Of a stretch of DNA of 64,000 nucleotides, positions 1-64,000 are shown one piece after another. The stretch comes from Clostridiaceae bacterium (GTDB taxonomy: Bacteria; Bacillota; Clostridia; Lachnospirales; Lachnospiraceae). The stretch is from assembly GCA_910575585.1 (NCBI GenBank), contig CAJTGF010000013.1, forward strand, positions 715 through 64,714, read 5' to 3'. The translations under genes were made by a program, and so were the position numbers. The notes below the pieces were generated by a model that was not told the origin of the DNA, did no database searches, and worked only from the letters and a program-made list of their open reading frames with translations. Within the stretch, counting starts at the first letter, position 1. Each line of letters opens with the position of its first letter.

Positions 1-608
1 GTGCGCTCGTAAGCGGAGCCCATTTGTTCCGCGCGGGCTTGTTTGTAATCTATCTTTAGCAAGATAGTAGGTTCAATGTGAGGGCTTCGTTTGAAGCCTA
101 ATTCCTATCATCAACCGACTTATCCGAAAGGGAGACCCGACGGGGAGTATAGCATGTCGGCAACGGTGCTATTCAGCCAGCTATCGGGCTGTGAACGGGC
201 ATCAAGATGAAATGTCATGTATGAGGTTAAACAGCTACACTGCTTAAATGACAGCCAGAGGGGCTTTATCGTCAGCACTGACGGAAGATAGCTATTATAC
301 GTCAGGCAGTGCAGGGTGTACGCAGAGTTGTGCGAACTGCGTCTACACATCACATTCCGCACTGACCAGCCGCAATAAGCGGAAAACGGCGAACGTCATA
401 GCCGACAACATGACACGCTTGTACAGACAAGCCTAAACGAGGATAGCCTAAACAGGAACGCTTACCATTTTAAGCTATGGCATATAGTGCCTGAATATCC
501 TGCATGGCTACGGAGTCTCCATAGTAGTCCGAGGCGGTAATACCGTTCACATGGCGAAGGGAGACAGCTATACGACTGAAATAATTTAGGAAAGGTGTGT
601 GAGACACT

Positions 609-2420
609 ATGAGAAGTCCAAAGATTATTTTGGAGAATCTACAGAAACACTCGAAAGAGGAAAACTACAAGTACGAGAGACTGTACAGGAATCTGTATAA
701 TGAGGATTTTTACTTGCAGGCTCTCCAAAACATCTACGCCAATAAAGGTGCAATGACACCCGGCATAGATGGGCTGACACTCGACGGTTATGGTAAAGAA
801 AGAGTGGAGCGGATTATCCATACGGTGAAGAACCACGGTTATCAGCCGAACCCTGTCCGCAGACAGTATATCAAAAAGAAAAATGGGAAAATGAGACCGC
901 TTGGGATATCGTCATCAGACGACAAACTGGTGGAGGAAGTCATTAAGATGATTCTTGAAAGTATTTATGACCCGACATTCTCCAACTATTCCCACGGCTT
1001 CAGACCAGACAGGAGCTGCCATACGGCACTCTTACAGTTACAGCAGAACTTTACGGGTGTGAAATGGTTTGTGGAGGGAGATATAAAGTCGTACTTTGAT
1101 ACGATAGACCACCACAGCCTTATAAATATCCTGCGCAGGCGGATTAAAGATGAAGCCTTTATTGAGCTGATTTGGAAATTCCTCAATGCAGGGTATATGG
1201 AGAACTGGGAGTACAATGCCACTTTCAGCGGCATAGCCCAAGGCTCCGGCATCAGCCCAATCCTTGCTAACATCTACCTGAACGAGTTCGACCGATTCAT
1301 GGAGGACTACAAAAAGGAGTTTGACAAAGGGGCGGGCAGAAAGAGAAACAATGAATACACCAGGAAGCAGTCGCACCGTCAAAGGTGCAAAGCAAAAATC
1401 CGAAAGGAATGGGACAGCTACTCTGATATTGAAAAACAGCAGGCAGTACACCGCCTGTCTGAATTAAAGAGGGAGTTCCAGAAAATCCCTATGGGAGACC
1501 CAATGGACACAAGCTATAAGCGGATACAGTACGTGCGCTACGCCGACGATTTTCTTATCGGAGTAATCGGAAGTAAAGAGGACGCTGAAAAGATAAAGTC
1601 AGATATTGGGAGATTCTTTGAGGAAACGCTGAAACTGGAATTATCTGCGGAAAAGACACTCATCACGAACAGTGATGACAAAGCGAGGTTTCTTGGCTAT
1701 GACGTTACGGTATGCAACGACAGTGCGCTGAAAAAAGCCAAAGGAAAAGGGACAGTTAAAGCCTACACCGGCAAAATCAAGCTGTACCTGCCTAAAGAGA
1801 AATGGGTAGGAAAGCTGTTAAATTACGGTGTGCTGAAAATCGTGTCAAGGGCAGGGGAAAAAGAAGTCTGGAAGCCGTTACAGCGGAACGATTATATTTT
1901 CCTGCCAGTGCATGAAATGGTACGGAAATATAATGCACAGATTCGGGGGATATACAATTACTACCGTCTTGCAAGCAATGTCTCCGTATTAAATAAGTTC
2001 CACTATGTCATGGAGTACAGCCTGTACAAAACCGTTGCGGCAAAATACCGTATCACAATGACAAAAGCAAAGCTCAAATATACCAAAAACAAAGAGTTTA
2101 AAGTGCCGTACAAAACACAGAAGGGTACAAAATATGCAGTCCTCTACAACGAGGGATTCCGCAGGGTGAAGTATGCCCTTGGGAGTTATGCAGACATCAT
2201 ACCCGAATATGAGCAGATGAACAAGCCGAAAGAACTGTTTTTCAGGTATAAGGCGAATGTCTGCGAAATGTGCGGCGCATATGTGCCAGCGGTTAAAGTG
2301 TATCAAGTAAAGAGTATGAGCGACCTTGATGTTAATACGGAATGGGGAGCGATTATGAACAAGAAGAAAAGAAAAACGCTTGTAGTGTGTGGAGACTGCT
2401 ATGACAGAATCCATAAATAA
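609..2420 (+). CDS. ltrA: Group II intron reverse transcriptase/maturase (LtrA-like)
   Basis: A 603-residue intron-encoded protein that would help the intron fold, splice and reverse-transcribe itself into new DNA sites. The reverse-transcriptase fold fills the first two thirds, with RPLGISS near residue 96, the fingers/palm motif QGSGISPILANIYL, and the active-site YADD at residues 311-314. A maturase (X) region follows. The C-terminal end keeps the zinc cysteines of the HNH endonuclease (CEMCG and CGDC), but the paired histidines usual in that domain are replaced (VYQV in place of a VHH-like motif) and the terminal CH becomes CY. RT and maturase therefore look intact, while second-strand cleavage is doubtful. 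The start is the ATG at 609, inside domain IV. Confidence 0.93.
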   Translation: MRSPKIILENLQKHSKEENYKYERLYRNLYNEDFYLQALQNIYANKGAMTPGIDGLTLDGYGKERVERIIHTVKNHGYQPNPVRRQYIKKKNGKMRPLGISSSDDKLVEEVIKMILESIYDPTFSNYSHGFRPDRSCHTALLQLQQNFTGVKWFVEGDIKSYFDTIDHHSLINILRRRIKDEAFIELIWKFLNAGYMENWEYNATFSGIAQGSGISPILANIYLNEFDRFMEDYKKEFDKGAGRKRNNEYTRKQSHRQRCKAKIRKEWDSYSDIEKQQAVHRLSELKREFQKIPMGDPMDTSYKRIQYVRYADDFLIGVIGSKEDAEKIKSDIGRFFEETLKLELSAEKTLITNSDDKARFLGYDVTVCNDSALKKAKGKGTVKAYTGKIKLYLPKEKWVGKLLNYGVLKIVSRAGEKEVWKPLQRNDYIFLPVHEMVRKYNAQIRGIYNYYRLASNVSVLNKFHYVMEYSLYKTVAAKYRITMTKAKLKYTKNKEFKVPYKTQKGTKYAVLYNEGFRRVKYALGSYADIIPEYEQMNKPKELFFRYKANVCEMCGAYVPAVKVYQVKSMSDLDVNTEWGAIMNKKKRKTLVVCGDCYDRIHK

Positions 2421-2441
2421 TTGTAGAGGATGTATAGTGGG

Positions 2442-2475
2442 GAGCCGTATACATCGAGAGGTGTACGTGCGGTTC
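2442..2475 (+). ncRNA. Group II intron domain V catalytic hairpin
   Basis: A 34-nt element starting GAGCCGTAT and ending ACGTGCGGTTC, with a GAGA-type loop. This is the textbook size and sequence of group II domain V. It lies 21 bases after the maturase stop codon. The hairpins at 2476-2536 would be domain VI and the 3' splice site. Confidence 0.9.
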
Positions 2476-2536
2476 CGGGGCGAGGGTTCGGAAACCTGCT
2501 GTCGTGAGACAGTAAGGCGCCGGATTCTTAGCCTAC

Positions 2537-3106
2537 AATATCGGACAGATACCACAGTTTGAGAAGCTGATTGCTACAATTCGTAGCCGTGAAATATCAG
2601 CTTCTATTATTTTGCAGTCAAAGTCCCAGCTAAAGGCAATTTACAAGGACAACGCTGACACGATTGAAGGGAATTGCGACACCACCCTGTTCCTCGGAGG
2701 AAAGGAAAAGACCACGCTCAAAGAGCTGGCAGAAGTTTTAGGGAAGGAAACGATAGACCTTTATAACACCTCGGACACACGGGGTACGTCACAGTCCTAC
2801 GGGATTAATTACCAAAAGACCGGAAAGGAGCTTATGTCGCAGGACGAGATTGCGGTCATGGACGGCGGGAAATGTATCATGCAGCTTAGAGGTGTCAGAC
2901 CATTCTTCTCGGATAAATTCGATATAACGAAGCATGACAGATACAGGGAGCTGTTCGATTATGACCAGAAAAACACCTTTGACATTGAGGACTATGTAAA
3001 GCATTTGCAGCACATGAAAGTTACTCCAAATACAGAGGTGGATGAAGCGTTTGACTGCGGGGAAGTCAGCGGGCAGGAAGATCATTCCCCAAATACAACT
3101 GAATAG
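2537..3106 (+). CDS. virD4: VirD4/TraG type IV coupling protein, 3' exon (partial)
   Basis: The C-terminal 189 residues of the conjugative coupling ATPase, which brings the relaxase-DNA complex to the type IV secretion channel at the membrane. The conserved stretches NIGQIPQFEKL, SIILQSKSQLKAIY and the later MQLRGVRPFFSDKFD are typical of the ICE TraG/VirD4 family. The N-terminal half, with membrane anchor and Walker A, lies to the left of the window. The frame is open directly from the proposed intron 3' end, so this is an exon and not an independent gene; the internal TTG at 2612 has no good ribosome-binding site. The gene ends at TAG 3104-3106. Confidence 0.88.
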   Translation, partial: NIGQIPQFEKLIATIRSREISASIILQSKSQLKAIYKDNADTIEGNCDTTLFLGGKEKTTLKELAEVLGKETIDLYNTSDTRGTSQSYGINYQKTGKELMSQDEIAVMDGGKCIMQLRGVRPFFSDKFDITKHDRYRELFDYDQKNTFDIEDYVKHLQHMKVTPNTEVDEAFDCGEVSGQEDHSPNTTE

Positions 3107-3415
3107 CGGCTTCTGGACACAATGTCAATCTTTCTGCAATACAGAAGGATTTGAAGTGCAAAACAACAACTGAATATGGAGCTTGTAAACTTTTGGCATA
3201 AAGCCAGAAAACAGGAGTTTTGTATGTACTTTGGAACGGACAGAAACAGGACAGCCGGCACAGCCTATCGCCAAACAGAATGTACCGGATGCCCGCACAG
3301 GGTTCTCCCAAAGGATTTCCCTGCCCTTATTTTACCACAAAGGGTGGGGAATTTACATATCAAAGCTCTTTCTTTATCAAAAAATCAAATTTTAAGAAAG
3401 AAAGAGGTAATCAAA
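3107..3415. other. Gap between virD4 and maff2 with a degenerate palindromic repeat
   Basis: No convincing gene is present. The segment 3109-3157 is a non-coding copy of the dispersed long palindromic repeat of this ICE: the same ordered blocks occur at 43733-43781, including a TTTCTG...CAGAA hairpin. The rest is a spacer leading to the maff2 ribosome-binding site. Confidence 0.6.
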
Positions 3416-3556
3416 ATGACATTTTTTACAACAGCAGTAACAGGATTAAAGACAGTAGTGACAGCAATCGGCGCAGGCGTGGCAGTATGGGGCGTCATCA
3501 ACCTGCTGGAAGGTTACGGCAATGATAACCCTGGCGCAAATGCTCATGTACGGTAA
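3416..3556 (+). pseudogene. Maff2 small membrane protein, 5' fragment (split by insertion)
   Basis: The first 41-42 codons encode a small hydrophobic protein containing VVTAIGAGVAVWGVINLLEG and then YGNDNPGA, characteristic of the Maff2 family found in type IV secretion regions of Clostridiales ICEs. The frame then runs into foreign sequence (NAHVR) and stops at 3556. The missing C-terminal part is found 9.9 kb away at 13430-13520. Joining the two at the shared GCAAA gives PGAKSQGIKQLMAGGG in frame and a 71-residue protein. The gene is therefore interrupted by the mobilizable element, and reversible if that element excises. Confidence 0.9.
3536..3540. other. Left attachment site (attL) of the nested element, core GCAAA
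   Basis: GCAAA is shared by both junctions (3536-3540 and 13425-13429) and occurs once in the reconstructed maff2. Directly inside lies TGCTCATGT (3541-3549), the inverted copy of ACATGAGCA at the other end. A short direct repeat of this kind is expected for large serine recombinase insertion. Confidence 0.75.
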
Positions 3557-3881
3557 AGAAGCAAGCAACCGAAAACAAGAAATAGACCGCCAGCACCACA
3601 CTATTCCGAACCAACGAAGCTAAAGACTAAAAGACAAAGCATTATGGAAATGTGCATAACAGGCTATGGAATCATGGATAACTCTATTCACAGCACATGG
3701 AAAAGCGAAAGAGCCGCTTTCCCACGTCCTGCAAACAGAATTACCCACAATTCCAAAAGACAGCCAGTTATACACATTCCCACAATGCCGACTACGGCGA
3801 ACCCCCCTCTCACTTTATCATATAAAATCTTAAAAACATTATTTTGTATTTCTTTTTCCGCTTTTGAAATATTTATATAAC
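3557..3881. other. Non-coding left arm of the mobilizable element
   Basis: About 325 bases with no supported gene. A 78-codon open frame at 3644-3880 has no ribosome-binding site and no recognizable family. Base composition falls toward AT near 3800, where the PadR/HXXEE cargo begins. Confidence 0.5.
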
Positions 3882-3915
3882 TTGACAAATGCCAAAAGTA
3901 CTGTATAATACAGTA
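3882..3915 (+). promoter_or_regulatory. padR promoter with overlapping palindromic operator
   Basis: The -35 box TTGACA (3882-3887) and -10 box TATAAT (3904-3909) are separated by 16 bp. The -10 box lies inside the 17-bp palindrome TACTGTATAATACAGTA (3899-3915). PadR-family repressors typically bind such dyads over their own promoter, so autorepression of the downstream pair is the likely role. Confidence 0.75.
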
Positions 3916-3943
3916 TTGGATAATACAACTATGGAGGTGAATT

Positions 3944-4480
3944 ATGTCTACGATTGATTTAATCATTTTAGGCTCATTGTGCCAAAGTCCTAAAAGTGCG
4001 TATGATTTACAAAAACAGATTGAATCCCGAAACTTGTCAAGGTGGATAAAAATTGGTTCGTTTACTGTTTACAAAAAAGTGGTTCAATACGAAAGCAAAG
4101 GATATGTTGTTAGTGAAACTGTTAAGAATGGCAATATGCCCGAAAAAACAATGTATACAATAACGCCAAAGGGAAAAGAAATTTTTAAAGAATTGATGAT
4201 TAAATTTTCTTTGGCAGAAACAAGAGTCTTTTTAGATTTTAATGCAGTTATTGTGAATATGGCTTTGCTTGACGAAAATTCCGCAAATGAGTGTATTGTA
4301 AATATTAAAAACAGTATTCAAAACACTAAAATGCAGATTGCGGAACAATTACCCACACATAAGGACATTCCATTATTTGGGCTGACTATTCTGGAACAAC
4401 AATTTTTGCTTTTAGAAACATTGGAAAAATGGGAAGAAAATTTTGAAAAAGCGTTAGCAAAAGAAAGGGAAGAAAAATGA
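3944..4480 (+). CDS. PadR-family transcriptional regulator
   Basis: A 178-residue cytoplasmic DNA-binding protein with an N-terminal winged helix (residues ~1-85, with the wing segment MYTITPKGKEIFKEL) and a C-terminal helical dimerization part. It starts at the ATG after GGAGGT and is translationally linked to the next gene by an ATGA overlap. The perfect dyad over the promoter suggests it represses itself and the HXXEE membrane protein, probably responding to a small molecule or membrane stress. The pair is more AT-rich than the rest of the element, consistent with cargo picked up separately. Confidence 0.85.
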   Translation: MSTIDLIILGSLCQSPKSAYDLQKQIESRNLSRWIKIGSFTVYKKVVQYESKGYVVSETVKNGNMPEKTMYTITPKGKEIFKELMIKFSLAETRVFLDFNAVIVNMALLDENSANECIVNIKNSIQNTKMQIAEQLPTHKDIPLFGLTILEQQFLLLETLEKWEENFEKALAKEREEK

Positions 4481-4962
4481 ATTTGATGTATTTTATATTT
4501 TTTAATTTGGTGATTTATTTACCATTTCACTTGTTTGAGGAAGCTATTGGCGATTTCCCTAAGTGGATGTATGAGCATAAATGGTTGCCTTATCATATGA
4601 CGCATGGACACTGGATGGCGAACAATTTGTTTATTTACTATCCAATGCTTCTTGTATCAGTTTTTTTATTTGTGTTTATCAATCAGTTTGTCTGTTTCGG
4701 AGTGGCAATTCTTATATGGGGAATCATAAATTTTGGCGACCATTTTTTTTATACAATCAAAGATAGAAAAATCTCTCCGGGGTTAATAACTGGAACACTT
4801 TTTCTTGTCAATTCAATTTTCGGATTAAGAAATTATTATTTTTCAGATTTCTTTTCTGTATATCAGTTAATCATAGGAATTTTGATTGGTGGTGTGTTAT
4901 TTGGTTTGCCTATGGCATTATGTGTTGTTTTATATAAGTTTTTTGATAAGTATTTCAAATAA
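4477..4962 (+). CDS. HXXEE-domain integral membrane protein
   Basis: A 161-residue protein with about five hydrophobic segments and the signature HLFEE near residue 18, followed by the conserved histidine-rich stretch HMTHGHWMANN, as in the HXXEE domain family. The biochemical role of this family is not established. It overlaps padR by four bases, so the two form a regulator/membrane-protein pair, an arrangement common for stress- or drug-responsive cargo. I cannot name a substrate. Confidence 0.75.
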   Translation: MNLMYFIFFNLVIYLPFHLFEEAIGDFPKWMYEHKWLPYHMTHGHWMANNLFIYYPMLLVSVFLFVFINQFVCFGVAILIWGIINFGDHFFYTIKDRKISPGLITGTLFLVNSIFGLRNYYFSDFFSVYQLIIGILIGGVLFGLPMALCVVLYKFFDKYFK

Positions 4963-5021
4963 ATGCTTAAAATGTACCCGTAAACCATGCACCACCCCCT
5001 GTGGGAGAAAGGGGAGCTTCC

Positions 5022-5465
5022 ATGACTTGCACAGAAGCATACAAGGAGCATATCGAATATACATTTAATGCCTTTTGCAGAGTAGTCATACATTATGCTG
5101 CTATCAACGCATGGCGTGACAGAGATAAGCGGCGGCAAAGGGAAATATCCTTTGAATACCTTACCGAAGAGAAGTTTTACCCATTCAGTACAACAGATAA
5201 ATATTTTATAGACCCCTACAAGCAATACCCGGTTACGATATGCGGTCAGAGGGTTATCCTTACGAACGGGGAGCTTGCCGAAGCCCTGTCCTCTCTGCCG
5301 GAGAAAAAAAGAGAAATCATTTACCTTTACTTTTTCGGGCGTTACACACAGCAGGAAATCGGGGAACTATACGGACGCTGCCGGAGTACGGCATGGCATC
5401 ACATACACAGTGCCTTGCAAATGCTGCATGAAGAAATGGAGGTGCTTTTCCATGAGGAATCCTAA
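5022..5465 (+). CDS. Sigma-70-like regulatory protein
   Basis: A 147-residue protein whose C-terminal half resembles sigma region 4 (LPEKKREIIYLYFFGRYTQQEIGELYGRCRSTAWHHIHSA). This is the helix-turn-helix that contacts -35 DNA. Small sigma-like factors of this kind are common in Tn916- and Tn4451-like elements and probably act in control of transfer genes. The start is the ATG at 5022 after GAAAGGGGAG; upstream in-frame codons lack a site. It overlaps the next gene by 14 bases. Confidence 0.8.
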   Translation: MTCTEAYKEHIEYTFNAFCRVVIHYAAINAWRDRDKRRQREISFEYLTEEKFYPFSTTDKYFIDPYKQYPVTICGQRVILTNGELAEALSSLPEKKREIIYLYFFGRYTQQEIGELYGRCRSTAWHHIHSALQMLHEEMEVLFHEES

Positions 5466-5664
5466 ATTTGTACCGTATGAAACGATTGTCAGAGCAACCA
5501 GCGGAGAGCCGGAAGCCATTGACGAGGTTTTACGGCATTATGGCAAAAGAATCCGGCTTGCTTCCCTTGAAAACGGACAGGTCAACAAGGACACCGAGGA
5601 CAATATCAAACAACGACTTATCGCTGCCCTGTTCCAGTTCCGCTTTGACGGACAGCCTACCTAA
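5452..5664 (+). CDS. Small helix-turn-helix protein (conjugative-transposon type)
   Basis: A 70-residue protein beginning MRNPKFVPYETIVRATSGEPEAIDEVL and containing a single predicted HTH. It resembles the short HTH proteins that follow a sigma-like gene in many Firmicutes ICEs and mobilizable elements. Translation probably couples to the upstream gene through the overlap; GGAGGT lies just ahead of the ATG. Its likely role is regulatory, with no target known. Confidence 0.75.
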   Translation: MRNPKFVPYETIVRATSGEPEAIDEVLRHYGKRIRLASLENGQVNKDTEDNIKQRLIAALFQFRFDGQPT

Positions 5665-5694
5665 CAGGAGGTGAGATTTGTCGCAAAAATAGTC

Positions 5695-6099
5695 ATGCTT
5701 ATATTTAACGACACAGAAGAAAAAGCGGTTGAGAAAGCCATAGCCGCCCTTGCGGATATGATACCGCTGGAAGCCATGCAGCCACCCCACTCCCCGGCAC
5801 TTACTTTTCCGGGATTGGAAATCAGACCGCACCAACGCCGGGTACTGAAAGACGGGGCAGACATTCCTCTCACACGTTTAGAGTACGGCGCACTCTGCTA
5901 CCTTGCCGCCAGTCCGGGGAGGGTATTCACAAAGGCGCAAATCTTTGAAGCCGTGTGGAGCATGGAAAGTGAAAGCTGCCAGTCAAACGTGGCGAATGTG
6001 ATATGCAATCTACGGAAAAAGATAGAGCCGGACAGCGGCAAGCCCACTTACATAAAGACCGTTTTAGGCGTGGGCTACAAGTTTGCTTCTGGGGAATGA
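5695..6099 (+). CDS. Winged-helix DNA-binding protein without receiver domain
   Basis: About 135 residues ending in an OmpR/PhoB-type winged helix (LEYGALCYLAASPGRVFTK, then NVICNLRKKIEP and TVLGVGYKF) but with no phosphoacceptor domain. The start is uncertain. The good site AGGAGG (5666-5671) points to TTG at 5678, but that frame stops after four codons. One extra A in the A-run at 5684-5688 would join it to the frame used here, so a one-base deletion or sequencing error at the 5' end is possible. Otherwise translation starts at ATG 5695, distant from the site. It is followed by a terminator. Confidence 0.6.
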   Translation: MLIFNDTEEKAVEKAIAALADMIPLEAMQPPHSPALTFPGLEIRPHQRRVLKDGADIPLTRLEYGALCYLAASPGRVFTKAQIFEAVWSMESESCQSNVANVICNLRKKIEPDSGKPTYIKTVLGVGYKFASGE

Positions 6100-6136
6100 T
6101 AACAGAATAACCGCCGCCCATCAGCGGCAGCCAAAG

Positions 6137-6169
6137 ACAGGAAATCAAGAAAAGGTTTCCTGTTTTTTT
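6137..6169 (+). terminator. Rho-independent terminator after the regulatory genes
   Basis: ACAGGAAA (6137-6144) pairs with TTTCCTGT (6156-6163) and is followed by a run of T. It separates the regulatory genes from the mobilization region. Confidence 0.85.
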
Positions 6170-6681
6170 GCGCCAAAAACCAAGCCGGATTTTGCGCCGC
6201 AATAAAATAATTCAAAAACTTTCGGAAAACATTGCCAAAATTTCTTTTTTTCCCGTAGTAGGTAGTATGGGGAAAAATAATTGCCGGAAAGTTTGGCATT
6301 TTTTGAAACCGTCCGTATATCACTTCAAAACGGAGCTGATTTTTCCGTTTTTGTCAAATGCTGTTGTGAAAACACGAAAAGAAATTCCGGGGAACTTTGC
6401 CAGATTTTCCTTGCCGTGCGTAGTAAGTAATAGAGTGAGAAATACCGCCGCATAGTTGGCAGAGTCCACGCCGAACAAGCCGGGGGTATCAGCAAAAGCC
6501 CACACAGAGGAAACCGCCACTTTCTTAGAGCAAGATTCTACCACAGTACCAAATTTCGCTAATCGCTCATTTTGTCCTATGGGAATCTTGTTGGGGTTGC
6601 CACCCCAAGCCCGCCTTTTGGCGGCTTACGCCGCTTATGATTACCGCCGCTTTTGCGGCAAGTGAAAGGAGGTTCACAGCC
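6170..6681. other. Non-coding region before mobC with candidate oriT hairpins
   Basis: About 510 bases without a supported gene. Immediately upstream of mobC lies a 7-bp inverted repeat TTGGGGT/ACCCCAA with a 4-base loop (6591-6608). Two more small hairpins follow (CGCC-TTTT-GGCG and CCGC-TTTT-GCGG). Stem-loops next to mobC and the relaxase gene are where oriT is usually located, so this is the best candidate for the nick region. No nick site can be assigned by reading alone. Confidence 0.5.
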
Positions 6682-7077
6682 ATGAAAAGATACAACACAC
6701 CCCACCGCCACCGGGTAATCAAAACCCGCTTGACCGAGGAAGAATATGCAGAGTTTTCCGAGCGTGTCACCCTCTGCAAAATGAGCCAAGCCGAGTTTAT
6801 CCGGCAAGCCCTAACCAAGTCAAGCATACGCCCGGTCATTACCGTTTCCCCGGTCAATGATGAACTGCTTTCTGCTGTTGGGAAACTCACAGCCGAATAT
6901 GGAAAGATAGGCGGCAATCTCAACCAGATTGCCCGCTGTCTGAACGAGTACGGCGCACCTTATAACGCCCTCTCCCAAGAGATACGAGCCGCCACAGCGG
7001 AGCTTGCCGCCTTGAAGTTTGAAGTCTTGCAGAAAGTAGGTGAAGCCGTTGGCAACATTCAAACATATCAGCTCTAA
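6682..7077 (+). CDS. mobC: MobC-like relaxosome accessory protein
   Basis: A 131-residue protein with an N-terminal ribbon-helix-helix-like segment (RVIKTRLTEEEYAEFSERV) and the MobC signature GKIGGNLNQIARCLNEYG. MobC proteins bind at oriT and help the relaxase open the strand. The start is the ATG at 6682, six bases after AAAGGAGG. It overlaps the relaxase gene by 38 bases, so the two are co-translated. Confidence 0.88.
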   Translation: MKRYNTPHRHRVIKTRLTEEEYAEFSERVTLCKMSQAEFIRQALTKSSIRPVITVSPVNDELLSAVGKLTAEYGKIGGNLNQIARCLNEYGAPYNALSQEIRAATAELAALKFEVLQKVGEAVGNIQTYQL

Positions 7078-8680
7078 AAATGCCGATTATGGGGCGGCTG
7101 AACAGTACCTAACCTTTGAGCATGACGAGTTTACCATGAAGCCCACACTGGATAAAAACGGGCAGATAGTTCCGAGGACAGGCTATCTCATTTCCTCTCT
7201 GAATTGCGGTGAGGAAGATTTTGCAATCGCCTGTATGCGTTCCAATCTGAAATACGGCAAGAACCAAAAGCGGGAGGACGTAAAGAGCCACCACTATATC
7301 ATCAGCTTTGACCCCCGTGACGCACCAGACAACGGCTTGACAGTAGACCGGGCGCAACAGTTAGGCGAGCAGTTCTGTAAAGAGCATTTCCCCGGACACC
7401 AAGCCCTTGTCTGTACCCACCCGGACGGGCATAACCACAGCGGAAATATTCATGTGCATATCGTAATCAATTCTTTGCGGATTGCGGAAGTGCCATTGCT
7501 GCCGTACATGGAAAGACCAGCCGACACAAGGGAGGGCTGCAAGCACCGCTGTACGGACGCAGCTATGGAGTATTTCAAAGCGGAAGTCATGGAGATGTGC
7601 CACAGGGAAAACCTCTATCAGATTGACCTGCTGAACGGGAGCAAGAACCGCATTACCGAGCGTGAGTATTGGGCGAAGCGGAAAGGACAAGCCGCACTGG
7701 ATAAAGAGAACGCTTCCCTTGCCGCCACAGGAGAGCCGCCCAAACTTACGAAATTTGAAACGGACAAGGAGAAGTTACGGCGCACGATCCGCACCGCCCT
7801 GTCCTCTGCTGTTTCCTTTGAGGACTTTTCCGGGAAGCTGTTACAGCAAGGCGTGACCGTCAAGGAGAGCCGGGGGAGGTTATCGTATCTCACGCCGGAC
7901 AGGACAAAGCCAATCACCGCCCGGAAATTGGGTGATGATTTTGACCGTGCCGCCGTACTGGAAGCACTCACCCTAAACACGCAGAACGCCGCCAGAGCCG
8001 CCGAAACACCCGCACCCAAAGAGGAATACCCCCGCAGCATAAAAGACCGCTTACAGCGCAATAAAGCCGCTATAAATGCCCCGAAGAATGACGGAGTACA
8101 GCGCATGGTAGACATAGCCGCCAAGAGAGCCGAGGGCAAGGGGAAAGGCTACGAGAAGTGGGCGACTTTGCACAATCTGAAGCAAATGGCGGCGACCATG
8201 AGCGTATACGAGGAATCCGGCTTTTCTTCCCCGGAAGAACTGGAAGCCGCCCTTACCGCCGCCAGTGCGGGACTGAACAGCGTCCACGCCGAACTGAAAA
8301 CCGTGGAAAGCACTTTACGGGAGAAAAAAGACTTGCAGAAACAGCTATTAGCGTACATCAAGACCAAGCCAGCCCGTGACGGACTGCGGGCGCAGAAAAC
8401 GGAGAAAGCCCGGAGAGCCTACCGTGAGCAGCATGAAAGCGAGTTTATCATTTCTGAATCTGCCGCCCGGTATTTCAAGGCACAGGGAATCTCCAAGCTG
8501 CCAGCGTCCAAGACATTACAAGCGGAGATTGAGCAGCTTACACGGGAGAAGAACACGCTTTACAACGAGTACCGGGAGAAGCGGGAAAAAACAAAGGAAT
8601 TACAGACAATCAAGGGAAATATCGGGCAGATTTTGAGGGGCGCACCGAGCCAGCAGAAAAAGCATGAACAGGAGCGATAA
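7040..8680 (+). CDS. Relaxase (MobA/VirD2-like mobilization nuclease)
   Basis: A 546-residue relaxase that would nick one strand at the element's oriT and pilot it into the mating channel. The metal-binding histidine cluster HPDGHNHSGNIHVHIVIN lies at residues ~127-144, and the family segment ATFKHISSKNADYG is at the N-terminus. The C-terminal third is helical, charged and probably coiled-coil (EKKDLQKQLLAYIKTK, EQLTREKNTLYNEYREKRE). The start is GTG 7040, inside mobC. The element has no secretion genes of its own, so this relaxase must use a helper conjugation machine. Confidence 0.92.
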   Translation: MKPLATFKHISSKNADYGAAEQYLTFEHDEFTMKPTLDKNGQIVPRTGYLISSLNCGEEDFAIACMRSNLKYGKNQKREDVKSHHYIISFDPRDAPDNGLTVDRAQQLGEQFCKEHFPGHQALVCTHPDGHNHSGNIHVHIVINSLRIAEVPLLPYMERPADTREGCKHRCTDAAMEYFKAEVMEMCHRENLYQIDLLNGSKNRITEREYWAKRKGQAALDKENASLAATGEPPKLTKFETDKEKLRRTIRTALSSAVSFEDFSGKLLQQGVTVKESRGRLSYLTPDRTKPITARKLGDDFDRAAVLEALTLNTQNAARAAETPAPKEEYPRSIKDRLQRNKAAINAPKNDGVQRMVDIAAKRAEGKGKGYEKWATLHNLKQMAATMSVYEESGFSSPEELEAALTAASAGLNSVHAELKTVESTLREKKDLQKQLLAYIKTKPARDGLRAQKTEKARRAYREQHESEFIISESAARYFKAQGISKLPASKTLQAEIEQLTREKNTLYNEYREKREKTKELQTIKGNIGQILRGAPSQQKKHEQER

Positions 8681-8705
8681 TAAAACAGCCACAGGAGGTA
8701 GCACA

Positions 8706-9227
8706 ATGAGATTTACGAACAGCGAGCTTGAAATGATTTACCAGTACGCCGCACCCACCAAAGCGGAAACCATAGGCGGCATGAAAGAAACCGTACCCGT
8801 GATTAAAGACCTTTTGACAAGGGTAATCATGGAGAACGCAATAGAAAAGCTGCAAAAGATACCAGAGCCGGAGTGCAGCCAGTTCATAGCCGACAACAAA
8901 GCCCGTTTCCTTGCGGGGCATGAAAACTCTATCCGGCGGCGGCTTGCGGAAGCAAAGGCACAGACGAAACAGCCGATAATGCAGGGGCATGACTTGACGG
9001 GCATGGAGCGTTTTCTCCCCGAAACCCGCCACATGATTGTCCTTGACGTAAAGACCAGCGACAGCCCCGTGGGATTTCCGGGGGAACGCCACCGCTATTT
9101 CCTCTCTGATGAGGGCTATAAGAACGCAAGAGCCAGCGAGGGGCGGGGAGAAATCAAGATAAAGAGCCATGCCGCCGTAGCCGCCGGGAAGCTGTACCCG
9201 GACAGGAAGCCGGAAAGGGAGCGTTAA
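8706..9227 (+). CDS. TTRAP-like transposon-transfer assisting protein
   Basis: A 173-residue protein whose first ~80 residues (MRFTNSELEMIYQYA, then KAETIGGMKETVPVIKDLL) resemble the small putative transposon-transfer assisting proteins of Clostridiales elements. The C-terminal half, with LDVKTSDSPVGFPGERHRYF, is an extension I do not recognize. It starts at the ATG after AGGAGGT, directly downstream of the relaxase, in the mobilization operon. A role in transfer is inferred from family name and position only. Confidence 0.65.
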   Translation: MRFTNSELEMIYQYAAPTKAETIGGMKETVPVIKDLLTRVIMENAIEKLQKIPEPECSQFIADNKARFLAGHENSIRRRLAEAKAQTKQPIMQGHDLTGMERFLPETRHMIVLDVKTSDSPVGFPGERHRYFLSDEGYKNARASEGRGEIKIKSHAAVAAGKLYPDRKPERER

Positions 9228-9231
9228 AGGC

Positions 9232-9618
9232 ATGGGCGCAAAAACACCATACATGGACTACCGCCAGTACCGGGCGGCGTGTCGGCTTGTGCATGAGTGC
9301 TGCAACTATGATAACGGCAACTGTATCTTACTGGATAACGGCGAGCCTTGCGTATGTGTGCAGAGTATCAGCTATTCCCTCTTGTGCCGCTGGTTCATTG
9401 CCGCCGTGCTGCCGCTGGACGGGAAACTGGAAGCCGCCCTACTCCACCGGGCAGACAGGAAACGCTGTACCGAGTGCGGCGGGTATTTTCTCCCCAAGTC
9501 CAACCGGGGGAAATACTGCCCGGATTGCGCCGGACGCATGAAAAGAATCAGAGCCACACAGCGCAAGCGGAAACAGAGGGATAAATGTCACGCTTTAGGA
9601 TATTCCAAACCCCCGTAA
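9232..9618 (+). CDS. Cysteine-rich VLP protein
   Basis: A 128-residue protein with many cysteines: an N-terminal group (CRLVHECCNYDNGNC, CVCVQ), the AVLPLD segment that names the Cys-rich VLP family, and a C-terminal zinc-ribbon-like CTECGGYFLPKSNRGKYCPDC followed by a basic tail. It probably binds zinc and possibly DNA. The gene follows four bases after the previous stop, in the same operon. This family is repeatedly found in mobilizable elements, but its function is not known. Confidence 0.75.
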   Translation: MGAKTPYMDYRQYRAACRLVHECCNYDNGNCILLDNGEPCVCVQSISYSLLCRWFIAAVLPLDGKLEAALLHRADRKRCTECGGYFLPKSNRGKYCPDCAGRMKRIRATQRKRKQRDKCHALGYSKPP

Positions 9619-9733
9619 ATCAAGGCTTTTTTGACCGCCCTCAACGGGTAGGCGGTACATTTATCCTTTACCCCCACAAAAGCCGCTTTAATTGCGTAAC
9701 AGAAGCCACAGAACAGACCATAAGGAGGAACGA

Positions 9734-10492
9734 ATGGCAGACAACCGCAAATATTACTACCTAAAGCTGAAAGAGAGCTATTTTGACGAGGACGCTATCG
9801 TGCTGCTGGAAAGTATGCAGGACGGTATGCTCTACTCAAACATCCTCTTGAAGCTGTACCTAAAATCGCTGAAAAACGGGGGAAAGCTCCAGCTTGCCGA
9901 GAATATCCCCTACACCGCACAGATGATAGCCACAATCACCCGCCAGCAAGTCGGCACAGTGGAGAGGGCTTTGCAGATTTTTATGAAGCTGGGGCTTGTA
10001 GAGCCGTTGCAGAACGGGGCTTTATACATGAGCAACATTGAGCTTTTAATCGGTCAGTCCTCTACCGAGGGGGAGCGCAAACGCCGGGCAAGGCGGGCTT
10101 TACAGGAACAGAAAGCCCTGCCGGAAGCCGTGGCGGACAAACGTCCACCATATGGGGCGGACATTTGTCCACCAGAGATAGAGAAAGAGATAGATATAGA
10201 GTTAGAGATAAAGAGAGAGGGAGAGATAAAAACAGGACAGACAGCCCCCGCCCCTTTTGGCAGATATGAAAATGTATTCCTGTCAGAAAAAGAGCTTGCG
10301 GAGCTGCAAGAGGAACTTCCCGGCAAATGGGAATATTACATAGACCGCTTATCCGGCTATATCGCTTCCAGCGGGAAGAAATACAAGAACCATGCCGCCA
10401 CTATCCGGCGTTGGGCGGCTGATGACAGGGCAAAGGGGAAGCCGAAAAAGGGAATCCCCGATTATTCCTACAAAGAGGGCGAGAGCCTTTGA
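9734..10492 (+). CDS. Replication initiator (phage replisome organizer-like)
   Basis: A 252-residue protein with an N-terminal replisome-organizer domain (KYYYLKLKESYFDEDAIVLLESMQDG), a charged linker of E/K/I-rich repeats near residue 150, and a C-terminal DnaD-like part (WEYYIDRLSGYIASSGKKYKNHAATIRRW). Such proteins open an origin and recruit a DnaC-type loader, allowing the excised circle to replicate. The start is the ATG at 9734 after AAGGAGGAA. Its usual partner, dnaC, lies directly downstream but is broken here. Confidence 0.85.
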   Translation: MADNRKYYYLKLKESYFDEDAIVLLESMQDGMLYSNILLKLYLKSLKNGGKLQLAENIPYTAQMIATITRQQVGTVERALQIFMKLGLVEPLQNGALYMSNIELLIGQSSTEGERKRRARRALQEQKALPEAVADKRPPYGADICPPEIEKEIDIELEIKREGEIKTGQTAPAPFGRYENVFLSEKELAELQEELPGKWEYYIDRLSGYIASSGKKYKNHAATIRRWAADDRAKGKPKKGIPDYSYKEGESL

Positions 10493-10555
10493 ACGCATAG
10501 ATATAACGCCCCGTAAACAGGGCGTGAAAGACCATGAACAAGGAGGAACAATTTT

Positions 10556-11397
10556 ATGTGTGATTACGATAACGCTATTTTCCGGCTTGCCACGGCACAG
10601 GAAGCAGAGCCGGAGGACTACACGGGCGAGGACGGGCTTTTGTATTGCGGGAGCTGCCGCCAGCCCAAAGAAGCCTATTTTGCAGAGGGAAAGACCTTTT
10701 TCGGACGTGACCGCCACCCCAAAGAATGTGACTGCCAGCGGAAACGCTGGAAGCCGCAGACCGGGAGCAGAAGCACCGGGAGGAAGTGGAACGGCTGAAA
10801 AGAAAGGGCTTCACCGACCCGGCTATGAGGGAATGGACTTTCGGGAACGACAACGGGAAATGCCCGCAAATGTGCTATGCCCGTAAATATGTGGAGCTAT
10901 GGGAGCAGATGAAAGATGAAAACCACGGATTGATTTTGTGGGGAAGTGTCGGCACAGGGAAAAGCTATTTTGCCGGGTGTATCGCCAATGCCCTCATGGA
11001 GAAAGAGATTTCCGTGTGCATGACAAACTTTGCGGCGATACTCAACGACCTTGCCGCCAGCTTCAAAGACCGCAACTAATATATCTCCCACCTTTGCAGC
11101 TTCCCCTTGCTTATCCTTGACGATTTCGGCATGGAGCGTGGCACGGAATACGGGCTTGAACAGGTTTACAACGTGATTGACAGCCGATACCGCAGCGGCA
11201 AGCCGTTAATCGTGACAACGAACCTCACGCTGGAAGAATTGCAGAACCCGGAGGACACCGCCCACGCCCGCATTTATGACCGCCTTACGGAAATGTGCTG
11301 CCCCGTCTGCATTACCGGGGAGAATTTCAGAAAAGCCAAAGCACAGGCGAAAATGGAACGTCTTAAAACGCTGCTGAACAGAAAGGAGAGCCTATGA
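10556..11397 (+). pseudogene. dnaC: DnaC-like helicase loader, broken by frameshift and stop
   Basis: The ATP-binding loader is split into three open pieces. Its N-terminal zinc part (YCGSCRQPKEAYF, CDCQRK) is in one frame to ~10742. The AAA+ part (LEAADREQKHREEVERLKRKGF, Walker A GSVGTGKSYF) continues in another frame, consistent with loss of one A from the A-run at 10742-10744. A second lesion is the in-frame TAA at 11077-11079 where homologues have GAA (RNEYIS); reading continues in the same frame with LLILDDFGMERG (Walker B). Two independent lesions argue for true decay over a sequencing slip. Confidence 0.85.
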
Positions 11398-11591
11398 CCG
11401 ACACCCCCAACAGAAGCACCGCCACTACCGCCCGCCGCCCGGATTGCGTGACCGAGGTACGCCGGGGGAACACCGTCCTTGTGGTTTCCGGCTACTTCAA
11501 ACAGGACACCACCGCCACCGCCGCCGACAAGATGATGAAAGTGCTGGAAGCGGAAAGCGCAGCCGGGGGAACTGCCGCCCATGCCATGTAA
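11394..11591 (+). CDS. TnpW-like transposon-encoded small protein
   Basis: A 65-residue protein containing CVTEVRRGNTVLVVSGYFKQ and TAADKMMKVLEAE, matching the short TnpW family first named in Tn4451-like elements. It overlaps the dnaC remnant by four bases (ATGA) and directly precedes the recombinase transcription unit. The function of the family is unknown; position suggests a link to recombination or replication of the element. Confidence 0.75.
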   Translation: MTDTPNRSTATTARRPDCVTEVRRGNTVLVVSGYFKQDTTATAADKMMKVLEAESAAGGTAAHAM

Positions 11592-11654
11592 AGTGACATT
11601 CCTTACTGAAATTTATTCGACATTATGTGCCATAAAGTAGCAAAAAGGACTGTA

Positions 11655-11707
11655 CAGCCAGCCCCGCCCTATGGTATAATAGACATACGGAATAGTGGGG
11701 CTGGCTG
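11655..11707 (+). promoter_or_regulatory. Recombinase promoter flanked by an 11-bp inverted repeat
   Basis: A -10 box TATAAT (11675-11680) lies between CAGCCAGCCCC (11655-11665) and its exact inverse GGGGCTGGCTG (11697-11707). The arms flank the promoter, so they could be operator half-sites or could bring two protein-bound sites together over it. The recombinase start codon follows 18 bases later, after GGAGG. Confidence 0.65.
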
Positions 11708-11725
11708 TCGGAAACGGAGGAAACC

Positions 11726-13345
11726 ATGTTAAGACAGACCACCCAAAAAATCACCGCCCTTTATCCGAGGTTATCCCATGAGGACGAGCTGCAAGGCGAG
11801 AGCAATTCCATAAGCAACCAGAAGCGAATCCTTGAAAACTACGCCAAACAGAACGGCTTCGGCAATCTGAAATGGTACACGGACGACGGTTATTCCGGGG
11901 CAAATTTCCAAAGACCCGGCTTCCAGTCCATGCTTGCCGACATTGAAGCGGGGCTTGTGGGAACGGTTATCGTAAAGGATATGTCACGGTTAGGGCGAAA
12001 CTACTTACAAGTGGGAATGTATACGGAAATGATTTTCCCACAGAAAAACGTCCGTTTCATTGCAATCAATGACGGCGTTGACAGCGCACAGGGCGACAAC
12101 GATTTTGCCCCCTTGCGTAACATTTTTAACGAATGGCTGGTGAGGGATACGAGCAAGAAAATCCGGGCGGTAAAACGCTCAAAAGGCATGAGCGGGAAGC
12201 CTGTCACAAGCAAGCCCGTGTACGGCTACCTCATGGACGAGAACGAAAATTTCATCATTGACGAGGAAGCCGCCCCCGTGGTGAAGCAGATTTACAGCCT
12301 TTGCCTTGCCGGGAATGGACCGACCAAGATTGCCCGTGTCTTGACGGAACAGCAGACACCCACGCCGGGAACACTGGAATACCGCCGGACGGGAAGCACA
12401 CGCCGCTACCACCCCGGCTATGAGTGCAGGTGGGCGACAAACACCGTGGCGCATATCCTTGAAAACCGGGAATACACGGGCTGCCTTGTGAACTTCAAGA
12501 CCGAGAAAGTGTCCTACAAGGTAAAACAGAGCAAGGAGAACCCCGAAGAAAAGCAGGTAATCTTTGAGAACCACCACGAGCCTATCATAGACCGTGACAC
12601 ATGGGAGCGTGTGCAGGAGCTGCGCAAGCAGCGCAAACGCCCCAACCGCTATGATGAAGTGGGCTTGTTCTCCGGCATACTGTTTTGTGCGGATTGCGGC
12701 AGCGTCATGTACCAGCAGAGGTATCAGACGGACAAAAGGCGGCAAGACTGTTATATTTGCGGCAGCTACAAGAAGCGCACGGCAGACTGTACGGCGCACT
12801 TTATCCGCACCGACCTCTTGACCGAGGGAGTGACCGAGAATTTGCGGAAAGTCACCAGCTACGCCGCAAAGCATGAAGCCCGGTTTATGAAGCTGTTGAC
12901 CGAGCAGACCGAGGACGGGAGCAAACGCCGGAACGCCGCCAAGAAGAAAGAGCTGGAAGCGGCAGAAAAGCGGATTGCGGAACTCTCCGCTATCTTCAAG
13001 CGGCTGTATGAGGACAGTGTGGCGGGGCGTATATCGGACGAGCGTTTCACGGAATTGTCGGCAGACTACGAAGCCGAGCAAAAGGAACTGAAAGAGCGTG
13101 CCGCCGTTCTGCAGGGCGAGCTTTCAAGGACACTGGAAGCCACGGCAAACGCTGAAAAGTTTATGAAAGTGGTACGCAAGTACACCAGCTTTGAGGAACT
13201 TACCCCTACCCTGTTACGGGAGTTTGTGGAGAAAATCGTAATCCACGAATCGGAAGCCCTTGACGGGAAACGCCGGGGGAAGCTCCGCAGACAGGAAATC
13301 GAAATCTATTACTCTTTTGTCGGCAAGGTAGAGTTGCCCGACTAA
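11726..13345 (+). CDS. Large serine recombinase (integrase/excisionase of the nested element)
   Basis: A 539-residue site-specific recombinase. The N-terminal resolvase domain has the catalytic serine at residue 17 (YPRLSHEDE) and the motif KDMSRLGRNYL. A recombinase domain follows (KPVYGYLMDENENF). A zinc ribbon (CADCGSVMYQQRY, then CYICGSYKK) and a long C-terminal coiled coil (KKKELEAAEKRIAELSAIFKRLYED) complete the family layout. It would cut and rejoin DNA at GCAAA-containing sites, inserting the element into maff2 and excising it. It lies at the right end, as expected for such elements, and appears intact. Confidence 0.93.
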   Translation: MLRQTTQKITALYPRLSHEDELQGESNSISNQKRILENYAKQNGFGNLKWYTDDGYSGANFQRPGFQSMLADIEAGLVGTVIVKDMSRLGRNYLQVGMYTEMIFPQKNVRFIAINDGVDSAQGDNDFAPLRNIFNEWLVRDTSKKIRAVKRSKGMSGKPVTSKPVYGYLMDENENFIIDEEAAPVVKQIYSLCLAGNGPTKIARVLTEQQTPTPGTLEYRRTGSTRRYHPGYECRWATNTVAHILENREYTGCLVNFKTEKVSYKVKQSKENPEEKQVIFENHHEPIIDRDTWERVQELRKQRKRPNRYDEVGLFSGILFCADCGSVMYQQRYQTDKRRQDCYICGSYKKRTADCTAHFIRTDLLTEGVTENLRKVTSYAAKHEARFMKLLTEQTEDGSKRRNAAKKKELEAAEKRIAELSAIFKRLYEDSVAGRISDERFTELSADYEAEQKELKERAAVLQGELSRTLEATANAEKFMKVVRKYTSFEELTPTLLREFVEKIVIHESEALDGKRRGKLRRQEIEIYYSFVGKVELPD

Positions 13346-13352
13346 AGCCCGA

Positions 13353-13378
13353 CCCGTCCGGCAGTCAGCCGGACAGGG
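13353..13378 (+). terminator. Hairpin terminator at the right end of the mobilizable element
   Basis: GTCCGGC (13356-13362) pairs with GCCGGAC (13368-13374), extended by CCC/GGG. An AT-rich tract with six T follows within 12 bases. It would stop recombinase transcripts before the ICE junction. Confidence 0.65.
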
Positions 13379-13424
13379 AACGGCAAAATTTTTTACACTT
13401 CTTTTACTTCTTTATCTCACATGA

Positions 13425-13429
13425 GCAAA
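13425..13429. other. Right attachment site (attR), core GCAAA
   Basis: GCAAA repeats the left core. The inverted element end ACATGAGCA lies at 13419-13427, overlapping the core. From 13430 onward the sequence is maff2 again. Confidence 0.75.
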
Positions 13430-13520
13430 AAGCCAGGGCATCAAGCAACTCATGGCGGGCGGTGGCATTGTAATCGTGGCGCAGACGGTGATTCCACAGC
13501 TTACAAGCCTGTTCTCATAA
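13430..13520 (+). pseudogene. Maff2, 3' fragment
   Basis: Read in the frame of the 5' fragment, this gives KSQGIKQLMAGGGIVIVAQ and a hydrophobic tail ending LTSLFS-stop. It completes the Maff2 protein truncated at 3540. As it stands it has no start codon in frame. The trbL ATG follows three bases after its stop and lacks a clear ribosome-binding site, so trbL was probably translationally coupled to maff2. Confidence 0.88.
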
Positions 13521-13523
13521 TTC

Positions 13524-14396
13524 ATGGGGGCGATCATTGACAAAATCACTGAATTTATAAAGGAAATGCTGCAAGGGTGGGTGCTTGACAACCTCGGCAC
13601 GATGTTCACGGACGTAAATGATAAGGTCGGGACAATCGCCGGGGAAGTCGGGCAGACGCCCAGCACATGGAACGGGAGTATTTTTTCCATGATACGCAGC
13701 CTGTCAGAGAATGTCATGATACCCATAGCCGGACTGATTATCAGCGCAATCCTTTGTTATGAGCTGATAACGATGGTAATGGACAAAAACAATATGCACG
13801 AGGTAGGGAGTGAGTTTTTCTTCCGCTACCTCGTGAAAGCGTGTGTCGCAGTGATGTTATTAAGCAAGACCTTTGACATCACGATGGCTATTTTCGATGT
13901 GGGAAACCATATCGTGACCAGTGCGGCGGCTTCCATATCAGGCTCGACAAGCCTTGACGTGGAAGCAACGCTTACAACCATGTTCAATAACCAGCTTTCC
14001 ACTATGGGGATTGGGGAACTGATCGGGCTTGGGATAGAAACCATGATCGTCAGCTTATGTATGAAAATCATGTCCGTCCTCATCACCGTCATTTTATATG
14101 GGCGCATGATAGAGATATACCTTTATATTTCAGTGGCTCCGGTTCCGTTTGCCACTTTGAGCAACCGGGAATGGGGCAGCATCGGGAACAACTATATCAA
14201 GGGGCTTTGCGCCCTTGCATTTCAGGGATTTTTTATCATGGTCTGTGTCGGCATCTATTCGGTACTCGTTGCCAGCGTTGCGGTAGCGAGCAATCTGCAC
14301 ACGGCGCTCTGGTCAGTGGCGGCTTATACCGTTATCCTGTGCTTCAGCTTATTCAAGACAGGTTCGCTCGCCAAAAGTGTGCTTCATGCCGCTTAA
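13524..14396 (+). CDS. TrbL/VirB6-like polytopic membrane protein of the mating channel
   Basis: A 290-residue protein with about six hydrophobic segments (SENVMIPIAGLIISAILCYE; ILYGRMIEIYLYISVAPVPF) and the family pattern seen between Maff2 and PrgI in Tn1549-type ICEs. It would form the inner-membrane part of the type IV secretion channel. No Shine-Dalgarno is visible before ATG 13524, so translation may have relied on ribosomes finishing maff2. The nested insertion would then reduce its expression. Confidence 0.85.
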   Translation: MGAIIDKITEFIKEMLQGWVLDNLGTMFTDVNDKVGTIAGEVGQTPSTWNGSIFSMIRSLSENVMIPIAGLIISAILCYELITMVMDKNNMHEVGSEFFFRYLVKACVAVMLLSKTFDITMAIFDVGNHIVTSAAASISGSTSLDVEATLTTMFNNQLSTMGIGELIGLGIETMIVSLCMKIMSVLITVILYGRMIEIYLYISVAPVPFATLSNREWGSIGNNYIKGLCALAFQGFFIMVCVGIYSVLVASVAVASNLHTALWSVAAYTVILCFSLFKTGSLAKSVLHAA

Positions 14397-14777
14397 AATA
14401 TAAGACCGATATTTCACTGAATTTGTTGATATTCCGTTGTTTTAGCTATAAACAATCGGCATAATCTAAAAATTTCAAGGTGTAAAAAATTATGTTATCA
14501 ATCCATATTTTGGCGTTTTGTAATGAAAATACTGCCTAAAACACACTTGAAACAACTGGATTTTTATTTAGCCAAATTAAGATTAGACCGATACTTTGAG
14601 TCTGGAAACAAGGAAAATCAACAGTATTTCCAGATTGTCGGTATAAAAAATTAAGCGGCATGAAAAATGTTAGACCGATATCGGTCTAAAGCTATGAATG
14701 CCCATTAGCCAGACAATGGTTTTAATATCATCATCGGAAAGGAGGAAACACCGGAATGTAAAAATTTCCGGTCTGAA
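14397..14777. repeat. Structured intergenic region with AGACCGATA repeats and inverted repeats
   Basis: About 380 bases without a gene. AGACCGATA-like copies occur at 14403, 14585 and 14672, the last forming a perfect 20-bp dyad (TTAGACCGAT plus inverse, 14670-14689). The 14 bases at the trbL stop (14383-14396) recur inverted at 14651-14664. A further stem, TCTGGAAA/TTTCCAGA, lies between. The layout suggests regulator binding sites or a small mobile palindromic insertion. Confidence 0.7.
14740..14771 (+). promoter_or_regulatory. Unusual ribosome-binding site with hairpin and start-stop codon pair before prgI
   Basis: AGGAGG (14740-14745) lies 32 bases before the prgI ATG, too far for normal initiation. 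Between them, CCGGAA/TTCCGG (14751-14756/14766-14771) forms a hairpin whose folding would reduce the effective spacing to about 11. The hairpin also contains ATG-TAA (14756-14761), a start-stop pair 10 bases from the site. Confidence 0.5.
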
Positions 14778-15188
14778 ATGCTTATGGCAATATCAGTAGC
14801 AGTGCCAAAAGATTTAAGCGGCATCAAGACAAAGGTGGCAATGAACCTTACCAGACGCCAGCTTATCTGCTTTGGGAGCGCAGCGGCGGTGGGGATACCC
14901 TTTTACCTTGTGACAAAGGGCGTTTTGGGTACACAGGCTTCGGCGCTTATCATGGTAGCCCTCATGCTGCCGTTTTTCTTTCTGGCAATGTATGAAAAAG
15001 ACGGCTTTCCGGCAGAGAAAATATTATACTTCATGCTTAGGCAGAAGCTGCTCACGCCGGGGATACGTCCCTATAAATCGGAAAACCTCTACAAGAAGCT
15101 GGAGGAAAGGGAAAAATTAAAGAAGGAGGTGCGTTATCTTGAAGAAAAAGCCGCAGGGCAGCAAAGCCAAGCCAAAAGCGGGGCTTAA
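14778..15188 (+). CDS. PrgI-family type IV secretion protein
   Basis: A 136-residue protein with two adjacent transmembrane segments (LICFGSAAAVGIPFYLVTKG; ALIMVALMLPFFFLAMYEK) and the PrgI-type motif KDGFPAEKILYFMLRQKLL. It is a small channel component equivalent to VirB3, acting with VirB4. ATG 14778 or ATG 14784 could be the start. The gene overlaps virB4 by 50 bases, an arrangement conserved in these ICEs. Confidence 0.88.
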   Translation: MLMAISVAVPKDLSGIKTKVAMNLTRRQLICFGSAAAVGIPFYLVTKGVLGTQASALIMVALMLPFFFLAMYEKDGFPAEKILYFMLRQKLLTPGIRPYKSENLYKKLEEREKLKKEVRYLEEKAAGQQSQAKSGA

Positions 15189-17601
15189 CTTTTCAGAAAA
15201 GAAGCGGCTCAGGGAGTTAAAAAGCGCCCTTGCCGGAAATGACAAAAAACAGGAAAAGCCAGATACCGCACAGAAAACGATTACATTCAAAAAAATGTAC
15301 CGTGACGGCATCTGCCAGGTATCTTCCGGTTACTATACAAAAATGGTTGAGTTTTTTGACATCAATTATGACCTTTTGGAGATAGAGGATCAGGGTGAGA
15401 TTTTAGAGGAGTACAGCAGGCTTATCAATTACTTTGACCCGTCCATACGGTTCGAGCTGTTCTTATTCAACAGGCAGGTAAACGAACAGACGCTGATGGA
15501 GCAGTTTGACATACCCCTGCAGGGCGATGAATTTGACGATATTCGTGAAGAATACACGGAAATGTTAAAGAAACAGGCGGCGAAAGGGAACAACGGAATT
15601 ATTAAATCAAAATACCTTATTTTCGGCATTGAGTGCAAAGGCTACAAGGAGGCGAAGGCGAAAATGGGCAGCATAGAAGCCGATGTAATTAAGAATTTCC
15701 TGAACCTCGGCACCCATGCCAGAAGCCTTGACGGGAAGGAGCGCCTGCGTGTCCTGCATGAGTATTTTAATCAGGATACAATGGAGCCTTTCCGTTTTTC
15801 CTTTAAGGAACTGTCAGAGTCGGGAAAGAGCGTAAAGGACTACATAGCGCCGCCGGGGTTTGATTTCCGTTATCCGAGCCGCTTCAAGACCGGGAAAATG
15901 TACGGGAGCGTCCACTACCTTGACATCATTGCGCCGAGGTTCAATGACGAGCTGTTAAAAAAGCTGCTTGACATTGATGACAATCTGACAGTTACGCTGC
16001 ATATGCAGACGATGGACCCGGTAAAGGCGATCAAGATGTTGAAGGGCGCACTCACGAACATTCAGAAAATGAAGATTGAGGAACAGAAGAAGGCAGTGCG
16101 CTCCGGCTATGACATGGACATTCTGCCCACGGACATCATCACTTATGAAAAGGATACCTTGGAGCTGCTTGACGATCTGAACACCAGCAACCAGAAGATT
16201 ATCAAGATGACTTTCCTCATCACCTGCTACGGCAGGAGCAAGAGGGAGTTAGAGAACATCACGCAGAGGGTGTCGGGCATTATCCAGCAGGCAAACTGCA
16301 ATTTAAGGTGTATGCAGTATTTACAGGAGCAGGGGCTGATGGCGAGTGCGCCGATTGGCTGCAACGATACGGGGATTGAGCGTGTGCTTACCACAAAGAG
16401 TACGGCTATCTTAGTGCCTTTCTGCACACAGGAGCTTTTCATGCCTGCCCCGGCGATATATTACGGTCTGAACGCACTTTCCAACAACATGATTATGGCG
16501 GACAGGAAAAAGTTAAGGACGCCAAACGGGGTAATCCTCGGCACACCCGGCTCCGGGAAGTCTTTCTCCGCAAAGAGGGAGATTTTATCCTGTTTCCTTA
16601 TGACAGGGGACGATGTGATCGTCTGTGACCCGGAGGGAGAATATTTTGCCCTTGTGGGTGCGCTCAATGGACAGGTGGTAAGACTTGCCACCAATTCAAA
16701 GGACTTCTTAAACCCGATGGACATTCAGCTTTCCCATAAGAACGACAGGGAAGCGTTAAAGCTGAAATCAGACTTTATCATTACGCTGTGTGATTTGATT
16801 GCAGGAGGGAAAAACGGTCTTGAGAATGACGAAAAAGGCATTATCGACACCTGCATCAAGCATATTTATGACAGGTATTTTGCAGAGCCGAAACCGGAGA
16901 ATATGCCCATTTTAGAGGACTTGTATAATGCGCTGTTAAAGTATGAGCCGAAAGACGTAGCCCCGGAAATGCAGAAGGAGGCGAAGCAGAAAGCGGTGCG
17001 TATCGCAAACAGCCTTGTTTTGTATGTGCATGGTTCGCAGAATTATTTTAACCACCGTACAAACGTGGATTCACAGAACCGCATCATGTGCTTTGACATC
17101 AGGGATTTGGGAAACCAGCTCAAGGAGCTTGGAATGCTGATTGTGCAGGATGCGGTCTGGAACCGTGTTTCGCAGAACAGGGAGCGTAAGATTGCCACAC
17201 GGTACTACTGTGATGAGTTCCACCTGCTTTTAAAAGAAAGGCAGACAGCAATCTATTCAGTGGAAATCTGGAAAAGGTTCAGAAAATGGGGCGGCATACC
17301 GACAGGCTTGACGCAGAATGTGGGTGATTTTTTGAAATCGGAGGAAATCGAGGGCATACTCGGCAACTCCGATTTTGTGTATCTCTTGAACCAGAACGCA
17401 AAGGACCAGGCGATACTTGCCGACAAGTTAGGGCTGTCAGAGAAACAGCTTGCCCATGTGACCAATTCCGAGCCGGGAAGCGGGCTTATCCTGTTTGATA
17501 ATGTGGTTATCCCGTTTATCGACAAGTACCCGACAGATACAAAGACCTATGCGATCATGAACACAAGACCAGAAGAAAGCGTACAGAAAGAGGGGGAATG
17601 A
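15139..17601 (+). CDS. virB4: VirB4/TraE conjugation ATPase
   Basis: An 820-residue cytoplasmic ATPase that powers assembly of the mating channel. Walker A is GTPGSGKS at residues 468-475, a Walker B-like DPEGEYF follows, and the C-terminal RecA-like fold includes YCDEFHLLL. The charged N-terminus is typical of Gram-positive VirB4 proteins. The start is TTG 15139, placed after AAGGAGG (15122-15128) and overlapping prgI. The coding sequence looks intact. Confidence 0.93.
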   Translation: MKKKPQGSKAKPKAGLNFSEKKRLRELKSALAGNDKKQEKPDTAQKTITFKKMYRDGICQVSSGYYTKMVEFFDINYDLLEIEDQGEILEEYSRLINYFDPSIRFELFLFNRQVNEQTLMEQFDIPLQGDEFDDIREEYTEMLKKQAAKGNNGIIKSKYLIFGIECKGYKEAKAKMGSIEADVIKNFLNLGTHARSLDGKERLRVLHEYFNQDTMEPFRFSFKELSESGKSVKDYIAPPGFDFRYPSRFKTGKMYGSVHYLDIIAPRFNDELLKKLLDIDDNLTVTLHMQTMDPVKAIKMLKGALTNIQKMKIEEQKKAVRSGYDMDILPTDIITYEKDTLELLDDLNTSNQKIIKMTFLITCYGRSKRELENITQRVSGIIQQANCNLRCMQYLQEQGLMASAPIGCNDTGIERVLTTKSTAILVPFCTQELFMPAPAIYYGLNALSNNMIMADRKKLRTPNGVILGTPGSGKSFSAKREILSCFLMTGDDVIVCDPEGEYFALVGALNGQVVRLATNSKDFLNPMDIQLSHKNDREALKLKSDFIITLCDLIAGGKNGLENDEKGIIDTCIKHIYDRYFAEPKPENMPILEDLYNALLKYEPKDVAPEMQKEAKQKAVRIANSLVLYVHGSQNYFNHRTNVDSQNRIMCFDIRDLGNQLKELGMLIVQDAVWNRVSQNRERKIATRYYCDEFHLLLKERQTAIYSVEIWKRFRKWGGIPTGLTQNVGDFLKSEEIEGILGNSDFVYLLNQNAKDQAILADKLGLSEKQLAHVTNSEPGSGLILFDNVVIPFIDKYPTDTKTYAIMNTRPEESVQKEGE

Positions 17602-17613
17602 AATATAAAAACA

Positions 17614-18534
17614 TTGACGCATTTAAGCCTGTTCAGTGGGATAGGCGGCATTGACCTTGCCGCTGAAGCTGCGGGCTTTATAACTGTCTGCCAGTGCGAA
17701 TGGGCGGATTATCCCACAGCCGTCCTGGAAAAGCACTGGCCGGACGTACCACGTTTTAGAAATATCCAGTCACTGACAAAGGAGGCTTTTTATGAAAGGA
17801 CAGGACAGACAGAACTTACGCTATTATCAGGGGGATTCCCCTGCCAGCCCTTTTCCTCTATCGGATACAGAAAGGGCTTCACAGACACCCGTTACCTCTG
17901 GCCGGAAATGTGCCGCATCATTAACGAGCTGCGCCCCCATTTCGTGCTTGGCGAAAATGTTGCTAACTTCGTCAATATGGGGCTGCACAAAACGCTCTCT
18001 GACCTGGAACAGGCGGGATATGCCGTCTGGACATTCGTACTTCCTGCTTGTGCCGTCGGCGCGTGGCATGAACGCAAACGGACATTCATCATCGGGATTG
18101 ATGTTTCCTACTCCCCTTGCGTCCGACACAGGCACGAAGCCCAAAACACAAAGGATATGCATTACCCCGACAGGCTCATTCCGCAGGAAACGGAAGGACG
18201 GGGGATACTGGGCGGCAGCATTGTCGGAGATAATTTACTTTCTGGAGCCGGAAGCGCCCCCGTCATACCGTTTCAACCCGGAGTGGGTGGAATGGCTGAT
18301 GGGATTCCCGCAGGGATGGACGGACATCTCCTTTGGTGCATAGAACCGCCCGGAATCCCACGTCTGTGCCAGGACGTTAAGGACAGGGCAAAACGCCTTA
18401 AATGTTTGGGAAATGCAGTTGTACCGGCACAGGTTTACCCGGTCTTGAAATATATTGCAGATATGGAAAACGGGGAATGTGCAGAACGGTGTGTATGGAA
18501 TGACAGATGTATCCTGACACCAAAAGAGCATTAA
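17614..18534 (+). CDS. DNA cytosine-5 methyltransferase
   Basis: A 306-residue methylase with motif I LFSGIGGIDLA, catalytic GGFPCQPFSS (cysteine near residue 76), GENVANF, and a final motif RLKCLGNAVVPAQVYP. It would methylate cytosine and so protect the ICE from host restriction. The start is TTG 17614; the ATG at 17598 is out of frame. The target-recognition part (18090-18340) is odd: an alternative frame (17792-18343) also reads like a methylase tail (NPEWVEWLMGFPQGWTD), so the gene may carry two compensating frameshifts. Confidence 0.85.
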   Translation: MTHLSLFSGIGGIDLAAEAAGFITVCQCEWADYPTAVLEKHWPDVPRFRNIQSLTKEAFYERTGQTELTLLSGGFPCQPFSSIGYRKGFTDTRYLWPEMCRIINELRPHFVLGENVANFVNMGLHKTLSDLEQAGYAVWTFVLPACAVGAWHERKRTFIIGIDVSYSPCVRHRHEAQNTKDMHYPDRLIPQETEGRGILGGSIVGDNLLSGAGSAPVIPFQPGVGGMADGIPAGMDGHLLWCIEPPGIPRLCQDVKDRAKRLKCLGNAVVPAQVYPVLKYIADMENGECAERCVWNDRCILTPKEH

Positions 18535-18571
18535 GGTTAAAAGAAAAAAATATAGAAGGAGACAGGATAAC

Positions 18572-19489
18572 TTGAAAATCGGGCTGATTGACGTGGACGG
18601 ACACCGTTTCCCCAACCTCTGCCTGATGAAGCTGTCCGCTTACCATAAGGCAAGGGGCGATATGGTGGAATGGTACGACAGTACGAAATGGTATGACCTT
18701 GTTTATATGAGCAGGGTATTCACGGACACTTACTCTAAAGATTATGCAGGGAGCGTAAAGGCTTACCATGTCATAAAAGGCGGCACAGGCTACGGTCTTG
18801 ACAATAAGCTGCCCGATGCCATAGAGCATACACACCCGGATTATGGGCTGTACCCGCAGTTTGCAGGCACAGCCTACGGTTTCCTTTCCAGAGGATGCCC
18901 CCGTGGATGCGGATTCTGCATTGTCGGGGAGAAGGAGGGAAGAAAGACGGAAGCGGTGGCTGACCTGTCCGAATTTTGGGGCGGGGAAAAAGAAATCAAG
19001 CTCCTTGATGCAAACATCTTAGCCTGCCCGGATTGGGAGAGGCTCTTAGGACAGCTTGCGGACAGCGGGGCGGACGTGGACTTTACACAGGGGCTTGACG
19101 TGCGGCTGGTTACGCCGGAAAAAGTGGCGGCACTCAATAAAATCAGTACAAAAATGCTGCATTTTGCATGGGATAACCCGGAAGATGACCTGACACCGTA
19201 TTTTAAGAAATTTTCAGAACTTACGACAGTCAGGGATAAGAGGAAAAGGCGTGTCTACGTCCTTACCAACTACGGAAGCACCCATGAACAGGATTTATAC
19301 CGTATTTATACGCTTCGTGACATGGGGTATGACCCGTATGTGATGGTGTATGAAAAGCCAACTGCGCCGGAGGAAACCCGGAAGATGCAGAGATGGGTAA
19401 ACAATAAATGGCTGTTCCATTCCGTAAAAGATTTTAAGGATTATGACCCAAAAGGGTACAGAAAGTGCCAGTCATTAGATAGCAGATAA
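18572..19489 (+). CDS. Radical SAM-family protein of unknown substrate
   Basis: A 305-residue protein with the iron-sulfur motif CPRGCGFC (cysteines 109, 113, 116) and a downstream SAM-domain barrel (KLLDANILACPDWERLLGQL, DFTQGLDVRLVT). No signal peptide is visible. It starts at TTG 18572 after GAAGGAGA, directly downstream of the methyltransferase. Similar proteins occur in phages and ICEs, but I know of no defined reaction. Its position between DNA methylation and secretion genes suggests nucleic-acid modification or a host-interaction role, which is speculative. Confidence 0.75.
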   Translation: MKIGLIDVDGHRFPNLCLMKLSAYHKARGDMVEWYDSTKWYDLVYMSRVFTDTYSKDYAGSVKAYHVIKGGTGYGLDNKLPDAIEHTHPDYGLYPQFAGTAYGFLSRGCPRGCGFCIVGEKEGRKTEAVADLSEFWGGEKEIKLLDANILACPDWERLLGQLADSGADVDFTQGLDVRLVTPEKVAALNKISTKMLHFAWDNPEDDLTPYFKKFSELTTVRDKRKRRVYVLTNYGSTHEQDLYRIYTLRDMGYDPYVMVYEKPTAPEETRKMQRWVNNKWLFHSVKDFKDYDPKGYRKCQSLDSR

Positions 19490-19504
19490 AATGGAGGAGT
19501 TTAA

Positions 19505-22453
19505 ATGGCAGAAAGAAAGAAAAAGCAGACGGCTGAATTTGCAAAGGATAAAAATGCTTTTGCGGGCGGCAGTCCCACAAAGGGGAAAAGCACTGTCCAG
19601 AAAATGAAGCAGAAACAGTCCGGCGCACACCAGCCGAGGGATGCAGATACAACTTCTGGACATAATGTCCAGAAGTCAGGGCAGTCAAAGACTTTTGGAC
19701 ACGATGCCAGCCATTCTGTAAAACAGAATCATATGGAATCACTGAATAAGCCTGATAAAGAAATCTTTCAGGATAACCACAGCAATTTTCAGAATGATAC
19801 AAGGAAAACCACAGGGCATGAAACAGCGCATAGCCAGAAAAAACGCAGGCAGCAAAAACAGTTTCAAAAAGAAACTTCTGGACATGATGTCCAGAGGTTG
19901 GAATATAAACCGAACAGTGGCGGGAAATTGGACAGACAGGGCAGTTTTCAGAGAAGCAAGAAGAAAACAGCAGGGCAGGAAACAGAGCGTAGCCGAAGAA
20001 AGCGCAGACAGCAAAGTCAGTCCCAAAAGGAAAACAGCTTTACGGGAACTAAAGAAAAGACGGACAGTGATAATGCGGGAAGCAAAGTACAGGACGGTTT
20101 TTCAAAGGAGCAGAATGCTTTTGTGGAGGAGGGCGGAGGGGAACAGACCGAAGAAACAAAAGAGTTTAAGAACGATTACCGCCGCAGGGACACTTACCAC
20201 CAAAGCGAAAAAAAAGGCAGATACCGCAGGCGTGAACGTCAGGACAGGGAACGCACAAAAACCTCTGACTTTCAGCGTGACTATCAGGCAAAGGATAATA
20301 CTTTTGCTGAAAAAAATACCTTCACCGATGGCGCAGAACCGGAATTTCAGGGAAGCAGGAAATTAGAAAGGCTGCAAAAGAAAGCGGAGAAAGCCGGGAA
20401 AAAGACCGAAGCCGCAAGGAAGAAGCTGCCAAAGAAAAAGGAATATTCCTTAGAGCGTGTCTTTGATGAAAAGACGGGCAGGGCGAAATATGTGCTTGTC
20501 GCAGTGGTAAAGGAAAAGCCTTTTAAGGAGGATAACCCGGTAAGGAAGATGGCGGGCAGAACCGGATCGGAGTTTACAAACTTTGCGCATGGCAAGGTTG
20601 CCGAAGTGGAAAAGGAAAACTCCGGCGTGGAGGGTGCACACAAGACGGAACAGAAAGCCGAAGATACCTACCGATTTGTAAAGCGGCATTATAAGAACAA
20701 AGAACAGCGGCAGCGTAAGAAAGTGGTGAAGCTGGAGAAAAAACAGTTTAAAAAGGAGGTCAGTTTCCGCTACCAGAAGTTTTTGGAAGAAAATCCGGAA
20801 ATGCAGGAAAAGACCTTAAAGAAACAGTTGCAGAAAAGGATGCAGAAACAGCGCATCAAGCGTGAATATGCAAAAGCAAGGCGGGCGGGGCAGGCGGCGA
20901 AGAATACAAAGGAAGCGGCTGTGAAGTCCGCCAATTTCACTACGACGGTAGCAAAAAAAATACAGGAGATAGCGGCAAAACACGCTTCACTCCTTGTAAC
21001 AGTTGCGGCTTTTGGGGTTCTTCTTATTATGATAATGACTTCCATATCGTCCTGCGGGGCGATGTTCTCGGAGGGCATGAGTACCACGTTGGCAGGGAGC
21101 TACATGAGCGTCCCGGCAGAGATTGACGCTGCGGATTTGGCTTTTTCAGAGCTTGAAATGGAATTGCAGAAAGAGATTGATTCCATAGAAACGGATTACC
21201 CGGACTATGACGAATACCGCTACAACCTTGATGCAATCGGTCATGACCCGTTTGCGCTCATCAGCTACCTTTCCGCAGTCCATACGGAATTTACGGCGGC
21301 AGACGTGCAGGGCGAGATCGAGAGCCTTTTTGACGAGATGTATGAGCTAACCTTAAACCCTACAACGGAAACAAGGACAAGGACAGTTACAAAGACAGGC
21401 ACACGCACCATAACCAATGCTGACGGTACAACAAGCACGGAAACCTACACTTATGAGGAGGAAGAAGAATATACCGTAACCATACTGGAAGTCACGCTGA
21501 CCGCCAAAGACTTAAATGTGGTGGTTGCCGGACACATGGACAGTGAGCAGAAAGAAATCTATGCGCTTTATAATGAAACGCATGGGCTGACACAGCAGTT
21601 TTATACGCCGCTGAACCTGTACTGGTACAACTATGTGAGCAGCTATTACGGCTACCGCATCAATCCGGTGACGGGGGCGGAACAGCTCCACAGGGGCGTT
21701 GACATTGCAGTTCCGACAGGAACAACCGTCCTTGCGGCAATGGATGGCACAGTCACAACGGCTGCTTACGACAGTTATTACGGGAATTATATTGTGATTG
21801 AGGACAGCAACGGTTACTGTACCAAGTATGCCCACATGGACACGTTAAGCGTCAGTGCGGGGCAGACCGTAAAGCATGGGGACAGCATAGGGACAACAGG
21901 GAACACGGGGAGCAGCACCGGAAGCCATTTGCATATCGAATGTCTGTATAACGGGAAATATTATAACCCGTTATTTTATTTTGAAGCAGGGGAAGGGACG
22001 CTCTACGGGGAAACGCCAGCGTCTGGAAGCGGCGGGGGAAATGCCATACCGCCTGATTCCTACGATGATGCGGCAGTGCAGGCGCTTATGGAGGAAGCCG
22101 CAAAGTATTTAGGCTATCCGTATGTATGGGGCGGTTCAAGCCCGTCCACCAGCTTTGACTGTTCCGGTTTTGTCTGCTGGGTATTTACCAACAGCGGGGT
22201 GCATAACCTGCCACGGACTACCGCACAGGGTATTTATGACCAGTGTACACCGGTTTCGGCGGCAGATGCAAAAGCGGGGGATATTATCTTTTTTACAGGC
22301 ACTTACAACTCGGCGGGGCCTGTGAGCCATGTGGGGATATATTGCGGCAATGGGACAATGATACACTGCGGTGATCCGATTAAATACGCCAGTATCAATA
22401 CGTCTTACTGGCAGAGTCATTTTTATGCGTTCGGTCGCTTATCAGGAAATTAA
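19505..22453 (+). CDS. Membrane-anchored M23 + NlpC/P60 cell-wall hydrolase (CD1108-like)
   Basis: A 982-residue VirB1-like enzyme that would open peptidoglycan for the mating channel. Residues ~1-495 are a charged, repeat-rich cytoplasmic domain. A transmembrane segment follows (LLVTVAAFGVLLIMIM). The outside part has an M23 metallopeptidase domain (LHRGVDIA near 728, HLHIE) and a C-terminal NlpC/P60 domain (FDCSGFVCW near 884, later HVGIYCGNG). The N-terminal domain carries several copies of the dispersed palindromic repeat (TSGHNVQK, TSGHDVQR and decayed versions). Its ribosome-binding site GGAGT lies before ATG 19505. Confidence 0.92.
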   Translation: MAERKKKQTAEFAKDKNAFAGGSPTKGKSTVQKMKQKQSGAHQPRDADTTSGHNVQKSGQSKTFGHDASHSVKQNHMESLNKPDKEIFQDNHSNFQNDTRKTTGHETAHSQKKRRQQKQFQKETSGHDVQRLEYKPNSGGKLDRQGSFQRSKKKTAGQETERSRRKRRQQSQSQKENSFTGTKEKTDSDNAGSKVQDGFSKEQNAFVEEGGGEQTEETKEFKNDYRRRDTYHQSEKKGRYRRRERQDRERTKTSDFQRDYQAKDNTFAEKNTFTDGAEPEFQGSRKLERLQKKAEKAGKKTEAARKKLPKKKEYSLERVFDEKTGRAKYVLVAVVKEKPFKEDNPVRKMAGRTGSEFTNFAHGKVAEVEKENSGVEGAHKTEQKAEDTYRFVKRHYKNKEQRQRKKVVKLEKKQFKKEVSFRYQKFLEENPEMQEKTLKKQLQKRMQKQRIKREYAKARRAGQAAKNTKEAAVKSANFTTTVAKKIQEIAAKHASLLVTVAAFGVLLIMIMTSISSCGAMFSEGMSTTLAGSYMSVPAEIDAADLAFSELEMELQKEIDSIETDYPDYDEYRYNLDAIGHDPFALISYLSAVHTEFTAADVQGEIESLFDEMYELTLNPTTETRTRTVTKTGTRTITNADGTTSTETYTYEEEEEYTVTILEVTLTAKDLNVVVAGHMDSEQKEIYALYNETHGLTQQFYTPLNLYWYNYVSSYYGYRINPVTGAEQLHRGVDIAVPTGTTVLAAMDGTVTTAAYDSYYGNYIVIEDSNGYCTKYAHMDTLSVSAGQTVKHGDSIGTTGNTGSSTGSHLHIECLYNGKYYNPLFYFEAGEGTLYGETPASGSGGGNAIPPDSYDDAAVQALMEEAAKYLGYPYVWGGSSPSTSFDCSGFVCWVFTNSGVHNLPRTTAQGIYDQCTPVSAADAKAGDIIFFTGTYNSAGPVSHVGIYCGNGTMIHCGDPIKYASINTSYWQSHFYAFGRLSGN
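19652..19676. repeat. Dispersed coding palindrome, short form (copy in the hydrolase gene)
   Basis: ACTTCTGGACAT, one base, then its exact inverse ATGTCCAGAAGT. It reads in frame as TSGHNVQK inside the CD1108-like hydrolase. Confidence 0.85.
19691..19739. repeat. Dispersed coding palindrome, long form, degenerate copy
   Basis: Follows the long consensus: ACTTTTGGACAC, then CATTCTG-TAAAA-CAGAATC hairpin arms, then a GGAAT end. It reads in frame as TFGHDASHSVKQN, 15 bases downstream of the short copy. Confidence 0.65.
19874..19898. repeat. Dispersed coding palindrome, short form (second copy in the hydrolase gene)
   Basis: ACTTCTGGACAT, G, ATGTCCAGAGGT: the 25-bp palindrome with one arm mismatch. 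It reads in frame as TSGHDVQR. Confidence 0.85.
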
Positions 22454-23099
22454 ATGTCTGATGATAATTAAGTTTGACAATATGAGAATAAAGTAAGACA
22501 TTTTCATAAAAAAGCGTGACAATATCTGTTACAGTAAATGATTGATAAAAAAGTATGACAACCACAACGGAAAAATCATAAAAAAGCCTGACAATAGCAG
22601 GAAAAATATCATATGTGGCAATGTCATAAATCGGAAAGTGGAACCGTCACGCTGACCAGCTTGGAGTGCAGAGCATTTCAGGCTTTTCTATTGTCAAACT
22701 ATTTTATCACAAAGGCACTTGTGAATGTAAGACTTTTTTATGAAAGGACATTAAAATGTTGAGTGACAATTATAACTGATAAAGTTACAAAAAAGATTGA
22801 TAATTTACAATTAAAAATGATAAAAGCTGTTTCAACAAAAAAAGTGACAAATAGTTTGATAAAAACAGTATGAAAAAGACAATTATGTTTGATAATGCGG
22901 GGCTGTTTCTGAAACGTATATCTGCTTGCGACAGGTATTTTAGAGTGAGTACGTTTGGGTGCAGCCTTGCTTTTATGCCGGATAAAATCAAAAGGCATTT
23001 TATCAATCATAATTGTAAAAATCGTGCGGGAAATTATCAGTTTTAATTGTAAACGGACATAAAAAGCACCTTATCCGGTGCAGAAAGGAAGGGTATAGT
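22454..23099. repeat. 646-bp AT-rich non-coding region with iteron-like ATAAAAAAG-TGACAA repeats
   Basis: No gene is supported. Three close copies of (C/G)ATAAAAAAG followed by two variable bases and TGACAA occur at 22505, 22544 and 22577. Looser copies (GACAA with TTGATAA) continue to ~22895. An inverted copy of CATAAAAAAG lies near 22733, and CAGGCTTTTCTATTGTCA (22678-22695) is the inverse of the AAAAGCCTGACAATAG block. This looks like a protein-binding array or a replication/transfer origin, or a strongly regulated promoter region. Confidence 0.65.
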
Positions 23100-23396
23100 G
23101 TGACAAAGGAAAGGATTGAAAAGGAGCTTTCCAAAGTACGGGGGCAGCTTGCAGACCTGCAGGGAAAGCAGAAGGATTTGGAAAGCCAGTTACAGATGGC
23201 GGAGGATGCGGAGAAGATGAAATTTATTGAGAAAAATAAAATTTCTCTGGAGCGTCTAATCCTGCTCAACAAAGTCAGTGAGGAAGAAATTTTAAGCCTG
23301 CTGAAGAAAAAAGAGCAGGAGGAACAGTCAGGACAGAAACAGCAAACAGAAAGGGAGGCAGAAAGCCATGAACAAAAAAATGAAGTTACGTTATAG
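23100..23396 (+). CDS. DUF4315 small coiled-coil protein
   Basis: A 98-residue, highly charged helical protein (RIEKELSKVRGQLADLQGKQKDLESQL) with a coiled-coil pattern over most of its length. It matches the small DUF4315 proteins found next to DUF4366 and the cell-wall hydrolase in Tn1549-type ICEs. The start is GTG 23100 after AAAGGAAGG. It overlaps the next gene by 29 bases. Probably an accessory part of the mating apparatus; no reaction is known. Confidence 0.82.
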   Translation: MTKERIEKELSKVRGQLADLQGKQKDLESQLQMAEDAEKMKFIEKNKISLERLILLNKVSEEEILSLLKKKEQEEQSGQKQQTEREAESHEQKNEVTL

Positions 23397-25005
23397 GGCG
23401 GTGTTATCGCTCATCTTATCAGCAGTATTATTCTGTATGCCCGCAGCAGCATTTTCCATGAACGGGAACAATGCCATTGCTGTAAGGGCAGAGGACAGCG
23501 GGGAAAGCAGCACAGAGAAAGAAACGGATAGCAGTACGGAGGAAAGCGCCACGGAGCAGGAAACATCAGAGCCGGGATCAACGGAACAGGAAACAGAGGG
23601 GGAAAGCGTTTCAGGAAATGAAGCGCCGGAACCGGAATGTACCTGTGAGGATAAATGCGGCGCTTATGAATATGACCGTAACTGTAAGGTGTGCGTGGAG
23701 GATTACAGGCTCTGTGCCTACAAAAAACCGAATGTGTCAATCAGCATCAACAAGCCGGACGGCTGGTTTCATGATACCGTAACTGTCACATTCAAGGTGG
23801 CGGACGTGGCGCATACGGGAAATTTTGAGATTGCAAAAATTCAGGCAAAGGTCGGGCAGAACGGGAGCTGGACGGACGTGACGGAAGATAAGAAGCTGGA
23901 AATTTCCGAAAACTGTACCGTCTATGTTCAGGTCACAGACCAGAAAGGCAATACATATGAAAGAAACAGGTCAGTCAAATGTTTCGATACCACAAAGCCC
24001 ACGCTCAATGCGGCAGTCAGTGACGGGCTGTTAAGCGTCCAGGTACATGACACGGACTCCGGCGCAAAAGCGGTTTATGTGAACGGGTATGAATTTACAG
24101 AGTTCACAAACGGCACATTGAATATCCGTTTACAGCAGTTTGACGCAGGGTATGAGTATTTTACCATTTCCGCAATGGACAATGCCGGAAATATGTCGGA
24201 AGTCTATAAGACGAAAAACCCTTATTATAAAGACCCGGCAGATGAGAGTGATGAGAATCCGGCAGAGCAACTCCCTGTCAATGCCGAAGCCACCAAGCCA
24301 GGGAACGCAACAGCCACCGTAACGGAACATACCAAAACAGACGGTGACGGGAACACCGTTTCGCAGACACCGGAGGAACAGAAGAAACAGGAATTTGCCA
24401 AAGCGGATGCCGCAGAAAAGGAAGAAACAGCAGAAAGCGGGGATACGGAAAAGAAACAGTCAGAACAGGGGAAAGAATTTTACACAATCCAGACGGCATC
24501 GGACAAGGTTTTCTACCTTATCATTGACCGTGACGGGGAGGAGGAAATGGTGTATTTCCTTACGGAGATTACGGAAAATGACCTGTTAAACGCCACTTCC
24601 GGCAACAGTGATACTTTGCCGAAAAATTCCGCAGCTTTGGAATCGGCAATCCCAGCAGGGGAAAGCGCACTGCCAAACAATAACGGGGAAAAGCCGAAAG
24701 ATGAACAGCAGACAGAGGAAAATACCGGAGAAACAGAAAATACGGAAGATGAAGAAAGCACAGAGGAAACCGAACCGGAGGAAAAAGCAGCGGAACCAAA
24801 CCCGGTCATTTCCTATATCCTCATGGGCGCACTTGCGGCAGCATTTATCGGAGGAGCTTATTATTTTAAGGTAGTCCGTAAGAAAAAAGAGGACTTCATT
24901 GAGGACGAAGATGAGGACGAGGAAGATCAGGAGGACTACGAGAATGAAGATGAAGAACCGGAGGACGGTTCCGGAGATGATTTTTTTGAAAATGGGGAGG
25001 AGTAA
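23368..25005 (+). CDS. DUF4366 exported, membrane-anchored protein (CD1107-like)
   Basis: A 545-residue surface protein. An N-terminal signal peptide (YRAVLSLILSAVLFCMPAAAF) is followed by an acidic Ser/Thr/Glu-rich stalk and a cysteine cluster (CTCEDKCGAYEYDRNC). Ig-like folds come next (VSISINKPDGWFHDTVTVTF), then a second acidic linker, a C-terminal transmembrane helix (ISYILMGALAAAFIGGAYYF) and an acidic cytoplasmic tail. This architecture matches CD1107-like ICE proteins. It may contact recipient cells or brace the channel outside the membrane. Confidence 0.87.
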   Translation: MNKKMKLRYRAVLSLILSAVLFCMPAAAFSMNGNNAIAVRAEDSGESSTEKETDSSTEESATEQETSEPGSTEQETEGESVSGNEAPEPECTCEDKCGAYEYDRNCKVCVEDYRLCAYKKPNVSISINKPDGWFHDTVTVTFKVADVAHTGNFEIAKIQAKVGQNGSWTDVTEDKKLEISENCTVYVQVTDQKGNTYERNRSVKCFDTTKPTLNAAVSDGLLSVQVHDTDSGAKAVYVNGYEFTEFTNGTLNIRLQQFDAGYEYFTISAMDNAGNMSEVYKTKNPYYKDPADESDENPAEQLPVNAEATKPGNATATVTEHTKTDGDGNTVSQTPEEQKKQEFAKADAAEKEETAESGDTEKKQSEQGKEFYTIQTASDKVFYLIIDRDGEEEMVYFLTEITENDLLNATSGNSDTLPKNSAALESAIPAGESALPNNNGEKPKDEQQTEENTGETENTEDEESTEETEPEEKAAEPNPVISYILMGALAAAFIGGAYYFKVVRKKKEDFIEDEDEDEEDQEDYENEDEEPEDGSGDDFFENGEE

Positions 25006-25013
25006 CCGGCAGC

Positions 25014-25574
25014 ATGGGAGAAAAGAAGTATTCCGTTATTCTGGCGGACCCGCCCTGGCACTACAGGGTGTATTCTAAAAAAGGCATGGGAAGAAGCGCA
25101 GAGAGCCACTATCCCACTATGGACATAGAAGATATAAAGGCACTTCCGGTTGCTGACATTGCAGACAAGGACTGTGCCTTATTTCTATGGGTAACATTCC
25201 CCTGCCTTTTGGAAGGGCTTGAAGTAATAAAGGCATGGGGCTTTACCTATAAAACAGTGGCGTTTGTATGGGTAAAGCAGAATAAAAAGAAAGAATCGCT
25301 CTTTTGGGGCATGGGATACTGGACACGCAGCAATGCGGAGCTTTGTATTCTGGCAACAAAAGGCGCACCGAAGCGTGTGGATGCAGGGGTGCATCAGGTA
25401 GTCATGTCACATATTGAAGAACACAGCAGGAAACCGGCAGAGGTGCATCAAAGGATTAACCGGCTTATGGGCAGTGTACCAAAGATAGAGCTTTTTGCCC
25501 GGAGAAAGACAGACGGGTTTGACGTATGGGGAAACGAAGTGGAATGTGATATTGAATTGACAGGAGGAAAATAA
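25014..25574 (+). CDS. MT-A70-family adenine methyltransferase
   Basis: A 186-residue methylase with the catalytic DPPWHY motif at residues 12-17 and the MT-A70 continuation (YPTMDIEDIKALPV, CALFLWVTFPCLLEGLEVI). It would add a methyl group to adenine N6 in DNA. It lies nine bases after the DUF4366 gene and two bases before topB, in the same operon. With the cytosine methylase and the methylase-helicase it is the third methyltransferase of the ICE, consistent with protection from restriction on entry. Confidence 0.88.
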   Translation: MGEKKYSVILADPPWHYRVYSKKGMGRSAESHYPTMDIEDIKALPVADIADKDCALFLWVTFPCLLEGLEVIKAWGFTYKTVAFVWVKQNKKKESLFWGMGYWTRSNAELCILATKGAPKRVDAGVHQVVMSHIEEHSRKPAEVHQRINRLMGSVPKIELFARRKTDGFDVWGNEVECDIELTGGK

Positions 25575-25575
25575 A

Positions 25576-27699
25576 ATGCAGTTAGTGATAACCGAGAAGC
25601 CGAGCGTGGCACAGGCAGTTTCCCATGTGATCGGCGCAGATGAAAGAAAAGACGGGTACATGGAGGGGAACGGTTTCGTTGTTTCATGGTGCATCGGGCA
25701 TCTGGTGGAGCTTGCACAGCCAGATGCCTATTCTGACGCATGGAAAAAATGGAATTATGAGAGCCTGCCCATGATACCGGAGGAATGGCAGACAGAAGTA
25801 AAAAGCGGCACAGCGGCGCAGTATAAGGTGTTAAAGGGGCTTATGCACAGGGAAGATGTTTCGGCTGTGATTTGCGGAACTGACGCAGGGCGTGAGGGGG
25901 AGCTTATCTTCCGCCTTGTGTATGAACAGGCAGGGTGTAATAAGCCCATAAAGCGGCTCTGGATTTCCTCTATGGAGGAAAGCGCAATCCGTGAGGGTTT
26001 TGAGAACCTGCGTCCGGGAAGCGATTATGATAACCTCTACTATTCCGCACTGTGCAGGCAGAGGGCAGACTGGCTTGTGGGACTGAACGGCACAAGGCTT
26101 TTTACCGTCCTGTATGGCGGAAAGGTGTTGAAGGTTGGCAGGGTGCAGACACCGACGCTTGCAATGTTAGTGGAGCGTGAGGAAAAAATCAGGAATTTCA
26201 AAAAAGAACCCTATTATACGGCGCATATCCTGATGGACGGGATTGATGCGGCAACGGAAAGGATAGATGACAAGGCACAGGCAGAGAGCATCGCTGCAGC
26301 GTGTGAAAGCAGAGCCGCAACAGTTGTATCCGTCACAAAGGAAACGAAAACCGTACAGCCGCCGAAGCTCTATGACCTTACCACGTTACAGAGGGATGCG
26401 AACCGTTTATTCGGCTTTACCGCAAAGCAGACCTTAGAGTACACGCAGAGCCTTTATGAGAAAAAGCTGGTTACATATCCCCGCACTGACAGCCAGTATT
26501 TATCGGACGATATGGAAGATATGGCAAAGGCTGTGATCGGGGCGGTCTACAAAGCGGTTCTCTTTGAGGAGCAGACAGGGGCGAAACCGGACATTAAGAG
26601 GGTAATGGACAGTAAAAAGGTAACTGACCACCATGCAATTATTCCAACAATGGAGATTGCATCCGCTGACCTTTCCGCTGTGCCGGAGGGGGAAATGAAA
26701 ATCCTATCCCTTGCTGCCAACCGCTTACTCTGTGCCACAGGGGAAAAGCATGAGTATGAAACGGTTAAGGCGGAGTTTGACTGTAACGGTTCTGTTTTTA
26801 TGGTTTCCGGGAAATCCGTAACAAGAAATGGCTGGAAAGACTTTGAAGCGGCTTTCAGGCGTTCCTATAAGACAGTGGAGGATAAGGAAAAAGAGGAGAA
26901 AAAGCTGCCGGAACTGTCAGAGGGACAGGCATTTGACGGAGTGCAGGCAAAGGTATCAGAGCATTTCACACAGCCGCCAAAACATTTTATGGAAGATTCC
27001 CTGTTGTCTGCTATGGAACGTGCCGGATCAGAGGATATCGGGGCAGACGCAGAGCGCAGGGGGCTTGGAACACCGGCAACAAGGGCGGATATTATTGAAA
27101 AGCTGGTGAAGGACGGTTTTGTGAAGCGGGAGAAAAAACAAATGATACCAACGGAGGACGGCGTAAAACTCATTGCCGTGCTTCCTGATGTGGTAAAATC
27201 GCCAAAACTTACCGCCGATTGGGAAAATGCGCTGACGCTCATTGCAAAGGGCGGGTATTCCATGCAGGAGTTTATGGACGGCATAGAAGATATGGTAAAA
27301 GGGCTTGTGCAGACTTACCACAGCGTCAGTGACGAACAGAAAACCATGTTTGGGGGCGGCGCACAGGAACGAAACGCAAAGGCAGCGTTGGGAAAATGCC
27401 CGAAGTGCGGCGGTGATGTGGTAAAAGGAAAATTTGGCGCTTACTGTAAAAACAAATGCGGTATGAACGTATCACGGGCAATGGGGGCAGTACTTACCGA
27501 CAGCCAGATAAAAAGTATGCTGGAGGGGAAAAAGACCCTTGTAAAAGGCTTGAAGGGGAAGAAAGGCAGCTATGATGCGTACCTTATCCCGGAGGGCGTG
27601 GAGGATTATTCCTATACCAAAGACGGGAAAGAAGCCAAAGGCTTCCAGTATAAGATAAAGCTGGAATTTCCGGAACGGAAAAAGAAAGGAGAACATTGA
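25576..27699 (+). CDS. topB: DNA topoisomerase III (type IA)
   Basis: A 707-residue type IA topoisomerase. The N-terminal Toprim domain has TEKPSVAQAV and GTDAGREGELIFR. The catalytic tyrosine is residue 301 in VTYPRTDSQYLSDDM, and a C-terminal zinc module reads CPKCGGDVVKGKFGAYCKNKC. ICE-borne topoisomerases relax or decatenate DNA during rolling-circle transfer. It starts at ATG 25576 after AGGAGG. The sequence appears complete. Confidence 0.93.
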   Translation: MQLVITEKPSVAQAVSHVIGADERKDGYMEGNGFVVSWCIGHLVELAQPDAYSDAWKKWNYESLPMIPEEWQTEVKSGTAAQYKVLKGLMHREDVSAVICGTDAGREGELIFRLVYEQAGCNKPIKRLWISSMEESAIREGFENLRPGSDYDNLYYSALCRQRADWLVGLNGTRLFTVLYGGKVLKVGRVQTPTLAMLVEREEKIRNFKKEPYYTAHILMDGIDAATERIDDKAQAESIAAACESRAATVVSVTKETKTVQPPKLYDLTTLQRDANRLFGFTAKQTLEYTQSLYEKKLVTYPRTDSQYLSDDMEDMAKAVIGAVYKAVLFEEQTGAKPDIKRVMDSKKVTDHHAIIPTMEIASADLSAVPEGEMKILSLAANRLLCATGEKHEYETVKAEFDCNGSVFMVSGKSVTRNGWKDFEAAFRRSYKTVEDKEKEEKKLPELSEGQAFDGVQAKVSEHFTQPPKHFMEDSLLSAMERAGSEDIGADAERRGLGTPATRADIIEKLVKDGFVKREKKQMIPTEDGVKLIAVLPDVVKSPKLTADWENALTLIAKGGYSMQEFMDGIEDMVKGLVQTYHSVSDEQKTMFGGGAQERNAKAALGKCPKCGGDVVKGKFGAYCKNKCGMNVSRAMGAVLTDSQIKSMLEGKKTLVKGLKGKKGSYDAYLIPEGVEDYSYTKDGKEAKGFQYKIKLEFPERKKKGEH

Positions 27700-27701
27700 A
27701 A

Positions 27702-28241
27702 ATGAAAAAAACAGGAAAAATTTTATTCAGCATGGCTGCGGTGGGGGCTGTCATTTCCGCTGCGGCATTTGCCGTAAAAAAGTATAATGACAGATGCGGG
27801 AAGCCTGTACCAGACATGGAACCAGATGACGGATTTTGGGAAGAATATTTTCCCGGTCAGGAGGAAAGCGTTCCTTCCGGAAGTGACGGACCCGGTTCTG
27901 CTGACGTGGACGGGGAAGAAAATACTGCGGTACGGGGGATATACCTGACTGCGAACGAAGCCGGATTCCTCAGATATATCCTTGAAGGGATTGAAAATAT
28001 CGGGATTATTACGGACAGCCGGATTGCAGGGGTTGAAAAACTTACAAGGAAAAGAAAAATATCAAATGCAGACCGTATCAGGGAAATCAAAAATGCCTGT
28101 GAAGGGTGGAACAGCGACGGGGAGCTTCTTCAGCAGTGTATCAATGACATCCGGGAGGTACTGGAAGGCGGATTCCCGAACGATCTTGTTGAATATATCA
28201 ACAGCAGCCGGACGGCTGGCAGTGATGCGGACTTATCATAA
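27702..28241 (+). CDS. Hypothetical ICE protein with N-terminal membrane anchor
   Basis: A 179-residue protein with one N-terminal hydrophobic segment (ILFSMAAVGAVISAAAFAV), an acidic middle part, and a helical C-terminus (VEKLTRKRKISNADRIREIKNACEGW). The start is ATG 27702, ten bases after AGGAG; the TTG at 27696 is too close. It is the next gene in the topoisomerase operon. I do not recognize a family, and no function is proposed beyond membrane association. Confidence 0.65.
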   Translation: MKKTGKILFSMAAVGAVISAAAFAVKKYNDRCGKPVPDMEPDDGFWEEYFPGQEESVPSGSDGPGSADVDGEENTAVRGIYLTANEAGFLRYILEGIENIGIITDSRIAGVEKLTRKRKISNADRIREIKNACEGWNSDGELLQQCINDIREVLEGGFPNDLVEYINSSRTAGSDADLS

Positions 28242-28325
28242 GCATGATAAAAGCATACAGGAACCACGGGGCATACGAGAAAATCTGTATGCCCTTAGAT
28301 TTTATGAAAAATGGAGGATATGACA

Positions 28326-28613
28326 ATGAGTGAAATTATGGAAAATGCAACAGTAAACGTATCTGCGGAAAAGGCAGAAGAAACAAAAGCGGAGAAATTT
28401 ATCCGTCTTGGGGAGTACCGCATGAACAAGGCGATTGATGCCATCGGCAGGATTGAGAACCTTGCCAACAGGTCGGCTTATGGCTATACACCGGAACAGG
28501 TGGAAGCCATGTTCTCGGTTCTGGAGTCTAAGGTTGCGGAAGTGAAAGCGAAGTTTACAGCAACAAAAGCGAAAGAAAACACGGCTTTTTCTTTCGGGAA
28601 CAAGGCAGAATAG
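28326..28613 (+). CDS. Small hypothetical ICE protein
   Basis: A 95-residue soluble, mostly helical protein (KFIRLGEYRMNKAIDAIGRIENLANRS, then YTPEQVEAMFSVLESKVAEVKAKF). Start ATG 28326 was chosen because GGAGG lies seven bases upstream; ATG 28320 is too close to it. Proteins with this RMNKAI-IENLANRS pattern recur beside the methylase-helicase gene in related ICEs, but no function is known. Confidence 0.7.
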   Translation: MSEIMENATVNVSAEKAEETKAEKFIRLGEYRMNKAIDAIGRIENLANRSAYGYTPEQVEAMFSVLESKVAEVKAKFTATKAKENTAFSFGNKAE

Positions 28614-28624
28614 GGGGATTGGCA

Positions 28625-28972
28625 ATGGGAACAGGAGTTTTAAGTACAGGCGATAAGATTTTATATACCATGAAAGACATGGATATGGGCATACCGGGTT
28701 TGGCGGCATTGTCCGGTGTCCGTGAGGATACACTGCTGGACATCATGGCGGGCATCCGTGAGGCAGACATAACCACGCTCTGCCAGATTGCGGATGCGCT
28801 CGGTGTCTGTGTGCGTGAACTGTGTCCGGATCAGGAACGCTATACGATCCCGGTGGAAAAAAATACCCTTGCAAAGCTGATCGTGGTCAGCGAAATAAAC
28901 GGCGTGGAGCTGGATACGCTGGTAGCGTCCATTCTGGAAAAAGGCATTGAGGAAAACGGGTTTTATGATTAA
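28625..28972 (+). CDS. Small helix-turn-helix-like regulator
   Basis: A 115-residue protein. The pattern GLAALSGVREDTLLDIMAG followed by TLCQIADALGVCVRELCP is a Cro/XRE-type helix-turn-helix. The C-terminal part (LIVVSEINGVELDTLVASILEKGIEENG) resembles a small dimerization domain. It may regulate the giant gene 12 bases downstream. The start is ATG 28625. Confidence 0.65.
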   Translation: MGTGVLSTGDKILYTMKDMDMGIPGLAALSGVREDTLLDIMAGIREADITTLCQIADALGVCVRELCPDQERYTIPVEKNTLAKLIVVSEINGVELDTLVASILEKGIEENGFYD

Positions 28973-28983
28973 GGAGGGTGCGG

Positions 28984-31900
28984 ATGGCTGAACAATATTA
29001 TGTTTCAAAGAAGTACCATGAAATCTCCATGCTTGCAGAGGAAACCGCAGGGCAGATGTCAAAGAACGGGGAAGAATGGGCAAAATACCTGACCACTGCC
29101 GCAAGGCTGTACCGTTATCCGTTTGAGGACCAGATGCTTATCTATGCGCAGAGACCGGATGCCAATGCCTGTGCCACGATGCAGCTATGGAATGAAAAAA
29201 TGTACTGCTGGGTAAACCGTGGGGCAAAGGGGATTGCGCTTTTTGACAGGAAAAGTGAACGCCCAAGGCTGAAATACGTTTTTGACGTGTCAGACGTGCA
29301 TAAGGCAAGGAGGATAGGCAAAGACCCGTATTTATGGGAAATGCGGGAGGAACATAAGGACACTGTGCTGGCACAGCTTGAAAAGACCTATGGTGCAACA
29401 GACAGCAGTAATTCCTTTGAAAGCAGGCTCATAGAGATTGCAGAAAGGATTGCGGAAGATTATTACGGGGAACTGATGCAGGATATGTCCTATGCAAAGG
29501 AGGGCAGTTTCTTAGAGGAACTTGACGAATTGAACGTGGGGCTGCGGCTTAGGGAAACACTTTCCGCAAGCATTGCCTATACCCTGCTGTCCCGGTGCGG
29601 CGCTGACATGGACTTGTGGAAGGACGAACTGAATTTTGACTATATCAGCGAGTTTAACACGACAAATGCGTTATCCGTGATTGGCAATGCCACTACGGAT
29701 ATATGCAAGCCCCTCCTGATAGAAATAGAAAAAACGGTCGCAGCTTATGACCGCCATATTGCCCGAAATAAGGCAAAAGAAAAGGCGAACGGGGTACAGA
29801 CCGACAATACTGAAAAAAATCCTGAAAAAGTGCTTGCAAATACGCCAGAGCCACGCTATAATGCTTTAAAGCATGAAAGCGATTTGCAGACAAGAACGGA
29901 TATACCCATATATGTGACAGGGGAACAGACTGTTAAAAATATAGAAACGGAGGGCATTGCACATGGAACTGACATACGAGAAGAACGGGGACTATCTGAT
30001 ACCCAACCTGATACCGGACAGCGAGCCGGAGGAGCCGCTGACCAAGTACGGGCTGATGCACAGGAATTATCTGGAGGAACACCGGAGGGGGATTTACAGC
30101 GGGCTTCTGCTGACGGGCAGACTGAAAGCGCACTGTCTGAAAATACAGGAGCAGGCGGAGGAGAGAATGGACTTCCTGACGGAGCAGATGGCAAAAGCCG
30201 AGGGAGTGGACGAGGCGCTGAAAGCGTCCGACCAGATGAAATGGGTGGCGAAGATGAACGCAATCAGACACTCGGCGGAGGAAACCGTACTGACGGAGCT
30301 GGTATACAGCCTGTAAGCGGTGAAACACAACTGAATATGGAAACGGAAAAGCCGGATAATGACCGCACCAGCGGGGAAAATTCATTATCCGGCTCTTTTT
30401 TGGAGAATCTGGACTTTGCAGAAAAAGCGATGGAGATTCAGAAAGGGCTTTTATGCTCTGATCATTTCCTAATCCATAAAAGACCGGAGATTGCAGGCTA
30501 TTTTGCAATGGAGCAGGATGCAGCACTGCAAACGGAATATTTTAAGAACTGTTTCCATTCCGGAACATATTACGGGCTGGAGGTGGCGGGCGCTTCCATA
30601 GGATTCCATGCTGACGACGAGGGGCTTCATATCAACATGACCGGAAAGGCAGGGGCAGAAAACGAAACCCTTTTGTCATGGGAGGATGCCCGTTTCTTTG
30701 TCAATTCCTATATCGAAGATGATGTATACCTGCTTCCGGGGGAAAAAGCGGAGCAGATTGACACAAACGGGATGTACCAGCAGCTTGACCTGTTTTCCAT
30801 GTTTACGGAGCAGGTAGGCAGTATCGCCATGAAAGAGGCAGAGCAGGGCATTGTTTCAACAGAAAAACCAGTCCACGAACCGAAAAAAGAAGCCATGCCT
30901 AAAGAGCAGATTGACACAATACTAAGAAGCGGGGGCGGCAGGGAAAACAGCCGCAAGCGCATCTATGCCAAGTATCAGCAGGGCAAGACACCGGAGGAAA
31001 TGGCGGAATTTCTGAAAAAGGAATATGGCACTACCGGAAAGGGATTTGAATTTGAGGGAAAACAGGTATCCGTGTGGTTTGATGAACAGGGTATGAGCAT
31101 CGGACATGGTACGTCCGCATTGGAACGCCCGGTGCTTACAATGGGCTGGCAGGAGATTGAAAAGGAGATACGTTCACAGGTGGAAAACGGCGTTTATATG
31201 GGCGCAAATGAAGCCTACCTTGTAGACGAGGTGGAGCGCAGCCGTATTGCAAACCATCTGTATTTCTTTTTCCGTGACGGCATGGGGGAAATGCCCGAAG
31301 AACTGGAAATGAAAGCTGCAAATTATCCGGATTCCCATGCAAGGTTAGTGGATATCCTGTCAACGCCGGAGGGTGTGGATATGGCAGCTTCCCATATGGA
31401 TAAGGCACTGGCACAGATTGAAAGCGGAGAGAAAAAGCTGCGTTTCCGTTCCATTATGTCCAAAGAGGAACTGCGGGCAGAGCTTGACAACCTGCTTTTA
31501 CAGAAGAAAACATTCCCGGTATCTGACCATGTGGAAGTGAAGAAAGAAGATTTTATTACACAGGACGAGATAGACCACAGGCTCGGCGGCGGGAGCGGCT
31601 TTCATCATGGCTCATTCCGTATTTATGATTATTTCATGGAGGGGCATGACAGCAAAGAAGCGGCTGATTTCTTAAAGCATGAATATGGCACGGGCGGCTG
31701 TTCCCATGCGCTTGCCGGGGCTGACCACAGTTGGGAGGATCATGATTTCAAGGGCATCAGTCTGGAAAAGGGAAATTTATCAAAACCTTATGCGGTTGTG
31801 CTGTTACCGTGGAAAGCTGTGGAAAAGCGTATCCGCAAACTCATTCAGGAAGATAAATATTTATCCCCCAAAGGAAAAGAAGCCTATGCGGAATATAAAG

Positions 31901-34900
31901 AGGAACAGGCGCAGAAAGAGCTTGAAAAGGCGCAGGCAAAGATAGAGCGTGACACAAAGACTGCCTGTAAGGATGCCATAGAGAGGAAGATTGCTGAAAA
32001 GTTTGACGGCAGACGGCTCCCGAAAGATACCGCAGAGGAAGTCATTAAGGAATATGGCATAGACCGTGTAAGCTATGTACTTGCAAATACTGTAGCCCAT
32101 AAACAGCAGGATGCACGCCTGTCTGATGAAAATAAGGAATGGGCAAAGGAGATCGAGCCGTATGCCATGTGGGAAAACAGGGATATGATAGTGGATACCC
32201 ACCCGGCGGTACTGAATGGCTTTATCAACCAGGCAAGAAGATATATCGAACATGAAAAAGAGCTTGCAGCACAGGCGCAAAATGATATTTCAGATACTTC
32301 CGAGGGGGAATTAGACTGGCATATCGTACATGACATGGACGATGATAACGGACAGCCCACGGAATGGAGCGCAAAGCTGCCTAATGGGGAGTTTCTCTGG
32401 ATTGACAGGGAAACAGGTGGTTATGCCCTTTATGACACCCACAATACAGATGCAGACCCGGTTTCCGTATCGGAAACACTGGATGAGGCAAAGGAAAGCG
32501 GGGAAGATTACGCTTCTGAACTTGCTGCTGTTGATGTAGAAATCGTGGAAAAAACCACGGTTGCACTGGAATCGTCAGAAGATTTTTCAGAGCCGTCGAT
32601 AGGTTTTTACACACACCAATATGCCGATGGCAGGGAGGGTATGCGTTACCGCCTTGTTACAACGGCAGAGGACGGGCTTCTGATACCTTATCCGGAACAC
32701 AACCGATTTTTTCTCAACCGTGAGCTGGCACAGGAATACATGGATACCCATGCTGACCTGATTGATGTAACCGGATATGATGAGATGGTATTCAGCTCCA
32801 TGCAGAAACAGAGCGAATACAAAAAGGAACAGGCACAGAAAGAAACTTCTGGACATGATGTCCAAAAGTTAAGCGATACCATTTTTATTGACGGGCAGGA
32901 GTGCATAAAAACAGATGAATGGAAGTCCGGTGATGATGTATATGTGCTTGGCAATTCCATAGAGGACAGTGCTTTCTTCTATGCAGAGGTAAACGGAAAT
33001 ACACGCTTTGAGTATGACCATAAGCCGGACAGGGCGGAAATAGAAGATGATTTCATAAACATAGAAGCCATGCGGGATATTGACCGCCACGAAGCGGAGG
33101 TATTTTCACGTTTTGAGGGCAGTGATGATTTTTCAGACATTGATGCCGCCGCAGTCCGTGAAAAGCTGGAGAATGGAGAAGCAGCTAAAGAAGTGGATGC
33201 CATGCTTGCCTTTGCGGAGCAGGTGGCAAAAGAAAACGAGGTTGAACCATACAAAAAATTTTCTGTCACGGAAACGAGCGATGCCTTTGCATCAGGAGAA
33301 GATAAAAAGTTAAAACTTTTTGCCATTTGGGACGATATCCGTGATGAATATTACCATGACAGTGACGGAACGGTACACACGTTTGCAACAAGAGAAGAAG
33401 CCGGGGAATATCTGGAACAGGTTGAAAAGGAAACCGACAGGCAGGAAGCGGCAGAGTGGGCATATGTGGAACGTGCAAAGGCAGTTTCCGACGGGCAGAT
33501 AAAAAAGGATCATGCAGAAAAGCCGCTGACCGCAGACGATATACAGAATCTGGTTATGACTGGAAGGGAATATTTTGCAGGTTCCCGGACTACGGTATAT
33601 GACTTTGAATGTGACATTCGTGGGGAGCATGATTCCCTGCAATATACTCTTGAATACCATGATGACGGCGAAGGCTTTACCATTCATACGGAAAAGGACG
33701 ATATATGGGAACGGATGTCAGAGCCGGAGCTGGAGCGTCTGGAAGGTATTCTTGGCAGGGAAGCATTGTATTTTAAATACCATGAAAAGATAACAAGGGC
33801 AGAAAGCCTTGAAAATTTGAAGGAGATTGAGTATGAAATCATGGAAGATGAATCTCCTTATTTTTCTGCTGTTTCGGAGAGGGTTTGGGAAGCATTCTCA
33901 CAGAAAGAGCAAGAGCTGTCAGTCCCGGAGCAGGAAACTTCTGGACATAATGTCCAGAAGTTAGACGCTGAACCAGATTACAAGATTGGCGATACCGTGA
34001 CCATTGAGGGGACGGAGTTTATCATTGAAAATATTTCTGACATGGAAGTGCAGCTCCGTGACCCGAAGCTGCTTTATCCGATTTTCAGGGCAGAAAGCAG
34101 GGAGAATTTTGAACGGCTGTTAGCGCAGGAAACAGAAAATACCCTGACGGAGCCGCCTGTTACCACAGAATCAACCGTATATCCGGGGGATAAAAACGGG
34201 CTTCCCTATGATATTGTCATAGAAAAAATGCACTTTGGGGAACAGGAACACGCAGAGCCGGAGAAAGCAGCGGAGATTGATAAATCAAATGCTGTCAATT
34301 TCCACATTACAGACGATACCCTCGGTATTGGCGGTGCAAAAGAAAAATTCAAAAGGAATATTGAAGCAATCCGCACCCTTGAGAAGATTGAGGGCGAAAA
34401 CCGTATTGCCACACCAGAGGAACAGAAGATATTATCACAGTATGTCGGCTGGGGCGGTCTTGCCGATGCCTTTGACGAAAGCAAAAGCGCATGGGCGGGG
34501 GAATATCAGGAATTAAAAAGCCTGCTGTCCGATACAGAATACGCTTCCGCAAGGGAGAGTACCTTAAATGCCCACTACACAAGCCCCGTCATTATCCGCA
34601 GCATTTATGAAGCCTTAGAAAATATGGGTTTTGAAAAAGGGAATGTGTTAGAGCCTGCAATGGGCATCGGGAATTTCTTCGGTATGCTGCCGGGGAAGAT
34701 GCAGGAGAGCAGACTGTACGGCGTGGAACTGGACGGGATTACCGGGCGGATTGCAAAACAGCTTTATCCAAAAGCGGATATTAAAATCTCCGGCTTTGAA
34801 AAAACGGACTATCCGAACGATTTCTTTGACGTAGCGGTGGGCAATGTGCCTTTTGGTCAGTATAAGGTGGCAGACAGGCAGTATGACAAAAATAATTTCC

Positions 34901-37900
34901 TGATCCACGATTACTTTTTTGCAAAGACGCTGGACAAAGTGCGTCCGGGCGGCGTGGTTGCTTTTGTGACAAGCAAGGGTACGATGGACAAGAAAAGCCC
35001 CGAAGTGCGGAAGTACCTTGCACAGAGGGCGGAGCTTTTAGGGGCGGTCAGACTGCCGAATACTGCTTTTAAGGAAAATGCAGGGACGGAAGTCACTTCT
35101 GATATTTTATTTTTAAAGAAACGTGACAGGGTTATGGATTTGGAGCCGGAATGGGTACACCTTTCAGAAGATGAAAACGGCATTGCCATGAACAGCTATT
35201 TTGCCGGACACCCGGAAATGATTGTGGGGAAGATGGAAATGGTTTCCGGTCCCTACGGCATGGAAAGCACCTGCCAGCCCGACACCACAAGACCCTTTGC
35301 GGAGCAGTTAAGGGAAGCCGTCAGCCGCATTGACGGGGAGATTGAGGAAGCAGAGCTTGATGAGCTTGAGGGAGAACTTGCAGACCAGACCATTCCGGCA
35401 GACCCAGACGTAAAGAATTACAGTTATACGCTTGTGGACGATAAAGTTTATTACCGTGAAAACTCTATTATGAAGCCTGTGGATATGAAAGACTCCATGC
35501 TGGAGCGCATTAAGGGTATGGTGGAAATAAGGGACTGCACACAGGAGTTGATAGGCGTGCAGCTTCAGGAATACTCGGATACCGTCATTCAGGAAAAGCA
35601 GGCGCAATTAAATTCCCTGTATGATGCTTTTTCCAAAAAATACGGGCGTATCAATTCACAGAGCAACAAGAGGGCGTTTAATCAGGACAGCAGCTACTGT
35701 CTGCTGTGTTCCCTTGAAAAGACGGACGAGGAAGGGAAATTTACCGGCAAAGCGGATATGTTCACAAAGCGCACCATTAAAAAAGCGGAGGCTGTCACAA
35801 GCGTTGACACGGCAGCCGAAGCCCTTGCGGTGTCCCTGTCGGAGAAAGCAAAAGTTGACCTTGGCTATATGGCGGAACTGTCCGGGAAAGATACTGATAC
35901 GATAAAAGAGGAACTGTCCGGGGTTATTTTCCAGAATCCCGTAACGGATAAGTGGGAAACAGCGGACGAGTATTTAAGCGGAAACGTCCGTGACAAGCTG
36001 GAAACGGCGAAAATCTATGCGGAGAGCCACCCGGAATATACCGTAAACGTGCAGGCGCTCACGCAGGTGCAGCCAAAAGAGCTTGACGCAAGCGAGATTG
36101 AGGTTCGTATCGGCGCAACATGGGTGAAGCCGGAGTACCTTGAGGATTTCATGCGTGACACCTTTGAAACGCCGCAGCACCTGTTTGATAGGAATGTCAT
36201 GGGCATACAGTTTTCGGATGTGACCGGGCAGTGGAACGTAAAGGGCAAAAATGCGGATGTTGGAAATGCCCTTGTGAACATGACTTACGGGACAGGCCGC
36301 AGGAACGCCTACCAGATTTTAGAGGATTCGCTGAACTTAAAGGACAGCCGTGTATATGACACAATCACGGAGGACGGGAAGGAAAAGAGAGTCCTCAATA
36401 AAAAAGAAACCACACTTGCGGCACAGAAACAGGACACCATAAGGGAAGCCTTTAAGGACTGGATTTTCCGTGACCCGGACAGGCGGCAGGATTTAGTGGC
36501 AAAATACAATAAATTGTTCAACTCCACAAGACCGAGGGAATATGACGGGGCGCACTTGAAATTCCCCGGCATGACACCGGACATTGAATTGAAGCCCCAC
36601 CAGAAGAACGCAGTCGCACACGTTTTATATGGGGACAATACCCTGCTGGCGCACTGTGTCGGTGCGGGCAAGACCTTTGAAATGACAGCGGCGGCAATGG
36701 AGAGTAAACGGTTAGGATTGTGCCAAAAGAGCCTGTTTGTAGTGCCGAACCATTTGACGGAGCAGTGGGCGAGCGATTTTCTCCGGTTATATCCCGGCGC
36801 AAATATCTTAGCCGCAACGAAAAAGGATTTTGAGCCTGCCAACCGGAAAAAGTTCTGTTCGAGGATAGCGACAGGTGATTATGATGCGGTGATTATCGGG
36901 CATTCCCAATTCGAGAAAATCCCGCTGTCAATCGAGCGTCAGGAAGCCATGATCGAGCGTCAGATCAGTGAGATTGAGCTTGCCATAGAGCAGGCGAAAG
37001 CCGACAACGGGGAACGCTATACCATCAAGCAGATGGAAAAAACAAGGAAATCCCTTTCGGCAAGGCTTGAGAAGCTGAATGACACATCAAGGAAAGACAA
37101 CGTAGTGACCTTTGAACAGCTTGGCGTTGACAGGCTTTTTGTGGACGAGTCGCATAATTACAAAAACCTTTTTTTATACACAAAGATGCGGAACGTGGCG
37201 GGCATTGCACAGACGGAGGCGCAGAAGTCCTCGGATATGTTTGCAAAGTGCCAGTACCTTGATGAAATAACTGGCGGCAAGGGGGTTACTTTTGCCACAG
37301 GAACGCCAATTTCCAACAGCATGACAGAGCTTTACACCAATATGCGCTACCTCCAGTATGGCACACTCCAAAAGCTGGGGCTGGGGCATTTTGACAGTTG
37401 GGCGGCATCGTTCGGGGAAACGCAGACAGCGATAGAATTAGCCCCGGAGGGAACCGGATACAGGGCAAAGACAAGGTTCGCAAAGTTTTTCAACCTGCCG
37501 GAGCTGATTGCGCTTTTTAAGGAGAGCGCAGACATTCAGACACCGGATATGTTGAAGCTGCCCGTACCGGAAGCGGAATATGAAAACGTGGTGTTAAAGC
37601 CGAGCGAGTACCAGCAAGACATGGTATCCTCCCTTGCAGAAAGGGCGGAAGCAGTACGCAACAGGCTTGTTGAGCCACATCAGGATAATATGCTGAAAAT
37701 CACAAATGACGGGCGGAAACTGGCATTAGACCAGCGCCTTATCAACGATATGCTGCCGGACAATGAAACTTCCAAAGCGGCAACCTGTGTCGAAAAGGCA
37801 TTTGCGATATGGGAGCAGACAAAGGAACAGAAGTCCACACAATTACTTTTTTGTGACCTCTCGACACCGAAAGGGGACGGCACATTTAATGTTTATGAGG

Positions 37901-39231
37901 ATATAAAAAACAAGCTGGTCGGGAAAGGAGTGCCGCCGGAAGAAATAGCGTTCATACATGAGGCGAATACAGAAACAAGGAAAGCGGAGCTGTTTGGCAA
38001 GGTAAGAAGCGGGCAGGTTCGTTTTTTATTGGGTTCTACGCAGAAAATGGGCGCAGGGACAAACGTACAGGACAGACTGATAGCCTTACACCACCTTGAT
38101 GTGCCTTGGCGTCCTTCCGACATAGAACAGCAGGAGGGGCGTATTTTAAGGCAGGGCAACCTAAATCCTAAAGTCAAGATATTCCGGTATGTAACTGAAA
38201 ATACATTCGACAGCTATTCATGGCAGGTGATCGAAAACAAGCAGAAATTCATTTCCCAGATCATGACGAGCAAATCCCCGGTACGAAGCTGTGAGGACGT
38301 GGACGAGGCGGCACTCACTTATGCGGAGGTGAAAGCACTGGCTACCGGAAATCCGTATATAAAGCAAAAAATGGATCTCGATATTCAGGTATCCAAGCTG
38401 AAACTGATGAAAGCCAACCATACCAGCCAGAAATACCGCCTTGAGGACAATATCGCCAAGCATTACCCACAGCAGATAGCCATTCTGAAAGAGAGAATCA
38501 GCGGCATGACAGCGGACATTCAGACCGCAAAGGCAAACCTGCCGGCAGATAAAGAGCAGTTTTTTATGAAAGTCGGGGATAAGGCTTATACGGATAAAAA
38601 AGAAGCCGGAGCCGCACTTGTGGAGATGTGCAAGGAGATGAAAACGGTCAATGTGCCTGCAACGGTAGGGGAATATGCCGGGTTTAAGATGGCGGTGTCC
38701 TTTGATTCGTTCAACCACAAATTTGTGATGAACTTAAAAGGGCAGCTTTCCCATAACCTTGAGATCGGCTCTGACCCGTTCGGCAACATTGCCCGTATCA
38801 ACCATGCGCTGGAGTCCATGCCAAAAGATCTTGATAATGCAAAGGTAAAACTGGAAAATGTGGAGCGGCAGCTTGAAACTGCAAAATCAGAAGTGACAAA
38901 ACCTTTTGCACAGGAAGCGGAACTGAAAGAGAAACTAGACCGCCTTTCCGCCCTCAATGCCCTGCTCAACATGGACGAAAATGGCAATGATGCACAGGTT
39001 GGCAATGAAATGCCAAAGCAGCCGACAGCCGACACTTTAGAACATAATGACCAGAGGCAGAAACAGGCAACGGAAAATGGCAGTCAGCACGGGTTAAAGC
39101 TGGCAGCCGGAAACACTGACAAAACTGCGAAGGCATCGCTGAAAGAAAAACTGGAAACGTACAAGGAGCAGGTGGCAGGCATGGGAAACGCCGGAACTGA
39201 TAAAACAAAGGGAAAAGAGGCAGTCATATAG
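28984..39231 (+). CDS. Giant methylase-helicase (N6 MTase + SNF2 helicase) with ArdC-like N-terminus
   Basis: A 3415-residue protein. Residues ~1-300 resemble an ArdC-like antirestriction/ssDNA-binding region (LYRYPFEDQMLIYAQRPDA). A Gly/Asp/Arg-rich linker (~327-443) also encodes tnpV in another frame. YodL/LPD-like accessory modules fill the middle. An N6-adenine methylase follows (NVLEPAMGIGNFF near 1886; NVPFGQY as motif IV). The C-terminal SNF2-type helicase has HCVGAGKT near 2557, DESH, and QQEGRILRQGN near 3050. It probably protects or processes incoming ICE DNA. The start is ATG 28984 after AAGGAGGG. Two TSGHDVQK-type repeats are inserted in the middle. Confidence 0.88.
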   Translation: MAEQYYVSKKYHEISMLAEETAGQMSKNGEEWAKYLTTAARLYRYPFEDQMLIYAQRPDANACATMQLWNEKMYCWVNRGAKGIALFDRKSERPRLKYVFDVSDVHKARRIGKDPYLWEMREEHKDTVLAQLEKTYGATDSSNSFESRLIEIAERIAEDYYGELMQDMSYAKEGSFLEELDELNVGLRLRETLSASIAYTLLSRCGADMDLWKDELNFDYISEFNTTNALSVIGNATTDICKPLLIEIEKTVAAYDRHIARNKAKEKANGVQTDNTEKNPEKVLANTPEPRYNALKHESDLQTRTDIPIYVTGEQTVKNIETEGIAHGTDIREERGLSDTQPDTGQRAGGAADQVRADAQELSGGTPEGDLQRASADGQTESALSENTGAGGGENGLPDGADGKSRGSGRGAESVRPDEMGGEDERNQTLGGGNRTDGAGIQPVSGETQLNMETEKPDNDRTSGENSLSGSFLENLDFAEKAMEIQKGLLCSDHFLIHKRPEIAGYFAMEQDAALQTEYFKNCFHSGTYYGLEVAGASIGFHADDEGLHINMTGKAGAENETLLSWEDARFFVNSYIEDDVYLLPGEKAEQIDTNGMYQQLDLFSMFTEQVGSIAMKEAEQGIVSTEKPVHEPKKEAMPKEQIDTILRSGGGRENSRKRIYAKYQQGKTPEEMAEFLKKEYGTTGKGFEFEGKQVSVWFDEQGMSIGHGTSALERPVLTMGWQEIEKEIRSQVENGVYMGANEAYLVDEVERSRIANHLYFFFRDGMGEMPEELEMKAANYPDSHARLVDILSTPEGVDMAASHMDKALAQIESGEKKLRFRSIMSKEELRAELDNLLLQKKTFPVSDHVEVKKEDFITQDEIDHRLGGGSGFHHGSFRIYDYFMEGHDSKEAADFLKHEYGTGGCSHALAGADHSWEDHDFKGISLEKGNLSKPYAVVLLPWKAVEKRIRKLIQEDKYLSPKGKEAYAEYKEEQAQKELEKAQAKIERDTKTACKDAIERKIAEKFDGRRLPKDTAEEVIKEYGIDRVSYVLANTVAHKQQDARLSDENKEWAKEIEPYAMWENRDMIVDTHPAVLNGFINQARRYIEHEKELAAQAQNDISDTSEGELDWHIVHDMDDDNGQPTEWSAKLPNGEFLWIDRETGGYALYDTHNTDADPVSVSETLDEAKESGEDYASELAAVDVEIVEKTTVALESSEDFSEPSIGFYTHQYADGREGMRYRLVTTAEDGLLIPYPEHNRFFLNRELAQEYMDTHADLIDVTGYDEMVFSSMQKQSEYKKEQAQKETSGHDVQKLSDTIFIDGQECIKTDEWKSGDDVYVLGNSIEDSAFFYAEVNGNTRFEYDHKPDRAEIEDDFINIEAMRDIDRHEAEVFSRFEGSDDFSDIDAAAVREKLENGEAAKEVDAMLAFAEQVAKENEVEPYKKFSVTETSDAFASGEDKKLKLFAIWDDIRDEYYHDSDGTVHTFATREEAGEYLEQVEKETDRQEAAEWAYVERAKAVSDGQIKKDHAEKPLTADDIQNLVMTGREYFAGSRTTVYDFECDIRGEHDSLQYTLEYHDDGEGFTIHTEKDDIWERMSEPELERLEGILGREALYFKYHEKITRAESLENLKEIEYEIMEDESPYFSAVSERVWEAFSQKEQELSVPEQETSGHNVQKLDAEPDYKIGDTVTIEGTEFIIENISDMEVQLRDPKLLYPIFRAESRENFERLLAQETENTLTEPPVTTESTVYPGDKNGLPYDIVIEKMHFGEQEHAEPEKAAEIDKSNAVNFHITDDTLGIGGAKEKFKRNIEAIRTLEKIEGENRIATPEEQKILSQYVGWGGLADAFDESKSAWAGEYQELKSLLSDTEYASARESTLNAHYTSPVIIRSIYEALENMGFEKGNVLEPAMGIGNFFGMLPGKMQESRLYGVELDGITGRIAKQLYPKADIKISGFEKTDYPNDFFDVAVGNVPFGQYKVADRQYDKNNFLIHDYFFAKTLDKVRPGGVVAFVTSKGTMDKKSPEVRKYLAQRAELLGAVRLPNTAFKENAGTEVTSDILFLKKRDRVMDLEPEWVHLSEDENGIAMNSYFAGHPEMIVGKMEMVSGPYGMESTCQPDTTRPFAEQLREAVSRIDGEIEEAELDELEGELADQTIPADPDVKNYSYTLVDDKVYYRENSIMKPVDMKDSMLERIKGMVEIRDCTQELIGVQLQEYSDTVIQEKQAQLNSLYDAFSKKYGRINSQSNKRAFNQDSSYCLLCSLEKTDEEGKFTGKADMFTKRTIKKAEAVTSVDTAAEALAVSLSEKAKVDLGYMAELSGKDTDTIKEELSGVIFQNPVTDKWETADEYLSGNVRDKLETAKIYAESHPEYTVNVQALTQVQPKELDASEIEVRIGATWVKPEYLEDFMRDTFETPQHLFDRNVMGIQFSDVTGQWNVKGKNADVGNALVNMTYGTGRRNAYQILEDSLNLKDSRVYDTITEDGKEKRVLNKKETTLAAQKQDTIREAFKDWIFRDPDRRQDLVAKYNKLFNSTRPREYDGAHLKFPGMTPDIELKPHQKNAVAHVLYGDNTLLAHCVGAGKTFEMTAAAMESKRLGLCQKSLFVVPNHLTEQWASDFLRLYPGANILAATKKDFEPANRKKFCSRIATGDYDAVIIGHSQFEKIPLSIERQEAMIERQISEIELAIEQAKADNGERYTIKQMEKTRKSLSARLEKLNDTSRKDNVVTFEQLGVDRLFVDESHNYKNLFLYTKMRNVAGIAQTEAQKSSDMFAKCQYLDEITGGKGVTFATGTPISNSMTELYTNMRYLQYGTLQKLGLGHFDSWAASFGETQTAIELAPEGTGYRAKTRFAKFFNLPELIALFKESADIQTPDMLKLPVPEAEYENVVLKPSEYQQDMVSSLAERAEAVRNRLVEPHQDNMLKITNDGRKLALDQRLINDMLPDNETSKAATCVEKAFAIWEQTKEQKSTQLLFCDLSTPKGDGTFNVYEDIKNKLVGKGVPPEEIAFIHEANTETRKAELFGKVRSGQVRFLLGSTQKMGAGTNVQDRLIALHHLDVPWRPSDIEQQEGRILRQGNLNPKVKIFRYVTENTFDSYSWQVIENKQKFISQIMTSKSPVRSCEDVDEAALTYAEVKALATGNPYIKQKMDLDIQVSKLKLMKANHTSQKYRLEDNIAKHYPQQIAILKERISGMTADIQTAKANLPADKEQFFMKVGDKAYTDKKEAGAALVEMCKEMKTVNVPATVGEYAGFKMAVSFDSFNHKFVMNLKGQLSHNLEIGSDPFGNIARINHALESMPKDLDNAKVKLENVERQLETAKSEVTKPFAQEAELKEKLDRLSALNALLNMDENGNDAQVGNEMPKQPTADTLEHNDQRQKQATENGSQHGLKLAAGNTDKTAKASLKEKLETYKEQVAGMGNAGTDKTKGKEAVI
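29963..30316 (+). CDS. TnpV-like protein nested in another frame of the giant gene
   Basis: A 117-residue open frame entirely inside the giant gene on the same strand. It reads MELTYEKNGDYLIPNLIP, later LTKYGLMHRNYLEEHRRGIY, then AKAEGVDEALKASDQMKWV, matching the TnpV family of transposon-encoded proteins along its full length. CGGAGGG lies eight bases before ATG 29963, so translation is plausible. In the host frame the same DNA encodes a low-complexity Gly-rich linker, as expected where one frame dominates. The function of TnpV is unknown. Confidence 0.8.
   Translation: MELTYEKNGDYLIPNLIPDSEPEEPLTKYGLMHRNYLEEHRRGIYSGLLLTGRLKAHCLKIQEQAEERMDFLTEQMAKAEGVDEALKASDQMKWVAKMNAIRHSAEETVLTELVYSL
32845..32869. 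repeat. Dispersed coding palindrome, short form (copy 1 in the giant gene)
   Basis: ACTTCTGGACAT, G, ATGTCCAAAAGT. It reads in frame as TSGHDVQK at a boundary between accessory modules of the methylase-helicase. Confidence 0.85.
33937..33961. repeat. Dispersed coding palindrome, short form (copy 2 in the giant gene)
   Basis: ACTTCTGGACAT, A, ATGTCCAGAAGT: a perfect palindrome identical to the copy at 19652. It reads in frame as TSGHNVQK, about 360 codons after copy 1. Confidence 0.85.
39034..39058. repeat. Dispersed coding palindrome, decayed copy near the end of the giant gene
   Basis: ACTTTAGAACATAATGACCAGAGGC keeps the spacing of the short form with several changes, and reads in frame as TLEHNDQR. 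Assigned by similarity to the better copies. Confidence 0.5.
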
Positions 39232-39359
39232 AATTCACAAAAATTTGATTGCAAAATTGCTGGTAAAATCATAAAATATGAGTAGGAAAGTATGCAGCTT
39301 GTGCTGAAACAGAGTAAGCAGTAAAAAATGAGCCATACTGATAAAGGAGGTGTGTTTCT

Positions 39360-39554
39360 ATGGCAACTTCAAGTATTACGAAAAATTTTGTTATATCTGG
39401 TCAGAAACAGGTGGAGATGTTTGTTAATGCAATTGAAGAATCTGCTAAAAACCGTCCTGTCCGTATTCCGGTGGCAGCAAATTACGTTGAGGACGATGCG
39501 GAGCTGATAGAACTAATGGATAAATGGGAGAAATCAAATGTCATTAACAAGTAA
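39360..39554 (+). CDS. Putative antitoxin of a GNAT toxin-antitoxin pair
   Basis: A 64-residue protein (MATSSITKNFVISGQKQVEMF...) with a likely N-terminal DNA-binding ribbon and an acidic C-terminal tail (DDAELIELMDKWEKSN). AAGGAGGTG precedes ATG 39360. Its stop overlaps the start of the acetyltransferase gene by 17 bases. Small gene plus overlapping GNAT gene is the standard layout of TacT/AtaT-type toxin-antitoxin systems. The assignment rests on layout and size, not on a sequence motif. Confidence 0.6.
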   Translation: MATSSITKNFVISGQKQVEMFVNAIEESAKNRPVRIPVAANYVEDDAELIELMDKWEKSNVINK

Positions 39555-40149
39555 ATATTCAGTCATTAACATTCGTCGTTATCTTAAAAATGACAATCCC
39601 AAAATTGGAGAGGACAGACTGCTTCAAGTCCTCTCCGGTTTTTCCTGCCCTAAGAATCCTGATTTGGAGCTTTTTTTGAAAAACAGCTCCATAGAATTTA
39701 CAAAGAAAAACCAGTCTGTTACATATCTTGTTTTTTCTAAGGAAAACGGAGCATTGCTTGGGTATTTTACGATAGCGTTGAAAGCTTTAACTGTCAGAGG
39801 TGAAACAGTAAGTAAGACCACGAAAAGAAAACTGCTGCGGATCAGTGAACTGGATGAAAAATCTGATACCTATACGATGGCAGCATATTTGATAGCACAG
39901 CTTGGAAAAAATTATGCAGGAGGCATGGAGAAAAAAATTACAGGAGCGGAACTGCTTGAACTGGCTTGGGGTATCATTGAGAGAATGCAGTATCTGGGCG
40001 GAGGTCTGGTAGTATTTCTTGAAGCAAATAATGAGGAAAAGCTGCTGTCATTTTATAATACAAATCGGTTTGTACAATTTGATACCCGATTAACAGCATC
40101 TGATCCGGAAAACCAGCATGAGCTGATACAGTTACTAAGACTGCTTTAG
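39538..40149 (+). CDS. GNAT-family acetyltransferase, putative toxin
   Basis: A 203-residue protein with GNAT-like features: a mid-sheet segment (TYLVFSKENGALLGYFTIALKAL) and a late LGGGLVVFLEANNEEKLLSFYNTNRF, which resembles the acetyl-CoA-binding end of the fold. GNAT toxins acetylate aminoacyl-tRNA and stop translation. The gene overlaps the upstream small ORF, and a terminator follows 43 bases later, so the pair forms a unit that could help keep the ICE in the cell. Confidence 0.65.
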   Translation: MSLTSKYSVINIRRYLKNDNPKIGEDRLLQVLSGFSCPKNPDLELFLKNSSIEFTKKNQSVTYLVFSKENGALLGYFTIALKALTVRGETVSKTTKRKLLRISELDEKSDTYTMAAYLIAQLGKNYAGGMEKKITGAELLELAWGIIERMQYLGGGLVVFLEANNEEKLLSFYNTNRFVQFDTRLTASDPENQHELIQLLRLL

Positions 40150-40191
40150 CTGAAAAATTTCATAATAAAAATACATAGTAACAGTAACTTT

Positions 40192-40232
40192 AGGTGTATG
40201 ATAAATGGAAAATCAATATCATACACCTTTTT
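40192..40232 (+). terminator. Rho-independent terminator after the GNAT pair
   Basis: AGGTGTATGAT (40192-40202) and ATCATACACCT (40218-40228) form an 11-bp perfect stem followed by TTTT. Confidence 0.9.
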
Positions 40233-40240
40233 ATTTTGGA

Positions 40241-40276
40241 AGTACCGTCTTGTAAATCATACAGGACGGTACTTTT
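40241..40276 (+). terminator. Second hairpin, just before the PAPS-reductase-like gene
   Basis: AGTACCGTC (40241-40249) pairs with GACGGTACT (40265-40273), with an inner TGT/ACA stem, then TTTT. It lies only 9 bases after the previous terminator and 17 before the next start codon, so it could be a leader attenuator as well as a terminator. Confidence 0.65.
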
Positions 40277-40292
40277 CTGTTCAGGAGGAAAC

Positions 40293-41513
40293 ATGAACAA
40301 ACATACAATGAGCGACTTATATCAGATGCAGTCCCTCTCGCTCTCCATAAAAATACGGATGACACAGTACCGTATACGGGAATGGGTGGATTATTACGGT
40401 ACGGACGGCGTATATATCGCGTTTAGCGGTGGAAAAGACAGTTCAGTACTGTTACATATCGCAAGGGAAATGTACCCGAAAATTAGTGCAGTCTACGTTG
40501 ATACCAGTCTGGAATATCCGGAAGTCAGGGAGTTTGTAAGACAGCAGGAAAATGTAGAGATTATCAGACCGGAGATAAACTTTCGGCAGGTCATCATAAA
40601 ATATGGCTATCCCATGATTGGTAAGGAAGTAGCAGGTTGCGTATACGGCGCAAGGCGGTACATGGAGAAGCTTCTGGAACGGGAGAAAAATGCAGAACGT
40701 ATGGGAGAAATCCCAAATCACAGTTATATGGCGGATTTAGTAGGTATAGACCGCCGTGAGGACAGAGAAAATGCCGCCTACCAGAGTCTTATCCGTGGGG
40801 AGATACCAAGCACGGATATAAAGACACCTGTCCGTTACTTGATGCTTATGGGGAAATATCCGCATAAAGAAAACGGTGTGAAAACATCGGAATATTCAAA
40901 GATGTATAACAAGGAGCGTTACAAATTCTTTTTGGAAGCGCCCTTTGAAATAGCGGATCGCTGCTGTTCCATTATGAAAAAATCCCCTATGCATAGCTAC
41001 GCAAAAAGGACGGGAAAAATGCCCATGACAGCACAGATGGCAAGTGAAAGCAGGCTGCGGACAACAAATTGGCTCAAAAACGGTTACAACGGTTTTGACA
41101 TGAAAAGCCCGATCAGCAATCCGATGTCATTCTGGACGGAACAGGACGTATTGGAATATATTTTCCACAACCATATCCCGATTGCAGACGTATACGGCGA
41201 AGTAACAGCAGACTACGGAAAAGCACTGCCGCAGGGGAACACAATGGAAATGGGAATATTTGATATCGGAAAACCCATATTCGGCACTACAGGGTGCGGC
41301 AGGACGGGGTGCGTTTCCTGCGGTTTTGGGTGCCACAGGGAGAAATCGCCGAACCGTTGGGAGCTTGCAGAAAAACTTTCTAATCCTGAAATTATCGACT
41401 ATATGATGCGTGGCGGCGCATTTAATGAAAAAGATATATGGAAACCGGATAATCGGGGACTTGGATTCTGGTTTGTCATAGAGTGGATAAACCTGCATGG
41501 ACTTGCAGCATAA
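40293..41513 (+). CDS. PAPS reductase-family (adenosine nucleotide alpha hydrolase) protein
   Basis: A 406-residue protein with the PP-loop SGGKDSS at residues 45-51 in IAFSGGKDSSVLLHIA, and the following YVDTSLEYPE. These are typical of PAPS-reductase/DndC-like enzymes. A C-terminal cysteine cluster (GCGRTGCVSCGFGCH) may hold an iron-sulfur centre. The start is ATG 40293 after AGGAGGAA. Members on mobile elements are often tied to nucleic-acid sulfur chemistry or defense, but no partner genes such as dndB or dndD are present. The true activity is unknown. Confidence 0.78.
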   Translation: MNKHTMSDLYQMQSLSLSIKIRMTQYRIREWVDYYGTDGVYIAFSGGKDSSVLLHIAREMYPKISAVYVDTSLEYPEVREFVRQQENVEIIRPEINFRQVIIKYGYPMIGKEVAGCVYGARRYMEKLLEREKNAERMGEIPNHSYMADLVGIDRREDRENAAYQSLIRGEIPSTDIKTPVRYLMLMGKYPHKENGVKTSEYSKMYNKERYKFFLEAPFEIADRCCSIMKKSPMHSYAKRTGKMPMTAQMASESRLRTTNWLKNGYNGFDMKSPISNPMSFWTEQDVLEYIFHNHIPIADVYGEVTADYGKALPQGNTMEMGIFDIGKPIFGTTGCGRTGCVSCGFGCHREKSPNRWELAEKLSNPEIIDYMMRGGAFNEKDIWKPDNRGLGFWFVIEWINLHGLAA

Positions 41514-41728
41514 AAATAAGGGACGGACAAACGGGAGGACTTACAGGCTGACATTTTTTTGCGATGGAATAGACATAAGAATTGTCAGCCTTATGTCGGA
41601 ATTTTGTGGAGATCCGCAGGTGCAGGAAACGGTAAATGGGTGAATCAGATGATTTCCTGATAAGGAAGTCATTGATTATTAAATAGAGCAAATATATGGT
41701 AAAAAATAAAAATTGGAGGTAAAGAAAT
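41514..41728. other. Gap with an inverted repeat
   Basis: AGGCTGACA (41545-41553) and TGTCAGCCT (41583-41591) are exact inverses separated by 29 bases. They could form a leader hairpin or a protein-binding site. No gene is seen. Confidence 0.5.
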
Positions 41729-42571
41729 ATGAATACAGCAGAACAGAACACAAAACAGGGGATGGAGGAAAGTGACGTGATAAAGCAGTTCATGCAGCTT
41801 TTAAGCCAGCAGGATATGGGAGAACAATCGCAGGGGTTTATGGAGATGTTCGGGTATTTGGCAGGGATGCAGATGCAGCTTAGCATCGTGGCAGATGAAT
41901 TGCAGGGCATGAGGGAGCAGCTTGCAAAATTGCAGGAAAGCCAGCCCAAAACGGTCACAGAGCGTCTTATGGACAAAGTGGCACAGCTTCAGGAGAAAGC
42001 GACGGGACTGTCGGAACGGCTTTCATCAGTAAAAGAACGTCTGATGGAAACAGCGGCGCAGGCGGTTCATGCTTTTAAGGAAAAGGGAAAAGCGGCAATG
42101 TGTATAGCAGTACAGAAAGGATTGTCCGGCATCAGGCCAGTGCTTACAGACTATCAGGAAAAGATACAGGAGGTTAAAATGGATTACGATAAAACAGCTA
42201 ACCAGATTGATAGTATCGGGGACGAATTAAAGCAGATCGGGAACAGCGTTTCCAACGTAGGCAGGCTGATCGTGGGAAAAGGCACAAAGGAAGTTTCGGA
42301 TGAAAAACAGGGGGTTGCACTGACAAGGCTTATGAACAGACCCATTAAAAGTAGAGCGGCGCATTTGCAGAAAAATATGGATACAGTTGACCGTGCGCTG
42401 GAAAAACTGGATCAGCTCTCAGACCGCTTTACGGTCAAAAAAGAAGCAGAAAAAGGCGGGCGTTCATCGGTAAAGGATAAGCTGTCGCAGATGAAGGCAA
42501 AAATGGAACAGCAGAAAAAAGCACCAGAACCGGATAAGGCAGCGGCGAAAAAGAAAGAAGTATGTTTATAG
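41729..42571 (+). CDS. Coiled-coil ICE accessory protein (DUF6674-like)
   Basis: A 280-residue helical protein rich in Gln/Glu/Lys (QLSIVADELQGMREQLAKLQES; VAQLQEKATGLSERLSSVKERLMETAAQAV) with no signal peptide. It ends in a basic tail of repeated KMEQQKKAPEP type. GGAGGT lies upstream. It resembles accessory proteins next to the large YodL-type protein in related ICEs. The role is unknown, perhaps structural or DNA-associated. Confidence 0.65.
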   Translation: MNTAEQNTKQGMEESDVIKQFMQLLSQQDMGEQSQGFMEMFGYLAGMQMQLSIVADELQGMREQLAKLQESQPKTVTERLMDKVAQLQEKATGLSERLSSVKERLMETAAQAVHAFKEKGKAAMCIAVQKGLSGIRPVLTDYQEKIQEVKMDYDKTANQIDSIGDELKQIGNSVSNVGRLIVGKGTKEVSDEKQGVALTRLMNRPIKSRAAHLQKNMDTVDRALEKLDQLSDRFTVKKEAEKGGRSSVKDKLSQMKAKMEQQKKAPEPDKAAAKKKEVCL

Positions 42572-42646
42572 GCAGCAAATCAGAATACCGACAGCAGAAA
42601 CATATGGGGAAACCTGTCTGTTTCCTGTTTTTAAGGAGGAAATTAT

Positions 42647-45600
42647 ATGGCAGATATAAATGGAAATTCAAGAAAAAAAGTGGAAAAACTAACAATGGAG
42701 GAAATTGCGGACAGGCTGGAGGGGCTGAAATCTTCCCTTGATACAATCCGCAGGACAGCATCAGAGCTTATCATGGGAATTGACGCACAGTTGCAGGAAC
42801 TACAGGCTGATAAAAAAGTTTCACGTTCTTTGGATAAACAGGCTGACAAGGAGGTACAGCTCTTATATGGTGATACCAGTCAATACGGCATTTACCAGTT
42901 AAAAGACAATCCAGAGCTTCGTGATTTACGTTTTGCAGGCACAGCGGAACTTTTGAAAAGGGGTATTCTGTCGGATGATTTCAGGGAAATACAGCCGGAA
43001 AATTATAACCTTGTCTATACAGGGCAGTTTTCAGACATACAAGGACAGTTACAGGGGGAGAAACTCAATGCGCTATTTGAGAAATTCAATATAGACCACC
43101 CAGCAGATTATAAGGGGCATTCCCTTTCCGTCAGTGATATTGTGGTGCTGCATGAGAATGGGAAGAACAGTGCACATTTTGTAGATTCTTTCGGCTTTAC
43201 GGAACTTCCTAATTTTATGCATGAACTGACAGGTATAAAAGAGCAGGAGGCAGATAAGGCGGAAAATGGGTTTACCGACGAAGAAAAACAATTCCTTGAA
43301 ACAGACAATGCGTCTTTGATTGCAAAAAAGTTTCTTGCATGGGACGAGATGGAAGATCTGGGATACCGCTTTTTTGAAGACGGGTATATTGATAAATTTA
43401 AGCCGGTTGAAAAAGCATTGTTTGGGAATGGCTTAGTATCAGATGATACAATACATGATATAGCCCACCGTATGCAGGGTGGCGAGGATATCCGTGAGGA
43501 GCTTGCAAAAGCTTTCATAGGCGGGTATGAACGGGTAATCGGAGTAGGTGAAAATGATGCCGTTGCAGTATTTGGTAAAGATGCTGTGACAGTTACTTTT
43601 GAGAATGCCGAGAAGCAGGTTTCTTATGAAGAAATGGGGACGGCTTTTCTCAGTCTGATAGAAAGTGAGTATAAAGACATTGAACAGGCAAGAGCTGCCG
43701 ATGAGCAGGAGGAAGAAATTGTGGGGAATGCCACTTCTGAACATGATGTCAATCATTCTGCATTACAGAATGATTTGAAGTTAGAAGCAGAGCAGACTGT
43801 CATAGAACAGCCAGCTTCGGAACAAATACAAGCAGAGCAGCCAGAAACACAGGCAGAGCAGGACGAGTCAACAGAAACACCGAAATTAACAGATATGGAG
43901 GACGGTGACGAAATTATTGACCTCGGAGATGAAACGGAACAGGTTCTTGCAGATATGAAAAAAATCTTAAATGATAGTAAAAACACTTTAGGACACACTG
44001 ACCAAAAGCGAGAGCAGACAGAGCCGAAGAAAGCGAAAGAAACAAAGTTTGCATTTCAGATTGCAGACCGCTTTGTCAGTATACAGGAAACAGAGAGTGG
44101 CTATGATTATTCCATTATGGATATGGATTATAAGGAGGTTGAAGGCGGTGTGTATGAAAATACCGGTGTGGATATTCAGGTGATTGCTGATGATATCGTA
44201 GATGATTTAAGAGAAGATCGGTTTGAAAATGGTGCAGGGGGCAGCATTAGCGATGATGATGAGATAATACCAATTGATTTTGACGAACTGACAGAAAGCA
44301 TTGCAAATGCAGTTCAAGATGTGGACACAATCCACAAGAAGGAAGCTGAGCATATTGTGCCAGATATTTTGCAGGGAAATATTGTAGAAAATTTTAAAGA
44401 AAAGACAAACGAATTTTTCCATGAAATATGCGAAATGAACCCATCAGAGATTGAGGATACCGTAAAATGCCATGTGCAGGCGCAGTTAGATGAAGCTGGC
44501 ATTGATGCGGAGATTGTGGATGTGGCAGTAGCAGGGAGCCGTTGTCGGGGCTTGGAGCGTGATGGCTCTGACCTTGACGTGGTTGTGGAGCTTTCCACAA
44601 GTGAGCGTGAAGATGTTCTGTTTGATGCATTTAATGGAGATGCACTCCATATCGGACGGGTAAAAGTGGATATTAACCCGATTACTGCACAAAGGACGGG
44701 AACGCTTGAAACTTATCTTCCGCAGGTGGAGGATTATCTGGAGGGGGTTCGTGAAGCTAGGGAGAAGGAGCCAGTAAGTATTTTCAATATCCGCATGAAT
44801 GACGAGGAACGGTGGTTTAAGAACACCAGCGGGCTGGATGCGGAAGGGCTGTGCAAAGCCTATGCGGACTGTGACAAGCCTTTTGTTGAAATGGGGAAAT
44901 ACGGGGAACGGATAGAAGCAGCAGACCATGCCTATATCGAGCAGGGCAAAAGGCTGGACTTTTCTATAGAGTTCAATGAGGAAACGGATCAGATTATCGT
45001 ATTTAACGGGGATAACTTTGAATATAAGGGATTACGGGAAACATTATTCCCAGAACAAGCAGCATCGGAAGTTACGCTAACCGTGGCAGAGTGTGGTGAG
45101 TTTCATAATTTCGGGGAATTTCATGAAAAAATTGTGACAGTAGATGAAGCCGTTGCGAAATGGAAACAGATACCACCAGAGCGCATGAACGGTATTCCTG
45201 CAATCGGCATCAATATCCATACGCCTGGAACAGAAACATATAATGATGTTATAACAGATATTTTAAGCGGAAATCAATTTGAACTTGATGTTTTGGATTA
45301 TATCCCTGAAATAAAAGGCAGTCCGCAGGCAATGGAAATGATAGCGGAACTGATAGCAAAACTGCCGGATATGAAAATTGAGGGCAATATCAGTGAGGAT
45401 TTGGAAGCGAAATTATGGGAAAAACGTATGCCGGATTTGACACCTGCAGAACAGCTTGCGGTGGAGATAGACCGTTTTATTTATAGCTATGATACGAATG
45501 CCTATCATGACAATCACCAGAGCATGACTGAAAATGTATCGGAAATTTCAGAAATGATCGGACAGAGAGATGTGGAATACTTGACAGAATGGCTGAATGA

Positions 45601-45895
45601 AGTCATTTCTGTGGAAAATGTACTAGAGAAAACACAGCGGGCGAATGAACTGCTCGAAAAGCTGGCGGAGTACAAGCCTCTTGCTAAGATTGAGGAAATG
45701 GAAGAACAGAATTACAACATGATTGATAATATCTTAAACAATGGTGCCGGGGAAAAAGCACAAAAAGAGGAAAATAAAAAGGCACAGGACAAGAATGCAA
45801 AACCGTCCTTAAAAGCCCGCCTTGCGGAGAAAAAGGTACAGGTTGCAGAACAGGGGGGTGATGAAATTGTAAAGAATCAGCAGAGGGGAATATAG
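42647..45895 (+). CDS. Large multidomain ICE protein with nucleotidyltransferase, YodL-like and antirestriction-like parts
   Basis: A 1082-residue protein. The N-terminal part (to ~residue 370) is helical. A Glu/Gln-rich linker carries two decayed palindromic repeats. A nucleotidyltransferase motif (AGSRCRGLERDGSDLDVVVEL, from about residue 628) follows. Then come a YodL-like segment (SIFNIRMNDEERWFKNTSG) and a C-terminal region with an ArdA-like stretch (GEFHNFGEFHEKIVTVDEAV; NQFELDVLDYI). It may modify a nucleotide or protein target and counter restriction. The start is ATG 42647 after AAGGAGGAAA. Confidence 0.72.
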   Translation: MADINGNSRKKVEKLTMEEIADRLEGLKSSLDTIRRTASELIMGIDAQLQELQADKKVSRSLDKQADKEVQLLYGDTSQYGIYQLKDNPELRDLRFAGTAELLKRGILSDDFREIQPENYNLVYTGQFSDIQGQLQGEKLNALFEKFNIDHPADYKGHSLSVSDIVVLHENGKNSAHFVDSFGFTELPNFMHELTGIKEQEADKAENGFTDEEKQFLETDNASLIAKKFLAWDEMEDLGYRFFEDGYIDKFKPVEKALFGNGLVSDDTIHDIAHRMQGGEDIREELAKAFIGGYERVIGVGENDAVAVFGKDAVTVTFENAEKQVSYEEMGTAFLSLIESEYKDIEQARAADEQEEEIVGNATSEHDVNHSALQNDLKLEAEQTVIEQPASEQIQAEQPETQAEQDESTETPKLTDMEDGDEIIDLGDETEQVLADMKKILNDSKNTLGHTDQKREQTEPKKAKETKFAFQIADRFVSIQETESGYDYSIMDMDYKEVEGGVYENTGVDIQVIADDIVDDLREDRFENGAGGSISDDDEIIPIDFDELTESIANAVQDVDTIHKKEAEHIVPDILQGNIVENFKEKTNEFFHEICEMNPSEIEDTVKCHVQAQLDEAGIDAEIVDVAVAGSRCRGLERDGSDLDVVVELSTSEREDVLFDAFNGDALHIGRVKVDINPITAQRTGTLETYLPQVEDYLEGVREAREKEPVSIFNIRMNDEERWFKNTSGLDAEGLCKAYADCDKPFVEMGKYGERIEAADHAYIEQGKRLDFSIEFNEETDQIIVFNGDNFEYKGLRETLFPEQAASEVTLTVAECGEFHNFGEFHEKIVTVDEAVAKWKQIPPERMNGIPAIGINIHTPGTETYNDVITDILSGNQFELDVLDYIPEIKGSPQAMEMIAELIAKLPDMKIEGNISEDLEAKLWEKRMPDLTPAEQLAVEIDRFIYSYDTNAYHDNHQSMTENVSEISEMIGQRDVEYLTEWLNEVISVENVLEKTQRANELLEKLAEYKPLAKIEEMEEQNYNMIDNILNNGAGEKAQKEENKKAQDKNAKPSLKARLAEKKVQVAEQGGDEIVKNQQRGI
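43733..43781. repeat. Dispersed coding palindrome, long form
   Basis: ACTTC...GAAGT ends enclose ATCATTCTG-CATTA-CAGAATGAT, a perfect 9-bp stem. It reads in frame as TSEHDVNHSALQNDLKL. The same layout occurs in non-coding DNA at 3109-3157 and in the hydrolase gene at 19691. Confidence 0.75.
43985..44008. repeat. Dispersed coding palindrome, decayed short copy
   Basis: ACTTTAGGACACACTGACCA keeps the short-form spacing and reads in frame as TLGHTDQK. Confidence 0.45.
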
Positions 45896-46208
45896 ATCTG
45901 AAAGATAAAGAATTAAATTTCAGACAAAGGGAAAGTGCTGTCTGGTATACTGAAATTTGTAGATGCCGCCATAGCGAAAACAGAGTAGCTTTCCACAGAT
46001 GTGAAACAGTACAAGATAGATAAAGTAGAACGAGAGGTAACGGGCATTGGCAACATGGAAGCTGTAAATCCGACTTAACTTGAAATGGTGGCAGAGCAGC
46101 AGTATGGAGCAGATGCGTTTGAATTTCACTAGAAGGAAACAGCAAAAGAAGCGGCAAAGAATAAAACATTAAAGAATGTGTCTGTAAAAGTGGAAAAGCC
46201 GATAGAAA
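45896..46208 (+). pseudogene. Decayed ICE gene remnant
   Basis: Between 46039 and 46221 one frame keeps protein-like blocks (EVTGIGNMEAVNPT, LEMVAEQQYGADAFEFH, KETAKEAAKNKTLKNVSV) separated by TAA and TAG stops. It ends in a Lys-rich tail similar to other ICE accessory proteins. No intact start or family can be given. It marks the end of the ICE backbone before the AT-rich cargo. Confidence 0.55.
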
Positions 46209-46211
46209 TGA

Positions 46212-46259
46212 AATTCTCCTGAATTGAACTAAAGTTTGGTTCAGGAGAATTATTTTTTT
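46212..46259 (+). terminator. Strong terminator closing the ICE backbone genes
   Basis: AATTCTCCTGAA (46212-46223) and TTCAGGAGAATT (46240-46251) form a perfect 12-bp stem followed by seven T. Confidence 0.92.
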
Positions 46260-46276
46260 GCAGAAAATTTAATATC

Positions 46277-46343
46277 GTAAAAGTTACACAAAACCTCTGT
46301 TTTTTTACATGGAACGAAGAAAATAAAAAATTTGTCATATAAT
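46277..46343 (+). promoter_or_regulatory. LytTR-type operator and promoter of the peptide operon
   Basis: GTAAAAGTTACA (46277-46288) followed by ACCTC and, 21 bp after the first repeat, a second repeat preserved as TTACATGGAA (46305-46314). A -10 box TATAAT lies at 46338-46343. The whole 38-bp block aligns without gaps to the sites at 60263 and 62892. Direct repeats spaced 21 bp are the form bound by AgrA-like LytTR regulators. Confidence 0.78.
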
Positions 46344-46383
46344 GACATTGTCGCTAGTGAGTAGATGGAAGGAGCAATATTTT

Positions 46384-47913
46384 ATGGAAAATATAAGAGA
46401 ATATGGTGCTTTCTTTGCAAATTTGACACATGATAATTATGCAAGGCTCGGAAAACCTTTTAGGACAAAACAGAATTGTTATTATTATGATACAGGCACT
46501 GGAAAAGTCCTTCAGTGCAAGGAAAATGTATATAAGATTTTGTTACACTTATTTTCTGGTAAGAGTTTTGAGAGGCTGGAAGAGTGTGGAATTAATAACA
46601 GAGATTTGCTGGCAGCTTTATCAGAAATTAAAGAAGCGGTAGAGAAAGAAAATATCTTACAGGCACCAGAAGTAAAAGGCTTTCATGGAAACCATATAGA
46701 GTCGCTTGAAGAATGTATAAATGAAGACTTGGGACAGATTACACTTGAATTAACAGAGAGATGCAATTTAAGATGTGAATATTGTATTTATGGGGCAGAG
46801 AATGACGTATTTAGAAATTTTGGCAATCAAGATATGTCTTTTGAAACTGCAAAAAAAGCGATTGATTATGGAGTGGCACATTCGGGCGATGAATTGGCAG
46901 TTACATTTTATGGGGGAGAGCCACTTCTCATGTTTGATTTATTAAAGCAGTGTGTTGAGTATTGTCAGGGAATAAAAAATAAAAAAATAAACTTTGCCAT
47001 AACATCAAATTTGGTTCTTATGGATGAAGAAAAGGCTAAGTATATAGCTAGTATACCAGATTTTGTAGTGACATGCAGCCTGGATGGTCCAGAAGAAATA
47101 CAAAATCGTTATCGAAAATTTCCTAATGGAAAAGGCAGTTTTGATATTGTCATGCAAGGTTTAAAGAATATTACAATGGCATTAGGCAAAGAAGCCGCTA
47201 CACGATTAAACTTTAGTATGGTAATGACTCCGCCCTATGGGGTTGAAAAGTTTGATGTAATACAGAATTTTTTCAATTCATTAGAATGGTTGCCTAAAAA
47301 TACAGTTAAGAATGTAGCCTATGTCCAATATGGAAAAATTAAAGGGGAAAATGAGGATGAATATCGGAAATTAACAGTTGAAGAAATTGATCCGATTGGA
47401 GTATGGTCAGAAAAGCATATTAATGGTGGAAAAGAACTTGAGCAAGGAGGAATTTTTACTGCAAAAAAAATAGAGGATACTTTGATTAGAATCCATTTAA
47501 GGAGATTGCATGATAAGCCAATGGATACATTTTCATTCAATGGTTGCTGTATACCAGGCAGCAGGAGAATTTATATAACTGCTGATGGTAAATTTAAAAT
47601 TTGCGAAAGAATTGGACTTTCCCCATATATAGGAGATGTTGATAATGGTGTAGATATTAATATTGTTAAAAAACATTATATACAAGATTTTATGAATGAA
47701 TCTGTGAAATATTGTAATAATTGTTGGGCAGTTCATCTGTGTAGTGTATGTTATTCAGAGTGTTACAATGAGAATGGAATAGAAATTGAAAATAAACATG
47801 CATTATGTAATTCACAACGTTTTAACATGGAAAGAGGATTGATACAGTATCATGAAATATTAGAACATGATCCGGAATCGTTAGACTATATCAACCGTTT
47901 GGAAATTAGATAA
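46384..47913 (+). CDS. Radical SAM/SPASM peptide maturase
   Basis: A 509-residue enzyme predicted to form thioether crosslinks in the adjacent precursor. The radical SAM cluster is CNLRCEYC (C127, C131, C134). The C-terminal SPASM region has many cysteines (GCCIPGSRR; CNNCWAVHLCSVCYSECY). The N-terminal ~110 residues (GTGKVLQCKENVYKILLHLF) probably recognize the leader peptide. The layout matches Cys-rich-peptide maturases including the RumMc-type sactisynthases. The start is ATG 46384 after GGAAGGAG; the upstream frame to 46342 lacks a site. Confidence 0.88.
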   Translation: MENIREYGAFFANLTHDNYARLGKPFRTKQNCYYYDTGTGKVLQCKENVYKILLHLFSGKSFERLEECGINNRDLLAALSEIKEAVEKENILQAPEVKGFHGNHIESLEECINEDLGQITLELTERCNLRCEYCIYGAENDVFRNFGNQDMSFETAKKAIDYGVAHSGDELAVTFYGGEPLLMFDLLKQCVEYCQGIKNKKINFAITSNLVLMDEEKAKYIASIPDFVVTCSLDGPEEIQNRYRKFPNGKGSFDIVMQGLKNITMALGKEAATRLNFSMVMTPPYGVEKFDVIQNFFNSLEWLPKNTVKNVAYVQYGKIKGENEDEYRKLTVEEIDPIGVWSEKHINGGKELEQGGIFTAKKIEDTLIRIHLRRLHDKPMDTFSFNGCCIPGSRRIYITADGKFKICERIGLSPYIGDVDNGVDINIVKKHYIQDFMNESVKYCNNCWAVHLCSVCYSECYNENGIEIENKHALCNSQRFNMERGLIQYHEILEHDPESLDYINRLEIR

Positions 47914-47976
47914 ACCGTATATTATAGTGTAAAACTGCACTTTAATATAAATTTGCTATGAAGGGAGGTGTGTGGT

Positions 47977-48183
47977 ATGAAGTTAGTTAATCCTGTAGGA
48001 AGAACTGTTGCAACTGGTGTAGATGCTAAGTATGGAGAGATGAGAGCTTGTATGTGTTCCAGCGGATTCTCATCAGCAAGAGGGACTGTTGACGCTTGTG
48101 GACATTGTGGCTGCAATTGCAATGGAAACTATTCATACAATAGTTCAGATGCAGTTGGCACTAACCGTATTTCTATCGGCTAA
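47977..48183 (+). CDS. Ruminococcin-C-like six-cysteine RiPP precursor
   Basis: A 68-residue peptide. The leader (MKLVNPVGRTVATGVDAKYG) shares the M-K-x-V ... TG-x-D pattern I recall for ruminococcin C precursors. The core after R23 is 45 residues, begins ACMCSSG, and contains C25, C27, C41, C44, C46 and C48, with a glycine/asparagine-rich tail. Ruminococcin C1 has a CxC near the start but only four cysteines, so the second hairpin differs here. R23 directly before the core is a plausible trypsin site. AAGGGAGGTG lies six bases before ATG 47977. Sactipeptide or ranthipeptide chemistry is inferred. Confidence 0.82.
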   Translation: MKLVNPVGRTVATGVDAKYGEMRACMCSSGFSSARGTVDACGHCGCNCNGNYSYNSSDAVGTNRISIG

Positions 48184-48213
48184 TGTCAGAAGCTGTTTTA
48201 GGGCAGTGCAATT

Positions 48214-48263
48214 CCACCCAAGTAGTAGTTTTTCTCTTGGCAAGAAAATTACTACTTAGGTGG
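48214..48263 (+). promoter_or_regulatory. Long hairpin between precursor and transporter genes
   Basis: CCACCCAAGTAGTAG (from 48214) pairs with TTACTACTTAGGTGG (to 48263) through a ~20-bp stem with few mismatches and a loop of about 11 bases. Before the IS insertion it was followed by GGGGGG-TATAT-CCCCCC and ATTTTT, a second terminator-like hairpin. Such structures after a precursor gene usually let the peptide be made in excess over downstream genes. Confidence 0.78.
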
Positions 48264-48273
48264 TGGGGGGTAT

Positions 48274-49690
48274 CAATGTCGTCAACTTAAGCCGAAAATC
48301 TAGTAACTATAAATTTATGCGTATGCAAAAACCATTTGTTATTCCGTGATGACTCACTTTCCTCTTAAAATGTCTGTCTGGACGAATAATGGATCTTATG
48401 TTTTTGACGCGCTGAATCAACTGCTGCAGTTTATCCTTGTAACACCGCATATTTTTTAAACACCTGACATATCTGGAAACTGCACCTATGATGTAACTTC
48501 TGTTTAACTGGTATTTGTGTTTGCCACTGTTCAATTCTTCCCTGATTTCACTTTCAGCAGAGGATTTAATCAGTGCAGACAGGTTTGATATAAATAAAGC
48601 TGCATATAATTCCTGGCGAATTGCTTGGGGATTTTTCCCAGAAAAATTCTCCAACCGTGCCCTTGTTTTAAGTTCCCCATATTTCGTTTCTATTGACCAT
48701 CTTTTGTGGTAAAGGTCCTGATGGTAACACATATCCTGATGTCTTTCCAAAAGATTGCTGACAAGTATATGCGGTTCTTCCCCAGAGGTGGCTTTTATTA
48801 CACGAAGGCTGACAGTCCTGCCTTTGTGGATGTCTGATACGATATGCTCTCCGTCAGGGCATTCATTGACACATGCGAGAAAAGAGTGTGTACACCGAAT
48901 TAGATAAAACAACCCCTTATCCTCAAGTTCGTATATCAACTCTCTGGATGGATACCCTCGGTCAAACAGGATTAAGTTTTTGTATCCTTTGCCGTTTATG
49001 AGTGCCTCTGATGAGAGAAGCCTGTGGGCATGTTCCCTTTCTCCAACCGATATTCCTGTAAATACAGCATCCACAATCAGGTCATTCGTAACATCATAGA
49101 ATGCCGTTAGTCTTGCGCAAGGATAAGCGTGCTGGTTGCCGCCTTTTAAACCAAATTCAGTTTTGTTGTTTTTGTTATGGTCAAGGGCAATTTCCGAACC
49201 GTCAATAGCAAATACACGATATCCCTCCCATGTCTTGGTATGATTTGTAAATCGAAACAGGTCAGTAGATAAATGAAAAATATCTTCAAAAGCATGTGGT
49301 GATATTTTATAGCGTGCTTTTGAAAAAGCCTGTTTGGAAATGGAAATACCTTTTTTATCGAAAAATAAATCCAGTTCTGTAGTCAGTGACTTTTGCGGCA
49401 TACTCAACACAAAATACATGATATCTTGGAATGAAAGCTTTCTGTTTCTTGTAAAAGCAGTTTTTTCGAGACAGTATTTTTCTTTAAACGAAGCAGAAGA
49501 AATAAGGTCTTTCACATTTTTAATAAGCTGACAGATACTGTTTTTCTTGAACATAAGGATACCTCACAATCAATAAGATAATTAATTGCGATACAACATT
49601 TTTCGGCGTATTTGTCAAGTGTTTTTTTAATTTTAGAAATTATTTTTTCTGTGTAAGAAGGGACACGTTCGGCTTAAGTTGACGACATTG
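48274..49690 (-). mobile_element. IS4-family insertion sequence
   Basis: A 1417-bp element bounded by perfect 23-bp inverted repeats (48274-48296 and 49668-49690, starting CAATGTCGTCAAC). It is flanked by the exact 10-bp target duplication TGGGGGGTAT (48264-48273 and 49691-49700). It is inserted antisense to the peptide operon, in the G/C hairpin after the precursor. The target GGG-TATAT-CCC fits the GGG(N)5CCC preference reported for IS231A of the same family. Confidence 0.95.
48307..49554 (-). CDS. IS4-family DDE transposase
   Basis: A 415-residue transposase with the IS4 pattern: first Asp in FAIDGSEIALD, second Asp in LILFDRGYPSRELI, and the YREK signature YHKRWSIETKYGELK carrying the catalytic Glu. 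The C-terminus ends 33 bases from the left end of the element, and the reading frame is intact, so the copy may be active. It runs opposite to all neighbouring genes. Confidence 0.95.
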   Translation of the reverse strand: MFKKNSICQLIKNVKDLISSASFKEKYCLEKTAFTRNRKLSFQDIMYFVLSMPQKSLTTELDLFFDKKGISISKQAFSKARYKISPHAFEDIFHLSTDLFRFTNHTKTWEGYRVFAIDGSEIALDHNKNNKTEFGLKGGNQHAYPCARLTAFYDVTNDLIVDAVFTGISVGEREHAHRLLSSEALINGKGYKNLILFDRGYPSRELIYELEDKGLFYLIRCTHSFLACVNECPDGEHIVSDIHKGRTVSLRVIKATSGEEPHILVSNLLERHQDMCYHQDLYHKRWSIETKYGELKTRARLENFSGKNPQAIRQELYAALFISNLSALIKSSAESEIREELNSGKHKYQLNRSYIIGAVSRYVRCLKNMRCYKDKLQQLIQRVKNIRSIIRPDRHFKRKVSHHGITNGFCIRINL

Positions 49691-49729
49691 TGGGGGGTAT
49701 ATCCCCCCATTTTTAATGAGGAGGATTTT

Positions 49730-51556
49730 ATGTTTAAACATAAGTATATAAAAAATTTTATTTCCACAAAAAATACAATAGAATTTTTATGGAATGCATC
49801 AAAAAAGAATTTTACGTTACTTCTCATTTGTAATATATTAAGCGGTTTAGCAGTACCATGTGGTTTATTAGTGTGGAAGGAATTTATTAATTCTTTAATA
49901 AATCTAAAAACAGATAAATTAGACATGGTAATTATATGGCTGTGTTTTCATGGATTACTACAAATAATTACAGATGTATTATATTCTTGTTGTACTTATC
50001 TAAAAGATATGCAATCCGATTATGTTAATAAATATATTACAGCTAGGGTTTTAAATCAGGTTGATGAAATGGAAATGGAGCAGTTTGATGATACTATTGT
50101 ATATAATAAAATGTCAAAAATAAATAATGAGGCATTGTCTCGCTCTATTAGTGTAAGTGAAAACGTAATATTACTAGTAAGAAATCTAGTAGTTCTTTTT
50201 GGAGTGATAGGGATTTTATATAGTTATAATAAAGTCTTAGTATTTGCCGTATTACTTGCATATCTACCAGTATTTTGTGTTAATAATAAAATATATGATA
50301 GGCTGCACAATATATACAATGCAAGAATAGAAAAGCTGCGATTGATAGAGGTGTTGAAGGAAATATATACAAAGTATGAAAACATCAAGGAAATAAGGCT
50401 ATATGGTATAGAAGAATTTTTGAAAAATAAAGTTACTTCTATACTTGATAGATATATAAAACAAAACAAGTCAGTAAGAAAACAGAATTTGTGTCAATCG
50501 TCTTTGGCTAGGAGTATTCAATATATAGCAACATATGTTATGAAGTTATATGTCATAATTGATACGTTAAGGAAAGGGAACACAGTGGGAGATATTACAA
50601 TGTATATCAATTCCATTGATATACTTCAAGAATATGCAGGAAGTATTTTAAATACTCTTTCTACGATCTATAACGATAACTTATACATTCAAACACTATT
50701 TGAATTTTTGAGTAAGAACGAACTGGATGTTTCTGAACAGAAGATTTCTATTGATCATATTGAAACTTTAGAGTTTATAGATGTTAGTTTTAAATATCCT
50801 GGCTGTGACAAAATGGTATTGAGAAATATAAATATGCGTATTCAAGCAGGAAAATCATATTTGATAGTCGGGTTCAATGGGTCTGGTAAAACAACGTTAA
50901 TTAAGCTATTAATTGGAATATACAAACCAACTTCGGGGACTATATTAGTTAATGGCCAAGATATTAAAAAATATGATGTTCAACAATATAGAAAACTTAT
51001 CAGTGCAGTGTTTCAGGATTTTTTAAAATTGCCATTAAGTGTAAACGAAAACATTCAAATAGGGAACATTGGTGCCATTATGGATGAGAAAGATATTAAA
51101 AAAGCATCTAAAAAAGCTGATGCGGATGAATTTATATGTAAGTTACCTAATGGATACAATACTATATTACAAAGAGGTTGGAAGGATAGTGTTGATTTGT
51201 CAGGAGGACAGTGGCAAAAAATAGCATTAAGTAGGGCATATTTTTCTAATGCAGCTCTTATTGTTATGGATGAGCCAGCGGCTGCATTAGATGCTGCGGC
51301 AGAAGATGTTCTATATAGAAAAATATTAGAAATGATAAATAAAAAAACTTGCATAATGATATCACACAGGTTAACGACAGCACAAGTGGTAGATTGGATA
51401 TATGTAATGGATAATGGTAATTTAGTCGAAAGCGGAGATTTTGCGCAACTTATAAACAGTCATGGAGCGTTCCAGAAGTTGTATAATTTACAGGCTGAAA
51501 AGTATATGGTAAAGGAAAAAGGTGAAGATTATAATGCAAGGAATAGCATTAAATAA
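49730..51556 (+). CDS. ABC transporter half-exporter, probable peptide export
   Basis: A 608-residue protein with an N-terminal transmembrane domain of about six helices and a C-terminal ATPase: Walker A GFNGSGKTT near 381-389, signature LSGGQWQKIALSRA, Walker B ALIVMDEPAAALD. It has no N-terminal C39 peptidase, so leader removal must be done by another enzyme. The start is ATG 49730 after GAGGAGG. In the uninterrupted operon it would directly follow the precursor, supporting peptide export, possibly with self-immunity. Confidence 0.85.
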   Translation: MFKHKYIKNFISTKNTIEFLWNASKKNFTLLLICNILSGLAVPCGLLVWKEFINSLINLKTDKLDMVIIWLCFHGLLQIITDVLYSCCTYLKDMQSDYVNKYITARVLNQVDEMEMEQFDDTIVYNKMSKINNEALSRSISVSENVILLVRNLVVLFGVIGILYSYNKVLVFAVLLAYLPVFCVNNKIYDRLHNIYNARIEKLRLIEVLKEIYTKYENIKEIRLYGIEEFLKNKVTSILDRYIKQNKSVRKQNLCQSSLARSIQYIATYVMKLYVIIDTLRKGNTVGDITMYINSIDILQEYAGSILNTLSTIYNDNLYIQTLFEFLSKNELDVSEQKISIDHIETLEFIDVSFKYPGCDKMVLRNINMRIQAGKSYLIVGFNGSGKTTLIKLLIGIYKPTSGTILVNGQDIKKYDVQQYRKLISAVFQDFLKLPLSVNENIQIGNIGAIMDEKDIKKASKKADADEFICKLPNGYNTILQRGWKDSVDLSGGQWQKIALSRAYFSNAALIVMDEPAAALDAAAEDVLYRKILEMINKKTCIMISHRLTTAQVVDWIYVMDNGNLVESGDFAQLINSHGAFQKLYNLQAEKYMVKEKGEDYNARNSIK

Positions 51557-52706
51557 ACGAGTTAGACATTATATTTATCCAGTAGATAGTTCAGAGGAAA
51601 CGTATGTTGAGCTATTGGTGAAAGTAGGATCAGAACAGGATGGTAATAATAGAGGGGTGGCTCATTTCTTGGAACATATGCTATTGGGATTTGATCGAGT
51701 ATCAAAGACTGCACGTGAAAATTATGAGTATATATGGGGGAATACAAGTTTTACTTCAACAAGTTTTAAGATTCAATTAAAAAGAGGGCAAGAAAATAGC
51801 TTAAAGAATAGCTTAAAAATTTTGCGGGATATTTGTTTGGGTAAAACATTAGATGAGAGTCTTTTTGGAATGATTTTAAATGATGTTATAGATGAATTTC
51901 ATAGATTTTCATTTGATAAAAAAGAATCTGCATTGTTGCAGGAGCTATCTTATGGAAAGGCTTACTTTCCAATTGGTGAAAAAGAATATTTATATGCTTT
52001 GGATTATGGAAAAGTTTTAAGTTTTTTTAATAGATTCTATTCTAATAGCCCAATCGCACTGGTTGTAACAGGAAATATTACATATCAGTATGTAGAAAGT
52101 TTAATTGCAGAAATATTTGGTTCCGTTAATTTTGGGGAAAGACCTTCAAGTGAAATATTTCCGGAAGTTCAATGTAAAGAGTATTGTACCCTTGCATATA
52201 ATACTGAAAAAATCTTTATGATAAAAAGAAATATGAACAATTGCAGTTTAAAAAAGCGTGTTGTTGATGATTTATCATTTATTTTTTGTGAAGATATATT
52301 AGAGAGAGTTTATTTTACTATCTTAGATAAAAAATGTGATGTGCATTGTAAGCGAATTTTTTATGATAGTGAAAGACAATATGTTTGTATACAGTTAAAG
52401 AGCGAGGATAATGCAAAAATAGAGTTGGAAAATTGGCATAACATAGGGGAAAAACTGCATAAACAAGCTATTGAAATTTTAAGTGAAGAATTATTTGAAA
52501 AGATAAAACAGGAGTATTCTTTATGTATAGAAAAAATCAGTTGCATTACGTCAGAACAGTATATAGGTGAAATAGAAAAAAATTTTTTGTTTGAAACAGA
52601 AATATTTGAAAAGCAATTGTATATTGATATCATTACTCAGATTAAGTATCAATCAGTTTATGAAGAAGTCATAAGATTAGTGAATGAGTTAAGCAAGATG
52701 TTGTAA
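51534..52706 (+). CDS. M16-family zinc metallopeptidase
   Basis: A 390-residue protein with the inverted zinc motif HFLEH in NRGVAHFLEHMLLGF and a downstream acidic residue in NDVIDEFHRF, as in M16 (insulinase-type) peptidases. No signal peptide or membrane segment is visible, so it is probably cytoplasmic. It overlaps the ABC gene by 23 bases. Start ATG 51534 has AAAGGTGA upstream; GTG 51522 is the alternative. The likely job is cleavage of the leader or of exported peptide; M16 partners are common in radical-SAM peptide operons. Confidence 0.82.
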   Translation: MQGIALNKRVRHYIYPVDSSEETYVELLVKVGSEQDGNNRGVAHFLEHMLLGFDRVSKTARENYEYIWGNTSFTSTSFKIQLKRGQENSLKNSLKILRDICLGKTLDESLFGMILNDVIDEFHRFSFDKKESALLQELSYGKAYFPIGEKEYLYALDYGKVLSFFNRFYSNSPIALVVTGNITYQYVESLIAEIFGSVNFGERPSSEIFPEVQCKEYCTLAYNTEKIFMIKRNMNNCSLKKRVVDDLSFIFCEDILERVYFTILDKKCDVHCKRIFYDSERQYVCIQLKSEDNAKIELENWHNIGEKLHKQAIEILSEELFEKIKQEYSLCIEKISCITSEQYIGEIEKNFLFETEIFEKQLYIDIITQIKYQSVYEEVIRLVNELSKML

Positions 52707-52729
52707 AATACTTGAAAAGAGAAGTATTT
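52706..52729 (+). other. Weak hairpin between the M16 and vanR genes
   Basis: AAATACTT (52706-52713) and AAGTATTT (52722-52729) pair, but there is no T-run. Read-through from the peptide genes into vanR is therefore possible. No clear promoter is visible in the 73-base gap. Confidence 0.4.
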
Positions 52730-52779
52730 ATCTATATAATAAGCTGTATATATACTTATTTAAGTGAGGAGATGGATTC

Positions 52780-53475
52780 ATGAGTGAGAAGATTCTTATT
52801 GTTGATGATGAACAAGAAATTGCTGATTTAGTTGCCTTATATTTGGAAAATGAAAATTTTGAGGTATATAAATATTATACGGCCGAAGATGCATTGAAAT
52901 ACATTAAAACTGAAACATTTGATCTTGCAATTTTGGATATTATGCTTCCAAATATAAGCGGCTTGCAGATTTGTCAGAAAATAAGAGAACGATATTGTTT
53001 TCCTGTTATTATGTTGACAGCAAAATCGCAAGAAATAGATAAAATAACAGGATTAACGTTAGGTGCAGATGATTATATAACAAAACCATTTTTACCATTA
53101 GAATTAGTTGCACGTGTAAAGGCACAGCTACGAAGATATAAGAAGTATAATACCAGTACAGAAAAAGAAGAAGAGGTTATATCGCATTCTGGGCTTCTGA
53201 TTAATATAAAAACACATGAATGTATTTTAAATGAAAAAAAATTGGAACTAACACCTACAGAGTTTTCTATTTTACGAATTCTATGCCAGAGAAAGGGAGA
53301 AGTGGTAAGTTCAGAGGAATTGTTTCATGAAATATGGGGTGATGAGTATTATTGTAAAAACAATAATACAATTACAGTACACATACGTCATTTGAGAGAA
53401 AAGATGCAGGATTCCTTTGAAGAGCCTAAGTATATAAAAACAGTATGGGGGTGCGGATATAAAATTGAAAAATAA
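52780..53475 (+). CDS. vanR: VanR-type response regulator
   Basis: A 231-residue OmpR-family regulator. The receiver domain has acidic residues D9/D10, the phosphoacceptor D53 (ILDIMLP) and the lysine in ITKPF. A C-terminal winged helix follows (LTPTEFSILRILCQRKGEV; IKTVWGCGYKIEK). The overall sequence fits VanR of G-type clusters. It overlaps vanS by 11 bases. The expected target is the promoter of the resistance genes starting at vanW. A role in peptide operon control cannot be excluded from position alone. Confidence 0.88.
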   Translation: MSEKILIVDDEQEIADLVALYLENENFEVYKYYTAEDALKYIKTETFDLAILDIMLPNISGLQICQKIRERYCFPVIMLTAKSQEIDKITGLTLGADDYITKPFLPLELVARVKAQLRRYKKYNTSTEKEEEVISHSGLLINIKTHECILNEKKLELTPTEFSILRILCQRKGEVVSSEELFHEIWGDEYYCKNNNTITVHIRHLREKMQDSFEEPKYIKTVWGCGYKIEK

Positions 53476-54598
53476 AAGACCTAAGATCATAAAGATTGCT
53501 TTTATATGTATAATAACTATATGTGCTTGCATAATGATTTTCTATCTGGTTGATTACATTTGGAATGGCAGCTTTGTAGATTGGTTTGAACATAACTATA
53601 TGATTACAGAATTCAATTATATACCAGAATCTGGTCAAGATGGAATCATACACAGACCTCAATGGTATAAATTGAAATACCTTTTGTTAGGAGTCTTTAT
53701 TTTAATTTGTTTGGCATGGATTATAACTGTTTTTGTAACTATTCGACTATCTGCAAAGTCCAGTCTGCAAAAAACTGTGACAATAGCGAGTGATATGATT
53801 TACAAGTACATGACACAGGAGAAACAGGCGATAGAAATATTTCCAAAGGAATATGCAGAGATTTCTACACAAATGGCAGAGATAAAGAGTGAAATGCAAA
53901 GACATGAGCAGATATTGAAAGAAGAGTCGGAACGAAAAAATGATTTAATTGCATATTTAGCACATGACTTAAAAACACCATTGACATCAATTATAGGTTA
54001 TTTGAGCTTATTAAGAGAAGTGCCGGATATGCCGATAGAACAGAGGATAAAATATGTAGATATTACTTTAAAAAAATCTCATCGTTTGGAAATACTAATT
54101 AATGAGTTTTTTGAAATCACTCGTTATAATCTTCAAAATATTGATTTAGAAAAAGAAAACTTAGATCTTTCTTATATGCTATATCAAATGGCAGATGAAT
54201 TTTATCCACTGTTGCAAGAGCATGGAAACACAATAAAACTAAATGTTCCAGAAAATGTAATGATCTTAGGTGATCCTGATAAACTTGCTAGAGTATTTAA
54301 TAATATTTTAAAGAATGCCATTGCATATAGTTACCGAGATACAGAAATACAAATTTGGATAGAGGTTGAAAGTGCAAAAACGAGAATATATTTTAAAAAT
54401 TCTGGAAGAACTATACCAGCAAAAAAACTAGATTCTATTTTTGAAAAATTTTTCCGTCTGGATGATGCTAGAGGAGAAAAAACTGGTGGAGCGGGTTTAG
54501 GTCTTGCCATAGCAAAAGAGATTGTTCTTTTACATAAAGGAGAAATTATAGCAGAGAGCAATAATGAAGTGACTATATTTTGTGTTGTACTCCCATAA
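53465..54598 (+). CDS. vanS: VanS-type sensor histidine kinase
   Basis: A 377-residue membrane kinase: two transmembrane segments (residues ~10-30 and ~75-97) with a short outside loop, a linker, the H-box AHDLKTPLTSIIGYLSLL with H167, an N-box (RVFNNILKNAIAYS), and a G-box (GGAGLGLAIAKEIV). It resembles VanS proteins of D-Ala-D-Ser operons. It would sense glycopeptide or wall damage and phosphorylate VanR. TTG 53465 is the start, overlapping vanR. Confidence 0.88.
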   Translation: MKNKRPKIIKIAFICIITICACIMIFYLVDYIWNGSFVDWFEHNYMITEFNYIPESGQDGIIHRPQWYKLKYLLLGVFILICLAWIITVFVTIRLSAKSSLQKTVTIASDMIYKYMTQEKQAIEIFPKEYAEISTQMAEIKSEMQRHEQILKEESERKNDLIAYLAHDLKTPLTSIIGYLSLLREVPDMPIEQRIKYVDITLKKSHRLEILINEFFEITRYNLQNIDLEKENLDLSYMLYQMADEFYPLLQEHGNTIKLNVPENVMILGDPDKLARVFNNILKNAIAYSYRDTEIQIWIEVESAKTRIYFKNSGRTIPAKKLDSIFEKFFRLDDARGEKTGGAGLGLAIAKEIVLLHKGEIIAESNNEVTIFCVVLP

Positions 54599-54664
54599 TT
54601 CTTTAAGCAGTGCAGAACACAATCTTAGGATTTTATTAGGAATTAAATAATTTAATATTAAAAT

Positions 54665-54714
54665 AAAGCCTGTTTGTTTTTGGTAAGATAAGTACCAAAA
54701 TAGACAGGCTTTTT
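54665..54714 (+). terminator. Long hairpin between vanS and vanW (terminator or attenuator)
   Basis: AAAGCCTGT (54665-54673) pairs with ACAGGCTTT (54704-54712), and an inner TTTTGGTA/TACCAAAA stem closes the loop; a short T-run follows. It ends only 14 bases before vanW, so it separates the regulator and resistance units or controls entry into them. Confidence 0.75.
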
Positions 54715-54728
54715 GAAAGGAATGCAAT

Positions 54729-55553
54729 ATGGAAAGGAAAAGAATTACTCAAATTTTTCCATGGTTACTGCCAATTAGAAAACAAGAAAGAAAATTGGTT
54801 TTTTATCTTGGTATGACATTGGATAAAAATAAGTATGCCAACAATATATCAATGAAGCAATTGCCTTATCATGTATTTAAGTCAAGCTGCCCTATGTACA
54901 ATGAAAAAACCGGATTTGATATGGTTTATCAGGAAAATAAAGTTTTCAATCTCAAATTGGCTGCTATGACATTAAGTTACTTGGTTATCGAACCACAAGA
55001 AACTTTTTCTTTTTGGAAAATAGTAAGGAAAGCGGATGATAAGGAACAATTTAGAGAGGGGTTGACTGTAACAAATGGTGTTTTAACGGCTGAATTGGGT
55101 GGTGGATTATGTCAAATGAGCAATTTGCTTTTTTGGTTGTTTTTGCATACACCACTTACGATTGTTGAAAGACATGGGCATAGAAAAAAAGACTTTCCAG
55201 AGCCTCCGAGTGATGCACCAATAGGTGTAGATGCTGCTATTTCGGAGGGGTGGTTAGATTTAAAAGTTAGGAATGATACAGATATTAGTTTTCAAATTGT
55301 TATTTCTTTTGATGAAAATAATATATATGGTGAAATTTTTGCAAGTGAAAAATTGAAGTACAGATATGAAATAACAAATCAAAACATTGTATATTATCGA
55401 AGCAATGATAAAATTTTTCAGGAGGTAGATATTGTTCAGAATAAAATATTAAATGAAACACAAATAAAGGTTGAAGAAAAAAAGATTTATAGAAATTGCT
55501 GTGAAATAGGTTATGAGCTTTCTGAGAATATAGAAGTGGAAAAAAGAAATTAA
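54729..55553 (+). CDS. vanW: VanW-family protein
   Basis: A 274-residue protein with the VanW core (ETFSFWKIVRKADDKEQFREG; AELGGGLCQMSNLLFWLFLH; HGHRKKDFPEPPSDAPIGVDAA). VanW occurs in vanB and vanG clusters; its reaction is unknown and it is not essential for resistance in known systems. No clear signal peptide is visible. It is the first gene after the hairpin, preceded by GAAAGGAA, and leads into vanG 18 bases later. Confidence 0.87.
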   Translation: MERKRITQIFPWLLPIRKQERKLVFYLGMTLDKNKYANNISMKQLPYHVFKSSCPMYNEKTGFDMVYQENKVFNLKLAAMTLSYLVIEPQETFSFWKIVRKADDKEQFREGLTVTNGVLTAELGGGLCQMSNLLFWLFLHTPLTIVERHGHRKKDFPEPPSDAPIGVDAAISEGWLDLKVRNDTDISFQIVISFDENNIYGEIFASEKLKYRYEITNQNIVYYRSNDKIFQEVDIVQNKILNETQIKVEEKKIYRNCCEIGYELSENIEVEKRN

Positions 55554-55571
55554 ACATTTTAGGAGGAAATT

Positions 55572-56714
55572 ATGAATTTATCAGTCGCAAAAAATATACC
55601 GAATGCAAAGGAGGTAAAAGAGAAGATAGATCAGAGAATGTACGAAGAAAAATCGAAATCAATAAAAACAGTAGCGGTTCTATTTGGCGGATGTTCTCCA
55701 GAATATAGTGTATCTTTGCAGTCAGCCAGTGCTGTGATTCAACAAATTGATCAGACTAGATATGATTTGGTTTTAATTGGAATTTCAAAGAAAGGGGAAT
55801 GGTTTTTGTTTGAGGGAGATCCTCAAATAATAGAAGATGACAGTTGGTGCAATAAAAAGTATTGTGTACCTGTCTATGTATCACAAAATCGGACAGAGAG
55901 GTGTGTTGTGATTTTTAGAAATGAAAAATTAGAGAAAAAGCATATTGATGTGGCGCTTCCTATAATGCATGGCAAAAATGGAGAGGATGGAACGGTTCAA
56001 GGAGTGTTTGAATTGGCAGGCATACCCATAATAGGTTGTGGTGTTTTAGCATCTGCATTATGTATGGATAAGGATAGAGCCCATAAAATGGTTTCAACAG
56101 TCGGTGTGTCAGTTCCAAAATCATTTACGATAAATAAATCAATGGATGTAAAAGGATTTATGAATAAAGCGAATGAAATGGGTTACCCGCTGTTTGTAAA
56201 ACCTATAAGAGCTGGTTCGTCTTTTGGGATTACGAAAATATCTGATTGTAATGAATTTATAGTAGCTTGTGAAAGAGCATTTACTTATGATGAAAACATC
56301 ATTATTGAGGAATTTATAGAAGGGTTTGAAGTAGGGTGTGCTGTATTGGGTAATGAAAAATTAATTGTCGGTGAGATTGATGAAATAGAATTATCAAAAG
56401 GATTTTTTGACTTTGATGAAAAATATTCATTAAAAACTTCTTCAATTCATGTTCCAGCGAGAATTAGTGATGAAACAGCAAAAAGAATCAAAGAAACGGC
56501 GAAATTAATATACAAGTGTTTGGACTGTAAAGATTTTGCAAGAGTAGACATGTTTCTGACAAGTAATGAGGAAATAGTATTTAATGAGGTAAATACTATT
56601 CCTGGTTTTACTTCCCACAGTAGATATCCCAATATGATGAAAGCAGCGGGCATTACTTTTAAGCAAATAGTAGAACGGTTATTAGAATTAGGAGGAGAAA
56701 TTTGTGAAAGTTAA
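55572..56714 (+). CDS. vanG: VanG-type D-alanine-D-serine ligase
   Basis: A 380-residue ATP-grasp ligase. Family blocks include VAVLFGGCSPEYSVSLQSASAV, LPIMHGKNGEDGTVQGVFEL, PLFVKPIRAGSSFGI and FNEVNTIPGFTSHSRYPNMM. The omega-loop segment ELSKGFFDFDEKYSLKTSS fits VanG/VanC-like D-Ala-D-Ser ligases and not D-Ala-D-Lac enzymes. It makes the altered peptidoglycan precursor that lowers vancomycin binding. AGGAGGAAATT before ATG 55572 supports this start, giving an extra ~30 residues at the N-terminus compared with usual VanG length. Confidence 0.9.
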   Translation: MNLSVAKNIPNAKEVKEKIDQRMYEEKSKSIKTVAVLFGGCSPEYSVSLQSASAVIQQIDQTRYDLVLIGISKKGEWFLFEGDPQIIEDDSWCNKKYCVPVYVSQNRTERCVVIFRNEKLEKKHIDVALPIMHGKNGEDGTVQGVFELAGIPIIGCGVLASALCMDKDRAHKMVSTVGVSVPKSFTINKSMDVKGFMNKANEMGYPLFVKPIRAGSSFGITKISDCNEFIVACERAFTYDENIIIEEFIEGFEVGCAVLGNEKLIVGEIDEIELSKGFFDFDEKYSLKTSSIHVPARISDETAKRIKETAKLIYKCLDCKDFARVDMFLTSNEEIVFNEVNTIPGFTSHSRYPNMMKAAGITFKQIVERLLELGGEICES

Positions 56715-57462
56715 AATATCAAAAGAGGATACTAAAAAAGGAAATTTAATTCTTGTTAATTCCAATTATCCCTTGACACATTTTCCAATGGAGAAAAGTA
56801 TGACAACAATATTGATTGGTGATAGAGAGATATTATTGAATCATCAAGCGGCAACGATTCTTGAACAATTACTGGAAAGTTTGCATTACAAAGGAGAGAT
56901 TGTTGCAGTGAGTGGTTTTAGGTCACAGGAAGAACAAGAAGAAATATGGAATATGTCAATTCAAAAGGAAGGAATAGAATATACGAATAAGTTTGTTGCA
57001 GTTCCGGGGCATAGTGAACATCAGACAGGTTTAGCGGTTGATTTAGCAAAAGCGCAAAAACAAATAGACAATGTTTGCCCAGATTTTCCCAGAACAGGTT
57101 TTTGTGATAAATTCAGACAAATTGCTCCTAAATATGGTTTCATAGAGAGATATATAGCTGGAAAAGAACGTATTACAGGAATTGGTGAAGAACCGTGGCA
57201 TTTTCGTTATGTGGGATTTCCGCATTCTATGATTATCTCTAAGCTGAACTTGGTATTGGAGGAATACATTGAGTTTCTAAAAAAGTCAACAAGCTTTAAT
57301 GCACCATATATTTATCATTACAGTGGAACAGACATAGAAATTTCCTATATGCAAATAGAAGCTTCGGAAAGTTTGGAATTAGATATTCCACAAAGAGTTC
57401 CTTACTTAATCTCAGGTACAAATGAAGGTGGTGTGATAGTAAGTTTATGGAGAGAACGATGA
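56704..57462 (+). CDS. vanXY: VanXY-type D,D-dipeptidase/carboxypeptidase
   Basis: A 252-residue zinc peptidase with the VanY/VanX signatures SEHQTGLAVDLAKA (zinc His and Asp) and GEEPWHFRYVGFPHS (catalytic Glu and zinc His). It destroys normal D-Ala-D-Ala ends so that D-Ala-D-Ser precursors dominate. The core is followed by an extension of ~70 residues. No membrane anchor is visible, as expected for VanXY. GTG 56704 overlaps vanG by 11 bases. No separate vanY is present. Confidence 0.88.
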   Translation: MKVKISKEDTKKGNLILVNSNYPLTHFPMEKSMTTILIGDREILLNHQAATILEQLLESLHYKGEIVAVSGFRSQEEQEEIWNMSIQKEGIEYTNKFVAVPGHSEHQTGLAVDLAKAQKQIDNVCPDFPRTGFCDKFRQIAPKYGFIERYIAGKERITGIGEEPWHFRYVGFPHSMIISKLNLVLEEYIEFLKKSTSFNAPYIYHYSGTDIEISYMQIEASESLELDIPQRVPYLISGTNEGGVIVSLWRER

Positions 57463-58469
57463 AATTTAAAAGGTATGGAGGGATAGATCATTTTCGTATG
57501 ATAGCTGCATTTTTGGTGGTAGCTATCCATATAGCGCCGCTATCATATTGGAATGAAAATATAGATTATTTAATTACTTATTGTTTAGGCAGAGTAGCAG
57601 TTCCTTTTTTCTTTATGATAACAGGATATTTTGTAATAGCACCATATATTAAAAACGGATTTGCGACAAAAAGAAAAATATATAGATATTTAATTAAGAA
57701 TGGAGTGATGTATTTAGGGGCAACCATTTTGTACATGCCTATAAATTTATATGCGGGTAATTTCCGAATAGATTTTTGGGATATAATTAAAATGTTAATT
57801 ATGGACGGTACATTTTATCATTTATGGTACTTTCCTGCAATGATAATCGGTTGCATTATTATAATAGGATTGTGCAAAAAAAGTGTAGCAGGGGCAGCAT
57901 TGTTTTCAATGGCAATGTATGTTATTGGACTGTTAGGGGACAGTTATTACGGATTTACAAGTAAGGTGCCTATATTAGTGGCAATTTTTAATGTAGTGTT
58001 TTCAATAAGCAGTTATACAAGAAATGGTGTCTTTTTTGCCCCTGCATTTTTAGTTCTTGGAACATTTATTGCTTTGCAGAAGGGCCATTATCGAATTAAA
58101 GATTGTGTAGTCGGAGTTTCAGTATCAGTATTATTTATGTTACTAGAAGGATATATAACGTATTCGATTGGGTGGCAGAAACACAATAGCATGTACATTT
58201 TCTTGCTTCCAACAATGTATTTTTTGTTCCACCTTTTATTGTTAGTTCAAACAAAAGCTGCTGTATGGATGCGAGATTTTTCAGGAATGATTTATGTGAT
58301 TCACCCGGCAATCATTATATTACTGAGAGGAATAGCAAAATATACAAGAAGCACGACGGTATTGATAAAGAATACATTTATTCAGTATATATGTGTGATT
58401 CTGCTATCTGTAGCAGTAGCTACAGTTTGTAGTTTTATCATTAGAAAGAGGAAATTAAAATGTGTTTAA
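57459..58469 (+). CDS. vanTm: Membrane half of split VanT (acyltransferase-like)
   Basis: A 336-residue integral membrane protein with about ten hydrophobic segments, beginning GGIDHFRMIAAFLVVAIHIAPL, the acyltransferase-3-like pattern found in the N-terminal half of VanT. In most vanG and vanC operons this domain is fused to the racemase; here it ends KCV-stop and the racemase is a separate gene, as in vanL. It may take up or hand over L-serine. ATG 57459 overlaps vanXY by four bases (ATGA) and has GGAGAGA upstream; ATG 57447 is the alternative start. Confidence 0.85.
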   Translation: MKFKRYGGIDHFRMIAAFLVVAIHIAPLSYWNENIDYLITYCLGRVAVPFFFMITGYFVIAPYIKNGFATKRKIYRYLIKNGVMYLGATILYMPINLYAGNFRIDFWDIIKMLIMDGTFYHLWYFPAMIIGCIIIIGLCKKSVAGAALFSMAMYVIGLLGDSYYGFTSKVPILVAIFNVVFSISSYTRNGVFFAPAFLVLGTFIALQKGHYRIKDCVVGVSVSVLFMLLEGYITYSIGWQKHNSMYIFLLPTMYFLFHLLLLVQTKAAVWMRDFSGMIYVIHPAIIILLRGIAKYTRSTTVLIKNTFIQYICVILLSVAVATVCSFIIRKRKLKCV

Positions 58470-59572
58470 AAGAAAGAGCATGGATTGAAGTTGATTTAGA
58501 TAATTTGAAATGGAATGTTTTACAAATAAAAAAAATACTTCATCAAAATACTAAAATAATGGCTGTTGTCAAAGCTAATGCATATGGACATGGGATTCGA
58601 GTGGTAATTCCAGAATTAATAAAAGTGGGTATTCATGATTTTGCAGTTGCAACTCTTTCGGAGGCAATAGAATTAAGAAAATTAATGGCAGAAGGAACAA
58701 TACTTATCTTGGGTTATACATTACCAGAAAAAGCATACTTATTGGAAAAGTTCAAATTGACACAATCAATAATTGATTTTCATTATGCACAAAAGCTGGA
58801 ATTGCAGAAGATGTCAATTGATGTGCATATTGCAATAAATACTGGAATGAATCGTATAGGTATTAATTGCAACGAAAAAGGTCAGATTATGAAAATAGTC
58901 AAGTCTAAATGTTTAAATGTGACAGGAATATATAGTCATTTATGTGTTGCAGATAGTTTTAGTTCAGATGATGTTGAATTTACGAAGTTTCAAATCTCAA
59001 AGTTTATGCAGTTAAATTCTTGGCTGAAAGCAAATGGGTATAATGTACCAATTCATATACAAAGTAGTTATGGAATTATTAATTATAGTCATTTAGAATG
59101 TGATTATGTAAGACCAGGAATTATTTTATATGGATGTTATAGTGATAATACAAAGGGCAGCATGGAGCTGAAACCAGTTTTGAGTTTAAAATCAAGAGTT
59201 ATAGAGATTAGGAGCGTAGACAACGGACAGTCTGTTGGATACGGTAGAGCATATAAAATAGAGGGGAAGAAACAGGTTGCGGTTATTGCAATAGGATATG
59301 CTGATGGCGTTCCTAGAAATATTAACTATGCTGATGTTTTAATTCGTGGGAAGCGATTTAGAATAATTGGCAGAATATGTATGGATCAATTAATGGTAGA
59401 GTTGGAAGAAAATTGTGATATGGAAATAGGGGATGAGGCAGTATTGATTGGAAAGTCTGGTAATGAAGAAATATCTGTAGAAGATTTTTCTTTTAATTGT
59501 GATACTATTTCAAACGAAATTTTAAGCAGAATGGGAAATAGACTTCCAAGAATAATAAAAAATGAATTTTAG
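58460..59572 (+). CDS. vanTr: Racemase half of split VanT (serine/alanine racemase)
   Basis: A 370-residue PLP enzyme. K38 in VVKANAYGHG binds PLP, the second catalytic tyrosine is in SVGYGRAYKI, and RICMDQLMVEL is the family C-terminal block. It would convert L-serine to D-serine for the VanG ligase. The start codon lies inside the last codons of the membrane half (10-base overlap, different frame) with AGAGGA eight bases upstream. Translational coupling, or occasional frameshifting to a fused VanT, is possible. Confidence 0.9.
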   Translation: MCLKERAWIEVDLDNLKWNVLQIKKILHQNTKIMAVVKANAYGHGIRVVIPELIKVGIHDFAVATLSEAIELRKLMAEGTILILGYTLPEKAYLLEKFKLTQSIIDFHYAQKLELQKMSIDVHIAINTGMNRIGINCNEKGQIMKIVKSKCLNVTGIYSHLCVADSFSSDDVEFTKFQISKFMQLNSWLKANGYNVPIHIQSSYGIINYSHLECDYVRPGIILYGCYSDNTKGSMELKPVLSLKSRVIEIRSVDNGQSVGYGRAYKIEGKKQVAVIAIGYADGVPRNINYADVLIRGKRFRIIGRICMDQLMVELEENCDMEIGDEAVLIGKSGNEEISVEDFSFNCDTISNEILSRMGNRLPRIIKNEF

Positions 59573-59596
59573 TTTAACAGTTGTAAGGAGATGAGT

Positions 59597-60076
59597 ATGA
59601 GTTTAAGGAGAAAGATTATTGATTATTCAAGAGGCAATAATTTAAGTAATTTTTGGAGATTATATCGGTTGCAAAAAAAAGCGAAGAATGGATTATATAG
59701 AGATATTTTGACATTTGTGATGAGTAGGTATGCACATCGTCATGGAGGATATATTGGTCCCGACACAATATTCAATAGTGTGCCAGTGCTTCCTCATGGA
59801 TTACATGGGATTTTTATTTCTCGTTATGCAGTAATAGGTGAAGAATGTTGGATTTATCAGAATGTAACTATTGGAGAAGTAAATAAAAAAGCACCTATAA
59901 TAGGGAATAATTGTTTGATTGGAGCAGGTGCAATTATCGTTGGAGGTATAAAGATCGGTGACAACGTAAAAATTGGAGCAGGTGCCGTGGTTAGTACAGA
60001 CATTTCCGATGGTTGCACGGTTGTTTCACAACCAATGCATGTAATAGAAAGAAAACTTGAGCAGTCCTGTGATTGA
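59597..60076 (+). CDS. Short serine acetyltransferase-like hexapeptide-repeat protein
   Basis: A 159-residue left-handed beta-helix acetyltransferase. It has the CysE-type blocks GPDTIFNSVPVLPHGLHGIFIS, the hexapeptide repeats (IGEECWIYQNVTIGEV; IGAGAIIVGGIKIGDNVKIGAG) and the terminal VVSTDISDGCTVV. It is shorter than CysE, lacking the N-terminal helical domain. Start ATG 59597 lies six bases after AAGGAG. It is the last gene of the van operon, 24 bases after the racemase. It could act on serine or on a wall or peptide sugar; the substrate is not evident. Confidence 0.78.
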   Translation: MSLRRKIIDYSRGNNLSNFWRLYRLQKKAKNGLYRDILTFVMSRYAHRHGGYIGPDTIFNSVPVLPHGLHGIFISRYAVIGEECWIYQNVTIGEVNKKAPIIGNNCLIGAGAIIVGGIKIGDNVKIGAGAVVSTDISDGCTVVSQPMHVIERKLEQSCD

Positions 60077-60135
60077 TAAAATTGTTTGGATTGGTAAAAA
60101 AGTAGTTATAAATAAATGGGAATTGTTATGAATGG

Positions 60136-60161
60136 AGTGGCTGAATTCAGCCACTTTTTTT
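60136..60161 (+). terminator. Terminator of the van operon
   Basis: AGTGGCTGAA and its exact inverse TTCAGCCACT form a 20-bp palindrome (60136-60155) followed by seven T. Confidence 0.92.
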
Positions 60162-60262
60162 ATGCGTAGCTCTACGTAGAGGAAGTATGCCGCAGAAGCG
60201 GTTATGGGCGCGGCGAATAGGGCAAGATAGATCTTCCCTGCCTGATTGACAGTAATGGAATT
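60162..60262 (-). pseudogene. GC-richer gene fragment on the minus strand
   Basis: This ~100-base island is more GC-rich than its surroundings. Read on the minus strand it gives a protein-like stretch (GKIYLALFAAPITASAAYFL, then YVELRIKKVAEF) that is cut off at both ends. It may be the remnant of another gene or an insertion. No family was identified. Confidence 0.35.
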
Positions 60263-60329
60263 GTGAAAATTACATATAAAATCGTAATTATTACTTGAAA
60301 AAAGAATGTGGTAAAAAATCATGTATAAT
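60263..60329 (+). promoter_or_regulatory. LytTR-type operator and promoter of the agr regulatory genes
   Basis: GTGAAAATTACATATAA (60263-60279) and, 21 bp after its start, GTAATTATTACTTGAAA (60284-60300), aligning without gaps to the sites at 46277 and 62892. The -10 box TATAAT is at 60324-60329, 24 bases after the operator, the same spacing as at the peptide operon. Confidence 0.75.
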
Positions 60330-60450
60330 TAATTGGCAGAAATAGTATTTCAAAATGTATAAATATGACTTTAAATAGGAAGTATATATGTATTAAAAAG
60401 TCTTATAAGTAAATGTATTATTAATCTATACATTTTAAAAGGAGATTTTT
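60330..60450 (+). promoter_or_regulatory. Leader of the agr regulatory operon with an inverted repeat
   Basis: AAAATGTATA (60352-60361) and TATACATTTT (60427-60436) are exact inverses flanking the leader. They may be operator half-sites for the HTH regulator encoded just downstream, or fold in the RNA. Confidence 0.5.
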
Positions 60451-60846
60451 ATGATACAAGATTCCAATGAAAGTCATAGTGCGGGTAAAAGAGAAAGTAG
60501 CAAAGTAAGAGAATTAAATACAGACGAAGGTAATTTGTATGTAGAAATAGGGCTGAGATTGCGTAGGATAAGGCGTGAAAAAGATTATACGCAGGAGCAA
60601 ATGGCAGAGATGCTTGGTATTAGTACTGCATATTATGGGAAAATAGAAAGAGGTGTTAATAGTCTTTCGATAAAAAGGCTACACACCTTAAATGTTAAAT
60701 TGGGTATAGATATAACATATCTGATTACTGGTAAAGACAACAATACATTATCTATGGGTCAAATTTTAGCTGAATGTCCAATAAGAAAACGGCACGATTT
60801 AGAGCAGATCATAAAACATGCTTTAAATTTAATGGAGAATACCTGA
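60451..60846 (+). CDS. XRE-family HTH regulator of the agr-like locus
   Basis: A 131-residue protein with a Cro/CI-type helix-turn-helix (IGLRLRRIRREKDYTQEQMAEMLGISTAYYGKIERG) and a short C-terminal helical region. AAAAGGAG precedes ATG 60451. It is co-transcribed with the response regulator that begins 28 bases later. It may repress its own operon through the inverted repeats in the leader. Its position suggests tuning of the quorum-sensing switch. Confidence 0.82.
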   Translation: MIQDSNESHSAGKRESSKVRELNTDEGNLYVEIGLRLRRIRREKDYTQEQMAEMLGISTAYYGKIERGVNSLSIKRLHTLNVKLGIDITYLITGKDNNTLSMGQILAECPIRKRHDLEQIIKHALNLMENT

Positions 60847-60874
60847 GCTTAATTTGCTTAAAGGAATGATGAAA

Positions 60875-61603
60875 ATGATCGAAATAGCTATTTGTGATGA
60901 TGAAAAAGTAATAACTTCTGATATAGAAGAACGTATAAGAGCAATTAGTAAAAAATTATGTGTATCAATAAATATAGATGTGTTCTTTGATGGATTAACA
61001 TTGACGGATTATATTATAAATCAGAAAGCAAAGTATGATATTATCTATATTGATATAGAGATGAAAAGTGAAAATGGGGTAGATGCTGCCAGAAAAATCA
61101 GACTGTTTGACAAAGATGTATTATTGATTTATGTGACAAATCATGAAAGTTTTGCAAAAGAAGTATTTGAAGTATCTGCATTTCGCTTTATTACAAAACC
61201 TATTTCAAATGAAATATTTGAAAAGTATTTCATAAGTGCAATAGATAAAATTAGACAGACACCACATTTTTTTCAGTTTCAATACAATAAAGTACATTAC
61301 AGATTGCCACTCAATCAAATAATATATTTTCAAAGTGATAAGAGAGTAACATATATTAATATTGGAACGGAAATTAGAAAGTGCTATGAAAAATTAAATT
61401 CGATTGAGCAAAATTTGAAGCAAAAGGGGATTTATTTTTTTAGAACACATCAATCTTTTTTAGTTAATCCCAAATACGTTGAAGTATATATGTATGATAC
61501 AATGCAATTACATGATGGGACAGTGTTAAGTATTAGTGAAAATCGAAGAAAAACTGTTAATGAATTATACTGTAAGATAAAAGGAGATTCGATAATTGTT
61601 TAG
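60875..61603 (+). CDS. agrA: AgrA-like LytTR response regulator
   Basis: A 242-residue regulator with a CheY-like receiver (IEIAICDDEKVI; phosphoacceptor Asp in IIYIDIEMKSENG) and a C-terminal LytTR DNA-binding domain (YRLPLNQIIYFQSDKRVTYI; FFRTHQSFLVNPKYV). LytTR proteins bind paired repeats 21-22 bp apart, the architecture of the three operators in this window. ATG 60875 was chosen because AAAGGA lies nine bases upstream. It overlaps the kinase gene by eight bases. Confidence 0.88.
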   Translation: MIEIAICDDEKVITSDIEERIRAISKKLCVSINIDVFFDGLTLTDYIINQKAKYDIIYIDIEMKSENGVDAARKIRLFDKDVLLIYVTNHESFAKEVFEVSAFRFITKPISNEIFEKYFISAIDKIRQTPHFFQFQYNKVHYRLPLNQIIYFQSDKRVTYINIGTEIRKCYEKLNSIEQNLKQKGIYFFRTHQSFLVNPKYVEVYMYDTMQLHDGTVLSISENRRKTVNELYCKIKGDSIIV

Positions 61604-62891
61604 TTATAAGACAAATTTACTGTTATATATTATAGCAACTTTTATTTGCATTATTATTTTAAACGTTTACTTTTCAGGATTTTTTCAAAAGCGAAAAAGA
61701 GTGGCTAACTGGATCATATATTTTGTATATATGGCATGGCAGATGTTTTTATTTACAGAGTCTAACTTTCCTTCCTACATAAATTTGGCCGTTGGATTGA
61801 TTTTGAATAGTTTGGTTTCGCTAATTTGCTTTAAGGGAAGTGCTATTCAAAAAGTTGCATTGTCCGGTATACTAAGTATTTTGTGGACGCTATCAGAATT
61901 TTTAGTTGGTTATTTTTTTATAGCGTTGGGTATGGATTATCAATATCCTCAAGCAGTAGGAGCATTGATTTCAGAAATTATTGTTTTAATTTTGATATAC
62001 TGTTTGAGTAGATATTTTCAAATTGAGAATATAAAAAATTTACCTATGAAATGTTATCTTATGCTTTTATTTTTACCCATTGGTAGTCTGTTTATTGTTT
62101 ACAAAATCTTTATGTATGGAAGTTTACTGGAACAGGGATTAGCAATAAAAGAATCAGCAATATGTGTAATAATAATGTTGTTCATTAATTTTCTGGTTTT
62201 TAGATTATGTTTGTTATTAGCTGATGAGCTAGTTCTGAGGAGATATAATGCTGTATATACACAACAGTTAGAAATATATAGCAAGAATATTCAAGAAAAT
62301 AAAATTGCGATGGCAGAATATCATAATGCGAAACATGATATAAAACAACATTTTATTTCATTATTATGTATGTTACAAAAACAACAGTATGAAATGGCGG
62401 AAGAATATTTAGATAATCTAGTTGAGGATAATAGGAAAAACTGGAATATATCCAGAACGGAAAACTTGATTGTTGATGCGATTATTAATGCTAAGTATTC
62501 TTTGATGAAAACACTTGGAATTGAGTGTTTTGTTGATGTACATATACCTGTATGGCTTCCGTTTGAAATGGCTGATCTCAGTGTATTAATTGGCAATGTC
62601 TTAGACAATGCCATTGAGGCAAACAATGCTGAAATGAAGAATAAGTATATAAAAATATATATGGCATATGACAAAAACATCTTAATCACTACAGTCATAA
62701 ATTCATATGATGGTGAGTTAATAAAAGATAAAACTGGAAGGATTCTAACTCGGAAACCAGATAAGTCTACTCATGGATTTGGATTAAGATCTATTGAAAA
62801 AATTGTACATAAATATCATGGATCGGTAGTAATAGAAAATACCCAAGAGGAATTTAAAATTATATTTATATTGATTGATAACAAAAGATAG
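61596..62891 (+). CDS. agrC: AgrC-like GHKL sensor kinase
   Basis: A 431-residue membrane kinase. The first ~210 residues hold about six transmembrane segments. The cytoplasmic part has the phosphoacceptor region KHDIKQHF and a GHKL ATPase domain (LIGNVLDNAIEANN; HGFGLRSIEKIVHKYHG). It would sense the processed AgrD peptide and activate the LytTR regulator. TTG 61596 lies eight bases inside agrA after AAAGGAG. Confidence 0.88.
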   Translation: MFSYKTNLLLYIIATFICIIILNVYFSGFFQKRKRVANWIIYFVYMAWQMFLFTESNFPSYINLAVGLILNSLVSLICFKGSAIQKVALSGILSILWTLSEFLVGYFFIALGMDYQYPQAVGALISEIIVLILIYCLSRYFQIENIKNLPMKCYLMLLFLPIGSLFIVYKIFMYGSLLEQGLAIKESAICVIIMLFINFLVFRLCLLLADELVLRRYNAVYTQQLEIYSKNIQENKIAMAEYHNAKHDIKQHFISLLCMLQKQQYEMAEEYLDNLVEDNRKNWNISRTENLIVDAIINAKYSLMKTLGIECFVDVHIPVWLPFEMADLSVLIGNVLDNAIEANNAEMKNKYIKIYMAYDKNILITTVINSYDGELIKDKTGRILTRKPDKSTHGFGLRSIEKIVHKYHGSVVIENTQEEFKIIFILIDNKR

Positions 62892-62959
62892 GTAAAAGTT
62901 ACATATAACCTCGTAAAAGTTACATGGAAAAAAATTAATGATAAAAATGAGTGTATGAT
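62892..62959 (+). promoter_or_regulatory. LytTR-type operator and promoter of agrD-agrB
   Basis: Two identical 13-bp repeats, GTAAAAGTTACAT, at 62892-62904 and 62913-62925, exactly 21 bp apart. A -10-like TATGAT lies at 62954-62959. This is the best-conserved of the three sites and defines the consensus. Confidence 0.82.
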
Positions 62960-63002
62960 TACTAAAAAAATAATAATAAAATATATCTAGGGAGGGACTA
63001 AT

Positions 63003-63146
63003 ATGAAATGGATAAAAAATAATCTTCAAAACGTTATGTGTTTAATTGCAATGATGTTTAGCGTGATGGCTGCAAACTCTCGTTGTATGTGTATTTATCA
63101 TGACTTGGAGAAGCCAGAAGAATTAAAACGCTTAAGGAAGTTTTAA
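63003..63146 (+). CDS. agrD: AgrD-like cyclic peptide pheromone precursor
   Basis: A 47-residue peptide. The N-terminus is amphipathic (MKWIKNNLQNVMCLIAMMF). A small-residue stretch leads to SRCMCIY, then the acidic tail HDLEKPEELKRL, which fits AgrD precursors (compare DEPEVPKEL in S. aureus). C28 with four following residues (CMCIY) gives the five-residue thiolactone ring typical of AIPs; C30 is a second possible ring start. GGGAGGG lies before ATG 63003. It is one base upstream of agrB. Confidence 0.85.
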   Translation: MKWIKNNLQNVMCLIAMMFSVMAANSRCMCIYHDLEKPEELKRLRKF

Positions 63147-63147
63147 C

Positions 63148-63720
63148 ATGGATTTTTTAGTAACTGCATTGATGGGTTTTATATGTAAAAACAAGGATTT
63201 GTCTAAGGAAGATTATAAAATTTATCAATATGGATTACAAGCGTGTTTAGAAATGATGTTTTGTTTTTTAGTGTGTTTTGTTATAGCGCTCAAAATGAAA
63301 ATGCTAAAAGAATGTATACTGTTCTTTGGCATTTTCATTTCTACGAGATCGTATATTGGTGGAATACATATGAAAAACTATTGGCATTGTTTTACTATTT
63401 CATGTGGTGTTTTTACATTTGTACTTTATTTGACTAAGTATTTTATAATGAGTGATATGAATGCTTTCTTATTGATTTTGGCTTCGATTAGCATAATATA
63501 CTATTTGGAATATAGTTGCCAATTTAATGATTATGTTTCCAAAGAGGAACGAAATTTTTATAGAAATAAAATGAATATTATTTTATGTGGTTGGGTTATT
63601 GTTTTTATTGTATTGATTATTTTTCGACTTCATTCCTTATTGACGTTAAGTGCATATGCTTTTTTGAGTATTATGTTTTCTAAAAAAGCCGAATTAATAA
63701 AAAATAAAATACAAAAATGA
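63148..63720 (+). CDS. agrB: AgrB-like peptide-processing membrane protease
   Basis: A 190-residue membrane protein with about five to six hydrophobic segments and the AgrB catalytic block RSYIGGIHMKNYWHC: H74 and C81, the same seven-residue spacing as H77/C84 of S. aureus AgrB. It would cleave the AgrD tail and form the thiolactone. The order agrD-agrB is inverted compared with S. aureus but common in Clostridia. Confidence 0.9.
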   Translation: MDFLVTALMGFICKNKDLSKEDYKIYQYGLQACLEMMFCFLVCFVIALKMKMLKECILFFGIFISTRSYIGGIHMKNYWHCFTISCGVFTFVLYLTKYFIMSDMNAFLLILASISIIYYLEYSCQFNDYVSKEERNFYRNKMNIILCGWVIVFIVLIIFRLHSLLTLSAYAFLSIMFSKKAELIKNKIQK

Positions 63721-63867
63721 TCTGAAATAACCTGGTCTTTAGTTCTGGAGAGCCAAAACCAAAATTTTATTCTTGTAGGTTAAAATTATTGTTAAGTAAA
63801 CAATCTGAGTTTGTTAATTAAGTTCGACTGGATAATTTTACTGAATAAAGATAATTCTTAAAGATAG

Positions 63868-63902
63868 AAAAAAGGATAGATGATAAATCTATTCTTTTTT
63901 TG
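63868..63902 (+). terminator. Terminator downstream of agrB
   Basis: AAAAAAGGATAGA (63868-63880) and TCTATTCTTTTTT (63888-63900) pair with one G-T wobble around a seven-base loop; the T-run forms part of the stem. It closes the agr locus. The remaining ~100 bases show no gene. Confidence 0.82.
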
Positions 63903-64000
63903 TGAAAGATGTAAAGATATAATAAATGGAGGAGTAATTTTGCATTGTTAGTCTAGCATTTGATAATTATATTTGAAGAATATTATTTTATCACCATTTT

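Follow-up and report, generated by a model that had tools for sequence, protein, structure and literature searches.

Organization of the agr-like locus and its neighbours

The window, that is, the whole 64,000-nucleotide stretch analysed here, carries an agr-like locus, a van region and a radical SAM/peptide operon (Table 1). The locus has the composition of an agr-type system, with an AgrD-type precursor beside an AgrB-family protein, a membrane GHKL kinase and a LytTR regulator. Residues 190-196 of the regulator read FFRTHQS, which fits the LytTR motif FhRhHRS, and the AgrC-like kinase has six hydrophobic segments in its N-terminal half. When the AgrD-like ORF was aligned with 10 others, a single Cys and, five positions further on, a His proved invariant; the cyclic peptide is predicted to have a five-residue ring formed from this Cys. 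Matches to solved structures were confined to receiver domains.

In the peptide operon, an IS4-family insertion with 22-bp perfect terminal inverted repeats and a 10-bp flanking duplication separates the precursor gene from the exporter gene. The sequence-only reading called the peptide ruminococcin-C-like, a name that applies only loosely: the maturase scores 550.7 against the RumMC model NF035951, below its cut-off of 720, whereas the precursor passes the Apre_1838 family model. As judged from its sequence, the peptide fits the Apre_1838 sactipeptide family (TIGR04067). In the van region, the ligase, VanR and VanW pass VanG-type or general cut-offs, while VanS (334.2 against 400) and VanXY (220.8 against 500; 214.9 against 250) fall below theirs.

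Table 1 Features of the peptide operon, the agr-like locus and their predicted control sites, in window coordinates
Feature	Coordinates	Strand	Basis or remark
Terminator-like hairpin, insulates peptide operon from upstream element gene	46212..46251	+	18 pairs then ATTTTTTT
Site A, predicted LytTR-type operator, before radical SAM/peptide operon	46277..46314	+	half-site pair score 19.8
Site A predicted -10 box, TATAAT	46338..46343	+	29 nt past operator's second TTAC
Radical SAM/SPASM sactipeptide maturase, RumMC-related	46384..47913	+	PF04055 68 bits
Cys-rich precursor peptide, Apre_1838 sactipeptide family	47968..48183	+	TIGR04067 55.9 bits, cut-off 45
IS4-family insertion sequence; transposase 48307-49554	48274..49690	-	PF01609, NF033592 175.1 bits
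ABC exporter (membrane + ATPase domains)	49730..51556	+	PF00005, PF00664 (translated from 49724)
M16-type peptidase homologue, candidate leader peptidase	51534..52706	+	PF00675, PF05193 (translated from 51522)
Terminator-like hairpin between van region end and site B	60134..60157	+	
Site B, predicted LytTR-type operator, before HTH-RR-AgrC operon	60263..60300	+	counterpart at same place in G025
Site B predicted -10 box, TATAAT	60324..60329	+	29 nt past operator
XRE-type helix-turn-helix gene, first of regulator operon	60451..60846	+	PF01381 50.8 bits
AgrA-like response regulator (receiver + LytTR), proposed site binder	60869..61603	+	PF00072, PF04397 above cut-off
AgrC-like GHKL histidine kinase	61596..62891	+	PF14501 85.4 bits
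Site C, predicted LytTR-type operator, before agrD-agrB	62892..62929	+	two perfect 12-mers, 21 bp apart
Site C predicted -10 box, TATGAT	62954..62959	+	30 nt past operator
agrD-like autoinducer precursor	63003..63146	+	TIGR04223 24.0 bits, cut-off 19
agrB-like peptide-processing protein	63148..63720	+	PF04647 98.5 bits, cut-off 23

Operator-like blocks with LytTR geometry

Three 38-bp blocks, sites A, B and C, lie where the sequence-only reading had placed them and align without gaps, with pairwise identities of 25/38, 29/38 and 29/38. Compared with the whole window, each block is most similar to its two companions, and the next best match reaches 23-24/38. Site C contains two perfect copies of GTAAAAGTTACA with a period of 21 bp, a pattern with 1 match at <=3 mismatches and 0 in 100 shuffles. 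The second half of site A is degenerate, with a half-site score of 4.5 against 15.2 for the first.

In the excerpts of PMC6193735 and PMC2714321 drawn on here, a LytTR operator is a pair of direct repeats that precedes a promoter and has a period of about 21 bp, made up of a 9-bp repeat and a spacer of 12 bp (sometimes 11 or 13). The former gives 9-bp repeats with 12-bp spacers upstream of the -35 region for LytTR regulators, and the latter gives the same arrangement for PlnC/PlnD on bacteriocin promoters. Sites A-C agree with this definition: in each, the repeats have a 21-bp period, and a -10 box comes next, 29-30 nt past the operator. The geometry first proposed for them, including -10 boxes 24-25 bp past the blocks, is thus confirmed. 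The operator consensus derived here is about GTAAAARTTACAT, with a period of 21-22 bp and the -10 box 29 nt on. This last distance is 28-30 nt in 21 of 23 hand-picked sites, the exceptions being G125 and site E (see below), whose best -10 box is ambiguous; the promoter scan as a whole was no richer than shuffles. The suggested autoregulation sites at the regulator operon and at agrD-agrB are likewise supported.

To assess rarity, we searched the whole genome (6,126,376 bases, 253 contigs) with an IUPAC pattern of the three sites at <=3 mismatches. Four matches were found, all within 20 kb of contig C13, and the reversed pattern gave 0. A pattern from sites B and C alone returned the same four, site A included (reversed, 0), though its seven N at positions 22-28 mask the departure of site A, and the test is therefore not fully blind. 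The fourth site, at window coordinate 66263, and a weaker fifth found by matrix at 64057 both lie just past the window. The original count of three sites is correct for the window but reflects its edge, and there are at least four, probably five, in all.

Across 397 family genomes, the block occurred only 7 times at <=3 mismatches, and the reversed pattern 0 times in all 397. Besides the four in the own genome, two matches lie in the agrC-agrD gap of G025 and G159, and one in G131 adjoins a remnant of a LytTR gene (45% over 33 aa, E 3e-4). Six of the seven are at agr loci of the own type. As far as the agr sites are concerned, the block is accordingly not scattered over many unrelated positions and is conserved in homologous agr loci, the two points on which the sequence-only reading had staked itself.

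The repeat pair recurs at relatives' agr loci

G025 and G159 share one 12.7-kb element whose regulator is 60% identical to that of the window, the next most similar after G076. The G025 copy has counterparts of both site B and site C, the latter in the agrC-agrD gap. In G076 (regulator 77% identical), two such repeat pairs, 22 bp apart, precede the agrD-like and agrB-like genes.

We then scored held-out loci with a half-site matrix built from the own element's five sites only. Of the 61 regulator matches, those at the own C13 locus, G025:C33 and G159:C51 were left out, and the remaining 58 lie in the 56 loci scored. At a score >18, 17 pairs were found at 21 bp and 4 at 22, and each of 13 other spacings (15 to 29) gave 0-1 pair. 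Twelve shuffles yielded a mean of 0.08 pairs at 21 bp, and 11 control loci (168,325 bases) yielded 0 pairs at this score. With the threshold lowered to >14, the counts were 27 at 21 bp, 8 at 22 and 0-6 elsewhere, against 1.9 in shuffles and 2 in controls. Regions upstream of agrB had a pair at 21 or 22 bp in 9 of 19 cases, and 0 at eight control spacings.

A pair >14 at these spacings was present in only 23 of the 56 held-out loci, and 10 of the 19 agrB regions had none, so that regulators of this kind do not all come with the motif. Some entries behind the 23 loci are a single site counted on both strands (L007, L051) or fall within coding sequence (L047, L061), and L053 and L080 are near copies. 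The own genome has a second agr-like locus on contig C106, with a regulator 33% identical, and no half-site pair above 14 was found there, which indicates that the motif goes with the element's own regulator type. No relative was found in the viral contigs scanned. In sum, the relatives' sequences support an agr-type LytTR operator.

The AgrA-like regulator as the probable binder

At the level of sequence we have the gene families, the operators, their spacing, the -10 distance and the conservation at relatives' agrD promoters. The likely explanation, in our view, is that the AgrA-like LytTR regulator, activated via the AgrD/AgrB/AgrC signal, uses these blocks as its operators. We infer binding, phosphorylation, activation as the direction of control, and dependence on cell density. 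AgrB would process the AgrD peptide and export it as a cyclic signal, and AgrC would sense this signal and phosphorylate the regulator. A regulator dimer would then bind the two half-sites and activate promoters with a -10 box and without a recognizable -35 box. Through sites B and C, the regulator/kinase operon and agrD-agrB would each be subject to positive feedback, and through site A the signal would also govern the sactipeptide maturase and precursor.

The alternative that survives best concerns site A: sites B and C would be genuine agr operators and site A a decayed or non-functional look-alike, for example from a duplication, leaving the peptide operon outside density control. Its degenerate second half would fit such an origin, and at nine other radical SAM loci the best pairs scored 1.6-14.0 against 19.8 for site A, none of them convincing. 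However, site A is one of just four whole-genome matches, and it lies between a terminator-like hairpin and the start of the maturase gene, immediately before the latter, and is followed at exactly 29 nt by a perfect TATAAT. Other sites, too, have strongly unequal half-site scores. We therefore regard this alternative as unlikely. The earlier claim of a site before the radical SAM/peptide operon stands as to sequence, position and -10 distance, yet the nine other loci do not share this site, and for this reason the link of the peptide operon to agr looks, on sequence grounds, locally recruited.

Less likely still, the sites could be operators of the XRE-type HTH protein, which would act on all of them as repressor or activator. 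The gene for this protein does head the operon behind site B; in G025, where counterparts of both sites are present, the operon likewise begins with a homologue (56% identity). Yet when 18 loci were scanned for the HTH gene, only L044 and L063 gave a match. Of the 11 held-out loci with an operator (>14) that were checked (L007, L047, L050, L051, L053-L056, L058, L061 and L063), 10 were without it, a count in which contig ends limit some loci (L047). Moreover, the 21-bp direct repeat is the published LytTR pattern, as given in the excerpts of PMC6193735 and PMC2714321. Because the HTH gene is absent from 10 of 11 operator-bearing loci, the LytTR regulator is the likely binder of the sites, as far as sequence comparison can tell.

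It is also conceivable, at a still lower probability, that a different LytTR regulator of the host reads the sites, with the element's agr genes as targets instead of controller. The C106 locus offers a candidate, but it is without a pair above 14, the whole-genome patterns match only C13, and in other genomes the motif accompanies regulators that resemble that of the element. Chance repeats in intergenic DNA, which is A+T-rich here, can be practically dismissed: the reversed-pattern and shuffle controls gave zero counts, and the spacings in the held-out loci peak sharply at 21 bp.

The vanG operon was also proposed to be under agr control, but this was not borne out. There is no operator pair in the gap upstream of vanR, and direct agr control was rejected. 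The best pair within 700 bp of vanR (13.6) is inside the peptidase gene, and the top promoter-like site of the scan (11/12) is directly upstream of vanR.

Comparison with known systems

By analogy, the predicted regulon would work like the plantaricin and staphylococcal agr regulons. The plantaricin (pln) regulon responds to a peptide pheromone resembling a bacteriocin, whereas the signal here would be an AgrD/AgrB cyclic peptide, and the plantaricin bacteriocins are not radical SAM products. In the excerpts of PMC2714321, the LytTR-type regulators PlnC/PlnD of Lactobacillus plantarum C11 bind 9-bp repeats in pairs, separated by 12 bp, that immediately precede the promoter boxes of their own operon and of several bacteriocin operons, under quorum control. 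With Staphylococcus aureus agr, where AgrA acts at P2/P3, the locus shares the agrB, agrD, agrC and agrA gene types. Relative to the part of PMC4227749 used here, it differs in having two operons with a third gene in front, another repeat sequence, and as cargo a sactipeptide operon on a mobile element.

Among radical SAM peptides, the Ruminococcin C cluster of Ruminococcus gnavus likewise combines a RumMC-related maturase, a Cys-rich precursor and an exporter, and the excerpted text of PMC6779426 names no regulator for RumC. Here, in contrast, the maturase is below the RumMC cut-off and the precursor belongs to the Apre_1838 family. The Apre_1838 plasmid clusters of Anaerococcus prevotii (pAPRE01) and Sarcina sp. 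JB2 (p2) have the same maturase-precursor-ABC exporter order and maturases 40-42% identical to this one. Upstream of them no operator pair above 14.0 was found, and no regulator was seen apart from an OmpR-type-looking pair with a HAMP kinase near the pAPRE01 cluster. In tryglysin of Streptococcus mutans (an Rgg/SHP RaS-RiPP), quorum sensing also controls a radical SAM peptide, but through a cytoplasmic Rgg receptor and SHP signal instead of agr/LytTR, according to the portion of PMC8092268 consulted. In our literature search, no paper described a sactipeptide under agr control, a conjugative element carrying an agr regulon, or the operators used by agr loci of this kind in the family. Each component belongs to a known type, and their combination looks new.

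A mobile element with further sites

The surrounding DNA carries the gene set of an integrative and conjugative element: a tyrosine integrase with the Tn916 arm-binding domain (Integrase_DNA PF02920 67.8, plus Phage_integrase), a relaxase (PF03432) and a VirB4-like CD1110 family ATPase (942.9 bits, cut-off 325), with TrbL_2 also matched. A second relaxase gene lies at 7136-8680, and the element may for that reason be composite, not one continuous unit.

The fourth and fifth sites, just outside the window, are termed D and E. Site E precedes a gene for a peptidoglycan-binding protein, which it would drive, and site D precedes a predicted short transcript that faces the element's relaxase gene and would be driven towards it. 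A 304-nt stretch at site D has an unusually stable fold (z -5.7). Much of this fold, however, is a strong terminator hairpin, and the idea of an RNAIII-like transcript was weakened to the point of rejection. Among 299 genomes searched, 5 match the stretch, those beyond the own genome and G270 in the terminator part only. A 29-aa ORF recurs beside the G270 relaxase gene (77% DNA identity over 173 bases) without the operator, and hence belongs to the element's backbone.

Tentatively, and with more doubt than confidence, we propose a self-contained quorum-sensing regulon on a conjugative element. Its own signal would switch on the feedback loop, the sactipeptide, the peptidoglycan-binding protein and the relaxase-facing transcript, so that the element, not the host chromosome, would time an attack on neighbours and perhaps transfer, and in other elements the same agr module and operator would take different cargo. 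If this holds, cell-density control of an antimicrobial-type peptide is supplied by the same mobile element that carries vanG-type genes, which would connect signalling and competition among gut bacteria with horizontal transfer. The derived operator offers a means to find agr targets in related gut bacteria. In the element shared by G025 and G159, a weaker site lies before an AMP-ligase gene.

Putative operator blocks of the agr-like locus

The sequence-only reading had placed three 38-bp LytTR-type operator blocks, each with a -10 box, in the window. These blocks (sites A, B and C) and their -10 boxes are present where it had placed them, all on the same strand, aligning without gaps with identities of 25, 29 and 29 of 38. 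Site C, which starts immediately after the agrC stop codon, holds two perfect GTAAAAGTTACA copies with a period of 21 bp. We searched the 6.13-Mb genome with the 38-bp pattern (≤3 mismatches) and obtained four matches, and none with the reversed pattern; a pattern built from B and C only returned the same four, finding A with two mismatches, although its seven masked positions conceal part of site A's departure. The fourth match (site D) lies past the window edge, and a matrix scan added a weaker fifth (site E), so the number of three was too low.

At site D, the predicted transcript is ~300 nt long and runs to a strong terminator; it contains a basic 29-aa ORF, a same-length counterpart of which adjoins a relaxase gene, without the operator, in another family genome (G270). 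Site E is upstream of an ORF of 24-codon scale and a 296-aa peptidoglycan-binding-domain protein, whose catalytic part gave no Pfam match. In a Eubacteriaceae bacterium (locus L006), the regulator is 100% identical and sites B, C, D and E are identical, the stretch compared stopping short of site A; this locus is not independent evidence.

Features of the locus and its surroundings (window coordinates)
Feature	Position	Remark
Reverse transcriptase/maturase	609-2420	group II intron-type
Relaxase	7136-8680	left part
Serine recombinase	11726-13345	
ORF, 3415 aa	28984-39231	within element
Site A	46277	-10 box at 46338
Radical SAM maturase	46384	downstream of A
Cys-rich precursor	47968	downstream of A
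IS4-family insertion	48274-49690	separates precursor and exporter genes; terminal inverted repeats of 22 bp, perfect; 10-bp duplication
ABC exporter	49730	
M16 peptidase homologue	51534	
van genes	52780-60076	after M16 peptidase homologue
Site B	60263	-10 box at 60324
XRE gene	60451	
AgrA-like regulator	60869-61603	
Site C	62892	-10 box at 62954
AgrD-like ORF	63003-63146	
Site E	64057	region to 65217 (L008:771-1931)
Site D	66263	transcript to 66636 (L008:2977-3350)
Relaxase	67356-68783	

Paired repeats in related loci

A regulator search of 397 genomes of one family, probably Lachnospiraceae since G076 matches the Lachnospiraceae record L007, gave (E ≤1e-30) 61 matches in 46 genomes. The 38-bp block is not spread over unrelated positions: across the 397 genomes it has seven matches in four genomes (four in its own, one each in G025, G159 and G131), and the reversed pattern has none. 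The G025 and G159 matches lie in the agrC-agrD gap of one shared element with regulators 60% identical, and site B has its counterpart in the G025 regulator operon, where TATAAT follows at 29 nt. In this element, a third, weaker pair (L044:16815, matrix score 23.2) precedes an ORF resembling AMP ligases (15058-16701, minus strand), which may represent different cargo governed by the same operator. At L048:8511-8888, the G131 match is directly 3' of a C-terminal LytTR domain remnant (33 aa, 45% identity), with no agr genes seen in its vicinity. G076 carries two pairs with a 22-bp period, 5' of agrD-like and agrB-like genes. A motif-free search for direct repeats of period 20-23 in the gaps around 20 regulator genes revealed pairs of the TTACA type in the window and in L007, L044, L050, L054 and L063, and on the opposite strand in L056; the remaining 13 of 20 gave other repeats or none.

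We then scored held-out loci with a half-site matrix made from the element's own five sites only. The set comprised 56 loci (523,490 bases; 58 of the 61 regulator matches), leaving out the own contig C13, G025:C33 and G159:C51. Pairs at 21 bp stood out: above a score of 14, 27 occurred at 21 bp and eight at 22, versus 0-6 at other spacings; above 18, there were 17, and four at 22, versus 0-1 elsewhere. Shuffles gave 1.9 and 0.08 at 21 bp, and eleven control loci (168,325 bases) gave two pairs and none, respectively. Of the 35 rows at 21 or 22 bp, from 23 loci, nine lie shortly 5' of an AgrD-like ORF. Counted separately, an AgrB ORF is present in 18 of the 56 loci, with 19 upstream regions; nine of these have a pair at 21 or 22 bp, and none has one at eight control spacings (loci L053 and L080 are near copies). 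The block is conserved in homologous agr loci. Against a general rule, 10 of 19 agrB regions and 33 of 56 loci lack a pair above 14.

In 21 of 23 hand-picked sites, one of them a tie, the distance from the second TTAC to the start of the best-matching TATAAT-like hexamer is 28-30 nt. G125 departs from this, as does site E, where hexamers at 24 and 34 tie and TATTAT at 29 follows closely. Of 99 promoter-like rows, 60 were listed, and the -10 boxes of sites A, B and C appear in none of these, in line with their missing -35 boxes; the promoter scan overall was not richer than shuffles.

The LytTR protein as common factor

The proposed 21-bp LytTR geometry agrees with the repeats (9 + 12) described in PMC6193735 and PMC2714321, and the regulator segment FFRTHQS fits the LytTR motif FhRhHRS given in PMC4227749. 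The product of the XRE gene, which heads the same operon, could instead bind the sites; yet that gene has matches only in L044 and L063 among 18 loci scanned, and is absent from 10 of 11 held-out loci with an operator pair, some on short contigs. What the operator-bearing loci share is the LytTR protein. The genome's second agr-like locus (G000:C106), with several LytTR regulator-like matches, has no such pair.

Eleven AgrD-like ORFs (the window, L044, L007, L050, L053, L054, L056, L058, L063, L093 and L097) share an invariant Cys and a His five residues on, mostly followed by Gln/Asp-Pro. This pattern points to a ring of five residues and to processing ahead of the His.

Positive-feedback agr signalling, acting on four or five promoters in a local regulon, would best account for this arrangement, which is of the same known kind as the plantaricin and staphylococcal agr regulons. 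Three things appear new: the pairing of agr signalling with a radical SAM sactipeptide, its location on a mobile carrier, and a defined operator for this group of agr loci; the literature searched, with most subscription journals outside its scope, yielded no reports of agr with such a peptide, of an agr regulon on such a carrier or of such operators.

Putative mobile element and proposed link to the peptide operon

The van ligase passes the VanG model (555.2 vs cut-off 495), as do VanR (389.1 vs 350), VanW (413.2 vs 365) and the VanT-G racemase part (472.5 vs 460) their own, while VanS and VanXY score under theirs. 3' of the van genes follow a terminator-like hairpin, site B, the XRE gene, the AgrA-like regulator, an AgrC-like kinase, site C, agrD and agrB; past the window lie site E, 5' of the PF01471 peptidoglycan-binding protein gene, site D, relaxase and MobC genes on the opposite strand, and a Tn916-type integrase. 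The left part of the window encodes a VirB4-like CD1110-family ATPase, a TrbL/VirB6-like protein and the other relaxase. We read the region as a putative conjugative element with cargo; the two relaxases on one contig and the serine recombinase indicate that it may be composite.

An operator had been proposed 5' of the radical SAM/peptide operon, and an operator-like pair, site A, is present there with a score of 19.8, its second half being the weakest among the four pattern sites. Within ~700 bp upstream of nine other radical SAM genes the best pairs reach 14.0 (L122), 13.3 (L123) and, for the others, 1.6-10.3, so the link appears particular to this element; it is drawn from sequence, position and -10 distance. 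On an Anaerococcus plasmid, the same peptide type adjoins a different two-component pair. The IS4-family insertion sits in a hairpin-rich stretch and may uncouple the exporter and peptidase from site A.
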